From: Boothiomyces macroporosus
Taxonomy: Eukaryota > Chytridiomycota > Chytridiomycetes > Rhizophydiales > Terramycetaceae
DNA length: 64,000 nucleotides
Assembly: GCA_027604185.1 (NCBI GenBank)
Contig: JADGKB010000003.1
Location: 267,674-331,673, forward strand
Reading direction: 5' to 3'
Part shown: one piece after another, positions 1-64,000 of the stretch
Layout: the number at the start of each line of letters is the position of its first letter
How positions within the stretch are numbered: position 1 is the stretch's first letter
Translations under genes and position numbers: made by a program
The notes under the pieces: model-generated
Database searches by the model: none
Seen by the model: the letters and a program-made list of their open reading frames with translations, nothing else
Told to the model about the DNA's origin: nothing

Positions 1-3000
1 AGCGATCTTGAAGCAATCAACAAGCAGTTACTCGTTAGTGCAAACGAGCGATTTGCCCTTGAAAAAACCAATTACCAAGAACAGATTCTAGTTTTGACTG
101 TAGAATGTGATAAATTACGTCAAGTACATTTAAGCTAATTTAGAATGTTGGCGATCTGATCAACGATCGAATTAAGCTGCAAGAAAAATATGACATTTTA
201 GTTTCGAAATCTCATCAAGAAGCAAAAAGTAGAGAAATCCAGGCGGTACCTGATGAACATGAAGATAGTGATCAGGACGAAAACCATTCTTTACTAGCTT
301 CTCGACAAGCTAGTCCTTTGAAGATTCCTGCAAAAGAAAAGGGAGAAAATGAACAGCTGAAGCAGCTTGAACATAGATTGGCAACTTCAAACAAACTTCA
401 ATTCGAATTGAAAAGTAGAGTTGGTGATCTAGAAGAAGTAATAATATACTTATCCTAGCAACTTTGCGCGAAATCCAGAGAGTTTGAAGTGGAAAGGCAA
501 AAGTACATTCAATTGAACGAAAGCTTAAAGGTAAAGAACGAGAAGCTAGATCGAAAAATATCAACTGTTGAACAAAATTACGAAAAATATTTGGAAGAAA
601 CTGAGCCAAAATTGAAAAATATAAAGTATGACCTTGAAACCCTTCGTGAAGTTTACAGAGACACCAAGAATCTTTTGGATCATGCTGAAGAAAAGTTGGA
701 ATTACTCATGGTTGAAAATAGTGGATTAAAGATAAAATACAGCGAATTGGAAACTGAAAATTCTCATCAAACTGCTTCAATAATAGACTTGAACGACCAA
801 CTAGCAAGAAGCAAGCAAAAAGCTGTTGGGTTAGAGAAAGACTTGAAAAATGCTACTTCAAGTATAGACTCTCTGCAGTTGATGATTGCAAGTCAGAACT
901 ATCAAGAGCAGATATCAGAGTTGAAAGCAGAGATTGCAAAGCGAGAGTCTGAATACAATCAGGCAATAGTAATGCTTCATTGGAATATCAGTCAAGCGCA
1001 AACCGCTGGTATTTCTGAAAAGACATCAGAAGAAATGAAGCAGAGTATCCCAGTTGTAGAGCTAGATCAAAGCAGATCCATCAGCATACTTGAATCAATG
1101 GAATCCAGGGACGAAGATAGTATTACCACTTTATCCCGTGTAGCTGTCGATCAACCTCTTTCTAGAGAATTAACGAATACTGACGATCGAGAAACTTCTT
1201 ACGTAACTGCAGACAGTGTCATTCTGGAAAGTCAATTAACTGATTTAAATGAACAAGTGATTAATCTACAACGTGAAATTGATGCCTTGAATGCTTCAAA
1301 TTCTGAATACCACATGGAGATTGTCGCTTCACATTGGTTATTAGGCGAGGTTGGAATTCTCAATTCGAAAGCAGCTGAACGACAGACTACTATTACCAAC
1401 TTGAAGGCGAAATTCAATGATATTTCGGGTAAATTGGCAGCGAAGGATGTGGATATGAAGGTAGCGGAGAGTATCATTTCTCAAAAGGATCTTGCATTGG
1501 CCTGGGCGATAGCGCAGGTAGATATTGATCAAAATCAGAAAGAATCCCAATTTGAAGAGCAAAATATAATAGCTCTTCAAAACGAAAGGGACTTTGCATT
1601 GCTTTCATCCACGCTTTTCATATTTGTTTCTCTCATATTTGGAACTCAGTTGGGACTGAAGGATGCGGAAAAGGTCACTTTGAAGAACTTGCCAAATATT
1701 ACTGATGATCCAAACCAAATACTCATTGAACAACTTTGGGAAGTGGGAGAAAAAGGAATATTGCTTCAACGATTTTGTGAAATGGAACAATCTTTCAAAG
1801 AGCAATCTGAAATGTTCAGCAGGGAGCTTGAAGCGAAATCAGAACTGGCAAAAGAACTAAATCTCACTACAGAGAAATATAGGGCATTAGAAGCTCAACA
1901 TGTTGAAACAAGAAGTTTGGAAACCGGACAAAGTAAATTACTTCTTTCAGTGGAACAGTACGTAAATTTGTTGGAATCAAAAATGAATACTTTGGAGAGC
2001 ACATTGTTAGAGTATGAAATCCTGAAAGAAAAAGACAGCTTAGATATTTCGACATTGGTAAATGTATTGGAGCAGAAAGTGGGATTGGATAAAGAGCTTT
2101 ACAATCACCTCGACATACTCGAACGTATAAACAATGTCATACTTGCCTTAGATGAGTATAAGAAGCATCATTCAGTGGAATTACCTTCACAAAAGTTGGA
2201 TCTGCTCCATAGTTGGTATCAAGGTGATATTGGAATCCTTTATAGTCGCATGGATGAGGAACTCGAGAAATATGTAAATACCAATGAAGCAATTTCTTCT
2301 GATCTAACAAAGAATGTTGAATTGGTAGAATCACTGAAAACTCGACAAGCTGAATTTTCCTCCATACACGATCAATTAAAACAAGACGTGCATCTTAGGG
2401 ATAATCAAAACTTTATCTCCAATGCTTGGCACCAAGGAAACGTGGGGATTTTGAACAATCAACGTCTTGAATTGCAAGAATCACTAGAGACAGTAAAAAT
2501 GTCTGAAGAAAATGCTAAAAAAGAATTGTTAGCACATCAAAATTTGTTGAAAAATTCTGCCCAGGAGATTAATTCCATTCAAGAACGCCATTTCGATTTT
2601 GTCACTACCAGGAACGCTATGGACAATCAAAACTATATTTCCTATTGTTGGAATCAGGCGAATATTGGAATTCTGAGCCAGCAGTTACGGGAAATTGAAG
2701 GCGATAGATTGCTGCTGGAAAAAAGTAGAAATATCATTGCAACCGATATTTCTCAAAATAGCAACGTTTATCAAATGAAGTTAAGGGAAGCTACCGACCT
2801 TTTCTCTAATGAAAGAGATAAGCTCCTTTGCAGCAATGCACAAAAAGATATTTTGAATTGTTGGAATCAAGCCTCAATAGCAATACTACAGTCGGAAATC
2901 ATCCTTAATTCGGTATATGTAGATAGCCATACTGAAAGCTCCACTACAACCAAAAATTTGAACGGTGAAGATCGTTCGATTTTGCACCCTGTTAATAGTG

Positions 3001-6000
3001 ATGATTATCAATACTACATTGAAAATGCTTGGAATTACGCCAGTATACAGATATTAAATGAGCAATTAAAAGAATTTTCCTCAAACTATTGTTCCTTGGA
3101 AAGTAGCATTCAACGAGTTACTCAAGAGTTGCGTGAAAAAGATGTAATGCTGAAGGAAACAGACAAAGAGAAAGCATTGCTGAAAGATCTTCATCTTGAA
3201 TTGGCAAGCTCAAAGGAGATGATGATGCAGCAAATACTTATCATCAGCACTTGGCAGCAAGCCAGCGTACAAATACTCGGCTCTAAATTAGCTGAATTGC
3301 AGTCAGTCGAGACCAGAAATGAACCTGAATTAAAAAGTAAAAGCTCTTTGCCATCTCCGCAAAATATCGCTGTAAATGATGCAAACGATTCAACAATTGC
3401 TATCCCTGTCAGAGAAGTTGTTCATTCTGATCTTGAAAAAGCGATACCACAAATTGACAACCCAAATGTTTTTATAGAAAGATGCTGGTTCCAAGCTGAA
3501 ATCGGAATATTACAAAATGAAATAATGAATATGGCGGATATGCAGATCAGTAGGTTTAATATGCCACTTGACATTTCATCAGTTACAACTTCGGGAAATG
3601 TTTTCCATGAAGATAGTTCGGTACATTCTCGATCACTACTAAACTTTTTGCCTGAAGCAGAGCCTTCCGAATCAAATTTGAATTCTACTGTGAAAAACTC
3701 TGGCGATGAAGTAGGATCTGTCGTTTGGGAAGTTGAATCTGGCTTTTGGAGATCTCACCAATTGCAGTCTGAACACAAAATGGAGTTGCAACTTGTCAAT
3801 ACCGCCACTCTCGAATTGATGCAACAGGTGGATACAATGAGGGAAAGACATCAATATTACGTAAATAATGAAAAGATCTTAAAGCAGGACATTGAACAAC
3901 TTCGCATGGAACTCGATCGAATCCAAAAAGAAAAAGAGTCTGCAACCAATGTTAATCAGCAGTATTCACATGATATTCTTGGAATGCGTATGGAAGTTGA
4001 CAACATGAGAATGGATTTAGGAAAAGCTAATACTCAAATACTGAAATCAAAGAAATATATCAGGGAATTAGAAGGCGTATCCAAAAATCTTCGTCAAGAA
4101 ATGAACGAAAGGGCAATTCAGCAAGAACAATCGTACATAAATTGGGCTTGGATTTATGCTGATCTGCAGATTCAGTATTCATCAATCATTGGTGATCTAC
4201 AACACAGTAATAAGGAGCATGGCATTTCTGTAAATGGGAAACTTGTCCAGGAAAGAGATATTTCACAAGTTGGATTTAGTGCTGAAACTGTTGCAATGTT
4301 AAAATCGATAGATTCATTAGATTTTAATATCAATGACATAAAATTCGACGAGTATGCTGAGGCTCTTCCCCAAAGAAGCCTCCCCATCCAAAATAACGAT
4401 GCATCTGAAAAGCGCACAATGGAAAAATTTGCAGAATATTTAAAGCTGCTTCTAGATAGTGTAGTTGTTCCTCCTGAGAAAAAGGTTCTTTTGGAAAAGT
4501 TGGCATTCAAAATCCAGGAGATGTTCCACAAACAAGCCAAAAGATTGCAAAAAAAGAATGATATCCATAAAAGGGCAATGGCTGAACTCGAAGCGCTTCA
4601 AAAACTAAGCAACAATGAACGACTCGAAAAACTTCTTCGTTTGTATCGATATTATATTGTTCAAGTGGCACTTGATCGAGACCGTGTGTTAAATCGATTA
4701 AAGCGTATGAACCTGGTTCAAGTCACTCAGAAATCCACCAAAAGAACGATTCACAAGTCTACCAGCGTACAGTATATTAGCAGTGCCAGAAAATTAATTT
4801 CTCCATCTACCCTAAACCTCAAACGTTATTCTAGTCTGAGAATTTCTGGACAAGGAACAATGGACAAAGAACCTTTACGGAATTCTGAATATTCACCATT
4901 ATCCAGAAGTATGGATATTCCAAAAATGACAACCATCCCTGAAGGGAAAGCGGTTGATATTCCACCATATATGACAGAGGTCCAACTTTCCGATAAAACG
5001 AAAAAGTTACAGAATCGTGTTATTGCACTCCAAGAGCAAGTTAAACGTGATCATTTTATAATTGAGCAGCTCAAGGCGGATCTGGGGTACTATCTTCCAC
5101 TCGGTAACTACAGCGCAATGTTTGCCAAAGTTCGACGACAAGTAGACGATCAAAGAGAAGTAATTGCTATGCTGGAAAGTAGAATTTTCGACTTGACTTA
5201 CAGTAGTCTGGGTAGAAAGCACTCTGTTGCTTCTCCTAACTCAACCTCGCAGGAGAACACCCATTATAAGCGATCACCACAAGTGGAGCATTTAGATCAT
5301 GAATACGACTACCATGCAGAACAAATAGACAATCAAGTCCGTATGGAGCCAAAATCTCCATTTAGCGATTCCACGATTAAAGCGCCAAAGACTCCAACTA
5401 TTAGAGATCTCAAGACCCCAACCATTCGCTCAGTTCAAAAGAAATTCAGTGAGGATTACATCCTTCCCGAAATCAAACCAGTCTATGTCAAGAAGAGTGA
5501 GAAGGAAGAAGTGGAACGATCAAACACGGTTACAAGTTTTGCTTTCACAGAGTCTGACTGGGATGATGTTCTTCCAACATTGGAATACGGCGGAATTATC
5601 GAGAACAAGACTTTATACCCTCCAAAGAAGAAAGGCGTGTTGAAATCCTCTCGTGAGGTTAAAGAAGTACTCCCTCAAGCAGAGCCAAAACCGCTATCGG
5701 TGTCAATTCCATCTCCTCCACCACATGAAGTTGTTCCATCTCCAACGGCTTCTGCAATAACCCCACCTGTGCAGCAAGATGTGCTATCTGCTACATCGAC
5801 CCCGACAATGTTTTCTGACGCAACAAGCCTGGTTTCTCTGAAGCAGAATCTAACCAAGCTTGCCCAGAATAATCGCCAATCTTCGGGATCTACCAAAGTA
5901 GACGACAAAGCGGGTATAAAGTTTCAGGAAAGGCCAAATTCACTGAACAGAAATGGCGTTATTATCAATGAAAGTTTACATAGAGTAAATGAAAGCTTGC

Positions 6001-6155
6001 AAAGAAGACACAATCTGATGAGTCAAAAGTACCGTTCCTCATTCCCTTCAGACAAGAATATACCTCCACAAACACCTGGAAAATCTCCAACTGATGCAAG
6101 GTTATCCAACAATCCACAAAAGTCGAAATTGATAAGAAAGTATAGTTTTGAATAG
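1..6155 (+). CDS. Giant coiled-coil protein with repeated Trp motif (5' partial)
   Basis: I do not recognise a named family. The gene enters from the left edge and ends at TAG 6153-6155. Introns at 124-143 (20 nt) and 438-458 (21 nt) join three exons into at least 2037 residues with no internal stop. Most of the protein is Glu/Lys/Leu/Ser-rich predicted coiled coil. It is interrupted by about a dozen copies of a short motif built on W-x-[Q/Y/E]-[A/G]-x-[I/V]-x-I-L (Trp codons at 981, 1335, 1503, 1737, 2214, 2427, 2649, 2862, 3030, 3252, 3486 and 4149), often about 71-78 residues apart. The C-terminal third (about 4700-6150) has a basic helical stretch, another coiled coil near 5000-5200, then a Ser/Pro/Thr-rich disordered tail with TPTI/KTPT repeats. 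The architecture suggests a large cytoskeletal, centrosomal or vesicle-tether scaffold, but that is inference. The start codon lies outside the window. Confidence 0.9.
981..4200 (+). repeat. About 12 copies of a ~23-residue Trp motif inside the coiled-coil protein
   Basis: Well-kept copies read, around the Trp, SNAWHQGNVGILNNQ, SYCWNQANIGILSQQ, LNCWNQASIAILQSE, ENAWNYASIQILNEQ, ISTWQQASVQILGSK and ERCWFQAEIGILQNE. Each is preceded by an Asn/Tyr/Ile-containing helix and followed by a Leu heptad. Weaker copies lie at 981, 1335, 1503, 1737 and 4149. Spacing between neighbouring Trp residues is 71, 74, 71, 56, 74 and 78 residues from 2214 to 3486, and 221 residues (about 3 x 74) to the last copy. 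DNA identity between copies is low, so this is an old, selected protein repeat and not a recent duplication. Confidence 0.8.
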
Positions 6156-6282
6156 ATTGCATTTCAATAAAGTCTTTAGTTTTGATATAGTGTTGATTTT
6201 TGTTTCATCGCCATTATTGATAGTCATGGATTTTATACTCTGTCATCCACAGTGAAACAAGAGTTTATTATTTTGGTTGAAT

Positions 6283-7745
6283 ATGCGACAAGGACGATTA
6301 CAAGCATCTACTCTGGCCAATATATGGCGGTCGTTGGATTCCAGCAATGACACGCCCAGCCCTGCTTCAAAGGATAAAGTGCCATTAAATACATTAGACC
6401 CATTACAGAAACAGTATATACCACAAACTGCCGATTCTCCCCTATTCAGACTAATTTCAGTTTCTACCAGTTCAGAAGAATTAGGTGTTGCAGAGTGCAC
6501 CCCACAAGCGCGATCCAGTCAATCTACAACAATTCATAGAGCTTCTTCAGAAAACTTGACCAGTGGCAGACCTGGGAGTCCAGCTCAGATTAGGGGCTTT
6601 AGCGTGCCTAATATTACATCGACTAGTGTGGATATTCTGAATCCTCGTGTTGTCCAATCAACTTCAAATCTTTATGCAAGCCCAAATTTTATTGAAGCAA
6701 TTCCAGTTCCAGAGAGGCCAGGCGCTCCAGAACCTATTGAAAGAGAAAATCCTGATCCAGTGTTTGGAGCAATCTTAAATCAACCTTCTCAAGCATCAAT
6801 TACCAGAAGTGTATCCTTTACCTCAAATGTAGCCAAAAGTAAATCGACGGACTGGAAGGAAGAATATGCACATATTGATATTGATTGGTCGATGCAAGCA
6901 ATGGATGTACTTTATAATGCGGCATTTTATGACTATATAAGAGATGAGAGAAACGTAGACCTCTCAGCAATACGGCTAAGCAGAATAATAAAAGACTACA
7001 AACCAAGACAGGTTGCCAATGCGTTATTATGGATGATACAAGGCTGGTCAGTAGAAACTACAGCAAAACTGCTTCGAATAATTTTTTCAGACTGGCTACC
7101 AGATTTAGCTGGGTAATTTGATTATAATCTTAGTTGTGTATTTTCTCTAATCAGTCGCAACTGGCCCAAGACTCCACAGTGCAGCTTATGTGTGGCATAT
7201 CTCTTAATGTCAGAGCCTGCAAACACCTCAGCTCTATTTTTACGGTCGCTGATGCAAAACTGGTCAAGAAAGGAAAGTATTGACTTGGTGACATACCTGG
7301 ATGCCATTTTGAAGTGGAATACCGAATATTTGCAAGAAGTTATGGCCGTGTATGCTAACCCTATCTTACCAGCTTTGCCTGAGCTTCCTCAGCCAAACGA
7401 AGTGAAAGAGAAGGTTGAAAAGTTCAAATCAAGCATTGAAGAGACATCTCATAAACTAGTAAGCGAAATTTCTTATTCAAGCAATAGATGCTCGCAAATG
7501 CCCGGCTAGCCGTGGCAGAATATCAATTAGCACTATTTACTCATTGGTCCAGCTGCACGAACTGTCAAGCAAAGGAAGAATGCGCAATTTTAAGTAAATT
7601 AACAATTCCAAACTTTAACACTTCACAAACCGACTTGGGGCTCGATCAGCTTTCAAATTATTCAGAAAGTGATTGCGAGTCTGCGTGGACTTCACAGTTG
7701 TTGGATACTTCAAACTTGGACAGAGATGATTCTGAATCTGAATAA
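6283..7745 (+). CDS. Orphan protein with helical middle domain
   Basis: Start ATG is at 6283. Two introns (7113-7133, 21 nt; 7459-7487, 29 nt) are removed to give a 470-residue protein ending at TAA 7743-7745. Residues 1-190 are low-complexity Ser/Thr/Pro/Gln, probably disordered. About 190-400 is a compact Trp- and Leu-rich helical domain (motifs such as DWSMQAMDVLYNAAFYDY and ALLWMIQGWSVETTAKLLR), which also holds a C-x2-C (PQCSLC) segment. A second C-x2-C (CTNCQ) occurs near the C-terminus, which ends in an acidic Ser/Asp/Glu tail. I do not recognise the family. It follows the giant coiled-coil gene on the same strand with about 127 bp between stop and start, and converges on the mannosidase gene 110 bp downstream. 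Coding status rests on the long open frame and on both introns restoring frame. Confidence 0.8.
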
Positions 7746-7855
7746 AATATATTTTGCAATTGTCTATTTTCAGAATACAAATACTTTAATCATCGTGGAG
7801 ATACCTCCGATCATATCAAGGTGCCTTAATTCTCTCACACTGTAAATGACTGACT

Positions 7856-10800
7856 TTATTCAATTTTCACCAACAAGGTAATCATCTTGAATGGCATATA
7901 CTCAAGTTCCACGGCATTGTCAGTAATTGGGAGCTGGCCGTGTGTTTCTTCAATCACATTAGACAGATAAACCTCAGCGAGTTTAAATGAGCTAGATTAT
8001 TTAAAACTTACCTAGACAAGGTTGCTATACCTCTCCCCCCGTAAGCCTCATACATTCTTACCACAAAGAGTTTACTCTTTTCAAAGTTTTCAGCAGGCTT
8101 GATTGTATCAATCACTAAATTCTTGGCAGTTACATTAAAGAATGCAGCTTCTTGGAATGAGCCAGCGCCTGATAAAATTTCGACTGGTACATTGTACTGA
8201 TAAGCTTCGCGTACCACATCAGATTCCAAGAACGACCCTTTGTGCGGTAGCAGCGCGTACTTGAATGTCTGTCTTCCTAAATCTGCTTTATCATCAGGAG
8301 ATTTCGGTGATCTTAAGATTGACATTGAAATTGTATTGTTATGAACTGAAAAGCCATATTTACTACGTAAAGATTCACTTACCTGTCATTGAGCAATGCA
8401 ACTCCATAGCCATACTCAGAATAATCCACAAACTTGTGTGCACATACTTCAAATTTAGCCATATCCCAAGAATTGTTAAAGTGTGTTGGACGCTGAATGT
8501 ACCCAAATTGGGTCTCGAATGTTGCATAATCACATTCAACATTGACTGGGAACTCCACTTTGATAATCTTTCTGCTCTCTTGCCAAAAGATTTCATTTTC
8601 AAAATTGACGAGTTTGCTTCCTGCAGAAATAGTAGTTCTTTGTTCCAGCGTACTTGTTTTTGATATTGGATGAATAACTTTTAGGACAACTCGAAGAGGA
8701 CCAGCTTCCTCCACGGATATTTTACCTAATCCAGCTTCCCAGGATTTTTCCAAATGATAAATTTCAACATCCCAAGCATCCCAAAATAGAGGAATATCTT
8801 CGTAGAATCTGAATACATTTCCAAGAGAATTGGATAAGACTGTTTCCCTTCCAACTTCTCTGTCAATCAAAGAGAATAGCCTTCCATGTTCATCGAATGA
8901 GGCTTGAATCAACCCATTGTCAACAATAAATCGGTTTGGCAATGATTCCACTATTGTCAATATATTCAAAAACCTAAAACAAAATCATCAGATAATATTT
9001 TTGTAATAGGATTCATGTTCACTACTTCCACTATTTATAAGATCAGCTCTTATAATTGATGGGTGAACGGTAGAAACTCTTACCTTTTACTTGACTATCA
9101 AAAGAAGGGGCAGTTTCTTGAAGCAATACACCAGATAATGGAGCGATTGGTGGAACTTTGATTAACGCTATTTACCATATGCAAGCCCATATTTTTTATC
9201 AGAAGAGTACTGTTGATACTGTACATTGTTTGCAATAGGAATCTGAGCAATATACCCTGGAACTGGCCAAGGAGATAAATTGGTAGCAATGGTTTTGGTT
9301 CCTTCACCCATCAATAATTTCAAAGCTTCCTTTTTCAACTTTGTACCAGACAATGTTACATCTTCGTAAAACTACGTTAGCAGTGAACTACTTTGATTGC
9401 ATCCACGTATACTAATCCAATACTGGACCCTGGTAATACATCATGGAATTGATTCAAGAGAACTAGTTTCCACAAACGATCAATCTCAGCCTTTGGGTAT
9501 GTCTTGGTTTTCTTTTGAGCAAGACACAAAGCCCACAAAATCTCGACTGCCCTGAGCAGGTATTCACAATATCGGTTATACTTTTTCACAAGCCCATGGG
9601 TTGTATAAGTTCCACGATGTAATTCAAAGTAAAGTTCTCCTTTCCAAGTATTCAAACCAGTAGAAGTTGTCTCTAATTCCTCATAAAATTTAGTAGGATC
9701 CCCAAATTTGGTTTGGGATGGAAGTCCTTCAATGTTTCCAAAGCGTTTGATTCTTTCAATCATTGGCAAAAGTGGACCACCACCTCCATCTCCATTTCTA
9801 ATATTAGAATATCATTACCCGTATAATAATAGTGACTTGTTACTATATTGCTTATCCTTGTTGTTTGCTACAGCAAATACTGCATCTTTCACAGAAGCTT
9901 GAGCAGTGTACGTATCTGCTGGTGAGAAATGAGTCAAAACACTGGTGCCATCCAAGCCCTTCCAATAGAATGAAGTATGTGGAAACTTGTTGATATTGTT
10001 CCAAGAAAGTTTTTGAGTGAAAAAGTACTTTAGCCCTGCACTGGTAAGGATTTGAGGAAGTTGAGATGAATATCCAAAAGTATCAGGAAGCCAAAAGACT
10101 GAATGTCTAAATCCAAACTTTTCGTAAAAGTAGTTTTGGCCATACAAGAACTAGTGTCAGTTGCAATTACTTGGCGACAAAAAGCCTCCCCTGATGGAAC
10201 GTTACAATCCATTTCCACCCATGTGCCTCCAATAGGTACAAATCTGCCAGTTTTGACAAGCCCAGTGATTTTTTCAAATAGGCTTGGATATAGCTGTTCT
10301 AACCATTCGAACTGCTGGGCTTGCTATCATTAGTAGAAAGTACTGAAGCGGCAAAAGTATATTCCGGATTTTGCTCCAACAACCTGCACTGAGTTGCCCA
10401 GCTTCTGGCGATTTTTCTTTTTGTTTCATCATAAGGCCATAACCAGGCGGTGTCTATTATTAGTATACTCATTACCAATATGACAATTTCCAATAGCAGT
10501 AATAGCATGTGAAACATAGCCCAATTCCTTCTTGCGTACTTTAAAGAACTTGCTACCAATCTCTTTTGCTGCAACTAAAGTAGCAGGCTCATTATTCCTA
10601 ATCGTGTTTACGATAGAGTTTGCAGTGAATAACGCATCATTCCCAAGCTGCGACTCGACTGGCATTTCTTTGACGATCCCTAACAGCACTTCCAAGTCCC
10701 AGTAAATCGAACGAGCAAGTTCGTTAAAACAGACTAGCTTTACAGTTTTCAATGCAAAGCTCTTGTTTGGATCTGGAGCATTGATCATTCCATTGAATCC

Positions 10801-11286
10801 CGCGCCAAACATGCCATTGGCGCCAACTTCAATGTAAATGGTAAATTTCTAGGTTTAAAGTATAGGTACCTGGCCAGCTGGGGCACCATTGGTCAAATCA
10901 AAGTCTACATGACGATCCAGCCCAAAATCACCAGTTAAGCCCTGCAATGGCTCTCCTTTATCACTCCAAACCAATCCTTCGCAGCTTGGATCAAAGATCA
11001 GGTACACCTTTCTTCCTTCCATACTCTTTGGAATGGTGATTTCCAATTTGAACCAATGAGTAGACCAAGTAGGGGTAATTTGATCCCCTACTTTGGCAGG
11101 AACGTAAACCCCCTTCATTGCCTCGCCAAATGGGATCCTTTGGAGGTTAGGAACAGCGTATTTGGTAATTGCGATTGATTCATCTACGATTTCTTCAAGA
11201 AAAGATTGAAGATTGACGTCGTAAAACATGTCAGATTTGAAGTACTTTTCGATTCGCTCAACAGTAATATTCCGGTGTTTGAGCAT
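7856..11286 (-). CDS. AMS1: Vacuolar/cytosolic alpha-mannosidase, GH38 (AMS1/MAN2C1 type)
   Basis: Hydrolyses alpha-linked mannose from free oligosaccharides. In fungi the AMS1 class is vacuolar and delivered by the Cvt/autophagy route. Twelve exons give 1056 residues, close to yeast Ams1 (about 1080). Introns: 10849-10869, 10454-10475, 10324-10343, 10151-10170, 9798-9818, 9372-9391, 9156-9175, 9031-9083 (53 nt, an outlier), 8951-8973, 8363-8382 and 7992-8011. Visible hallmarks in order: an N-terminal [16 protein letters not shown] region, [17 protein letters not shown] of the class IIC beta domain, the zinc-binding [12 protein letters not shown], the [16 protein letters not shown] nucleophile Asp region, [10 protein letters not shown], and the C-terminal [18 protein letters not shown]. 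No signal peptide is seen, as expected for AMS1. The start is the first ATG, 73 bp from the divergently transcribed dehydrogenase gene. Confidence 0.97.
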
Positions 11287-11359
11287 TTCTGATTAAAAAG
11301 TTTAAACCAAGTCGTGACTGCGCCATTGATATCTTTTCACAAACGAATTCTCAAAACAC

Positions 11360-12832
11360 ATGACTGAACTAAAGCAAGCGGATTTCACAGCTCTCGAATT
11401 ACAAGCGGATGGAGCGTTTCTTGAAGCAAACTTCAAATACGTACTAGTGCAAGATGGAGTGAACATTTACAGGAACGGAATATTACACCTTGGATTGAAA
11501 GGCGATTATTACATTATGGAAACCATCGCATGCGGAATATGCTGCACTGATTGTGCAAGGCCGTTCCTTCCATATCCATTGCCCCAAATTATTGGCCATG
11601 AAGTGGTGGTATCTGTTCCTCAATCAATCAGGAAAAATGGCTCTACGATTGGAGTTGTAGAAATCAACAATTCACATAAATCTCATGGGAGTTCCGTACC
11701 ATGTCCGTATTGTGAAAGCGGATTATCAAGCCAATGTCCAGCAAGAATCACTATGGGAATCAATTCTTGGCCAGGGGGTTTGGCAAAGTATATCGTCGTT
11801 CCTAAATTCAACCTATATCAAATCCCAACGGAGTTGAATCTATCTCCGAATACTGCTACTTTGATTGAACCGTTTGCTGCTGCTTTGCATGGAGTAAACA
11901 CGGTTTGGAAAGGTGGGAAAGACTATGCCATTCTCGGAGCAGGAAAATTGGGTTTATTGACTATTGCTGCATTGGCTATCTCTAGAAACCGATTCGATCA
12001 TGATATTACCATAACTGCCATTCTTCGTACTGAAAAGAACAAGGAAGAGGCATTGCTATTTGGTGCAAACAAGGTAATTATCACAGATGGTAAACCAATT
12101 GAAGAAAGTTTTGATGTTGTATTTGATACTACTGGATCTGCTGATGGGTTAGAATATGCAACGGCTATTGCCAAGAATGAAGTACATTTAAAAAGTACAC
12201 ATGGACAGCCAATGCTTGGCTTTAAACATTTTACTGAACTGGTTGTATCAGAAATTAGTATGATTCCATTTTCTCAAAAGGAATTGGATTTCAACTGTAA
12301 CGGCTCAGTAAATGCCAATATTTATGTTGCTGAATCAGTCCCTGAAGAAATTACCAAGTTGATTACAGACACTAACCGAAATATCTATCAAAATTCTACA
12401 GCTAATGCTGATAACTGGCTGGAAAATGGAGGCGGCTCTGTTTTGATGTCTGAAGGTTCAAAGTTACCAAGGTTCGATTTAGCCGTTTGTACAAGTGCTA
12501 AAGAAGTTGATGATATCGTAACTCCCAATTCTAGTCATGACAGATCTCTAGTGCGCGTAAGAGGTGCTATTTTAATTGCCAATCCAAAGGAAAACTCTTT
12601 ACTTGAAGCTATCAACAGCAGGCAAATCAAAATCACTACTTCAAGATGCGGCGACTTTAATGATGCAATCAGGGTCTTGTCTCAGCCAACGTCTTCTACG
12701 CTGGTGCAAAATTTGGAAAGGCTCATCACACATCAATTCAGACTAGAGGAGTTACCGTCTGCTTTGGATATCGTTTCTGGGAAACAGAAAACAGAAAAGA
12801 AGCTTTTAAAAGTAGTATTGACTGCAAAATAA
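11360..12832 (+). CDS. Zinc-type medium-chain dehydrogenase/reductase (MDR)
   Basis: A single uninterrupted 490-residue frame. The N-terminal half is a GroES-like alcohol-dehydrogenase catalytic domain: GICCTDC and IIGHEVV supply catalytic zinc ligands, followed by a partial structural-zinc loop CPYCESGLSSQC. The Rossmann domain begins at AILGAGKLGLLTIAAL and continues through FDVVFDTTGSADGLEYA. The protein is about 100-150 residues longer than a typical MDR, because the region after the Rossmann core carries extra sequence (roughly residues 290-410). The substrate cannot be inferred; the arrangement recalls threonine/sorbitol-dehydrogenase-like members. It is one of only two single-exon genes of any length here (with NUC1), unusual among neighbours that each carry several tiny introns, so transfer or retroposition is conceivable but unproven. 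Confidence 0.85.
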   Translation: MTELKQADFTALELQADGAFLEANFKYVLVQDGVNIYRNGILHLGLKGDYYIMETIACGICCTDCARPFLPYPLPQIIGHEVVVSVPQSIRKNGSTIGVVEINNSHKSHGSSVPCPYCESGLSSQCPARITMGINSWPGGLAKYIVVPKFNLYQIPTELNLSPNTATLIEPFAAALHGVNTVWKGGKDYAILGAGKLGLLTIAALAISRNRFDHDITITAILRTEKNKEEALLFGANKVIITDGKPIEESFDVVFDTTGSADGLEYATAIAKNEVHLKSTHGQPMLGFKHFTELVVSEISMIPFSQKELDFNCNGSVNANIYVAESVPEEITKLITDTNRNIYQNSTANADNWLENGGGSVLMSEGSKLPRFDLAVCTSAKEVDDIVTPNSSHDRSLVRVRGAILIANPKENSLLEAINSRQIKITTSRCGDFNDAIRVLSQPTSSTLVQNLERLITHQFRLEELPSALDIVSGKQKTEKKLLKVVLTAK

Positions 12833-12874
12833 ACCACATAGCTGTCTTTATATAAGCTTGCAAAAAATAATCTT

Positions 12875-13287
12875 ATGGCACCAAAAAAGAAAATCAAAAT
12901 TGGGGGAATAAAAGATCCATCATCCAAGAGAGATTTGTTGGATTTGTTCAAGGATTATAAAGCGAGCTTCCTACGCTTATAGATACAGAACAAAAAGGAA
13001 ATCTTTACAAGTTTAATCAATTTAAATTACCTCATTGGATTATTAATAGCTTTCTGTTATGCATTTGTGAAAATATCAATATCAAAGGATTCACTTCTCT
13101 TTCGAAGAATTCTCCTAAATATAACGGCAAGTGCATGAGGAAAGTATACACTCTCGCAATTGCTCAGGTAGTCGTCAGTATTGTAGTCATCGTGGCTTTC
13201 TATGTTAGGGGAAGTTCAGAGATTCTTGGGTCTGACAAGAACAAACTCTCGTTCGCAGTTGTGTGCTGTTCGATAATACTACTGTAA
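12875..13287 (+). CDS. Small multi-pass membrane protein (exon model unresolved)
   Basis: ATG 12875 opens a Lys-rich N-terminus (MAPKKKIKIGGIKDPSSKRD) that runs to a stop at 12957. Removing a 21-nt segment that starts with GC and ends with TAG (12932-12952) continues the frame into a clear transmembrane helix (NLNYLIGLLIAFCYAF). A second frame downstream encodes two further hydrophobic segments (VVVSIVVIVAFYV and LSFAVVCCSIILL) and ends at TAA 13285-13287. The junction between the two frames needs an intron of length 2 modulo 3; 41- or 65-nt GT..AG options exist, but none is the usual 20-nt type. A TATATAAG lies about 25 bp upstream of the ATG. I do not recognise the family. A small ER or other membrane-complex subunit is possible. 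Confidence 0.5.
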
Positions 13288-13532
13288 AACGCGATGTTAT
13301 TAAATTTCAATCATCTGTTAAAATAGTCATTCTAAAGGTGGCCTTTGGCCAAATTGGAAATAGAGATATCCACAAACTTTCCAATAGTTCAATACATCAA
13401 TCGATTCAATTGCACAAAGATAAAGAGTATGCACGCAACCGTGAGCCAACTAGCAAAATGCAAGACAAAAATGGAAACACATAGGAATGAATGTAATACA
13501 AAAGCATTTTTAAAAAATATTGATTTCTATTC

Positions 13533-15023
13533 CTACTTTCCCAACAACCTTTTAGCACTATCTGCCAAAACATTCTTCTTTTTTGATACTCTGCCAGCCG
13601 ATTGGATTTTTACTGGTTGTTTTTGTTTGGTGTCTGTCTTTTGAACCTTTTTCTGTTTTGGCTTACTAATGGTCACCTTTGGCTGCTGCTTGGAAGGCTC
13701 TGGTTTGACTTGAAGCCAAGAGAATTTAAAGTCGATATAATCCAGCATTCTATTTTCTTTAAGCAACTCCTATTGTTATTACATTTTACCACAATTAATG
13801 TGTAAGCATTTTTGGCAGTGGCATACAAGATTTTGTACTTTACATCCGTTGCTGCTTTTGATAATTGGTCTCGCAATTGGATAACCGGCTGATACAAGGA
13901 TTTCAAAGTCGCAGTCAAAAGTTCTGAATTCTGTTTTGAATCACTAAATTTTTTCGACTTGTAAATAATAAATAGGGCTGGTTCTATTGATGGTAATCCG
14001 AAATTTAGTTTTCCATTTTGTGCTTCGGTTACTAATGGCAGGAATTCCTAGGCTTAATAACCAAATACGTTGGATAGTTTTGATTCAATCAATTGTACAA
14101 ACTTTTCCGAAATTCGTTCATTGATTCCAGCGTACATTTCTGCAATAAGTTTCAAGATATTCAATTGCTGGACTGGGGTATTCAACAAATTCATTTCGAA
14201 CAATGCAAATAGTCTTTCCAAATCACTTTGCTGCTTTGATTTCTTTAAAACATTCGACATTGCCAAGATATTTGATACGGTGTTTTCATCAGGAGACTTT
14301 TTAATATACAATTACCTTGAAAAGTTCTTGTAGTCTTAAATTCAATATTTTACCAACAGTCTCCTGGTCTTCCACTTCCGGCATCAAATCAATCATGACT
14401 TTGGAACAGTTTTCTAAAGCAGAAGTATCCAGAAGCTGTATTAGACAATAATTACCGAAAGGAATTTTTTGAAAAACTTGACTTTGAGTGCTGGTGATAG
14501 ATGCTCCATAAGCTCCTCGTCCACAAAAGAAAAGAGCACCGCTTGACATGTTCCATTTTCTAATTGATGGAACAATCCACTACAGCAGTCCTTTGGATAC
14601 TTTTTAAACATCGCAATCAACAGTTCTTTGACTAATTTCAACTCCTTTTCTTCATCTACATTAAAAATACAAACTTGATTGTAGTAGCTGCAACAACACA
14701 TCAATAATTCTAGTAGTATATTTAGGAAGCTTAACTGCAAAGTTGAACAAGTTTTTAATTGATTCTAACCGTACTGGAAGGTAATAATCTTCACACAAAT
14801 CAAATAGCGAGTTGAGGGCTTGGTCGTGCAATTCGAAATGATCAATATACTTTACGATGGTTGATGAAGTCATAATTTTAAGTGGGATTAGAGCTTCCGT
14901 AGTTTCTGTCTGTGTTGTCAATAATATCGCTTCATACGCTGCTTTGTGAGCCTCCATTACTTGGTTGGTGGCAAGATCCAGTAGGATATTTGACGCTTCG
15001 TAAAACGAGTCCACTGCTGTCAT
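13533..15023 (-). CDS. API5: API5 homologue (apoptosis inhibitor 5, HEAT/ARM-repeat protein)
   Basis: API5 is a nuclear helical-repeat protein that in animals restrains E2F1-linked apoptosis and takes part in mRNA metabolism. Six exons give 463 residues. Introns: 14656-14674, 14436-14455, 14297-14315, 14048-14068 and 13770-13789. The N-terminal HEAT-like repeats include LFDLCEDYYLPVRLESIKN, matching API5 CEDEDVSIRRQAIK. The middle carries LNILKLIAEMYAG, matching the API5 LEVLKLLAEM segment. The C-terminal domain ends in KNAYTLIVELL..FSWLQVKPEP, aligned to the human TLSWKPVQ region, and a Lys/Gln/Ser-rich tail, probably a nuclear localisation signal. API5 is absent from common yeasts, so its presence fits an early-diverging lineage. 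The start is an ATG 30 bp beyond the NUC1 stop. Confidence 0.9.
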
Positions 15024-15053
15024 TTCAAGTGATCAAAAAAATGGGAAACATTT

Positions 15054-15902
15054 TTATTCTTTGAATTGGAATTCTTTGACTTTACACTCCACCTTTGCAC
15101 AGAGATCAAGCTTCTTTGCCACATCTTGAAAGAATTCCAAACCGCTTGCTCTCTCTACACTATCCAGTGGCACTTGGAATAAAGTCAGTGGCTCATTTGA
15201 ATCTATACTTTCATTCGGTAATACAAACGACCCCAAGTAATATTTTTCCTTTTCTACCCCGAGTATTATTTTGAAAAAGTGGGTTGGTACTGCGATATCG
15301 GAATCTCCAATCACTTGGTATTCTACAAACTTTTTTCCATCTCTTAGCTTTGGAAGAAATAAAGGTCCAGTAATCACATGTACATCGTCAAATTTCCCTA
15401 CCAGTGATCTACAGAATGCTTCAAAATATGCCCAATATCCTCTGTTGAATGCAATTACTTGGGGGCTCATGTTTGTAAGGTAGAATGTCTCGTCCAATGC
15501 CTTTTGACTTTGTTTTATATCTGCTGCCGGTACCAAGTGCCCTCTATCAAACCCAGATTTCAAATAATCCGATAATTTAGCGCGATACTTTACTGGAATT
15601 GACTTGTCTTCCTTGAAATGTGATTTTGAACGATCTGGATGCGCATTCTCTGCATTGATGATTTCCGCAGCCCAGTTCGGATTACGAGTTTGACGATTGT
15701 AAGATGTAACATAAGCCTCTCTGTATATTAGATCAGATATCGGCCCTGGGAATCCATATTTCAGAATTGATTTTGCTGAATTCAACGCAGACTTTTCTGG
15801 ATTGATTTCCACAACCTGATCATAGTAAATATTCTTGCAAAGTGCAATCGATAGAATTGAGCCAATTGATAGCCCAGCAACAAATGTGAAAAGTTTGGAC
15901 AT
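15054..15902 (-). CDS. NUC1: Mitochondrial nuclease EndoG/NUC1
   Basis: A DNA/RNA non-specific endonuclease of the EndoG family, residing in mitochondria and able to degrade DNA and RNA. The single exon encodes 282 residues, a usual length for the family. An N-terminal hydrophobic segment (LFTFVAGLSIGSILSIALC) acts as anchor or targeting sequence. The catalytic DRGHLVPAAD motif is intact, with the general-base His, followed by the metal-ligand Asn region (YLTNMSPQVIAFNRGYW). The C-terminus is Lys/Glu-rich. It sits in a minus-strand row: the SMG6-like gene stops 24 bp upstream of its ATG and API5 starts about 30 bp downstream of its stop. No defects are seen. Confidence 0.96.
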   Translation of the reverse strand: MSKLFTFVAGLSIGSILSIALCKNIYYDQVVEINPEKSALNSAKSILKYGFPGPISDLIYREAYVTSYNRQTRNPNWAAEIINAENAHPDRSKSHFKEDKSIPVKYRAKLSDYLKSGFDRGHLVPAADIKQSQKALDETFYLTNMSPQVIAFNRGYWAYFEAFCRSLVGKFDDVHVITGPLFLPKLRDGKKFVEYQVIGDSDIAVPTHFFKIILGVEKEKYYLGSFVLPNESIDSNEPLTLFQVPLDSVERASGLEFFQDVAKKLDLCAKVECKVKEFQFKE

Positions 15903-15926
15903 TTCAGATTGGACAAAAAAACTAAA

Positions 15927-17769
15927 TTATATTTTGATTGAGTCTAATACATGAATTCCCAGAGCTCTGGCCTTTAATCTCATGTTCATATCGCGGGTCA
16001 GCAGCGACCCATTGGATTGTCGCACTTGGTACAATATGGCATCATCAGCAGATTCAAACCCGTCCCAATTTTGCGTAAAGGATGAATGCGCAACGCTGCC
16101 ATCGATTCTTTGAATAATAATAGACTGCCTGCTGGACTTTATATACTGGAAAAGAGCTTTTGCGGTTTTGCTGGTCCTTTCTTTTCTTTCAAGTCCCTTC
16201 AACTCTCCAAGGACAACAGTGGATATCGCAATTGTGTAATTTCCCGATTGAACCAACGCTTGAACTTGCTCCATATTGTCAAGCATGTAATTGGTATCAA
16301 TGAACAGCAACGTATCTTTGGTGAGCTGGAATGATTTCGATAATTGTTGCTTGAGCTAAAATTAACAATGGCATTACCTTTATCAGATGATTGAGCTCTG
16401 AATCATCATCAATTTCATCTTGTACATTCAAATTTGACATTGAAAGGCTGTTTTCCTTCATAGCATCTGGCTCAAAATTGGCATATTGTATATCTTCCCG
16501 TTCGCTTGGTTGTTCTTGTTCTTCTTTGTCAAATTCTTGGAAATCAAATTCTTGAGCTCCAGCCTCATTGAATATTCTCTCTTTTGACTCAACTATTACT
16601 CCATTTACCAGCCCTCTTTTCCTTAACAGCGCAGTTAACAATCCTAATCTGTCTTGCAAATTGTCATTCGTATTACATTTAGTGTTATCAAGCAGTTTTT
16701 GCAAAGGTTCAAATCCAATAAAATTTTGATCAGCTGCCATTGGGGTTTTGGAAATTACCTCTTCCAATTCTAAACCAGTCGTATCAGTATTGAACTTTAA
16801 TTCTACCTCCAATTCAATCTTTTCCAACAAACAATAGATTAACAGAATCTGTAGGTGTTCATGCTCTTTCTTTTGCAAGAGCCATTCACATACTTGTTGG
16901 ATCAAGCTCTTTGAGAATCTCTTCATGATTGAAAGTGTTTCTTCCTTGTATTTTGTGGGGAGTATATAATCTAATCCTATACATATCGGCACGACATATT
17001 CAGGAAATTCAAACGCTCTTTTATATTTATACAGCTGTTTTTCAAACTTGTCGGCATTGACTTTGGAGTACAAAATCTCTGCAAGTTCTAAAAATGGAAA
17101 CTGTGTCTTTCCTGCAGCAAGAGAATTAAGCAGTGATTCCTTGGCATTTACGAATGGCTGCTTTACACATAATGATCTGATAAAATAACAGCTTGAAGCC
17201 AGATATTTTTTTTGCATTCCTGATATTACTCCCAATTGATTCCAAAACAGTCCATTAGTCGGCTGGATTTGCACAGCTTTGTGATACTCTGTTTGCGCCA
17301 ACCCCAAGTAGTACTCAGCAGATTCTGGAAAGAAAAATGTAGCGCTGTAACGGTACAAGTCTCCACGGTGACAGTAATACAACCCAGTAAATTTTGTTTC
17401 TAGTTTAATCAATGTATTGTAATCTTCTAAAAGCGCTTCAATCAATGGAATGAAATCTTTTGTATGTTTCACAGTCTTTATCGCAGTATAGACACCATTC
17501 TTCCACATCCTGTTATTCAAATCATATTTCTGAATAAATTTCGGATCAATATTAATCAACTGAATGTACAATTTTGAAATTGTGATCCTCTGGTCGCTGT
17601 TCAATACAGGAGCAGCCAACACTTTTTCCAATTCCATTATCGATTTGTAAATCTGTCTGGCATCAGTCATATCCACATTATCAGCATCCACTTGCTCCTT
17701 CTTTGGGATTATTTTGATATTCTTTTGGTTTGGGTCATACAGCCTTTGGTTTTTTGGCATAAAATTCAA
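15927..17769 (-). CDS. EST1/SMG6-like protein with TPR/14-3-3-like region and PIN nuclease domain
   Basis: Two exons joined by a 22-nt intron (16356-16377) give 606 residues. The N-terminal two thirds is a helical EST1/SMG5-7 type region: KFTGLYYCHRGDLYRYSA and LFWNQLGVISGMQKKYLASS are typical of the 14-3-3-like/TPR hub. The C-terminal about 130 residues form a PIN domain with acidic residues in LLFIDTNYML, FESADDAIL and LLTRDMNMRLKA, matching the three catalytic aspartates of SMG6. The expected role is endonucleolytic cleavage in nonsense-mediated decay, possibly with telomere functions. It is much shorter than animal SMG6, lacking the long N-terminal disordered part. Before splicing, the PIN domain looks like a separate gene; the intron removes the stop between them. 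Confidence 0.88.
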
Positions 17770-17836
17770 AATTCAAAATTTCAAATTTCGTTTAAAAAGT
17801 CACATGATTTTTCTCATGAGTCAGACGATTCAATCT

Positions 17837-18992
17837 TTATTTTCTGTTAAACAACTTTTGGGTATAATCTGCAAATAGATAATCAAGAAACTCTTCGTAA
17901 TGGTGTTTCAAGCCGTAAGCCTCCCAATTGATATTTAAATATGAAATGCCGTAGTGGTCCATGTCGATCAAGTCACTTTGATACGTACTGCTGCTTGCCT
18001 GCACCAGCTCAATTCCGTATATCTCAATATAGTATCTGAATGAAGCGTAAAGATTTTCCGTGTATGTTTTTGTTTGTGATGGAAAGTTGCCAGTGATGTA
18101 GAATATGTCTTGGGAGAATGAAGTCCTCCTACCACTGCTACTTGTTGATTTACGTATATGCTTGGAGGGCACAATTGCACTTGCTGATTTGATGATTGAT
18201 TTTCTGGGCCTGGTATGGATATCATCTGCGCTTTTGTTTGGATAGCTGAAATTCCTTTTCGGCACTTCATCTACGAACGAAATACTCTGTCTAGATTGTG
18301 TTTTTTCTTTATCTTGCTTTACAGAGCCTGGAACTAGTGTGACTGTGCTTTCCTGTATGCTGGAGGATAGGACTTCCTTGCCCTTCTTTTTCCGTTTCCC
18401 TATATTTAATTACGAATTACAGATCCAGTTGTAGCGTTTTTTCTCTCTCGAGTTGGATTTCCCTAATTTAAATTTGACTTACAAAACCATTTCGATTTTG
18501 CTTGTGGTAAATCTTCGATAATCAGCGATGAATTCTTTGCGTGTTGAGTATCTTGCGAGTAACTTTTATCATCGATGCTTGCAAGCTTATATTCAGCTTC
18601 CGTCCTCGTACTTACACTACTTTTCCCTTTTGTTAATCCTCTATTACATGGCAATAACCGATGAATAAAAGACAATTTCATTTCTTTTTCCGTTTTTACA
18701 TTCACTGTGGATTGGTTGACCAAAGTCATCTTTGACTGCTCCACTTTGCTTGATTTTCCATCTACTATAAGATTTTCTTACTACTGAATACCAGCGGTTT
18801 CTTTGAATCCCTCTTATCTTTATTAATAGAGAAAAGTCTTGAAAAAAAAGATTCTTTGATTGGTATTGATTCTGCATTACTTGATTCTATTTGCATATTT
18901 AGTAAAATATTTTGAGGGTGACGTTTTGGTCTGTCTGTAGACCGTGGATAACGACCAACGTGTAAATACAAGCCTACCGATAGCCCAATCAT
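17837..18992 (-). CDS. Orphan basic protein with a conserved-looking C-terminal domain
   Basis: Four exons joined through introns 18765-18784 (20 nt), 18463-18482 (20 nt) and 18400-18420 (21 nt) give up to 364 residues from ATG 18992; an internal ATG near 18897 is an alternative start. The N-terminal 240 residues are Lys/Ser/Thr-rich and likely disordered, with a basic WKSNSREKKRYNWIWKRKKK patch around the second and third introns that could be a nuclear signal. The final 90 residues look folded: an aromatic-rich stretch (LYASFRYYIEIYGIELVQ and YEEFLDYLFADYTQKLF). I do not recognise the family. Coding is supported by three consistent introns and by length modulo three. Confidence 0.7.
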
Positions 18993-19385
18993 TCTGGGAC
19001 TATGTAATGTCTATTTACATTTTTGGATGACATTTAATCACTGAGAGTTTTTCCTAAAGTGAAAAAGGTAGCAGTGTTGCAATACGTGTAAGCATTTGAG
19101 TTACATGTACACCCAAAGATGTAACTGATTGTATTGCTGGTCAGTAATAGATCAATTTCGCGATGTCCATCTCTTTGAACTCAGTGGCTGGTAAGTTGAT
19201 TTCTAACGTACATCTCAATTGAACCGCTGGACATCAATCTATTCCAAATAGTTTATTCAGGCTAAAGAATTAATATCCCAGTAAAAATACTTATTAATAA
19301 AGTATGGTAATCATGAAACAGCGCACTTTGTACTAAAGAGTTGCCACACTCGAAAAAAGAAACAAGCAGTTGTTTCCAAATTTAC
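18993..19385. other. Intergenic region, no gene seen
   Basis: About 390 bp between the divergent orphan gene (minus) and the acyltransferase (plus). It is AT-rich. One short ATG frame near 19164 (MSISLNSVAG...) ends after about 19 codons without an acceptable intron. No tRNA, repeat or conserved element is recognised; it probably holds two promoters. Confidence 0.6.
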
Positions 19386-20535
19386 ATGAACCTTGTGCCA
19401 TCTATTTTCATTGAGCAAAAACAAGAAAGAGGAAAGTTTGCATTTTTGGATGGGATACGGTATGCATTAATTAACAAAGTGGATTCGCAGTTCTCACTGT
19501 AGTATTCAGTCATTCAAATAATCAGGGGCAATATTATAGTTCAAAGCTTCGTCTAATAGCTGAAAGTGGCGGTATTACTTTGTTAATGTAGTTTGGGCAT
19601 TCTTTGTACTGTCTGCATTTTTGTTGACTTTAAACTTATTGAATAGAATGGAAAAGTATTCATTACGATTGGTGATGACAGATTACGCAATGAAGAGATT
19701 TCTGAGGATATATCCAATGTATCTAGCAGCTGTTGTTTATTTTAATGGATGGGCGGGATTGACGTATGAACGTTTTTTTTTAGTTAGATGTACACCATCA
19801 TTTTTATGGACAATTCCTGTTGAAATGCAATCCTATGCTATATTACCCTTCATTGCAATCATAGCTACTTATGCGGGTAAACATGCATATGGATTTGGGC
19901 TATTATCTGTTATTGGACTGTTTTGTTACAATGTTTTGACAGTCCCTCGTGTTGGGAATGAATCAGCAAATATTGACTTAGCAATGTCTCTTCCAGTTTT
20001 TTTGATGGGTTCACTTTTAGCTCTAATTTATCGCAAAGTCAAGGATGTGAAAATCTTACCAACAGTTTCTGTATTACTGGATGCGATTTGCTGGGTATTT
20101 TTTGCTGTTTTTATATACAATTGCCAAGAGAATCCCATATGGTTTAATAAGCCCACTATTGGAAATAACTTGATGGTGCAAAGTCCAATATTGACTGTTA
20201 TTCTTTTACTGGCGTTAATGACTACTACCAATGGATCCTTTGTAGGCTTTTTTGAATGGAATTTCCTTCGATTCTGTGGCAAAATATCATACTCCATGTA
20301 CCTGACTCATGTCATTGCAATTGACCACCGAGCATATTTCCTTCCTCTTCTAAGTGGTGACATTGGTATTTTAGGAGTTTTTTTACTAGCAATTGGGCTG
20401 GCTACCATTGGATATCACTTGGTTGAAGTTCCTATTGCCAACACGATGGTTCACCTTTCTAATGCATTAAAAAAGTATTATTTAAAAGACAAGAAACCTT
20501 ATCTTCCAGTAAATTCAGAAGAGAATCGAAACTAA
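19386..20535 (+). CDS. Membrane acyltransferase 3 family protein (OafA/NRF-6-like)
   Basis: An integral membrane O-acyltransferase that transfers acyl groups to a sugar or other hydroxyl acceptor; the substrate is unknown. Three exons (introns 19460-19479 and 19572-19591, both 20 nt) give 369 residues. The first intron falls inside the hallmark N-terminal motif, which reads FLDGIRGFAVLTVVFSHS after splicing. The second joins ESG to VWAFFVLSAFLLT, the family FFVLSGFL element. Downstream come about eight to ten hydrophobic helices (for example YAILPFIAIIATYAGKHAYG and LTVILLLALMTTTNG) and the late FCGKISYSMYLTHV motif typical of the family, then a short Lys-rich tail. Without splicing the gene looks truncated. 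Confidence 0.92.
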
Positions 20536-20651
20536 ATAAAATTGTTTTAATTATCATTTATTACCAAGATACACTAGACCAAAACAATTTTAGGTAGTTG
20601 GAAATTGTCACTCAATAAGGTTTACGGATTTACTCAAAAAGTAATCTAAAA

Positions 20652-21892
20652 ATGTCTTATGAAAACAACACCAAGCTACTAAACGATCCAGATTTCAAAG
20701 TAGTTTACAGAGACTTTGAAGAGAGATTAATTGAAAAGATACAGAAATACACCATTTCGAATGCAAAGGATTTGTATCCCAGATTAAAAACAAAACATTA
20801 TTTGGCACACGGATCCTATGGTTTGTGTCCTGATGTATTACTAAATTGCTATCGGGAATGGTCGCTTGATATAGAAGCTGATCCAGCAGTCTTCTATTAC
20901 AGAGTATTATATCCTTACTTGATTCGCTCAATTAGAGTTCTCGCTGATTTCATCAATACGAAACCAACCAATGTATTTCTTGTTCCAAATGTGGAAATTG
21001 GAATTGCTTCAGTGCTGCAGAATTATAGCGGAAGAGTATGCTGCTTTGATTTGTCTTATCAAGCAGTTGTAAACCAACTGGAGAAATTCGATTTGGTAAA
21101 GATTCCACTGCCAGCACTAGGAAAAGAAGCGATTCTAGATACATTGAGAGAGTATCCTAATTTAATACTAGATTCCTTCAAAACAATACAGTTAAATTAG
21201 GGATATTTGAGCACACTACATCTCCGACTGGTATCGTTATGCCGATAAAGGAAATCATTGAAATATGCAAGTCATTTGGTGTTGACACACTAATTGATGG
21301 TGCACATGGAATAGGAATGATTAGTTTGGATTTCCAGGAATTAAAACCAGATTACTATACCAGTAACTTTCACAAATGGATGTCGTCTCCTAGAGGATGC
21401 GCCTTCCTTTATGTAGACCCAAAGCATACAGTAAGACCGTTAATATCTTCTTGGGGCTATAAATTGGGTCCATGGAATGAATTTATTTGGCAAGGAACAA
21501 ACGATTACTCTGCTTATTTGGCTATTCCGCTATGTATCAAACTATTCAAGCAACTGAATTACATAGAAAGAAATAATAGCTTGGCCAGATGGACTGGTAA
21601 CATACTTTCGAGAGCCTGGAATACAAAAACATTAACGAATGATTATGCCTCGATGGTAACATTAACATTACCTAAAAATTTGAAGGCTGACTTTGACTTG
21701 CATGATGCACTGTATGATAGAGGCATTCAAGTGCCTGTCTTTGTATTCAGAAATGTAAGGATGATGAGGGTGTCTATTCATGTGTACAATAACAAGAACG
21801 ATGTGGTGGTATTAGGTAGGACGGTATTGGAACTGTACGGTTATCCCTCTGATTATCCCGGTTATTCTGCTCTCCTTGAAGCGAAACTTTAA
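20652..21892 (+). CDS. Class V aminotransferase fold protein (isopenicillin-N-epimerase/kynureninase-like)
   Basis: A PLP-dependent enzyme of fold type I. Two exons joined by a 20-nt intron (21152-21171) give 406 residues. Visible motifs: KHYLAHGSYGLCPDVLL near the N-terminus, NVFLVPNVEIGIASVLQNY of the PLP-phosphate region, DTLIDGAHGIGMISLDF with the PLP-contacting Asp and His, and YYTSNFHKWMSSPRGCAFLY with the Schiff-base Lys. The HKWM..PRG signature is typical of isopenicillin-N-epimerase-like/LolT-type members. These act as cysteine desulfurases, epimerases or C-N lyases, so the reaction cannot be fixed from sequence. There is no targeting peptide. It lies 116 bp after the acyltransferase stop. 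Confidence 0.92.
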
Positions 21893-22138
21893 TAAAAATG
21901 AGATTCTGCCAAATTTCTTTCTGATTTAAAGCAGAGGCACTCAATGGTAATTAGATCGTTGTGACTGACTGACTTTGTATTCAGGAAGTTGTTTTCCTGT
22001 AGTTGCAATTATACCAATCAAAGCTGATTTGGTTCTTTGCCATCGCTCTCTGTGAATTTCGATATCCAGCTTTTCAGAGTGTGTATTCCCTTTCATTACA
22101 ATCCTGAACCCCTTTCCCCAAAAAATTTAAATCTTGAA

Positions 22139-23490
22139 ATGCTCTTTCAGCAACTTTTGTTGGAATACGAAAATGAAGAATATTTGGAAAACTGTAACCG
22201 GGCATTGATGATTGACAACAACCAAGGCATGCCCGACAAGTTTTACAGTTTTATACAGAGAATTCGGCAAGAATCGATTATACTCTTGGATCAATTGGAC
22301 CAAAAAAGACTCAAATACATTTCCACAATATTCAACAAAGACTGTTTAATTAAAACGGTTGCAATAAGTTCCAATCAGCACTTGGTGGAGCTCTGCCAAC
22401 TGTTGAAATCAAATATCAAACATTTCGAGATACTGAATATGAATTCAGCATGTGTACATCTAATAATTGATAATTTATCCGACATTGAATCAGTAATTAT
22501 TGCCATAAGGCACTGCGATTTGGAAGACATTGACTCGCTATTATTCAAGTTGAAGAATTACAAACTGGAAAAATTGCTGATTGAAAACTCTAATTTGACT
22601 GATACGAATGCAGACGCAATTATTGATTTTATAACAACAAACCAAACGATTATCGCCTTTAGTTTATTTGATGCCAGTTTGCAATCAAGAAGCGTGGATA
22701 TATTAAAGAGTACATTTGCAAACAAGAGTTTACAGCGACTTCGGTTTGATCAGGAAACTCTAGGCAAGGAAGGATTAGAGTACTTTATTGACTTTTTCAA
22801 GAATAACAAGACTGTAGTTGGATATGGTAGTTTAAATTAACAATAGGTCTTACTTGTATCGATTGGTCCGAAATGGATTTTGACAAGTTTATTGAAGCTA
22901 TGGAGTCAAATTATACCTACCAATCACTTGATTTTTATGGATGTACCTTTACTAATGAGCAGCTTGGACAATTGACATCCACGATAATCAAATCGCCAAA
23001 TCTAGAAGAAATTGACTTCACAGTGGTCAAAGTATTGGATGGCACCATTGAGCCACACTTGAAAACAATTATTCAGCATAACGTTGGATTAAGATCAATC
23101 AGCTTCTTTGGGTTAGATACTAATTGTTTACAGATTGTTGAAGCGTTGAAATCTAATTATTATGTTACCGAAATCAATCCAAAAGATCGGTATTATCGTC
23201 CAGATGTATACACATCCAATGAACACATACAGATGCTACTGGCAAGAAACAAAAAAATACAGTCAGAGAAAACCAGAGATTTCTTGCTCCGGTCTAGAAC
23301 ATTATCAATGATAAACTTGCCCACTGAAATACTATTCCTGATATTTCAAAAGATTTGCAAGGATTGTATGATTACCCGAAAAGAAAAGGAACTGTTCTAC
23401 TTTTTACTGGATAACAACAGGTTGGGAATTAAGCTAAAGGAATTTAATATGTCTAGTTTGATCGAATACTGTACCAAACAAGTCGTGTAG
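22139..23490 (+). CDS. Leucine-rich-repeat protein with C-terminal F-box-like motif
   Basis: Two exons (intron 22827-22846, 20 nt) give 443 residues from the first in-frame ATG at 22139. The frame is open upstream to 22037 without ATG, so a short 5' exon remains possible. Roughly residues 70-360 form irregular RNI-type leucine-rich repeats (such as LEKLLIENSNLTDTNADAII and SLQRLRFDQETLGKEGLEYF). Near the C-terminus, MINLPTEILFLIFQKICKDC resembles the start of an F-box helix. If real, it would link the LRRs to a Skp1-cullin ligase, although F-boxes usually precede LRRs. Function is otherwise unknown. Confidence 0.75.
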
Positions 23491-23535
23491 TAAGTCTTGT
23501 GTATGTAATCCCCAAATAAATATATTTTTGTAAAT

Positions 23536-23876
23536 ATGGCTTTGGTTAACCCAGGAACCCATTTGGATAAAGAGGACATTCAATATAATCAAAAACCATT
23601 GATATTTACTAGTTTTAAAGTCCTTTTACCATCTACCAAAAACAAACAAGAAATTCAGAATAATTGAAATCCAGTGGATAAACTAACCAAATATTCCCTC
23701 CAAATACTTGGAAATATTTGAAAAGATACTAGATGGTGTCAGACCATACAGATCAATCATTTTGATTTCCCAAGAATACCAATTGGAAATGCTAAACCTG
23801 GTTGGTAACCGGGATTTACCAACCAAATATTGTGGTGAAATTAATCACCAAAAGATTTGGTGAAACTAAGTGTTTT
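23536..23876 (+). pseudogene. Possible remnant resembling the C-terminal half of a SEC14/CRAL-TRIO protein
   Basis: A short ATG frame (23536, about 46 codons) is followed in other frames by segments resembling the end of a CRAL-TRIO domain: KKFRIIEIQWIN, PSKYLEIFEKILDGVRPY, and NLVGNRDLPTKYCGE, which recalls the family LPxEYGG end. I could not join them with introns of the kind used by every neighbouring gene; an in-frame TAA at about 23684 remains. It may be a decayed gene, or a real gene with atypical introns. The lipid-binding family assignment is weak. Confidence 0.3.
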
Positions 23877-23931
23877 TTAAATTTGCCTGTGACAAGTTGC
23901 CTTTGAAATTCTTTTACCATAATCCGAATCT

Positions 23932-25652
23932 ATGACAGCCAATATTTTAGACCAGCTTGGGATACCTAAGGACGCTTTACTGGAAAAGGAAGCTTCACTG
24001 ATGCCATATATCAGTGAGAACCCTTTGGATTACTTGTTTGCCAGGAATTTCATTGTACAATACTGGCACTCCCAATCAGAGCTGCTAACCCTGGAACAGG
24101 TAGAGAAACTGGAGGATTTAGTAAACGCGGTTGCTAATTTAGTCTACCAACAACTACAAAACTGAAGCATTTTTGTTTTTGGATCGTCACAGATATATCA
24201 ACTACGGTCTGCTAAAAACCAAGATATTGAAGAGGGATCCAGAGTCGAATATTTATATTATTGGAGGAGGAATTGCCGGTGCTAGTGCTGCTAGAGAGCT
24301 GATTAATATATATTCAAACCAAACAGAACCTATGCCAAATATCAAAATATTGGAAAGTCGACAAAGAATTGGAGGGAGATTATTCACCTTTCCATTGCAT
24401 TCAAAATGGGGTGATATGGATCAACCTGGAATAGATCTAGGACCAAATAATTTTGAGCGTAACAAAGATTAACCAAAGCCGACACTTTTGTTTTAAAAAT
24501 AATCAGCCAGATCGGATTGGAACTTTTAAAGGAAGACTTTACACCTGTATTGTTTGATGATAATGGTCAAATTATTGATAAATCTATTACTTTTGCGGCA
24601 AATGAATTCTTTCAAGAAATATTCAATGATTGCAAGAATACTATCCTGACGGCGAGACCAACAAAACAATTCATTAATCAATCTCTTGGGAAATTGCTTA
24701 ATCAACAACTTGAAAACCACCCGTTGTATCCGAGACTTAACGAATTACATTTAAAGCTGATCAAGTTTAGTATCTCACAGCTAGAGCTAAAGTACAACTG
24801 TATGCTAGAAAAGATATCGATCAAATCGCCAGGGCTGTTTGATCAGTCTGATTGCTACAGTATAAAAGGTGGAATTGGCCAGTTGTGTCACGCGCTATTA
24901 TATGGCCTTGATGAGAATTATGAAACACCACAGATAATTTGTGATACAAAAGTAGAAAAGATTTCGTTGCTTAAAGACAGCATCGAAATTAATGCAAATA
25001 GAGATACTTTTGAAGCTGATGTAGTTGTAATGACTGTTCCCATCTCACTTCTCAAGGTATCTGCCTCTAACATAGAACAATGCCATCCAGTTCACTCCAA
25101 AACTACCTTCAAAAAAAGTTGAGGCAATGGAAAACATTGAAATGGGGATATCCAACAAGATTGTCCTGGTGTTCCCAAGAATATTTTGGCCACTTCAATA
25201 CAACTCTTTTGGAATTCTACAGGATAATCTATTATTTATCAATCAATACCATAAAACCAATTTGCCATGCTTGATTGTCCACTGCTCTGGAAATTCAGCA
25301 TTAGAAATGGAAAATAGGACTGACGAAGAATTAGTTGACGAAATTATGAAGAAATTATCAAAAATATTCTACTCTGAAAATCCGCTACCATACCCTATCG
25401 AAACTATTGTTACTAGGTGGCAAAAAGACAAATACAGTTTAGGATGCAGGACTGTATTGTCGACAGCCAATCCAGACTGTTTCAGTGATTTGAAGCAAGA
25501 TTCTTCTAGATTATTTTGGGCTGGAGAGTATGCTTCCTTGGATCAACCAGGAACAATTAATGGTAAGTTTTGCTAATATAGGTGCAATTCAGAGTGGAAG
25601 AGATGTTGCTCGAAAAATCGCAGATATGCTGCTTGGAAAAATTATACAATAG
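23932..25652 (+). CDS. LSD1/KDM1-like histone lysine demethylase (SWIRM + amine oxidase)
   Basis: A FAD-dependent amine oxidase of the lysine-specific demethylase family, acting on mono/dimethyl-lysine of histone H3 in the nucleus. Five exons give 546 residues. Introns: 24121-24142 (22), 24459-24478 (20), 25057-25075 (19) and 25563-25581 (19). An N-terminal SWIRM domain (residues about 10-95) is split by the first intron. Then come the FAD-binding IYIIGGGIAGASAARELI, RQRIGGRLFT, a catalytic-domain Lys in GISNKIVLVF (the LSD1 K661 position), and the C-terminal LFWAGEYAS and GAIQSG. There is no room for the antiparallel Tower helix insertion that binds CoREST in animal LSD1. It ends one base before the convergent SLX4 stop. 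Confidence 0.93.
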
Positions 25653-25653
25653 T

Positions 25654-28600
25654 TTATTCTGCTATATAATTTATACCGTTTTTATCAAGAAAAGAGGACA
25701 ATACTTTTCTTGGCAAGGTTTCCAATAAAGGCACAAATAGCAGAGATTGATACAATTCTTCAAACTTTAGAGGCTATCATTAGTTGAAATTACCTCGAAA
25801 CAAATGACTCTGCTATTCAATTCAATGTCATTCTTGAAATGCGCCATCAGTAAATCATCAAAACTCTGAAATTGAACCTTTTTTTGGGATTTCATTGGGC
25901 TTCTTTTAACAGGGGATGGCTTCATTTTTTGAGGACTAGCAGTAACTCTTTGAGGACTATTAGGAGGATCTGTATTCAATACTACCCAGATTTCGGTGAG
26001 TTTTTCAACCAAATATTGTTTACCAGTATTAGATTTCAGACCATATCCATCTGCAAGTTTCTGACTTAGTTTAAAGTTACTTTTAATTCGCCAATAGACA
26101 TGGCTGAATAATTAGGAGGGCTATTGCCACTGTCGGAAGTAGTTTTCTTTTGAATCTGCGGTTTGAATAGCACACTTGGTTTGACTTTTACAGGCTCAGG
26201 AGCAGGAAATTGAGTGCACGGTATTACTGACAAGTCTTCATCTCCACTGCAGATCGAAAAGTTTCCGCCATCAGAAAGTCCATCGTCTGACCACTCAAAT
26301 TCTAGTTTTAATTTCTAGTATTAAATAAAACTACTTTGTTTGGCGAGTATGCATGAGCTTGAGTTTCCACTTGAGTGAATGCACCTTGCGATATCAGTCC
26401 TACTTCATCATAGAATCCTCCGCTTCGTTTGATAGAGATGTTCGAGTCTATTTGTTCCTGAGATATACTGTCTTTCGTTTCAATGTATTCATTCTTTAAT
26501 TCTAGCTCATCATCCGAGTTTAGCGATAGCTCCACCGGAATACGATCCAAGAGGGGACTGTTTGAACCATCTGAAAGGATTTCTTCAATTCCAGAAACAT
26601 CAGAGTCAGAGTATCGCTCTTTAGGGTATATTTGGGAAATTTCTCCAAGCTCTTGGGCAAATGCATCTTTCGGCTGGATATCCACTTGTGATGGCTTCTC
26701 CATCGGAATTGGATCTTCAAAACTCTCAAACGACATCTCCTCGTATCTAAATGAAGCTTCGAGGTCTATTATCTGCTGGCACTGCTTGATTGAGAGTTCT
26801 GTATCGTATCCTAGATTGCAATTTTTTGGTTTTAAAATAATCTCTTGATCATCAATTTGTTGAGAGTAACTTGTTCCACAATCGACATTTTCTCTAGGTG
26901 GAAAATCAACTGTTCTTATATCACACATTCCAAGCTTTGGCGGGGCAGGGGGAATGTCAACCAAAGATGAAGTAGTGATACCAAGGGTTGGCAGCTCTGG
27001 TATATATTCACTATTAATTACTTTGGAAAATGCAATGTTTCGAACAATTGGCGGGATATCGATTGAATCTAACGATACTATAACATTTTTGCTGTAACTT
27101 TTAATATCAACAGATATTCTTGAATGCTGACTGTAAGTATCCTGAGTACATTTTCCCTTTAATGCAACTGTTTCAAATACTACATCTGGAATTGTGGGAG
27201 AATAATCCACTACCGCTGGTTCACCACAAGTGGGATTGTAGTCGTGAATGAAAAGGGAGGGATCTTTTTCGGAGCATGAATGAGAAAATTCATCTTCATC
27301 TGGCAAACATTCAACTATCGAGATATCTGTAAAATCCAACAAATTTGCATCAGTTTGGGTGGAAGCACTGTTTTTATGTTCAAAGTCTTTGATAGCCTCC
27401 ATCCCTAATGTATTTGGAGATTCTTTAAATTGCTTTTCTATTTCATCCACCCACATCTGAAAATTTGATTTCAGGGAATGAATGTGATTCTGTAATGCTT
27501 TGCGTTTCTCATCTATATAACTCTGAATAGAGTTTACCAGCTCTTGGTGAATAAATGTATCATTTCTAACATCAATAATTTTTAGATCGCTGTCCTCCTT
27601 GTCTTCTGGTACTGATTTTGAACAAACTACATCCAGTTCATCATCCTCTACTAAGGAATCGCTATTGTCGGAAATTCCCTCTGAATTGTTTGTGCAATCA
27701 GATTGGGATGAAAAAGGAACTGGAGATTGTACTTTAAAGGGTGTTTCACTGTCTCTATAAAATATCGGGGTTTCATTCGCAAAGGTTCTTTCGACTTTCT
27801 GACCAGCTTGAGAGCCAAACTCGTCTAACATAGGTATGGATTCAATCTCCATCTCCTTATTATCAGACAGTTCCCAAAGAGTACTCTTTCTTCTATTTAC
27901 ATCTCCCTGCACCTCAGGAACAACCGTTAACCTGGTGATTGATTCTTCATTGTTCGTTTGTAGCTTTGTATGGAATTTTTGAAGGAATAATTGCTTTCGA
28001 TTTTCCATATGATCATTTTGCTCCTGCAATTCCAACAATTTAGTATTGCTTAATGTTTTTTTGGTCTTCTTGATTAAAGCGGTTGAATTTTTCATTATCT
28101 CAAACGCGTTCCTATTATCAATATGGAATTACAACTTGATCTCTGGCTCAGGCAGTTTCAATGATTTAAAATACCGCAAAAGAGTGTGAGTTGCAATCTC
28201 CTGGTGTTTAATACAAGATTTCAAGTGCATAAGCTTCATATCAGAAGAATTGTTCCAATCTATTTTGCAAAATGGACACTGGTTTATTGGCTCTAGAAGT
28301 GTTGAAATTGGATGTTTGAAATATTTATTGCTGATAACTGTAGTGAATCCGGCATTGATACATTTGTCAAAGTGTTTTGTTCTGCTGCTATCCGAGAGTT
28401 TAGTTACTGCTCGAGCACACACATAGCAAATAATTTTTCCAGATTTGTTTGGTGTTTCTTTTAGACTGCTTATGACAGTTTGTGCATTGGATACTTCCGG
28501 TTTATCTACATTCAATTTAACAGGACTTTTCTCCTGAATATCTTTGCTCTGAAAATACTTGCTTTGATCCTCTATCCGGTCCTGAACGATTGGAGAGCTC

Positions 28601-29214
28601 GCAATCGCGGATATATGTTTTATTTGTACATGACGCAATTCTGGTGTTGACGATTCACATTCAGAAACATTCACAACATCAAAAGGGTTATTTCTTGGGC
28701 AGTTGGCAATGATTGGAGTCCTGGGAAGACCGAGGCTCTTTCTTTTCTTTGGAGCAGCTTTTTCTACAATTTGAATTTCATTCGATTGAGCCAGTTGGTT
28801 CACTTCTGTATCGTTATTTTCCTTTTCAGTGTCAATACTTCCGCCGCCATGGCGTTCCGAAATCACAGTCTCGTTTACTTGAATGCTGTCCTTGTCTTGA
28901 TGCCTTTCCTCGCAGTTTACCTTTGAGTTTGACTTGTCGCTCTTTGGCTCTTCCTCCTCCTTCTTTTTCCAATTCCTGTAAAACGTTTTAACCGATGTAG
29001 CGGTTATTTTATCTACATTTTCATGACTGTTTCCCAGTTGCTGCTTGATCGTGCTTGCGATTTCCTCCCACAACTTGAGTGGAACTGTCTTCTTGCTTTC
29101 AACTTCAAATTTCTGTGCTAAGCTTAGCAGCAGCTCTCTTGTATTTGGATTCTTTTTGTAAGAATAAGCCTGTCTTTTTTTTACACCAACAGTTTCGAAT
29201 TCGAGATCAGCCAT
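25654..29214 (-). CDS. SLX4: SLX4 structure-specific endonuclease scaffold with tandem UBZ4 fingers
   Basis: SLX4 is the scaffold that activates the SLX1 nuclease and organises Holliday-junction and crosslink repair. Five exons give 1159 residues. Introns: 28112-28132, 26315-26334, 26061-26080 and 25774-25793. The N-terminal exon contains two UBZ4-type fingers (CYVCARA..HFDKC and CPFCKID..HLKSC), which bind ubiquitin in vertebrate SLX4. The middle (exon 26335-28111) is long, acidic and Ser-rich. A SAP-like helix (MSIGELKKLADGYGLKS) and the SLX1-binding C-terminal domain (YLVEKLTEIW, PRKVLSSFLDKNGINYIAE) close the protein. No BTB domain is recognised. Only after splicing do the fingers and the C-terminal domain join in one protein. 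SLX4 in yeasts lacks these fingers, so this version is animal-like. Confidence 0.92.
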
Positions 29215-29272
29215 TTTCTCCCATAAAAATGTCCGAAATTTGCAGACAAAAAATCTCTTTATTTTTTAAAAA

Positions 29273-31045
29273 TTATATCTCCATATTCGCCTGATTAAGA
29301 GTATATTTACCTTGAATATGCTTGATATCTGCGATTGCTTTAGCCCGGCTCTTTCCAAGTCGTTCAATTCTGCAAAAATACCATCCTTCTCTCTAGCCTC
29401 TAGAATTGCTTCCGCTCTTTTCTTTCCTATCATTTTAAGAGTCATGATTGATTTCATGTTTCCGTGATTGAGAATATGTAGCATCGAGTTTGTAGTAGAA
29501 TTCTTCAGAGCATCTAAATCATGATTGTCTTTTGTATCCACCTTTATTATTTGCGATGTGTCTGATTTGGATATTTTTTTATTTGCTTCCATGTCATTTA
29601 TATTGCTTAATGTATTTTCCTTATTTACTGATTCCTTTTTCAGCTTTCCCTCCAACACTTTCTTTGTTTTTTGTAATTTTTTGGTCAAGTTATTCTTTTC
29701 CAATATTGATTTGATTCGCTGTTCCACAATCATGTTCACCTTGTCTTCAAATTCCTGGGTTCCCAACACAGATCCAGTAAAACTAATGGAATTGTTTGAT
29801 TCAGCAGAAAGTCGTGCTCTTTTGGCAGAGGGTATTGCGTTTTGAGACTCTGAACTTAACCTCTTTGTTGATGCTTTTGTCTTTTTCCACTCTGATAATG
29901 CTTCTAATCTAGAGTTGAAGTCTTCCTTCTTATCTATTGTCAGTTTGTATTACTTGTAGAGTTTATTGTCACAGTGTTCTTTATAAGCGAAGATTTCTGA
30001 GCAAAATTTAAGGTGTTGAATGTATCTATATAATTTTCCTCTATCGGCGAACAGCAAGCAATCATTACTCCAATGGCACTGCCACCCAACGAATCCTGCA
30101 AAAATCTTGTTATTTTAGAGTCACGATATGGTATTCTAGTTGCATTTTTGTTTAATCCTACAGTTAGTGGTAACTACCTTCTACTACTTGACCAAGAACA
30201 AAGAGTGATTTGTTGATTGCACAACTTTCATTCATCCGCTGTCCAGAATTACCGGTTCTTTTGTTGTCCTCACTTCCAGCCAAATCTATAAGATGTAGTT
30301 TTGAATTGAGTTCAATATCTTTTCTTTTCTGCAATATGTTCAGCTGTAGTATAAAGTGCGATCTAGAGGAACTTTCATTCAACTTTGTTTCGGCAGTCGA
30401 TCGCTGTTTTAAGGCTTTTCTGCTATTAATGAACTCTTACTGATGATACAAGTTGAAATCTTCGATTGTTTTCAAAGCTACTCTAGTAATTCCAGCAACA
30501 ACGATTTCCTTATTACTAGTTTCTCTTAAATCCAAATTTGTCGTGTTTATCTAATTTAGTGAGGTTTACTGATAGCAGATCATAAATCTTTTCATTATAT
30601 ATTTCCAAGTATGACGCTGACATTGAAATATTTACATTTAATTGTCCTAGCAGGGCTTGTACTGTCCTCGGTATAATTCCCTGCTCCGTTTTACTTCCAT
30701 TCATCGTATGAGTCTTTCCAGATCCTGTTTGTCCATAAGCAAACACTATATTAACAACCTATAACCAGTAGCATTCTTTCCAAGCATGACTTGGTCAATA
30801 ACCGGTCTAATGTGTTCAAATACTTGACTCTAACGTTATAAATATTTACTTGCTGAGTTGAATCCGCGAATACTTTGTTAAATCTACATTAGTAGCAGGT
30901 ACGTGAAGGTGATTTCCTCCATAGAGTTCCGTGGATTTGCAATCTGAATTGAATTATTATTCGTTTTTATACACACTTTATCTTTATCGTGAGGTCTGAT
31001 TCGAACCAAGACTTGAACTGGCTGATTGGTTGATTTGCTGGACAT
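29273..31045 (-). CDS. KIF22: Kinesin-10 chromokinesin, KIF22/Kid-like, with C-terminal HhH domain
   Basis: A plus-end motor expected to act on chromosome arms. Nine exons give about 538 residues. Introns: 30884-30902, 30830-30849, 30746-30765, 30551-30569, 30423-30440 (18 nt, or 21 nt if the upstream boundary is at 30420), 30158-30177, 29934-29953 and 29291-29310. Motor-domain signatures: VLVRIRPHDKD, P-loop FAYGQTGSGKTHTMNG, switch I NESSSRSHFIL, switch II LIDLAGSEDNKRTG, and IPYRDSKITRFLQDSLGG. After a basic Ser-rich linker and a coiled coil, the C-terminus carries helix-hairpin-helix repeats (LKMIGKKRAEAILEAREKDG) as in KIF22. The start MSSKSTNQPVQVLVRIRP lies 19 bp from the stop of the upstream kinase gene. 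Confidence 0.93.
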
Positions 31046-31064
31046 GAAAAAAAAGTAAAACTTG

Positions 31065-32797
31065 TTAGTATTTATTATGGGAGCGCTCAACCTCTGCCAG
31101 GACATCTCGAAGCCAAGGATGGTCCTTGACTCTTTGCAAACTGAACCTTCGTTTTGGATCAGGGTGTAACATATTATCTATCAAATTTTCCAACTCAGGC
31201 GTGGTGCGTCTAGGGTAAGTTGGCCTTCCATTATATGCCAATATATCATCATTTCCATGGAAAGGATTTTCGCCAAACACGATAGTGTACAATAACACAC
31301 CCAAAGCCCTAATATTAGGGAGAAATACCATATCTCTGCTTCTGGACCTCTGTAAGAATATCCTTGTACAATTTCAGGTGATGCAAAGTGAGGTGTTCCA
31401 TTATATCTCGTGAAATAATCTTTTTTTTTGGTGGGAATAGCAGAGGCGGATCCAAAATCAATCATCTTGATGGTGTAGGAGGCGTCGACAACAATATTCT
31501 ATGTTAATATTGGATTTACCTCGTCTTTGATATCGCGGTGTACCAATCCATTACTATGCAAGTAGTCACATGCAAGGATAATTTGGGCAAACAGCTTTTT
31601 GGCAATTGGAGGTTTAATTTCATTGTCTGGTGTTAAAAGTACTTACGAGCATCTATGCATTCAAATAAGTCGGAGCTAGTCCTGCTCCTGTATTTGGTAG
31701 CATATGGCTTGAACTTGAACTTGATTCCAGGATTCCTTGCAGGTGTCAACTCTAGATTGGATGCATCCCAAGGAGTGCCGTGTAACTCTGTCACTAGCAG
31801 GATATAATGCTCATCAGTAATGTGCTCAATATACTTGATGATGTTTGGATGTCGCAGCTTTCTTAAAGTTGCGACTTCAGCTGGTAAGATAACATCGCCT
31901 TCCTTGACCCAACCTTCTCCATAGATTTTTGATCTCATAATGAACTTGACAGCAACCTATGTTAAGTAAATTTACCTCAACACCAGTTTCTTTTGTGATT
32001 GCAGTGAATACAAAGCCGAATGCGCCATCTCCAAGCATATCCCCCAAAATATACTTGTCGGTAAACTCTAAAGTAATTTTAGCCGTTCCGTTCATCAGTT
32101 TTCCTTTGTAGCGCTTCCTTTTCTCTTCATCAGATTCAGTAGGATCATAGTCATCGTCAACTGGTTCAATTGCCTTGCTTTTTTCGGATTCTGTTCCATC
32201 AGAATTTAGAAGCGTCAAATTCACGGATGTGTCTTGTTCAGACAATATCTTGCTTTCTTTGTCAATTTGAAATGGCTCGTCCAATTTCACATCTGCTCTC
32301 GGTTCAGCCTTGCTTTCAAGCTCAATAATGGTTTCTTGTTTATCCACTACAGTTTTTAGGGATATCTGTGTTTGAAGGGCAAACCCCTTGATAGTTGGTT
32401 TGGTTTTGGCGATTTTCGGTCCTTCTTGTAGGTAATCTGGTTCAATTTCCTGAGAATCTCTGAAACCTGGATATTTAAATATCTGATTACCTTTTGGTAA
32501 GTCTCCAACTGGAGTTGGCAGCTTTTTAGTGCTACGAATTTTGAGACTTGAAATAAAATTGGATTCCTTCACTTCAGTAACAACAGTTTGTGTGGATGAG
32601 CGCTTTGGTTCTTTCTTTCCTAAATTTGCGAAAGCCCTTGTAAACGAGTCAAGAGATTGAGAGAATGCCTTCCGCAAGTTGTTCAAAGGCGTCTTTTCTT
32701 TTACTGTTCTGGAGCTGCTGCGTTCATCATGCAGCTGCTTCTTGAAATTCATATCATCTCCAATTAATCTAGATTTGCTCTGAAAAAGTTTGGACAT
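31065..32797 (-). CDS. Serine/threonine kinase of the PAS-kinase (PSK/PASK) type
   Basis: Five exons give 550 residues. Introns: 31957-31975, 31627-31646, 31499-31519 and 31309-31328. The N-terminal 260 residues are Lys/Ser/Glu-rich and likely disordered; I see no PAS domain there. The kinase domain has LGDGAFGFVFTA, VAVKFIMRSKI, catalytic HRDIKDEN, MIDFGSASAI, GTPHFASPEIV in the activation segment and LGVLLYTIVFGENPFHG. The HRDIKDENIVV..IDFGSA and ENPF signatures match the PAS-kinase branch, which regulates sugar partitioning and glycogen synthesis in yeasts. Assignment is by kinase domain only; relatives in the CAMK group are possible. MSKLF at 32797 is taken as start; an upstream in-frame ATG exists at 32863. 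Confidence 0.85.
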
Positions 32798-32887
32798 GAA
32801 GCAAAGTTTACGCGACTTTAGTGCGTGACATGTACAAACTAAACACAAAGTATATCGGAGCAAATATATTTAATACAATAAAAACAC

Positions 32888-34629
32888 TTAAATCTGCAAA
32901 AGGATGTCACCATAGGCTTCAACTTGCTGAACTTTAACGGAGCCTTTAGTTGCCAAATGGAGGACTAGGTTATTGGCATGTTACTGTTATAAAAAGCATC
33001 AGAAGCTGCTACTTTATCGGAATGTTCAAGAAGAATATCAGATAGATACAATGTGCTTGTTGCCGTGGTAGTCATGATTTCTTTTAGGTACCTAATGTAA
33101 GGGAAAATTACAGATAAAATGCTGCGCTATCCCTATCTTTAGCTTTGAACTCTTTATCCAAAAGTTCAAGTTGTGGTTCATCTAATTTCAATTGATCAAA
33201 GTCGCTGTATCGATAACCGTCGCTGTTTTCATTTGCAATACTTTTTAAGCATAATGTACCTACTAAACTCAAAACTGGGGATATTCAAGTTGATTGGAGA
33301 TGCGTTAGAGTACGATGCTGACTGCTTCGAAACAGCACTGGAAGGGAAATTTTGATGCCATGGTAGATCAGACCTTCGGTCAGAGTTTGCTCTGGCCACT
33401 TCTGGTTCTGGAGACATTCGTGACTTTAACATTTCTGGGCCATATTGTTGTGGCAGCTTACAAGTTGCAGTCAAATCACTCCATGCGCTTGCCCATTTTG
33501 GATTGAAATATTTAGGCATTGGAACCACATTCAAGTCCAAATGAAAGTAAGGTGGTATAATTGACAATTCCTTTCGACGTATTTTTATAGGATTATTTTG
33601 GAGTTCAAGCTCTGTCGATTTTCGCATTTCTTCCATCTGTTCTCTAGTAAGAGTAACCTACCTTTAGGAAAACTTACTGCATCATCCATCACTGCAATTA
33701 GTCGTTTTCGTTTAATTCCTGGTTTTTCAGGGTTAGGGTCATCCACGACAGCTTTTGGTTCCAACCTGCGATTTGGCAACATGAATGGATTCTCCATCTG
33801 CACATTGAAAGACTCATCTTCAAATATGTTTGACTTGGGGACATTCAAGTCGATATTTTCAAAGATATCCACATCTGGTACAAATTCACTGGGATTCAAG
33901 TCATCAAACAAGTTGAAACCTTCTCCAAGTTCAAGCACTCCATAATCCTCTCTTTGGGAAGGGACAGCAAGTGAGTTTCTACTGATTGGAGTTTCAAGAA
34001 GATGTTGAGATCTTGCCGACAATGCTGAACTCATGTCAACGGAAAATGACCCAATACTAGCAAATTCTTGGCTAAAAGATCCAAACTCATTTTGGGAACC
34101 TATGTTAATATTTAATACTTGACAAGTGAGCTCTATCCAGAGTGAGGAACGAAGAATGATTTGGTGTTTTTGGCTTTAGTGCTTGAGGTACTTTAAATAT
34201 CTCTTCCACAGTTAACAGGGTGGCAGCTGGCTCAGGTATAGTAATTGTATCCTCTCGAGCGGTTGTTGTGGTTATATTCAGATCCTTTTTTTGTAAATTC
34301 AAAAGCTTTCTCTTAAAGTTAGAAACAACATGGTTAATATCCGCTAAATCAGAATTCATTACAGTATAATAGCTCTGCTTGTTGATGGTGAACTCTTGTA
34401 ACACCAATTAATAAATTGGACGTAAGACGAAGGGCAAGTGGTTCAGGTGGGGATACAATGAATTCACACGCTTTTTCTACATCCACAGAATTCACCTCCT
34501 TCTTCGTCAATTTCTTGCAGGAATGCTTGCTGCCCAATGTTGCAGCAATCCATACAATTGCCATTGGTGTATTTCTTTTGCTTGTTAGGATATCAGAGAT
34601 TAGGTCGAAATACCTTGAGAAAAGAACAT
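32888..34629 (-). CDS. REC8: REC8 meiotic cohesin (alpha-kleisin)
   Basis: REC8 replaces RAD21 in meiotic cohesin and holds sister chromatids until separase cleaves it. Eight exons give 534 residues. Introns: 34594-34613 (GT..TG, see findings), 34344-34362, 34100-34118, 33658-33677, 33241-33259, 33092-33111 and 32965-32984. The N-terminal kleisin domain begins MFFSQ-DILTSKRNTPMA and continues IVWIAATLGSKHSCKKL, SVDVEKACEFI and PLALRLTSNLLIGVTR. This is strikingly close to fission-yeast Rec8 (WLAATLGSKHS, SPEPLALRLSSNLMIGVTR). QREDYG and acidic stretches occupy the middle. The C-terminal winged helix reads LHLATKGSVKVQQVEAYGDI. The IAATLGSK signature separates REC8 from RAD21. Its presence implies a meiotic cycle in this organism. 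Confidence 0.95.
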
Positions 34630-34761
34630 AAATAGAGATAATGCTCTCGCTACTTATACTTTATTAAGCTTTTTTTTAAAGTTTTAGCATGTGAAAGCTT
34701 ATTTGCAATTTCAAATTCGCGCCAAATACTTTAAAAAAGCGCGAATATTTTGTTGCTCTAA

Positions 34762-37249
34762 ATGGGAAAACCAGATGAAGTATACGTTGCGCCGCCAGTA
34801 AAGTCGCAACTTTTGGATAATAGCGACGAATGCTATATACCCTCTCGCTCGAATACCAAGCGGAAAGACGACATCCGAGATATTTATATTGGACCACCAG
34901 TTAAGACACGTCTTCATAGTTTCGATATTGCACTATCAGTAATTACTTTTAACCCAGTTCATCTATATGCTGATATCAATTTGGCTGTTATCTGGAATTT
35001 CCTTTATACTCTCGGTCACAGTATCAGCATTAGTCAATACCGCCTATACCGCCTACTCCACAGATGGTCAAGTGAGCGAGTTTATTGAACTCGTGGGGCT
35101 GACTTACATCTTGTTTTTGCTGTTGAAAATTAGCCACTCATTTGCCCGTACTTTTCTCCGTTTGATTTCATGGACTTGGGACAGGACGAGGGAGGAAACA
35201 TTCGTCAGTTTGTTCATAGAGCATATCGCTCGAAAGATGGCTATTTACATATACAACAATTTTAAACACAAAATGAACAAGATATTCCCTTCGTCGTCAA
35301 AGAAGCAACTCCACAAAGTCAATGATAAAAACTACTACAATTGCGAAATGAAGATTCTCGTGGAGCAATACACGTTAAAAATCAGTCAAATACTATTATT
35401 TTTGTTGTTGACATTTATATTTGGAATTCCTCTGTACATTATAAGTTTATTGTATGGCTATTGGGTGACAGTCTCCTATTTAACCATGGGCATGGTGCTA
35501 TTTGCAAGCTCGGTCATAATCCTTACGAATTTCATCAAAAGGCTATTAAAGAGTTACTTTTCGTTGAACACTATATACAACACTAGGATTCTCTTGGAAA
35601 CCTATGTAGCGTTTGCAGGTTATGGGGGAGAAAAGAACCTTTATGATCTTTGGTCTGGGCGCTGCATTTGGATTGGAATTTGGACATTGGTGACTGCATA
35701 TCTGTTCAGCGGGGCTACAGTATTGATTGATTAACTCTAGGGATTTTATATATTTGCAGCAGTTATCATTGTTGTCGGGTTAATTGCAAAAATCCCAATT
35801 ATACAATTCAATGTGGAAACATACGATTATGTCCATCATCTACCACACATCAATATCTATCCCGAAGATTCAAATCCATGGGAAAGTCTGTTTGTACTGG
35901 CAACTAGACTGTTTTTCAACACGTTTGGTGTAAGTGCACTGTTTTATTATGATTGCCACTACAAATCTGACTTGATCACTACCATAGATGCTTCTGCAAC
36001 AAATGTTTCAATTTTGGTGGTATTTTTAATCGTCTATTGGATAAGAGATGTATTATTTTTCGTTCCAATCCAAGACAATAGCAAGCTATGTAACACAACT
36101 GTCAGAAAATGGATGATTACTACATTGACTATTCTTGATCTCATCATTGCCATAATTGCCAAAGTAACTTTCCATGGATATAGTTCAAGCGTGATGATTT
36201 TGCTAGGCTATTTAAACCTCGATTGTAGACGTATTACGACTTAACAAATAGAGCCACACTACATTTGGAGTGATAAACCAAGCAAACTGCTTTCTACTCC
36301 AGATATGGAAAAGGAGAAATTAATGAACAATGTAAGCGTAATTGTGAAATTTGCGGTCTTTACCGCATTTGTTTCCATAGTGTTGTCAGTAATTGGAAAC
36401 AGCAGCTCCTCGATATCATCACTGCTAGTTAACTGGAACCCAACAACAAATGCAAATTCAACTTTTTATACTCCAGTAATTTGTGGGATGAATATTGGTG
36501 GACTAGATATTAAGGACTATGCATTCTTGGCGCATTCGGCATATTATAACCAATCCCTTTACCCAGCTGGATGGTCGGATTATCCTCACCTGAACAACTG
36601 GACCGTTGGATCCAAAAAGTACGATACTGAATTGTATGATGTTTACAACTCACCCGGGAACTTTACTGTGGTATCTGTCAGAGGTACGGACAGCGTTAGT
36701 GATGGTCTACAAGATGTGTATTTGTACAGCTCATCTGTGCTTTTAGCATTAAGTTCATACTTTGGCACTTTTCTTCAACTATGGCCAGTGCAGTCGATTG
36801 CATTGGTGGTAAACCAAATCTCACAGATTGGCAAGTCTGGCTCGTACCTCTCATATTGGCAAATGGTTGGAGACCAGGTCCAAGATCTTTTGGATAACCA
36901 TACTTCCGTTGTCATTACGGGCCATTCTTTAGGTAGAGTTGCATTAATGTAGGTGGTGCTATAGCAGGAATTATTTCTGCCAAGTATGGGATTAAAGGAA
37001 TAGCGTTCAGCTCACCTGGTTTGGGATATCAATCGGTAAACTACAATTTTAGCATGTAAATTACGGTTTAATCCTAGTGATGAACTAATGGCCAACTTTC
37101 TTAATATTGTTCCAGATCACGACATTGTCCCCTTGATCGATACGCAATATGGGTTTATTCAAAAGATACCTTGCAATAGCAGCCAGCCAATTTCGTGCCA
37201 TCTGCTCTCTTCGTCTACTATACCAACTTTGAAAACCCTTTGTCCATAA
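34762..37249 (+). CDS. Multi-pass membrane class 3 lipase (DAG-lipase-like)
   Basis: Six exons give 794 residues. Introns: 34939-34957, 35720-35740, 36231-36251, 36933-36952 and 37056-37077. A cytosolic N-terminus of about 60 residues is followed by a large membrane domain with about eight helices (for example MLISIWLLSGISFILSV and LLFLLLTFIFGIPLYII). The C-terminal alpha/beta-hydrolase domain carries VVSVRGTDSVSDGLQD (oxyanion region), VVITGHSLGGAIAGIISA (nucleophile Ser, restored by the fourth intron), and NIVPDHDIVPLID (acid residue). A His lies in the final SCHLLSSSTIPTL segment. Membrane helices ahead of a class 3 lipase domain recall diacylglycerol lipases and vacuolar/ER fungal lipases; the substrate is inferred only. 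Each intron except the first removes an in-frame stop. Confidence 0.88.
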
Positions 37250-37278
37250 ACTCTTTATTCCATTTTTTCCATTTTTTG

Positions 37279-38136
37279 ATGTGGTGGTTGATTTTACCCG
37301 CCATAGGAGGAATTCTGTATACAATAAGCAAACAAAAAAAGCCAGTGATAATACCTGATGAAAAAGTCTTGATAATCGGCGCATCAAGTGGAATTGGAAA
37401 GGAATTGGCAAAACAATTTGCTGCAAGGGGATCAAATGTGATCATCTCTGCACGGAGAAAATCCGAATTGGAAGCAGTCAGTCTAGAATGCGGAGGCAAT
37501 ACCAAATATTGTATTTCAGATATTGGGCAGTATGAGTCTATTCAAAACTTGAAAGACTATACTGTAAAGGAATTTGGAGATATTGATACTTTGGTGATCT
37601 GGTATTGCATGAATTAATTCAGCTCTGGAGTGTTGTCAGTACTGCCTTTTGAGAAGATTGACGATGGCAAAATCCAAGATATCGTAAGTTCGATTTTCAA
37701 TATCAACACGATAGGACCAATCCTTGCTACAAAGACATTCCTTCCAATTATAAAGCAAAGGATCGTGATCATTTCCTCTGCTTCGGCAACACTAGCAGCA
37801 CCAACCAGAAGTCTTTATACTGCCACTAAGCATGCTGTTACTGGGTTCTTTAAATCCTTGCGAATTGAATTAAAGTCAAAGGGAATCAAAGTATTCAACG
37901 TAATGCCTGGATCAGTCGCAACAGATTTAAGAGCTTCGTCTTTGGATAATCCTGGCCAATCCAGTAACAAGAAAGCCATGTCCCCAGCAAAGTGTGCCGA
38001 GACGATAATCCAACAACTTGATTTAGGACAAGAGGAAATCTACATCCCAAAGATTTATCATTTAGGAACCATCCTCTCTTTTATCTTTCCTTCTTTGATT
38101 GATTCGATGGCAGCTAAAAAGTATGGCTACAAGTAA
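37279..38136 (+). CDS. Membrane-anchored short-chain dehydrogenase/reductase (DHRS7-like)
   Basis: A classical SDR of 278 residues in two exons (intron 37602-37622, 21 nt). The N-terminus MWWLILPAIGGILYTI is a single hydrophobic anchor, as in ER/lipid-droplet SDRs. NADP-binding is shown by IIGASSGIGKELAKQFAARG. Catalytic Ser lies in VIISSASATLAAPTRS and the YTATK tetrad follows. The NAG-type motif is altered to ICSGV, which is created at the splice junction. The C-terminus includes a second hydrophobic stretch (YHLGTILSFIFPSLIDSMA). The substrate is unknown; 3-ketosphinganine and retinol/steroid reductases share this layout. It starts 29 bp after the lipase stop on the same strand. Confidence 0.9.
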
Positions 38137-38150
38137 TATAATCGCTGAAT

Positions 38151-38713
38151 TTATTTTAATTGGGAAACAATCTTTTCCTTTAGTTCTTCCAACTCTTTTT
38201 CCATCTCCTCGTGCTCTTCAGTTCTCACAGGCTTGAATCCTTCCCTGTAAAGCGACTGGTTCGAGCCTTCCTTGTTTCTAGCAATTTCGATAAATAAGAA
38301 TTGGATACGAGTGACTAGAATTAGAAATTATCAACCAAAAAATGAATTATCCGGACCGTAATCTTCAGCAGCTCTGTTTCTAAGCAACGTCCCAAAGTTG
38401 AAATCTTCAACCAAGTGTTCATACTTTTCAATTAATGCCCTCCATTGCTTCTTTTTCTCTTCAGTTTTGAAATCTTTCATTTCATCGATTGAATTGATAT
38501 CCAAATCCTTGAAATCCGCTCTGAAAGCAGTGTACAATTCATCGTCATGCTTTGTAAGGTTGATTTTGGACGAAGGGACAGAAGAAATCAAGTTGAAATA
38601 TACTTCCGCATGTTGGAACGCTTTCATGGCCCAGTGTCTTTCGATATCTATCATTAGTAATCGTAACCTTCGTTATTTTGTGCATTCTCTGCTGTAACTC
38701 CAAAAACCGACAT
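38151..38713 (-). CDS. CHP1: PBDC1 / CHP1 family protein (eEF1A nascent-chain chaperone)
   Basis: The homologue of human PBDC1 and yeast Ypl225w (Chp1), a small cytosolic protein reported to assist folding of nascent eEF1A. Three exons (introns of 20 and 21 nt) give 173 residues. Conserved parts: DIERHWAMKAFQHAEVYFNL, LTKHDDELYTAFRADF, VEDFNFGTLLRNRAAEDYGP and, after the second intron, RIQFLFIEIARNKEG, all matching PBDC1 in order. The C-terminus is a Glu/Lys helix. The first exon is only about 46 nt (MSVFGVTAENAQNNE). It is convergent with the SDR gene (stops 14 bp apart) and divergent from GMF. Confidence 0.93.
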
Positions 38714-38845
38714 TTTGAGAAAAAAAAATCTGGAGCAAGGAGGAGGTTGAATGGACCATCTATCTTGATCAAGAATGGCAAGAATTTCTTTTTCTTTATC
38801 CGAATATGTAAATGGATTTTTGAGGGGCAGTTTTCTTTTCACCAA

Positions 38846-39358
38846 ATGTCCCACCAGACTTGCCAGATTTCAAACGATGTTAAAGATCAGTTCAAAGTAA
38901 GACTATTCTAACCAGAAATTACGATTCAGGTTTTAGAAATCTAACTCGAGAAAGGACAAATCCAACGCCGCCTTGATTTTGAAAATAGATGTAAACGAGT
39001 TACTCGTGGTGGTTGATAGTTATTTGGAAGGAGTCAACATGTCGGAATTAGCAGAGGAATTGCCAGATTCTACCCCGAGATTTGTGGTTGTATCATTCGA
39101 ATTGAAGCACAAGGATGGCAGAATTTCATATCCACTAACTGGTAAGCCCAACTTGACAAGGCATTTATTATCACCCTGAAGGATCATCACTAAACAACAA
39201 GATGCTTTACGCATCCTCATCCGCAGTCACTTTTCACGAAGCAGGGATTGTTGGCAAGGTTCATTTTGTTAATTCAGGTTTTTGAACTTGTTGACGCCGA
39301 AGAACTGACTGACGACTGGTTGGTTGAAAAGCTTGAATCATCTAAAACAAGACCTTAA
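38846..39358 (+). CDS. GMF1: Glia maturation factor (GMF/AIM7), ADF-homology Arp2/3 debranching factor
   Basis: GMF binds Arp2/3 complex and dismantles actin branches. Five exons (introns 19, 21, 19 and 19 nt) give 144 residues, the normal family length. After splicing, KLRFRKDKSNAALILKID, then PDSTPRFVVVSFELKHKDG, RISYPLTG, MLYASSSAVTF and VFELVDAEELTDDWL align along the entire GMF fold. The spliced protein lacks the internal Phe-rich stretch between the PL and YYHPEG segments no more than other GMFs do. Without intron removal it would appear as several fragments. Its end converges on the cornichon gene with a gap of 26 bp. Confidence 0.95.
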
Positions 39359-39384
39359 AAGAGTTAATAAACAAAACGTTTATT

Positions 39385-39881
39385 TTAAGCAGAGACCAAA
39401 GCATCAATCATGCGGTAGAGATAAAAGAAGAAACACAACAGGTAGAACCCTAGTTTGATGAACGAGTCTCTCTTTTGTATTGGCAAAGTGCGGAAGATTT
39501 CCGTGGCATCAAAGCGATGGCGTTGGTTTACATATCTGCGTTAGAAAAAGTTACTTGTACACATGCCAAGCTAGCAATGGAGTGTTGATCAACATATCAA
39601 ACCATTTCCCGTTAATCAAAAATAGCACCCACAAAACCCCATGCAAAATGTTTTCAGGAATAACAAACTACGGTTAACATAGAGTACTTGATTGAGCTTT
39701 GAGCACAAATCAATTGGATTAATATAATCGCATTCTAGATCCGAAAACATTATAATCTATCTCCATGATTAGAAAAAAAACTCACAAAGAATACGCTTCC
39801 AAACAAGAGCAACGCATCTGCAATCAGAGCGAAAAGGAACAAAAGCTATCGTTAGTAGGGTAATACCGCACTGCCAACCAT
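39385..39881 (-). CDS. ERV14: Cornichon family cargo receptor (ERV14/CNIH)
   Basis: An ER membrane cargo adaptor for COPII vesicles. Five exons (introns 21, 29 at 39757-39785, 20 and 19 nt) give 135 residues. Family hallmarks are complete: [18 protein letters not shown] in the first loop, LLAWHVYK after TM2/3, and [19 protein letters not shown] plus [17 protein letters not shown] at the C-terminus. Three to four membrane helices are visible. This gene has no open frame long enough to be noticed without splicing; its exons are 15-140 nt. Confidence is high because the spliced product matches cornichons along their full length. Confidence 0.95.
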
Positions 39882-39942
39882 TTCTGGATTTGTTTCGAGA
39901 TTGCAAAAAAATCGAGTGGCGAACAGAAATTTGATATCGAGT

Positions 39943-41404
39943 TTATTGAGACATCTTGGTTGCTGCTGAACGAGAGTTGTAAATACAGTCGTTGACTGAT
40001 ACGCCATTAAATGAAGCGCCAGTTACTACAAATCTGTCATTGGACAGTTTCTTCAAGTGATTATGAATATCCTGAACTCTATCCTCATGACCGACATAGT
40101 ACTGAGGGATGCAATTCTTTTGAATGGAAACAAAAGAGTCTAAAAGTGACCCGCTAGAGATACCCAGTACTTGCTCTACCGATTGCTTGGCAATCGCAAG
40201 CAAATCTTCCTTTTTTACTAAATCTGGGTTCCCAAATTTAGATTCAAATGCATGGCCGCCCATCATAACTGTCATTCTGGTTGTTTTCTCTTGCCCAAGG
40301 CTATGTTCAGGGAAAGCGCACGAATCATACACCACTCCAATAATATCCAACTTTCCAGCTTCACTTTGAGGAACTAGGAACCCAAAGCCTTTTGCTTTCA
40401 ATACATCTCCTTTGTATACTAAATTTACAACACCAACAGTTACTGAACCAATTGAATCAAGTTTTTCTTTCAAGGTAGAGTCAGACACTACTTTTGCCAA
40501 TTCTCTGGAAGGAATTGCACAAATTACTTTGTCTGATTCAATTAATCGTGATTCTGTCTGTATTTTAATACTAGAAGCCGAAAACTGAACGTCTATACAT
40601 TTCTCTGGTACAATTTGCACCCCCATACTTTTTAATTTGGATTCAAGGGCATCAGTTAGAACATTCATTCCCTTTTTGAATGAATATATCTTGAATTGTT
40701 TGATTCTTTCGATAAACTGTTGGGTTTCTGGATTTGTAGACCTGTATGGCTCTCTCTTTTTTGTAAACATTGAAGCAATGATGCCTTTCGTGATTGATCC
40801 ATACTGTTTTTCAAGGTTGTATAGGAAATTCATGGTGGAACGAATGCTCAGTTTCTTTGTGTCTCCAGCATAAATACCATGAATGACGGCGGATACCATA
40901 TTATCAGCAATAAAACTCCCCAACCTACGGGATACAAAGGAGTGAATGCTTTCATCCATTGCAGTGGATTTTGGTTTGAGCGCTTCTGTCAATAGTGCTG
41001 GAATGAATCCTTTTAAAATTGGCTGATTAGAGGTAAGCATAGCAACAGGATTGCTGGATAAATTATTCATGACCCCATCATAGTAAACAAACCTATTTTG
41101 AGCAGCTGGAGAAGATGCGGGGATTCCTAGTATCTCTTTTTCTAATCCAAGCTGGTGAATCTACCATTAAAACAACAAACCATTTCCAATGTCACATATG
41201 CTGCATCTCCAACTGGTCTGAGAGACCTTGGCCCAGTTTCAATGAATTCATTATTCCTGCGAATTGTCTGGATCCATCCTCCTAGTTTATTTCCCGTAAT
41301 CAGCGTAACATTTGCTTTCCTTTGGGCGAGAAAATATGCTGCAGAGAGACCAGATATTCCTTTTGTTAGTTGGATTCACCTCCACCAAGCACTACAACTT
41401 TCAT
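39943..41404 (-). CDS. HEM14: Protoporphyrinogen oxidase
   Basis: Converts protoporphyrinogen IX to protoporphyrin IX with FAD, the penultimate step of heme synthesis, on the mitochondrial inner membrane. Three exons (two 20-nt introns) give 473 residues. MKVVVLGGGISGLSAAYFLA forms the dinucleotide-binding start, with the first intron inside GGG. GGWIQTI and the diagnostic ETGPRSLRP follow. HSFVSRRLGSFIADNMVSAV and IHGIYAGDTKKLSIRS are typical PPOX sequences, and the C-terminus ends VTGASFNGVSVNDCIYNSR. No separate presequence is seen. The ATG is 21 bp from the divergent eIF2B-epsilon ATG, so both promoters must lie in or beyond the coding starts. Confidence 0.96.
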
Positions 41405-41425
41405 TTAAAAAAAATTTAAATCGGA

Positions 41426-43613
41426 ATGCCGCCAAAGAAAGACAACAGTTTAAATGCTGAAGAAGTAGTCTCTGATTAACAAAGGTGTTGCAAGCTGTCC
41501 TTGTTGCTGATAGTTTCAACGAGCATTTTAGGCCAATTACCTTTTCAACCCCAAGAGTAATATCTCACTCATTTAGTGTTTGATTCCCATCGCAAATGTT
41601 CCCTTAATTGAGTATGCTTTGGAGACGCTCGCAGCATCCGGGGTTCAGGAAATATTTATCGTTTGCTGTGCACATTCGGAGCAAGTCAAAAGTTATATCA
41701 TGTAATCAAAAGCGTAATTTACAGGAATTCTCGCTGGGGAAAGTCAATTATGCCTTTGGTAGAAATAATTGTTTCCCAAGAGCTGCGTTCTATGGGTGAT
41801 GTCTTGCGGGATATGGATGCGAAGCAAATTCTACAATCTGACTTTATTTTAATGTCTGGGGATGTAGTGTCAAATGTCAATCTAGCACCATTGGTGGAGG
41901 AACATAAAAAGAGAAAGTTGGCGGACAAGAATTTGATTATGACTCTAGTCACTAAACAAGCAAGTGCAAATCATCCAACCAGGTCGAAAGCTGAGGAGGA
42001 ATTGTTTGTATTGGACACCAAAACAAATGAATGTGTTCATTACGAGGCATATAGGCGTTACCCCCCAAGAAAGAATGTATCCTTGAATCCAAGGATCTTT
42101 AAAACTCATCCGGATATCGTTATTCATAATGATTTGATTGATTGCCAGATCGATATTTGCTCAATTGAAGTAAATTCGTAATAACACAAGGTTCCAGCTT
42201 TATTCACTGAAAATTTTGACTATCAGGATATCCGCAAGGACTTTTTGAAGGGGATTTTAGAGTCAGAATTACTTGGAAAGTCTATATATTGCCATATTTT
42301 ACAGAACGAATACGCTGCGCAGGTTTCTACCTTGCAAATGTACAATTCAATAAGCAAAGATATCATGTTGAGATGGGTATATCCACTTGCCCCTGAAAAC
42401 ATCTTTTACCGAAATGATGGAGTAATATCACATTCGCTTCATAACATCTACAAAGGAGAAAAACTCACTTTGGATAGATCTGCTACATTGACAGAAATGG
42501 TAGTTATTGGAAGCGGAACAAAAGTTGGTGCAAACACAAAAATTTCCCATTCAGTTATTGGTGAGAACTGCACCATTGGTAATCTTTGTTAACATTAGGT
42601 GCAAATGCTGTAATCGAAGGATCCTATATTTTTGCAAATTCTGTAATTGGCGACAAATGTGTAATTTCCAAGTCTATCGTTGGCGAAAATGTTCAGATTC
42701 TCGAAAAGGTAACATTAGAGAATGGGTGTGTATTAGATTTTGGTGTTTGTGTTGGCCCGAATGTCAAATTAGAACCTCGAACAAGAATTTCTGCTGAAAA
42801 ACACTCGGACGAATACCATGATGATTCTGAAAATGAACTAGGTACAATTAGCGTTAACTTTTAGAGTATGATGTTGTTGGAAGAGGGGGAAGAGGCTATG
42901 TTTATAATCCAGATTATTCGGATGATGAAGATGAAATAGATCTGAGAAATGTTTCCAGAAGCTACTTAGGTTTTCGAAAATTGACATAGACTATGAATCT
43001 CCTTCTGAATATACTGAGGCAGATCAAGAAACCGATCCGGAAACCGATGGTGAATACGAGGAGGAGGAAGGAAATGGTTATTATTTCTAATTCTAGAGTG
43101 GTATGTAGAAGTTGAGCAAACTATTCAAAGAGCATTTGATGAAAACCATTCAGCTGAAATCGCTGTGCTGGAACTAAACACACTAAAAATGGCAATGAAT
43201 ATTACATTCCAGGACCTTAGACAGATAGTTTTCCCTGCAATATTGAAATTAGTAATGAAGGGCGGGAACAACAAAGACCGACAAAAGGTAGTAATATGAA
43301 TAACCGAAGGTGGTTGCAAAATGGTTCCCTGTTTTGGTCAAGTTCACGCATTCGGATGATGATCAAATGCATTTGCTGAATCTCTTGCAGCAATTTTTGG
43401 TGGATAACCCAGCTCTCATTTCATTCTCACCACAACTCATAATGGCTGGTTACAATATTGACCTTTTTAAAGAAGAAATGATCTTAAAGTGGTATGAAAA
43501 TGGTCCACCAATCAACATCAAGGACGCGGTAATATTAAATTTTATATTAGGTTTTACCGTTAATTAAATGGTTAAATGAGGCGGAAACCGAAAGCGAAGA
43601 CGAGTCTGATTGA
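41426..43613 (+). CDS. GCD6: Translation initiation factor eIF2B epsilon subunit
   Basis: The catalytic subunit of the guanine-nucleotide exchange factor for eIF2. Eleven exons give 658 residues. Introns: 41463-41482, 41557-41576, 41702-41724, 42170-42190, 42579-42598, 42842-42864, 42970-42989, 43077-43096, 43288-43309 and 43529-43550. The nucleotidyltransferase-like domain shows LQAVLVADSFNEHFRPI, ELRSMGDVLRDMDAK and FILMSGDVVSNVN. Left-handed beta-helix hexapeptides follow (TKISHSVIGENCTIGANAVI). The C-terminal W2/HEAT domain closes with IKWLNEAETESEDESD, the aromatic/acidic box of eIF2B-epsilon. The intron just before that end is needed to restore the box. The gene runs from 21 bp beyond the PPOX ATG. 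Confidence 0.97.
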
Positions 43614-43806
43614 TTAAAAAGTGTTATTCCATATTTTAGTATTAAATAAGCGTATTTTTGAGTTGTTATTTTGATCTACAATTTTAGCGGGAATGTAATT
43701 CCGTCAGTGCGTATGAGAGATCTGTGTGGGGATGACACGCTTCGCGTCTTGAAAATGAGGCTTGACCCAATTATTCCTGCTTGGTCTTTTTTTTCAGTGC
43801 TTTTTT

Positions 43807-45188
43807 ATGCAAACTTCCAGTATGGAAAATAAAAAGAGAAGGCTAAATAGGATACCGAAAACTCCAGAATCACTCGTGCCAGCCGATAACTCCTTTGGGG
43901 AAAATGATCCTACTGCGGTCGCTTCAATTTTATTGTCTCTAGGAAATTATATCGAAAACCCTGATATCCCTTCAAAGCTCAGCTCGAGACTGAAATTACC
44001 ATCGCTAAACCAACTAATTTCTGGCAACCAAATCAAATGCGCTAATTGCCAGGCTAACCCTGTCAAGTATTGCTACGACTGCAACCCCCTACTTTGGAAA
44101 ACCTGCACTTCAATTTTGGCGGAAAAATATCCCCACATCATCTCACAATTTACAGCAGCCAGCAAATATTATTCTCATGCACTTACATTCATCAAGGAAA
44201 GTAAACTATCGATTATCACCCTCTACTGCCCTTTCGCCAATTTGAATAGCTTATCACTCCCTATAGACCTGCGTGATACATATTTGAAAGCGTTTGAAAA
44301 AGAGTTTCTAAATTGGACTGGTGAACACCATGAAAAAAAACTTTCGGACTTTTCAGAGAATTACCAAAATGGAATAAAACGACGAAATAGCGAAACCACA
44401 ATCAGCGAATCTCAACCAGCACTCAGTGGCTTTGTCAACAAAAGCTCGACCAGTGCCAAGGATGGGACCATTTCTCCTACACTCTCAATTCAAAGAGTTG
44501 ATTCCATGGACAGCAACGCCACAGTGGTAGGAAGTAACCGCAAGTCTTCTCCAAAGTTTACAGAAGATCCTGATGATCCAACCCCAAGGCCGCAATCTTT
44601 GAAATCAGAACACGATTTGTACACTCCAAGGTGGGTGAGGTATTCGGGTTCCAGAAAAGAAGGCATGTGTGAGCTCTGCAAACCAGAAAAGTGGCTACAG
44701 CTGAAAGATAGTGCATTTTGGTATTTTTTATTTAATTTAGGTATCACAAGCAGTTTATACACGGTATATCGTCTAGCAGTGGAACACCATTCTCTCCCCC
44801 TACAGAATTTAGAACAGTTTGGAATGGAACTCTAAATAGCTCTGGGCCTGGGATGTCGGTGTACTTGATGACTGAAGGTAAATGTGATAAATGTCAAAAA
44901 TGGGAACCATTGTTCAAGAACAAGAAAAGATTTACTCATTTCTTCCCATCAGCAATGGCGGCGGGAGAAACTTTGACAAAGGAATATCCAGGGCAAACAG
45001 AATTACCGGTAGTAATTTCTGAAAATCCTCTAAAGATAAAAGTTGGTAGAGACTCCAATTCAAACTTATTTGTCCCAGCTGGGATTTGCGTGTCAAACTC
45101 TCTCTTGTCTGATATGAAGCAGCATGAGGAAGGCCAAATGTCCAGTGTGTGGTTTAGGCATGCATCTAAATGTCACTCTGTTATCTAG
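43807..45188 (+). CDS. Rua1-type transcription regulator with C-terminal Cys-rich domain
   Basis: Two exons joined by intron 44721-44740 give 453 residues from ATG 43807 (ATG 43822 also possible). The C-terminal domain is the fungal Rua1 type: RWVRYSGSRKEGMCELCKPE, WLQLKDSAFWYHKQFIHGIS (completed by the splice), CDKCQKWEPL and VWFRHASKCH, with paired Cys/His zinc ligands. The middle is Ser/Thr-rich. The N-terminal region contains another Cys cluster (CANCQANPVKYCYDC), which may bind zinc. In smut fungi Rua1 activates a glycolipid biosynthetic cluster; here the target is unknown. This domain is one of the clearest fungal markers in the window. Confidence 0.88.
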
Positions 45189-45243
45189 ATTTTCCAAGTA
45201 TTTTTAAATTAAAACAATTTTTGTGTTCAGTATACTTTACAGT

Positions 45244-45630
45244 TTATTTAAAGTTTTGAGATTTAATCCACTTCAAAGTCAGTTCAGATTGGGCTTTGTC
45301 TGCATTATCAGAGGGAACGGTTGGATCAACAAAAGTTCGCTTGGACTTTGCTCTTTGGGAAAAGCTTTCATTGACTTGCTCACCAACAATCTTATCTGCC
45401 TGTAGTTGGTTACAGTATTTTTCCAAGACGTCATAAGACCTAGTTAATCGTCGATACATGTCGTTTAATTCTTGAAGTTGCTGTACTGTCTTTTGATGTT
45501 CCAAATATAGTTCTTGATAGGCTTTGGTCGCAATGTACACTTTCTGCTCCAATCTAGCAGTATCCGTATTGGGCTCTACTTGATTGAGCGTAGATGAACT
45601 TGATTGTCGTGATCGCACTTGGTCAACCAT
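45244..45630 (-). CDS. Small coiled-coil protein
   Basis: A single exon of 128 residues. After a Ser/Gln-rich start, residues about 25-85 form a continuous amphipathic helix with heptad spacing (LEQKVYIATKAYQELYLEHQ, LQELNDMYRRLTRSYDVLEK), followed by a hydrophilic tail. I do not recognise it; a subunit of a kinetochore, BLOC or dynein-adaptor complex would look like this. Its ATG region may overlap the 3' end of the RRM gene in another frame. It converges on the Rua1-type gene with 55 bp between stops. Confidence 0.65.
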   Translation of the reverse strand: MVDQVRSRQSSSSTLNQVEPNTDTARLEQKVYIATKAYQELYLEHQKTVQQLQELNDMYRRLTRSYDVLEKYCNQLQADKIVGEQVNESFSQRAKSKRTFVDPTVPSDNADKAQSELTLKWIKSQNFK

Positions 45631-46682
45631 TTTTTACCAAATTCACACGTGTTTGGTATTACTGCTGGCTCAAGTGGAAGATAGACAAAGGAAGCCATAT
45701 CCTGCGGACATTTCATATGCTATTCAATTACATTAAACGTACTGCTGTAGCCAGAATCATAGTTTTTTGCTTTTCTGTAAATAGAGGAACTGCCAAAGTT
45801 GCACGGACAAGTCTGCCAAGAATGTTTGAATAATCCTTGGCCTTATAAGTGGATCGAATGGCTTCAATTGCTACTAAAATTAGAGTTGGATACGTTTGGA
45901 AAGCTCGAATATGTGATCTCTCTGAATGGTAGTCAGAACTTCAGGTGAGTGCCATGGGACTTTGGATAGAATAGAAATAATTGTTTGATAAGGTCGGCTG
46001 AGCACCTTCATTTTTCTGTATCCTCTGGACTATATTAAATATAACAACGATACCCGAATTTCCCTACATTTGTTCAACAACGCATTGATTTCAAACCTAG
46101 TTAAAAATTCGATTGTATTATGTCCATCTTCCACCACAGATAATTTGTACCTTGGAAATAATGCTCGTAGTAGCTCTTCTTGAGAACTTTGCTGAATATT
46201 CAGTAAATCTCCGTGCAAGTATCTCTTTCCACCAACATAGGAATACAGCTCGTTTGCCATTGCTTTTGTAGGTACTTCAATAAAGCCATCATACATTCCT
46301 GTCACATTATTGATAACCAAGTGGACACATTCAGTAAAATACGGTGAAGAATGTGAGTTTGGAATCTTCAGTTTAGAGTACAAAACACCTTGATCGGAAG
46401 GAAATAATTAATCAAGTCCAAGTTATCAGTTTCGAGGGACAAGTTGGTAACTTTAAAAACAGTGTAGTTGCTATTGCAAGGGACATTCTGACGAGAATGG
46501 TAAAGCTGAACTAACGCTGGAACTCTTTCTTCTAATATTACAGTATATTAATGTCCACTACCTTCAGATAAAGGATTCTTTACAGCCAGGTGTGTAGCCG
46601 TAGTTTGACGTTCATTCGTGTCTCCACTGTTATTAGTGATGTTGTCAAGTATTGTTTGATAAGTCTTGTCCAATCTTTCCAT
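45576..46682 (-). CDS. RRM-like RNA-binding protein (3' end ambiguous)
   Basis: Introns of 30, 23, 24 and 20 nt join exons into a continuous frame from ATG 46682. Residues about 70-170 look like a single RNA-recognition motif: YTVFKVTNLSLET (RNP2-like), ECVHLVINNVTGMYDGFIEV (RNP1-like) and a following helix with MANELYSYVGGKRY. The C-terminal half is helical (VLSRPYQTIISILSKVPWHS, RLVRATLAVPLFTEKQKTM). If a further 23-nt intron is spliced, the protein ends at TAG 45576-45578 after 328 residues and overlaps the next gene by 55 bp. If it is retained, it ends at TAA 45728-45730. The exact family is not recognised. The introns are on average longer than elsewhere in the window. Confidence 0.72.
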
Positions 46683-46937
46683 CGAAAATAATTCATTAAA
46701 TTACAGCAGTTTATATACTGATAAATCACATGATGAAACTATAAAAGCTTAACCTTAATATTAGTTCAAAACTAGAGGAATCTTAAAGGTTAATTATAGT
46801 TTGTACTTTATAATTGCATATCCTTGATTGCCATAGATAGAAATCAAAGCTTAGATCCAAAGGCAAAGCCAATACTCTTGATACAGGTATTTTTATTTTT
46901 TGATAGTCAGCTATTTCAGTAGTAAGGAGGATGTTGG

Positions 46938-48141
46938 TTACCCCCGTTGATTGTCCAAGATGGCTTGACGACGAATGGCAAAGTTGATTAAATCCTTGCA
47001 GAATTCCTTTGGGTCAGTTTGAGAATTGAAAAGAATGTCAGCCAATGATGATGAATGTGGAATAAATGATAATCCACAGTTTGCATTAACTTCAAGGACT
47101 ACAGGTTCACAATGATCTCTACTTTTTGTTCTAATATCCACCCTTCCATATCCTGAGCCACCGCAGCTAAGGTAAGCCAATTTGCTGATTTCTTTACTTT
47201 AGTTAATATTTACCTTTTAGTTTTTCTTGAATATCTGACGGGGCTAACTCATGCCAATATATATGAGATGCATCAGCAGCTGGAATACTCCCCAAATCAA
47301 AGCCTTCCCAAGCTATAATTAGAAATGAATTACATCTCTCAAAGGAAAGAATTCTTTGATTTCCTTTCAGTGAATCACTGAAATTCCTCTCCATAGCTGG
47401 ATAAACCTTTACTCCTTGATGTGCATCCCCAGTTACTAATACTGTGTATTCTCTTCCGGGCAAGAATACTTCCACAAACGCTTCACTTACTTTTTGCAAA
47501 AGCTGTACTTGCTTTAATGCCGCATCCTTGCTTTCAACGACAGACTCATCAGTGATTCCCAAGGATCCATACGAAATTGCCGGCTTTACTATGAATGGAA
47601 ATCCCAGTTGAGAAATTGCCAGATCCAAATCAATACTTTCTGCTCCTCTTCTAATTTCAATAAATTTAGCCGTTGGGACGTTTTCCTGTTCAAGCAACTA
47701 CATTAATATTTGCGTACTTTCTTTAGCACTGGTTTGCTGGTGGTGTTTTCATAGAAAATGGCGTCTGCACCAGTAAAGGCAACATTTCTCTCTTCGAGAA
47801 AGTTTACAACCCCAATTCCCTGAGTTTACATACTACTTACTGGGTACCCGTCTGATTCGACACCGTCGCACAGATTAATTACCACAACGTTGGTGCTACT
47901 TTGTATTTTTTTTTCTAATACATCCCTATAGTTTATGAGAGTAATTGGAAGTGTTTCAATATTGGACCCTGGATAGAGGGATTTTAGTAACGAATGTAAC
48001 ACTGCTACAGTCTCTTGCCTTCCGCTCTATTGTTAGTAAACTCGTCACCTCATTCGCGAGCAAGATATGTTCATTTGCTTGAGACTGGGCTAGATGACCT
48101 TCCAAGATGTATATATTTTCAATAACTCTTTGCAATTCCAT
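46938..48141 (-). CDS. D-alanine--D-alanine ligase-like ATP-grasp protein
   Basis: Five exons (introns 22, 21, 20 and 22 nt) give 372 residues. The C-terminal ATP-grasp domain matches the D-Ala-D-Ala ligase family: PFIVKPAISYGSLGITDES (ATP-binding loop), EAFVEVFLPGREYTVLVTGD, GYGRVDIRTK and VVLEVNANCGLSFIPHSS (metal-binding Glu and Asn). The N-terminal part (VVVINLCDGVESDGYPGIGV, then EERNVAFTGADAIFYENT) fits the family pre-ATP-grasp domain. Fungi make no peptidoglycan, so the substrate is probably another amino acid or dipeptide; related fungal genes are uncharacterised. Its eukaryotic-type tiny introns show it is a resident gene even if its origin was bacterial. Confidence 0.85.
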
Positions 48142-48260
48142 TTCAATTTGTAAAAGACACTGCCAAGAATTAGGCGTGACAAGTCATCCACCCAAACAAT
48201 ACAGAGACAATTTGCAACACTACAACTGAGAGAATGTGTGGCTCTGCCAATTTATTAAAT

Positions 48261-49661
48261 TTAAACGCTCAAAAGTAGTCTGGCTGGATCTTCGATTGCT
48301 TCCTTCACTTTCACAAGGAAAGTAGTAGCTTCACGACCATCAATCAAACGGTGGTCGTAGGTAAGAGCAATATACATCATTGGTCGCACAACTACTTGGC
48401 CATCAACAACAACAGCTCTGTCTTTCACTGCATGCATACCCAAAATTGCTGATTGTGGTCTGTTAATGATTGGGGTTCCATATAGGGATCCAAATACCCC
48501 ACCATTAGAGATTGTGAAAGTACCTCCAGCCATGTCTTCAACTGCGATTTCATTATTTTTGGCCTGGGTTAAAGAAAAGTACCTTCTTTCCTAATGCAGC
48601 CAATGCTTGTTCCAATTGAACAATGTTTAAAGTTTCGCAATTTCTTAAAACTGGTGTAACCAATCCTTTAGGAGTGGACACAGCAACCGAGATGTCCACA
48701 AAATCAGAGTAAACAATGTTTTCTCCTGGAATTAACAAAACAAACCTTCAATTCTGGCATTAATTGCTGGAATTTCCAAAAGGGCTGAAGATGCGGCCTT
48801 AAGGAAAGCTCCCATGAATCCAAGCTTTACTCCGTGCTTATCCAATACAGCATCCTTGTATTTTTTACGCAAGCTCACCAAAGCACTAGCATGAGATACC
48901 ACTTACCTCATATCTACTTCGTTGAATGTAGTCAATGAGGCCGCAATATTCTGAGATTCTTTTAGTCTTTTTGCAATAGTGCTTCTCATTCTGTTCATCT
49001 TTACTGATCTTTCTGTTCGAACTCCAGGAATATATCCAGGCAAATCATCAATTGCGACTGGCTTTGCGCTTGGTGCTACTGGTTTTGGAGCTGAAGGAGC
49101 AGGTGGAGGGGGTGCAGATTTCGCAGCTGGAGTAGGGGTTGGTGCAGCAGCTGGTTTAGGTGGAGCAACTGGGGTTGGCTCAGGCTTGGTTTCTGCGACA
49201 GTTGGTTTACTTTCAACTGGGGCAGATTTTTGACCTTCAGGAACATCCCCCAATTCAATTTTAAATAAATCTGCTCCAACAGCAACAGTGTCTCCCTCCG
49301 CAGCAAACAAATCAAGCACCTTTCCACTTTCTGGAGCGTTAACTTGTACATCAATCTTTCATTAAAAATCTTCAAACCTTGTCCGTTTCAATAGTTGCAA
49401 TCTGTTCATCACGTTCAACATATTCCCCAATTTCTACAATCAGTTATTTAATACTCTTGTGCCATTGTGTCAGAGTTCCTTCGGTAATGGACTCTCCCAT
49501 GGATGGAGTCTTGATAGTCTTTTCGGTGGCTACATTAGGAAATATTTACCCATAAATCTTAGCTGTTGGAATGCCGGAGCCAAGTTTCTAGCAGCCCTTG
49601 AGATAATTGCACGCTTTACTGCTCCCTGCAGTGAAAGAGTCTTGTTTAACAGAGATGACAT
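48261..49661 (-). CDS. KGD2: Dihydrolipoyl succinyltransferase, E2 of 2-oxoglutarate dehydrogenase
   Basis: Transfers succinyl groups to CoA in the mitochondrial TCA cycle. Seven exons (introns 20, 21, 22, 21, 20 and 19 nt) give 425 residues. A Ser/Arg/Ala-rich presequence ([20 protein letters not shown]) is followed by the lipoyl domain, [14 protein letters not shown] to [18 protein letters not shown] with the lipoyl Lys in ETDKIDV. A Pro/Ala linker comes next; like KGD2 of other fungi it lacks a clear E3-binding domain. The catalytic core has [55 protein letters not shown] and the active-site [11 protein letters not shown]. Divergent from ATG16L with only 34 bp between ATGs. Confidence 0.97.
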
Positions 49662-49695
49662 TTTTTTTCTGTAGCTTTTTTGCCGCAGTAACCTA

Positions 49696-51599
49696 ATGAC
49701 CGCAATAAAGCCAAAATGGGAGAATTCGATCCAAAGACAACTGGTAGTGCTGCGGGATATAAACAACCAGTTTGCATTCTTTGGCGGTAGCATTCCTTAA
49801 TGTAGATAACGACCTGCTCTACGTTGCTAATGAGCTGTCCAAAACCAAGATTGAAAATCAAAAGAATATTGAACTCCTCACGGAAAAACAATTGGAAATA
49901 GAGCGGAATGAGATGTAAGGGTTGTTAATGAAGGTTGATCCACCAGCATCCAAAGATTGTTGATCTTCAAAATGAAATTGCAATGTTGCAGCAGGAGCAG
50001 AAGGATTTCTACAAAACAAACTCTACAAATGCTCAGCGCATTGTTTCTCTCATTGACAATGTGCAAGTTTTGCAGACCGAGCTTACCCAGTTAAAAGCAG
50101 AGTAGACAATAGTTAACAAAGACGAGATTCCCTGGCAAAGACCAATGCTTCATCTGCAATAAGGGTTAAAGATCTTGAAGAACTCATTAATGAGAAAGAT
50201 CGGGTAATTCAAATTCTACGAGATGAATTGCAGGCACATCAGTTGGAATTGGTCCAGAGAGAAAGCCAACTGGAAAATGCCCAAGCCAAAGTGAAAGAGT
50301 TGGAAAATGAAAACCAGGTTATTGTAAAGTAATATTAGGACCTTATTCGTCGGTGGATTTTAGAAAAAGAAAAGGAAGCCCAAAAGATTAATGAAGTAAA
50401 TGAATTTGTCGAAAATACCTTAAAAACAAAGGACTCCATGTCAAACAGAGTAACCAGTGTTAATTATAGGTACTTTCATTGTTCAAGAGCACTTCTAAAG
50501 CAAGTGCGGTGACTGAAGAAGAGTTCACTACCCCCACAATGTCTGTCTTACCGTCAATTTTGAAAAAACAATTTGTAAGTGGTATTAAGATTAGAAAAAG
50601 GTTCATGACGATGATATCAACTGTATGGGGATTAGTAGCGATGGAAACCTGCTGGCCACTGGAGGTAATGACAAAAAACTAGTAATTCACGATATTCAGT
50701 CTGGTACACAACTTTAACCAAAGGGACTCCAAAAGCAATATTGACTGGATCTTTGCAGGCAATCATGTCTGTGGCATTTAGCCGTATGGGAGATATGGTT
50801 TTGGCATCGTCTAATGATAATTCCACCAAAATATGGGATTTGAATTCCAAAAGAATAATTGTATGATTAAATTAACTATAGCACACTTTTAATGGCCATT
50901 TACAAAAGATCTATTCTTCGAAATTTATCGACTCTAATACTATTGTAAGACCCACTAATCTAGATATCCGGCTCACACGATCGCACCATCAAAGTTTTAT
51001 TTTCCTAATATAGATTTGGGATTTGGTTAAAGGATATTGTACGAAAACAATTTTCACAATGTCATCGTGTAATGATTTGGCCATTTTGACTCCTGACGGG
51101 TTATTTATATCTAATTTAGGTCGCTCATTGCCAGTGGCCACCTGGATAATAACCTGCGTATTTGGGATGCTAAATCTGGTAAAAGCGTAAAAGAAATATC
51201 TGGAATACACTTTGGGCAGATTACTTCTGTTCAAGTTTCACCGGATTATCGAAAGGTGATGACTACTTCAAGGGATAACACGATAAAAATTATGGATACA
51301 CGAATGTTTATGACTCTAAACACATGTATATCACCTGGATTCAAAGTAGCGTCAAATTGGGCAAAGTCTTGTTTTAGCTCAGATGGAACTTATGTTGCGA
51401 GCGGGTCAGCCGATGGTTGTGTGTATATTTGGAAGGACTCGGAATTGGTTACCACTCTTTCAAAGCATAGGTAAGTGATATTGACTTTAGTGCTGGGGTA
51501 TGTAGCGTTGCTTGGTCGCCTACCGAAGGCTCAAGCGTTTTCTCGGCTTCTGATAAAGACAAGGTTGTGAATCAATGGGGAAATGATAAAATACAATAA
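49696..51599 (+). CDS. ATG16: Autophagy protein ATG16 with WD40 propeller (ATG16L type)
   Basis: ATG16 dimerises and recruits ATG12-ATG5 to the phagophore to direct ATG8 lipidation. Thirteen exons (twelve introns of 19-21 nt) give 554 residues. The N-terminus has an ATG5-binding-like helix (IKPKWENSIQRQLVVL) and then a long coiled coil. DLIRRWILEKEKEAQKINEV matches the ATG16 dimer region RWMAEKAQEANRLN. The C-terminal about 300 residues form a WD40 propeller: ISGSHDRTIKIWDL, IASGHLDNNLRIWDAKSG, VMTTSRDNTIKIMDTRM and VASGSADGCVYIWKDSEL. APGFKCG-like SPGFKVA appears as in animal ATG16L1. Yeast Atg16 lacks the propeller, so this is the ancestral animal-type form. Confidence 0.95.
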
Positions 51600-51614
51600 A
51601 TAATTAGGATATAT

Positions 51615-53747
51615 TCAACTATGTTTTTTTTCTAATCTAGCCCACCCTACCCCACAGTATGCGAACCAATCTTTATAATGCATGTTGGGATTCCATTCAA
51701 CCTATCATGAGTTATGATATACCTGGAAAATGCCCGATTTAGGATCATGTATGCTATTCGTTGATTTATCAGAGAGTTTCTAAAATTAGAAAAGTCCACC
51801 TTCTTCGAATTGGTATGCTGGAATTTGACCTTGCTATTATTTCCAGTATTAACCGTCACTAATTGAGTAAATGCTGCGCTGCCTTTTTTGAATATTTCCG
51901 ATAAATCCCCTTGATTTACAGTACCATCTGCTGAAGCTGTTAATACTAGCGTGCCGTACTTTGATGTTGACATTGACCAAATAGTTGCGTTATGGTTAAC
52001 CAATCCAATCTTTCCTCCAGTCAAGTCGCCTTTTCCAGTTTGGTTTTTTGGTTCAAACCCTGGTCTAACGAGTTTGGCTACATTGTCCATCTCTGCAAAG
52101 AGTACACCTTCTGATGATGAAACTATTTCCCCACAAGATATGTATCCTATAATTAGACGCCTATTCACCTAATGTCTTTACCAGTGTGAATGGATTAGCG
52201 ATATCCCATATGTCTGTTAAAATAAGTCTTCCATCTGTGGAGCCGCTGACAATATAGCGATTGTTGTGGAACCAACCTATAAAAGTAATCAAGGAATCAT
52301 GAGCTCTTGTGTAAATAACAGGTTGCATGTTTGAGGATTTTTTCCGGAGTAATTCCTTCAGATTCCAAACTATAATGTGGCCTACCAGTAAATAAAAATA
52401 TACCATTAGAGCATCCAGCGGCAAGGAGATCGTCTTGGGACCACTGAATGGTTGTCAAACTAGTGTTTGGGACTGCAAGCTGCAGTATTTCGTCGATTTC
52501 CACAGACTTACCAACATATATCTCTTGAAGATTTAATGGAATGCTATAAATTCTCAACGAGCCATCCCCAAACACCACTGCTATAAAGCCTAGTCGATTG
52601 TGATTGCTGTAATAGGCACCATTAGGACACCATTTCATATCTACAATAGCCCCAAAATTCGTTTCCAATCTAAAAAGCATACTTGGCAAAGTTTCCTCAT
52701 CTGGATTAAATTTCCAAATCTGAATCTCTGAGTTTATATCCTCATTGTTGTCGCTGTACTCGTGATAGAAAAACTTTTCTTGGTGGCCCCCAACTGCAAA
52801 GTATTCTGGGTCATTTCCCAAATTAATCTTTGGAGCCCAAGTTATTTTTGTGGCCAAAAGTCCTGTATTTATCGTAAATTGTCTAGACTGCTGGAAATCT
52901 ACATGAGCGATGGTGTACTTGAAATGCAAGACCCAAACACGTGTAACGTTTGAGATAATTGTTCTTTTTTGTAATGCATTGAAATATCCAGAGCGCTCGT
53001 CCTAGGTACACTATTGAAAAGCTTTAAATTGATGTCAAATTTACCATAGGTTGAATCCGATTGCCGTTCTTCTATTTCGAATGTAGCTACACATTTTGCT
53101 TTCTTTGGAGTGTAGGATTGAGGAGCGACTGGTTTCAAATTAGGTTTGTCTATCTTTAATTTGAAGGTCATCAGCTTGTTTCTATTTTTGAATTTAAATG
53201 ACAATGGTACACTCAATATATCCTTGTTGCTTTCAAAGAATTGAGTGACAATTTGAAATTTCTTTGCAATAGTAGGTTTCTGATTACCTTCCAATATCAT
53301 TAGGTCACTGAGGTGATGTACTGAATTGTTTAAATGATATTGCAATCCGTTATATTGCTGGAATTCTTTGCTGCACTTTGAAAATAAGCACGGAAATCCT
53401 GGACATTCGGTGTAGTTGATGAATTCCTCTGATGGTTGTGCAATTTTGGGATTGAGCTCCCCCTCCGCAATTAATATTTCCTGCAACGACTGGATGACCT
53501 CTTTGGCTACCATTGAATCGGTGTTTTTGGATGGTGCTAACGGAGTAGAATTCTTTAACGGTTCAGCAAGACCTTTGGATCTTCTAGTTCTAGGTTGAAT
53601 TTGATTATCGTTCAACTCCTTCAGCTCTTGGCTGATATCTTCATCCGAAAATTTCATCTCCAACTCTTCTTCAGATTCTGCAATGTATTCATCGTCATCA
53701 AATAAGGATGTGAAAGCCCGTCGTTTTTGATTCTTTTTCGCCCTCAT
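51615..53747 (-). CDS. TFC6: TFIIIC WD40 subunit (TFC6/Sfc6/GTF3C2-like)
   Basis: A subunit of the RNA polymerase III factor TFIIIC that binds the B box of tRNA genes. Six exons (introns 20, 22, 22, 20 and 21 nt) give 675 residues. An acidic Lys/Ser-rich N-terminus is followed by a C2H2-type finger (CLFSKCSKEFQQYNGLQYHL). The WD40 region shows DMKWCPNGAYY..RLGFIAVVFGDGSLRIYSIP, the signature of the GTF3C2/Tfc6 family. It continues AAGCSNGHIIVWNLKELL (made by the second intron), FHNNRYIVSGSTDGRLIL and the final VEWNPNMHYKDWFAYCGVG. The last two introns are needed to reach this conserved end. It converges on ATG16 (15 bp) and diverges from FAM135 (35 bp). Confidence 0.9.
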
Positions 53748-53782
53748 TTTTGCAAAAAAATAGAGCGTGTTTTCAAGCTCAA

Positions 53783-55594
53783 ATGGTATCCACTATATAT
53801 TTGAAATGCTGCTGTTATATTGGAAAATTTCAAAATATTGATATCCTTAGATCAGGATATTACAAAGTTTCCATAAAAATTAAATCTACCCCACATAGTC
53901 AACTGTCCATTGATCATTTGGAGCTCATAAATCCAGAATATCTTGGAGAGGAAGATACTACTAAACTGATAAGTGGGAGAAAGCAAAGTTTAAATACCGA
54001 AATATTCCATATACTGTATGAAGGACAGGAAATTTCGTTTGATCGAATGGGTGTGTTTGACGTCCATCTCCCAGTGGAAAAGCTTTCAGAAAAGCTTGAA
54101 ATTACCTACAAACTGTATTATGGAGAAAGCAACCCAAAGAAATTATCTACAATCCAAAAGAAAAAAATTCAAGTGAATACTTTTGATACTTCAAAGTACT
54201 TGCAATTTGTATTTGATGGAAATGAATACTCATTCATGGACGTGTATTTTACCTCATTTATAAGCTACGTTAACATGCAACAGCCTAAAATTAATGTCCC
54301 TCAAGTGTCGTACTTATTAGGGGAGCAATTATCCCAAATAGAAACGATTGACCGATATATATCTTTAAAATCTCAAAGAAAGGATGCTTCTTCAAAACTT
54401 TCAATGTTTTTTAGTAGAAATAGTGGTATATTTGATGTAAAATCTGTTCAAGAATTTAGGAAAATAGCAAGTAACCTATCCCCTGAAATATTGCTGTCGC
54501 TTCAAGAAGAGCTGTATAGTATCTCTTCAGAGCTGTTTCCCGTTTGGTGCAAAACTTCTTTGTTTGAATTCTATGCAAATTTATTAAATGACAGAAAAAA
54601 GTATTGTGGTGAAGTGCAAACCAAACATATTCCAAATGTTGACTGCTCCAAAATCTCTCCTTCTGTAAGCATCGCCCAATCTAAACAGTTACAGCTATAC
54701 ACTGCAAACTGTTGTTCTTCCACATTATTAAAACCATTACCTGGCTCAGATGTTCATGTAATTGTATTTGTTCATGGGTTCCTAGGATGTTCTGAAGACT
54801 TTCGGCAATTTCGAAATCAATATCTTCATTTACTGATCAACAACGGGATGCTTGACCATCGTATCATTTTCTACTTCAGCAAAGCAAATGAAAAGCGGTC
54901 ATATTTGAATTTGCCAACCATGGGTAGGAAACTAGCAGAAGAAGTGGATGATTATTTGCGAAACTCTCGTCAAGCTGTTACGAAACTATCCTTCTATTGT
55001 CATTCACTTGGAGGTCTAATTGCTCGATTTGCATTAAGAAACAAAAGACTATGCCCATATCGACAGCTATTCCATCAATTTGTTACTTATGCCACACCTC
55101 ACTGTTCGTTTAACCTTCATGAGCACTTTTTGCTCAAACCATTCATGAAGTCTGTAAATCAATTTACCCATTCCAAATTACCCAAACAATTGCGTATGTC
55201 AGATCATAAGAACCAAAGGGAGACCGCAATTTATCTTCTTGCGAGTGATCAAACATTAAAGCACTTCAAAAAAGTCATCTTCTATGCTTCCCCTCAAGAT
55301 AAGGTATATGATAAATTTATGATATAGTACGTTCTTTTTGAAAGTGCATTAGCAATACCTGTTATAAATACGACAAATATATCACGTCTTTGGATAGAAA
55401 AACGCCAGATACATAAAGAAATGTGTAGCTTGATAGAAAAAAATTGTCCCGATTTACTAAGAGTGGTTGTGGATTTCAGTGATAATCAGGGTCTGCAAGT
55501 AAATTCAAATGATATTTTAGGAAGGTTGGCACATATAAAAATTATTACAGATACAGACTTCATAAATTATTCAATTTGTAATATACATGGATAA
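53783..55594 (+). CDS. FAM135 family protein with DUF676 serine-hydrolase domain
   Basis: Two exons (intron 55304-55327, 24 nt) give 595 residues; ATG 53783 is the first in frame, though the frame is open upstream to 53750. The N-terminal FAM135 domain shows KFQNIDILRSGYYKVSIKIK and FHILYEGQEISF. The C-terminal DUF676/lipase-like alpha/beta-hydrolase shows VIVFVHGFLGCSEDFRQF (oxyanion), LSFYCHSLGGLIARFAL with the nucleophile Ser, and FVTYATPHCSFNLHE. The last exon supplies RLWIEKRQIHKEM and VVVDFSDNQ, similar to the end of FAM135 proteins. Animals and many protists have FAM135; it is rare in well-known fungi. The cellular role is unknown; membrane lipid hydrolysis is inferred. Confidence 0.9.
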
Positions 55595-55826
55595 CAATAA
55601 AACAAATCTTCTTTATAGATGTGTAGTTAAGGAACTAATATACAGTTGTACAAAAGAGTGAAATTACTTCATCGAGGGTGTGTGTAAAAAGAAACATTAT
55701 GGATGACGAATAGGTCGCCAAAGATTTGAATAAGATAGTAGTTGAAGTTCACAAACGTTTCTATTGTAAGATCTTTAGAAAACAAATAAACGCTTTGTTA
55801 TTCCTATTGTCTCTTTTACTATTCTG

Positions 55827-58800
55827 ATGGAAGACGAGTATTCACACCAGCAAAGTACAGCTAAAAAGGCGAAAGAGTATATCGCAAATAATCACATCCA
55901 TGAGTTATTCGAAGTGATCTTGTGGCTAACTCTAGAGTATAGCTGTTGGAATTACATACCATCAACCAACAGATCCTATTCATTTCATGGAAGATTGTTT
56001 AAAGAAGGTTAGGCAAGACAATCTACTCACTGTTGCACCTTATCAGAAAGGATATTTGAGATGGGATTCCTTCTTACCACCAAAAGAGGAGCATAAATCA
56101 ACTTATTTATTGGAAAATCAGAAAGATATTTACAGGAAATTGTACAACCCAACAACTATAGTTCCTCCAATTAAGCCTTACGTAAAGGAGACGCCAAATA
56201 ACCCCCTAAATGTCAAAGTTTTAAATTTCAGAACATTGCCGGATATAATGTTGAGTGCACCGCCTATAAGAAAATCAAAGGCGTGGACCAATATAGTTTT
56301 CGTGATAGGAGGTCCAGGATGTGGAAAGGGAACTCAATGTGAAAGAATCGCAAAAGAATATAATTACCTACATCTATCAGTTGGAGATTTGCTAAGAAAT
56401 GAAGCGACCAAGCATACAACTACTGGACACGAAATTAGTAGATTGATTGCGGAAGGAAAGATTGTACCTATGGTACCTTTAAAATAATGTTTAGCATATT
56501 ACTTTGAAATTGTTAAACAAAGCAATGTTATTAAATGATATGTGTCAAGGTTTCCTCATCGATGGTTTTCCAAGACAGTTGGATGTAAAACAGCTCTAAT
56601 TTTAGCAAGCAATTGAATTTGAAGAGACCGTAAATAGTTGATAACCAAAGGTTGCTAAACCAAGATTTGTACTGTATTATGAATGTGGAAAAGAATTATT
56701 AGAAAAGAGAATCCTTAAACGAGGGCAAACTAGTGGTAGAAATGATGACAACATTGAAACAATCATGAAAAGATTTAGGACTTTTGAAGAGAAAACTATG
56801 CCAGTGGTTGAATATTACGAAAAGAAAGATCTCTGCCATAAAGTTATGATAATTAACCATTAGATATTGGCCGAAGGGGGAATTGAAGAAATTTTCTTAG
56901 AAACTAAATTGTACTTTGAGGTAACACCGTTGTACCATCAAAATATAGTGTTTGTTTTGGGAGGACCTGGTTCTGGTATTCTATTATTAACACTAGGAAA
57001 AGGAACTCAATGTGAGAAATTGGCAGAGGAGTTCCAGCTAGTTCATCTTTCAACGGGAGACTTACTTAGAGAAGAAGTATCAATAAGGTCCAAAATTGGA
57101 ATCGAAGCAGAGAAATTAATGAAAGAAGGTTTGATGGTCCCAAAGGTAGCTTAATTATTAATTTTAAGAAATTCCTTTTGGATATTCTGAGGAAAAAGAT
57201 ATCTGAAAATATGGGTGCAGTTGGATTTTTAATTGATGGTTTTCCTCGAACTTTGGACCAAGCAGATGATTTCGAGACTACAATTGGACCATGTCGTGCA
57301 GTATTGGCATTCGACTGCCCTTTGCAAGTTTTAGAAAAACGGCTAATTGAAAGAGGAAAAACCAGTGGAAGAGCAGATGATAACTTGGAGACTATCAAGA
57401 AAAGATTTGCAACTTTCAAAGAGCAAAGTTTACCAGTAATTCAGCATTACAAGCAAAAAGGGAAGGTGGTAGAAATATCTTCTACTGCAGAAATTCACGA
57501 GGTTTATGAAGAATCAAAAAAGGTTTTCCTTAGAAAATATCCTTGTAAACATCGAAACATTATCTTTGTTCTTGGTGGCCCAGGAGCAGGGAAAGGCACA
57601 CAATGTGCATTTATAGTGAACGAATACAAATTTAAACATATATCAACCGGAGACCTTTTGAGAAGAGAGATAGAAAATCAGACACCAATAGGTTTGGCTG
57701 TAACCGGTTATGTTTCAAAAGGACAAAATGCACCAATGGTAAATTATCACCAACATAGAACATAATTGTTGAACTTTTAAAAACTGAAGTATTGAATAAC
57801 TTAGATGCACCAGGAATATTAATTGATGGATTTCCAAGAGCGATGGGTAACATAGTGATTAATGTTCTAGATCAAGCGTTGGAGTTTGAAAGAGTGGTAA
57901 ATAGTTTCATAACATTAAGATAGGTCGGCCACGGTTCGTTTTGGGGTACAGCTGCCCTTTAGAAATTTTGGAAAATCGTTTGATTGAAAGAGGAAAGACA
58001 AGTGGAAGATTGGATGATAATCTTGAAACTATTCGTAAAAGATTTCACACCTTCCAAACTGAGAGTATGCCGGTTTTGCATTATTACAATTTGAAAAAGA
58101 AGCTTATCAGAGTTCATTATTACTAAATTAGATATCATCTACTTCGGCCCCAGAGTTGATTTATGATAAACTGAAAAGTGAGATTTCTCTTGCTGTGCCA
58201 GATTTGCCTTTTAAAGATAAAGAAATTGTATTTGTGCTGGGTGGTAAGGGTGGATGTAATATTAGGGCCTGGTTCTGGTAAAGGTACACAATGTGAGCAG
58301 ATAATCAAGAATTTTGGATATATACATATTTCAACCGGAGATTTACTACGTGAAGAAGTGAACCAAAAAACGGAACTTGGCAAACAATTGGAAGCTGACA
58401 TGAAAGAAGGAAAAATGATTTCAATTGTAACAGTTTTTGATGGTAGGATGTGATAATGAATTTGCTGTGCAAAAAAATGGAGAACACCAGAAAATTAAAT
58501 CCAAGAGGATATTTAATCGATGGGTATCCTCGTACAATGGAACAAGTGTATTTGGTATTTTGTTCTAATTCAGTTTGAGTCTACGATTGCAAATTGTACT
58601 TTTGCCCTATACTTTGATGCTTCACGTGAAACACTTATTAAACGACTTCTTCAAAGAGGGAAAACCAGTGGAAGGGCTGATGACAATGAAGAAAGCATCA
58701 AAAAGAGGCTGACAGTTTTCAATAATGAGTCTTTACCAGTGATACATTACTTTTCACATCAAGAAAAACTTAAAAAAATTAATGCCGAAAATGATCCTTC

Positions 58801-58846
58801 CAAAGTTACATTAGAAACATTGCGTTTATTTGAAGAATTAAAATAA
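55827..58846 (+). CDS. Tetra-domain adenylate kinase with N-terminal RIIa-type docking domain (AK5/axonemal type)
   Basis: Interconverts AMP/ATP and ADP. Fifteen exons (fourteen introns, 20-28 nt) give 903 residues. The N-terminus [37 protein letters not shown] is an RIIa/Dpy30-like dimerisation-docking domain as in AK5, formed only after removing intron 55914-55935. Four adenylate kinase domains follow, with P-loops [12 protein letters not shown] (56308), [12 protein letters not shown] (split by intron 56976-56996), [12 protein letters not shown] (about 57574) and [11 protein letters not shown] (split by intron 58244-58265). Each has STGDLLR-type and DGFPR segments and a [14 protein letters not shown] lid region. 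Multi-domain adenylate kinases with docking domains occur in cilia and flagella, so this suggests zoospores. It overlaps the VPS18 3' end. Confidence 0.94.
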
Positions 58847-61745
58847 ATCTCTACCCGATTCTAATACTTGATCTATCGTTTTAATCATTAAATCGCCACA
58901 CAGCACACATTCTTCAGATATCAACTCTTCCAATTCTTCCTACCATCAAGAGCAATTACCTTCTTGTTCTCAACGGCTTTTAGCTTGATCGCTTTTACAG
59001 TGTCTGTTTTAATCTAAATTGTCAATCATAACTTACAGCCTCTTTCAAGCAATCTGAATGAAAAGTATGATTGCATGGGAATACATGAAATTGTTTGGTC
59101 ATTAGGTTTCTTCCACAATAATCACAACTCTTTACAATAGGTATCATTGCATATTTCGTCTTTAAACTCCTGATGTCTTTTCTAATTAATTCAGAATTGT
59201 TTGCCGAATCATCCAACTCTGCTGATAATTGCTGAAGATTTTCGTTGTAATGGCGAAGTGCTTCACACAATTCCACCTTCAAATCATCAATCAGAACAAA
59301 ATCTGGAAAGAATTGCATAACTTCTTCAACTTTCAGATTGCCCTCTTTACATAGTTCCAGCGCACTAAATTAGAGATTCGAGACCTTTTGAAATCATTAT
59401 TCTTTACAACCACATGTTTAGCTAGCAGAAGCCATAATTTCTTTCTGGTTTCCAAGTCATCTTCAATTTTGTATATGATTGATTTAGCTAATTCCAGATC
59501 ATTAAACTATTTAGTTAGTTATTACCTTTAATGCTAAAATTATCGCCTCCTCCTCCATATGAAGCATCCCATATAGCTGAACACAAGGTTGAATCAGTTT
59601 TTTACCATGACACAGTCGCAATGCGAATTGCAAGTCAAAGATTGGATCCATATGCTTTCAGTTAGGAAGGGGTTACCTGATTTGAAATGAAGTTCAACAC
59701 TTTCTCCAGATTTGACCCAGAATCCTCTACGTACAGCTGGAATAGGTAATTGTGAATTACCCTGTCCCGATTACCCAAACGAATAATGTGCTCCAGATAA
59801 GTAATCACTCTATTTTGCTGTCCGTCAGCCTTACAATAATGTAGCATTGATGGCAATAAGTTTCTTGGCTCAAGGAAATCGCATCTGGTCCAAATTACTA
59901 TTGTTTCATCTGGAATTTTTTGGATGAGAATTGGTGAATACTTATAAAATAGCTCTGGATTCTTTTGCGTTGCCATTACACTTAATACATCCTTAAAATT
60001 CTGATTACGGAGATGAACATCACATATAGTACTAGTGTCGTTCACCAATTCAGCATAATAGAGGAGAAGATCTTCCCTTCCATGTTGTTTCAGCAAACTA
60101 TATACAGTACCAGAATGAAACCTATCCTATTGTTAAATGACGTCACCCTATAATTCCGAATAAAGGATTTAATTTTATCCAGGTAAGATTGTTGATTTTT
60201 TCCTCTCTGTAAATCCTCTTGTAATTCCAGTTCACTTAATAGTAATTCCAATTGCCAAGAAAGCAAAATTAATAGCTGAGAAACATCTGATTGCTTTGTA
60301 AGTGCAATTTTCTTCATCAGATAACTTTGTAGAGCTTCTGAATTTTCGAGCGCCGAAAATCTGATTGCAACCTGCTCCAACGGCAAACTTGTGTTTGCGA
60401 ATAAATCTGCTGCAAGTGAATAGTCTTTTTGAGAGTAACAATGCTCAGCATATGCTACAGATATTATGCCTTTGGACTCGGTGGTCTACATTAGCAATAG
60501 ATACAGTTGCAACTGCCATGGCTTCTTTGTACTGCTTCCTGTCCACAAATATTTTCCAAATATTCTTTCCTTCATCTGTAATGATAATCTCATAAAGCGA
60601 CTGGTTTGTAGCTATCCAAAAAGTCTTTTTCAATTCATCTTTTAGCAAACCAATCACAATTTCCTCAAAGCCCTAAAGTTAGCATCGTTTACCAGTGGAA
60701 TTGGAATGGTGTAAATAAGTTTATCTTCGAGCTTGTTTACTACAATTATATTTGTTGGGGTGAGAATGATGTAGTGATATTCAGTGGTAGTGAAATCAAT
60801 TATTTCAATATCCGCCGGGTATGGTTGAAGTTGTATATTCTCCAAGAGAGAATCTCCAATTTCTTTACCGTCAATAATTTGAATTTTCCCACTGTATACT
60901 CCAGGAGCTAATTCAGGAAACTATTACTTGTTGGCCAAACCAGATATTCTGGATATAAAAAAACAGAGCCATTTAAACTCCTTGATTGAATCCGGATACC
61001 CAATTTGTTTGGCCCGCCAATCATTTCTTGAATATCTAAATCAGTAAAGTGTACCACAAACTGTGTCCGGATTATCCAAAAGATTCAAAAATTGGACATC
61101 TTCCAACGCTTTAAAGACTGATAAATATTGGTAAAGATGGGTCTTTGAAGATATGTACACAATCAAGATACTGCCTGCAATGAAATAATACAATCCCGTA
61201 ATTGGAGTTTTTTCAGTGAATACTGCAGTGATAGACTTTTCAAATCGCTTGTCATTAGTCAGTATCGCATCATATACAATACCACTAACAGTTCCAATTA
61301 AAATGGAGATTTTTCTAGAGTGATTCGACCACGCAACACCAGTAATTTGATCTTTAATTTTAGTGAACAGCTTTGGCTTTAGGTCACTTGCAATATAGTA
61401 GTTATCCTTATGGCAAGATACTATGAGCTGATCCGCTAATGGAGAGAAATATAATGCAGTGATTTGTTGATCTTTAGTTGGGAGGTAAATGTCTCATTAA
61501 CAAACCTGTACCTTTGATGGAATTCGGTTTATCCAAATCAATCCACAGGATCCGGCAATCTTTTAGGGCTAAAACCAGGATGTTTGAGGAAACAGATCCT
61601 GCTAATATTTCTCCCGGGAAATTGAACTGCACCTTGTCTATTATAAACTGATCATTCTACGTTTAGTCTTATTTACTAGTGCTGGCTGATCTGGCTCTAT
61701 TTTTTCTTGAATTGTGGTTGTTTCGATGTGTTCGAACAAAGTCAT
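58838..61745 (-). CDS. VPS18: VPS18, core subunit of HOPS/CORVET tethering complexes
   Basis: VPS18 anchors HOPS/CORVET on endosomes and vacuoles and carries a RING-H2 finger. Thirteen exons (twelve introns, 19-23 nt) give 887 residues. The N-terminal beta-propeller begins MTLFEHIETT and includes LALKDCRILWIDLDKP. The alpha-solenoid contains ELFYKYSPILIQKIPDETIV, matching human VPS18 QLFYKFSPILIRHIP. The C-terminus has VMQFFPDFVLIDDLKVELCE, then CDYCGRNLM..FPCNHTFHSDCL (RING-H2) and ELISEECVLCGDLMIKTID as in human VPS18. The stop codon reads on the plus strand at 58838-58840, inside the end of the adenylate kinase gene, so the two coding regions overlap by 9 bp. Confidence 0.96.
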
Positions 61746-61795
61746 AATTGGTCAACGAGGCTGGAAATTTTCACCTCGATTTTTTTAAATTGAAA

Positions 61796-62044
61796 ATGTC
61801 AGTCATCAGACGAATTTTAACAGTTGGAGAAGAAGGTAGCGAATCACTAATAAAGGAATTAGAAGAAAGCAAGTTCAAGAGCGTTTGTTCCTATCAGTAA
61901 AGTTGCAATAACCAGTAGCAAGAATCCAATTTGCCAATGTACGTAAGAAAAAAGTCTGATGGATTACCATTCGCTGCTTCACTCTTGTTGGGAGCTGGTA
62001 GCTTGGCTTGCACTGTTGTATTGATCAAGGATTTCATTGTGTAA
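61796..62044 (+). CDS. Cytochrome c oxidase subunit VIIa-like protein
   Basis: Three tiny exons (introns 20 and 22 nt) give 68 residues: a short basic N-terminus (MSVIRRILTVGEEG), then RRKQVQERLFLSQESNLPMY, then a single transmembrane helix (AASLLLGAGSLACTVVLIKD). RLFLSQESNLPMYVRKK aligns with mammalian COX7A KLFQEDNEIPLYLKGG, so a complex IV accessory subunit of the inner mitochondrial membrane is the likely product. It starts 50 bp from the divergent VPS18 ATG. It is far too small and fragmented to appear as an open reading frame, which raises the chance of missed small genes elsewhere. Confidence 0.8.
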
Positions 62045-62102
62045 GAGAATACCTAATGTAGCAAACACAACTGATTACGTGCAATAATAAATATCTTTTT
62101 AT

Positions 62103-62705
62103 TCACTCCTTCTTGGACTTTTTCTTTTCCTTTTTGGCTTTCTTTGATTTCTTTGCTTTGGTTTTTACTTTGATTTCTTTGATCTTGTCCGCCATCTCTG
62201 CCCTTTTTAGTTTGCCATTCTGCTCTCCTCTAGCACCTTTCCTAGCGGTTCTGCCCTCGCATGCAAGGAACAGCTCTTCGTCTGTGATTTTAATTGAATA
62301 ATCTTTCTTTTCTTCTTTCGTTTCGCTTTCTTAGAAATCTTGTACCCTGCTTTAACGAATGCCCCGTATAGCAATTTCTTTTCTTGTTCTTTTGATTCGT
62401 CTTTTTCTATTTGGATTCCCTCGTCTGTGTTGTCAATTTTTATCGTTGCGGACGCTTTGTTGAATATATGATCCCTGCCTTAATGTCATATTACCACCAT
62501 TGAAAAGACCATTCGTCTGACTTGGCTCCTAGCTACGTTAGTATTAAATACCCCGTCCGTGTCATTTTTGACTCCAACTGATATCGCTTTACTGATGCCC
62601 TCTGTGATAAATACTTTGGATACCGCTATTCTTTCCTAGACCTTGCCCTTTTTTCCACCCATATTTCTTTAGTTGCCTTTCAGCAAAAGAGTCTTTTGAG
62701 TCCAT
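62103..62705 (-). CDS. GPATCH4: G-patch protein, GPATCH4-like
   Basis: A nucleolar G-patch protein that likely activates a DEAH helicase in rRNA/snRNA processing. Five exons (introns 22, 19, 20 and 20 nt) give 173 residues. MDSKDSFAERQLKKYGWKKG..GLGKNSEGISKAISVGVK is a complete G-patch, spliced across intron 1. FQWWDHIFNKAS matches human GPATCH4 FPWWDHVFNKTA. ELFLACEGRTARKGARG matches LLQACEGRTAHKAARLG. The C-terminus is a Lys-rich (KKSKKAKKEKKKSKKE) nucleolar tail. It converges on COX7A (58 bp between stops). The last intron is needed to enter the tail frame, so the gene is invisible without splicing. Confidence 0.9.
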
Positions 62706-62839
62706 CCAACAAAAAAAAAGAAAAATTCATGAATCAAAAGTCTATTCTTACATTTTAGTTTGTTGTCTCATTAATCTGGGCTTGGATATTTTTAATGATC
62801 AGATGTCAATCCGACCTAAACTCCGATTCAATCGGCTAA

Positions 62840-62847
62840 TATAAAAA
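62840..62847 (+). promoter_or_regulatory. TATA-like element before the chitin-binding protein gene
   Basis: TATAAAAA lies about 23 bp upstream of the ATG at 62871. It is the best-placed TATA-like sequence in the window. If functional it implies a very short 5' leader, which fits the compact genome. Confidence 0.35.
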
Positions 62848-62870
62848 CCCCACGCGTTTTGGAATACCAA

Positions 62871-64000
62871 ATGTTCATTAATTTATTATTGGGATCGACT
62901 ATAGCTCAATCCAAGATTTGGCTAACGTAAGAAATTACTAATAAAAGATGTCCTCCTGCCTTTGACACATCACCAAACAGAGCTGGGTTACAAGTTGGAC
63001 CTTGTGAACAGTTTACATCATCCTCATATACGCTAGATGTGACTGCTGGCTCTCGAATGAAGGTAGCCTGGCTCAGCGGTAATCGTGGTGGTGGGTTTGT
63101 AAAATTGTCTCTTGCTCCGTTCTCTTCTATGAACCAAGCTACATTTGATTCCAATCTATTAAAGATTTCATGTTTTGGATATGATCAGCGGCCTCTTAGG
63201 GAAAGTAGAGATCTGTGCAACCACCCTTGCAATGCCAGAGCCGGATGTGCCTTCCAATCCTCTCTTAATGACAATCAAAGGTATGACACTACTATTACCG
63301 TACCTTACAATTTAAATGGGAATTATGTCCTGCAATTAGAAGCATACTCTGGAATCTCTAGCGCACCAATATATTCTTGTGCAAGCTTGAACATCATTGG
63401 AGGAAACCCCAGCTTAACTTGCAATGCTCCACCTTCTGTACCGTCTGTTGCAAGCTGTCAAAATTACGGGCCATTTACTTTACAATCCATCTCAAATGGA
63501 CTACAGGCTGGGTCATTTTGCTACACGCCTACTTCGGTATACTTTATCTAAACCTAGGCTGGGACAATCGATCAGGATATAACTGCTGTACCTATTAATG
63601 TTGATTGTGATGGACGTTCCTCGTGCCATATTGCAAAGAATTACTCCCTTTGCCAAAGCGATATCACTCAAACAATTGTAGATCCATATGGACTACCACA
63701 CGAAACTGGATGTACTCTCACTGCTAGCCCGCCTACACCGTATACTGCGGCACCAACACCAACTACTGCACCTTCTGGAACATGTGGAAATGGAGTTTCC
63801 TGCCCAGCTGGTCAGTGCTGCTCTCAATACAATTACTGTGGTACAGATGACAGTTTTTGTGGTGTTGGTTGCCAGCCTTTGTATGGAAATTGTAACAGTA
63901 ATCCTGTTCCTACTACTGCACCTTCTGGAACATGTGGAAATGGAGTTTCCTGCCCAGCTGGTCAGTGCTGCTCTCAATACAATTACTGTGGTACAGATGA
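62871..64000 (+). CDS. Secreted cell-wall-type protein with tandem CBM18 chitin-binding modules (3' partial)
   Basis: Three exons are visible (introns 62927-62947 and 63537-63557, both 21 nt). The N-terminus (MFINLLLGSTIAQSKIW) looks like a short signal peptide. A Cys-rich domain of about 170 residues follows (MKVAWLSGNRGGGFVKLSLA, CNHPCNARAGC, VPYNLNGNYVLQLEAYSG). It resembles the beta-sandwich domains found before carbohydrate-binding modules in zoosporic fungi, but I cannot name it. A second Cys-rich segment and a Pro/Thr linker lead to CBM18 modules, CGNGVSCPAGQCCSQYNYCG and so on, from 63783 and again from 63933. These hevein-like units bind chitin. The gene runs off the right edge with more modules likely. 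Confidence 0.88.
63762..64000 (+). repeat. 150-bp tandem repeat encoding CBM18 modules
   Basis: The unit starting at 63762 recurs at 63912 with a period of 150 bp (50 codons). The 89 bases available in the second copy are identical to the first. This points to a recent tandem expansion or gene conversion, and the array probably continues past the window. Confidence 0.95.

Follow-up and report, generated by a model that had tools for sequence, protein, structure and literature searches.

Introns of about 20 nt occur throughout the predicted genes of the chytrid Boothiomyces macroporosus, an observation that the sequence analysis confirms with some corrections. This length is near that of the smallest introns known in any organism, and no fungus with mostly ~20-nt introns was found described in the openly licensed literature. 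The titles and abstract beginnings of that literature gave no report that Boothiomyces or any other member of the Rhizophydiales has short introns, and subscription papers or database pages may differ; in PMC11210171 "Intron" is a company name only, and in PMC3207900 the word is absent. With high confidence, we propose that U2-type introns of 19–22 nt, some tens of thousands genome-wide, would be removed by a largely standard major spliceosome via intron definition. The lengths, the motif geometry, the presence of the factors named and the stop-codon bias are direct observations.

Intron lengths at 21 places in the genome

A homology-free Viterbi gene finder, trained on long open reading frames only, was run on the window (the whole 64-kb stretch of DNA analysed) and on twenty pieces of 10 kb, in all 264 kb at 21 places of the 15.2-Mb assembly. 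Under a uniform intron-length prior of 10–120 nt, with splice motifs estimated from the sequences themselves, it called 550 introns, of which 308 measured 19–22 nt and 155 exactly 20 nt; outside this range about two introns were called per length. The modal length of 20 nt is below the ~25-nt mark for ultrashort-intron genomes. The preliminary description of this DNA had placed nearly all introns at 19–23 nt with a mode of 20, and these counts bear out the mode. Its claim of genome-wide use also holds at the places sampled, as predicted introns of 18–23 nt made up a share of 0.25–1.0 across the 20 sampled loci and 0.82 in the window (density 1.71 per kb). The locus with the lowest share, 0.25, had just four intron calls.

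The GT and AG ends were imposed by the gene finder, and nine decoy dinucleotide pairs were used as a control. With a flat intron penalty, uniform lengths of 10–60 nt and no splice motifs, the GT..AG run picked 200 segments in the 264 kb, 100 of them at 19–22 nt. The decoy pairs gave 130–182 segments each, with only 4–17 at 19–22 nt and no peak. The absence of a peak with decoys argues against an artefact in which assembly errors or arbitrary GT..AG picks mend frameshifts. Frames were indeed restored by cutting segments, and two calls in a VPS18-like gene proved wrong; however, the branch geometry described below emerges without being part of the search, and an independently annotated protein agrees with most of the junctions in one gene. 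Such an artefact is therefore considered very improbable. The earlier remark that coding length is a multiple of three in each gene is withdrawn as support, because frames were restored in just that way.

In the window, the final model predicted 175 introns, comprising 140 of 19–23 nt, 6 of 17–18 nt and 29 of at least 24 nt; its length prior favours 17–25 nt, and these counts are therefore not evidence for the peak. Many of the 29 longer ones probably bridge neighbouring genes.

Homologues of four window genes

Four genes of the window, encoding alpha-mannosidase, a VPS18-like protein, DLST and eIF2B epsilon, were compared with homologues. The 37 introns kept in them are all 19–23 nt, and 19 are of 20 nt. 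For alpha-mannosidase (59 homologues used, out of 120 listed) and the VPS18-like gene, a junction was scored gap-free when no gap lay within ±5 residues, counted pairwise for each homologue; junctions in DLST and eIF2B epsilon were judged by eye in alignments to PDB entries (7q5q_B and 5b04_I). Nine of eleven alpha-mannosidase junctions were gap-free in 46–59 of the 59 homologues. The two that failed belong to a 53-nt intron (0/59) and its 23-nt partner (4/59). The VPS18-like gene has eleven introns of 19–23 nt, and every one was gap-free in at least one of the four homologues found. Clean junctions numbered 4/6 in DLST and 7/10 in eIF2B epsilon, and the remaining five adjoin small gaps or fall in variable stretches. 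Coordinates are given in the table.

Introns and related features in the window (positions are those of the window)
Feature	Position	Strand	Evidence
20-nt intron, alpha-mannosidase	7992..8011	-	gap-free in 53/59 homologues
20-nt intron, alpha-mannosidase	8363..8382	-	gap-free in 58/59
Probably a single ~133-nt intron, alpha-mannosidase	8951..9083	-	19 intervening residues absent in P0001 and most aligned homologues
20-nt intron, alpha-mannosidase	9156..9175	-	gap-free in 46/59
20-nt intron, alpha-mannosidase	9372..9391	-	gap-free in 56/59
21-nt intron, alpha-mannosidase	9798..9818	-	gap-free in 59/59
20-nt intron, alpha-mannosidase	10151..10170	-	gap-free in 57/59
20-nt intron, alpha-mannosidase	10324..10343	-	gap-free in 56/59
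22-nt intron, alpha-mannosidase	10454..10475	-	gap-free in 58/59
21-nt intron, alpha-mannosidase	10849..10869	-	gap-free in 54/59
Est1/SMG6-like gene (Est1 and PIN domains)	15927..17760	-	PF10373 and PF13638 above cut-offs
Predicted 22-nt intron, Est1/SMG6-like gene	16356..16377	-	gene model
20-nt intron, eIF2B epsilon	41465..41484	+	clean by eye against 5b04_I
20-nt intron, eIF2B epsilon	41557..41576	+	PDB alignment by eye
21-nt intron, eIF2B epsilon	42170..42190	+	PDB alignment by eye
20-nt intron, eIF2B epsilon	42579..42598	+	PDB alignment by eye
19-nt intron, eIF2B epsilon	43291..43309	+	PDB alignment by eye
19-nt intron, DLST (dihydrolipoyl succinyltransferase)	48564..48582	-	clean by eye against 7q5q_B
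21-nt intron, DLST	48886..48906	-	PDB alignment by eye
22-nt intron, DLST	49356..49377	-	PDB alignment by eye
21-nt intron, DLST	49434..49454	-	PDB alignment by eye
Coiled-coil and WD-repeat gene (presumably ATG16-like, by eye)	49716..51599	+	gene model: twelve predicted introns, eleven of 19–21 nt, one of 62
Intron-like 24-nt coding stretch, VPS18-like gene	59737..59760	-	removal gap-free in 0/4; residues in P0122, P0123, P0124
20-nt intron, VPS18-like gene	60127..60146	-	gap-free in 4/4 homologues
19-nt intron, VPS18-like gene	60486..60504	-	gap-free in 3/4
20-nt intron, VPS18-like gene	60908..60927	-	gap-free in 4/4
19-nt intron, VPS18-like gene	61493..61511	-	next 21 nt encode 7 residues in P0122 and P0124, absent in P0121 and P0123

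Intron removal restored the conserved protein at most junctions checked, the exceptions being the 24-nt segment, the 53-nt intron with its 23-nt partner and the five junctions near gaps. Residues inserted in homologues, which would speak against an intron, were absent at most junctions and present in three of four homologues at the 24-nt segment of the VPS18-like gene. This segment was rejected as an intron, as three of the four homologues carry its 8 residues (in one of them a single residue differs), while the sequence of the fourth is scrambled in this part. The gene finder erred twice in this gene; its 40-nt choice at 61472–61511 was replaced by the 19-nt intron on the strength of P0122 and P0124. 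The 53-nt intron (9031–9083) is probably the first part of the 133-nt one, as in the GenBank protein. Thus, among the introns of 24 nt or more listed in the preliminary description, one of 24 nt proved to be coding and the 53-nt one is doubtful, and longer introns do exist, as at alpha-mannosidase.

The GenBank alpha-mannosidase P0001 (96% identity), annotated by others, agrees at 7/11 junctions, and homologues favour the short intron at two of the four where it disagrees. Beside the intron at 8363..8382, P0001 is without 17 conserved residues present in P0002–P0005, and beside that at 9798..9818 the residues SLLLYG are missing from the GenBank model. In GenBank proteins of Boothiomyces and Terramyces, residues next to some of these introns are thus missing or distorted, which is an annotation issue; one large intron survey left out introns below 30 nt.

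Splice-site geometry and in-frame stop codons

At the 5′ splice site of 475 introns, A occupied position 3 in 85% and G position 5 in only 19%. The branch motif learned by EM upstream of the AG was YTRAY, complementary to GUAGUA of U2, and both this motif and the one learned for the 5′ site are of U2 type. The branch A lay mostly at nucleotide 14–16, followed mostly by 5–7 nt to the end of the AG, and in 425 of 453 introns no earlier AG stood between the branch A and the acceptor. In the motif-free search, 63 of the 100 introns of 19–22 nt contained a strict YTRAY, with its A at 14–16 in 58; in the homology-checked genes the A was at 14–16 in 25 of 26. Decoy TG..AG segments with YTRAY had a 5–6 nt tail in 9/10, but the A at 14–16 in only 1/10; these tails presumably reflect use of the same acceptors. 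The two distances are not wholly independent (r = -0.05, chi-square p = 0.03), the 15+6 combination being short, with 66 seen against 80 expected. The earlier description of GT..AG spliceosomal introns with a branch-like motif near the acceptor agrees with the peakless decoys and with the complementarity of YTRAY to U2. In the sequence tests run, it is supported that the segments behave like U2-type spliceosomal introns.

These introns would consist of two short rulers, one of mostly 14–16 nt from the 5′ splice site to the branch A and another of mostly 5–7 nt from that A through the nearest AG downstream. The first spacing implies a lariat loop of about 14–16 nt, and a polypyrimidine tract would not fit behind the branch. 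Selection for compactness may have shrunk the introns to near the sum of their recognition elements.

An in-frame stop codon was present in 93 of 105 introns of 21 nt versus 186 of 319 introns of 19, 20 and 22 nt, where the three-frame mean predicts shares of 0.69 and 0.62 respectively. The test is partly biased, as stopless introns with a length divisible by three (3n) are hard to detect, and a scan of exons limits this bias: at a score reached by 76 of the 105 introns of 21 nt, 216 kb of exon contained only 3 hidden intron-like 21-mers. The deficit of 3n introns in B. macroporosus is slight at most, whereas such a deficit is reported in ciliates in excerpts of PMC5014332. Introns of this class may mostly be kept if they bear a stop, and retained copies could then be cleared by NMD. 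An SMG6-like gene had been claimed for the window, which does contain an Est1-like gene that also encodes a PIN domain (PF10373 and PF13638). This gene and the stop bias at 21 nt fit the NMD idea of the preliminary description, in which the action of NMD itself is inferred.

Splicing factors and comparison with other short-intron systems

Introns this small are unusual among fungal spliceosomal introns, which favours non-spliceosomal removal from DNA or RNA, as internal eliminated sequences or by a tRNA-type endonuclease. However, the segments are present in the assembled DNA, their GT..AG ends come with a U1-like 5′ site and a YTRAY branch motif in a fixed position, and the genome has U1, U2 and U6 together with SF1 and U2AF2. 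Non-spliceosomal removal is thus judged even less probable than the frameshift artefact, and the major spliceosome would act at these sites.

The recognition elements of U1, U2 and U6 are all canonical. The U1 5′ end, AUACUUACCU, is able to pair with the 5′ site, GUAGUA is intact in both U2 genes and U6 carries ACAGAGA. An earlier suggestion to look for unusual features in U2, U6 and U2AF led to canonical U2 and U6 and to a U2AF2 with RRM1-2. The genome also encodes SF1, Slu7, Prp18, Yju2 and Cwc25. Slu7 and Prp18 were expected to be missing, on the view that they matter only when branch and acceptor are far apart, but both were found. Cwc25 was expected to be altered as in Stentor, but its start is unaltered and the GGG plug MGGGDLNLKKSWHP is intact. 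The splicing factors tested thus appear to be nearly all those of the classical spliceosome, Isy1 being the one oddity.

In the predicted Isy1 of B. macroporosus, the widely conserved N-terminus appears to be lost. A 15-residue N-terminal block scored a median of 65 in 86 homologues (shuffled sequence: median 6, 95% point 14) and 8 or 15 in B. macroporosus, depending on the gene model. Among 75 homologues having at least 24 residues before a landmark, the lowest scores were those of B. sp. JEL0838 (8), a protein in which MARTEEK is followed by an insertion (16) and Globomyces (26); Homolaphlyctis, a member of the same order, scored 63. The Isy1 N-terminus thus stands out as a candidate spliceosome part. 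In Stentor, too, it is reported as not conserved (excerpts of PMC9505925).

A more specific cause for the same introns would be that the Isy1 N-terminus, located at the branching active site, had to go before 14-nt loops could fit; these low scores and the Stentor report point that way, and we regard it as possible but rather unlikely. The loss and the short introns are a correlation in two lineages only, the predicted gene start adjoins tiny predicted introns, and the Cwc25 plug is missing in Stentor yet intact in B. macroporosus. Tentatively, Isy1 may act as a minimum-length gate by means of its N-terminus, which reaches into the active site; loss of this N-terminus, independently in the chytrid and in Stentor, would admit 14-nt loops and enable a genome-wide collapse to the summed recognition elements; the Cwc25 plug would be lost too only at the tighter 10-nt loop.

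Comparison with nucleomorphs and ciliates, made in the preliminary description, is a fair one, with introns of 15–16 nt in Stentor coeruleus and an 18-nt intron in Bigelowiella. According to excerpts of PMC9505925, Stentor shares with B. macroporosus near-uniform, ultrashort, AT-rich GT..AG introns, a fixed branch A, about 5 nt to the end and a divergent Isy1 N-terminus. Stentor has 15-nt introns with the branch A at nucleotide 10, no strong branch consensus and introns in 18% of genes, whereas B. macroporosus has 20 nt, the branch A at 14–16, a clear YTRAY and several introns per gene model. Slu7, Prp18 and the Cwc25 plug, all three present in B. macroporosus, are reported as not found in Stentor in the same paper, which cautions that distant homologues may escape BLAST.

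The introns of the Bigelowiella natans nucleomorph, ~18–20 nt in excerpts of PMC12316389 and PMC5014332, are of the same size class but sit in a relic nucleus, while those of B. macroporosus are in a fungal nuclear genome. As the factors tested are nearly all classical, the question of how small an intron a standard spliceosome can process would find a cleaner natural test in B. macroporosus than in ciliates or relic nuclei. Paramecium and other ciliates also have short introns, with 3n ones enriched in in-frame stops, and those of Paramecium are ~25 nt against ~20 nt here (excerpts of PMC5014332). Trichomonas vaginalis has a 23-nt intron in an intron-poor genome (excerpts of PMC12316389), and most predicted introns of B. 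macroporosus are shorter.

Intron length peak in the genome sample

B. macroporosus is a chytrid (Rhizophydiales, Terramycetaceae). Its assembly comprises 15.2 Mb in 216 contigs, and the window covers positions 267674-331673 on contig 3. Gene finding was carried out on a 264 kb sample, in which the window was combined with 20 pieces of 10 kb, one from each of 20 contigs. The gene finder knows only the codon statistics of long open reading frames; an intron is any donor..acceptor segment, charged a flat cost, with all lengths equally likely. With GT..AG and no motif, 200 introns of 10–60 nt were obtained, 100 of them of 19–22 nt. Nine decoy dinucleotide pairs gave 130–182 segments each, with 4–17 at 19–22 nt. 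The peak at about 20 nt claimed in the preliminary description is thus borne out. When learned splice-site motifs were used with equal chances for lengths of 10–120 nt, 308 of 550 introns fell at 19–22 nt (43, 155, 70 and 40 at 19, 20, 21 and 22 nt). The remaining introns were spread thinly over other lengths, and many of them are taken to join separate genes falsely. In a final model the length prior was set to favour 17–25 nt. This model, applied to gene models and motif statistics alone, gave 552 introns, 475 of them of 17–25 nt. Extrapolated from 1.71 per kb, the number of these short introns in the whole genome is estimated at about 26,000.

A 2025 paper ranks a 23-nt Trichomonas intron among the shortest known and names only two as comparable, a 15-nt intron in Stentor and an 18-nt intron in Bigelowiella (PMC12316389). 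Introns below 30 nt were left out of a large survey (PMC10639083). For Boothiomyces and its relatives, no account of short introns was found in the openly licensed literature by title or start of abstract.

Comparison with homologous proteins

The predicted alpha-mannosidase is 96% identical to the GenBank protein of this species (P0001). Junctions were counted in 59 of the 120 homologues among the matches listed, and nine of 11 were gap-free in 46–59 of the 59. Only the 53-nt intron and its 23-nt partner fail; the GenBank model and most aligned homologues read the two as a single intron of about 133 nt. The GenBank model and that of the gene finder coincide at seven of the 11 junctions, and in two of the four cases where they differ the former is without residues present in relatives. 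As seven of these introns are already in the GenBank model, the data are public.

Four homologues of the VPS18-like gene were compared, and these are themselves damaged in several places; each of eleven introns of 19–23 nt had a gap-free junction in one or more of them. A 24-nt call in this gene, listed as an intron in the preliminary description, was rejected, since the homologues show it to be coding. A 40-nt call was also rejected and should be 19 nt; the seven residues between the two ends are present in two homologues and absent from two. Printed alignments inspected by eye gave clean junctions at four of six sites in dihydrolipoyl succinyltransferase (DLST) and seven of ten in eIF2B-epsilon, the others lying by small gaps or within variable stretches. 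The tally over these four genes omits the 53-nt intron, its 23-nt partner, the 24-nt and 40-nt calls and three predicted introns at or past the end of the eIF2B part, and adds the corrected 19-nt intron. All 37 introns counted are of the 19–23 nt first proposed, with the mode at 20 nt (6, 19, 5, 4 and 3 of 19, 20, 21, 22 and 23 nt). Similar introns are predicted in spliceosome genes outside the window (see table).

Residues are missing or distorted beside some ultrashort introns in the GenBank proteins P0001 and P0121–P0123 of Boothiomyces and Terramyces, the latter three being homologues of the VPS18-like gene. Proteomes published for these chytrids may hold many such errors. In another gene region of the window, each of the four exons tested has an adenylate kinase (Pfam ADK) match, and the region apparently contains a row of kinase domains.

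Locations of features in the window and on other contigs of the same assembly (G000:C), with predicted introns
Feature	Location	Observation
Alpha-mannosidase	window 7856-11286	
Adenylate kinase region	window about 55936-58846, + strand	
VPS18-like gene	window 58838-61745	
Isy1	G000:C39:29935-30720	sole Isy1 place in the assembly; without the widely conserved N-terminus MARNEEKAQSML
U2 genes	G000:C80:60682-60874 and G000:C178:9607-9797	branch-recognition region identical, 3' halves diverged
Cwc25-type matches	G000:C49:3542-3652 and G000:C100:5137-5247	equal scores, two contigs
U2AF2		predicted introns of 19, 20, 19 and 19 nt
SF1		predicted introns of 21, 22 and 24 nt
Slu7		predicted introns of 21, 20 and 23 nt

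Splice sites, branch geometry and in-frame stops

Among the 475 introns of 17–25 nt, 85% have A at position 3, and the commonest start is GTAATT (55 introns). Pairing with U1 at +5 is weak, since T (43%) outnumbers G (19%) there despite the canonical U1 5' end. An EM search returned YTRAY as the branch motif. A good site was present in 453 introns. The branch A lies at nucleotide 14, 15 or 16 in 375 of them and is followed by a tail (through the end of the AG) of 5, 6 or 7 nt in 387, and the acceptor is the first AG past it in 425. Because the gene finder's acceptor motif spanned the last nine bases, the tail could be circular, and the count was therefore repeated on introns found without any motif. 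Strict YTRAY was present in 63 of 100 such introns of 19–22 nt, with the A at 14–16 in 58 and a tail of 5–7 nt in 57. Decoy TG..AG segments of 17–25 nt held YTRAY in ten of 26; nine of these ten had a tail of 5–6 nt, presumably because their ends fall on the same acceptors, and only one had the A at 14–16.

In a core set of 387 introns (A at 13–17, tail 4–8 nt), the two distances are nearly uncorrelated (r = -0.05), so that the constraint is mainly on two rulers. Length 20 is built as 14+6 (86 introns) or 15+5 (80), and 15+6 is depleted (66 seen, 80 expected; chi-square p = 0.03). Fewer introns divisible by three, or poorer detection of them, would fit this slight shortage of 21 nt. Of 424 predicted introns of 19–22 nt, 303 attain a simple element score. 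In 216 kb of predicted exon only 8 segments of 18–24 nt do so, and the antisense strand of these exons has 31.

An in-frame stop is present in 93 of 105 introns at 21 nt, compared with 186 of 319 at 19, 20 and 22 nt. A small part of this contrast is due to composition, as three-frame averages predict 0.69 and 0.62, respectively. The finder would miss stopless 21-nt introns, and exons were therefore searched for them; three were found at a score attained by 76 of the 21-nt introns. The contrast persists after adding 10 hidden stopless introns (Fisher p 1.3e-5). The pattern resembles that reported for ciliates (PMC5014332). Selection through NMD would fit the enrichment at 21 nt. The SMG6-like gene noted earlier is present in the window; it is Est1-like and includes a PIN domain.

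Spliceosomal components and the Isy1 N-terminus

The U1 gene was found at 68.8 bits, slightly below the Rfam cut-off of 69.5, and carries the canonical AUACUUACCU. Both U2 genes have the canonical GUAGUA and the single U6 gene the canonical ACAGAGA. SF1, Prp18 and Slu7 are present as family matches, the RNA-binding pair of U2AF2 aligns with human U2AF65, the match of Yju2 to its family begins at position 1 and Cwc25 has a canonical start. The paired Cwc25-type matches are either haplotype copies kept in the assembly or a duplication.

All four Isy1 matches in the assembly lie at one place, and the Isy1 of B. sp. JEL0838 is likewise without MARNEEKAQSML. In a survey of 120 of 265 homologues, the strict N-terminal motif was present in 71 of those listed; by a loose rule, 33 of the remaining 49 begin at an internal methionine, as do a few more judged by eye. 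The block score has a median of 65 in the 86 homologues with at least 20 residues before the landmark. The B. macroporosus protein reaches 8 or 15, according to the gene model used, where shuffled sequences have a median of 6 and a 95% point of 14. Among the 75 listed homologues with at least 24 residues before the landmark, B. sp. JEL0838 has the lowest score (8). Next come a protein that carries an insertion after MARTEEK (16) and Globomyces (26), and Homolaphlyctis stands at 63. A search of the + strand for the missing start, over 1.8 kb around the gene start, yielded nothing better, the top score being 17 of 89. Judged from the predicted start, with very short predicted introns close by, the Isy1 N-terminus is putatively changed in B. 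macroporosus.

In the ciliate Stentor coeruleus, with introns of 15–16 nt, Slu7 and Prp18 are reported to be lacking and the Cwc25 plug and Isy1 N-terminus to be lost (PMC9505925). In contrast, Slu7, Prp18 and the Cwc25 plug are all present in B. macroporosus, and of these four only the Isy1 N-terminus is altered, as in Stentor.
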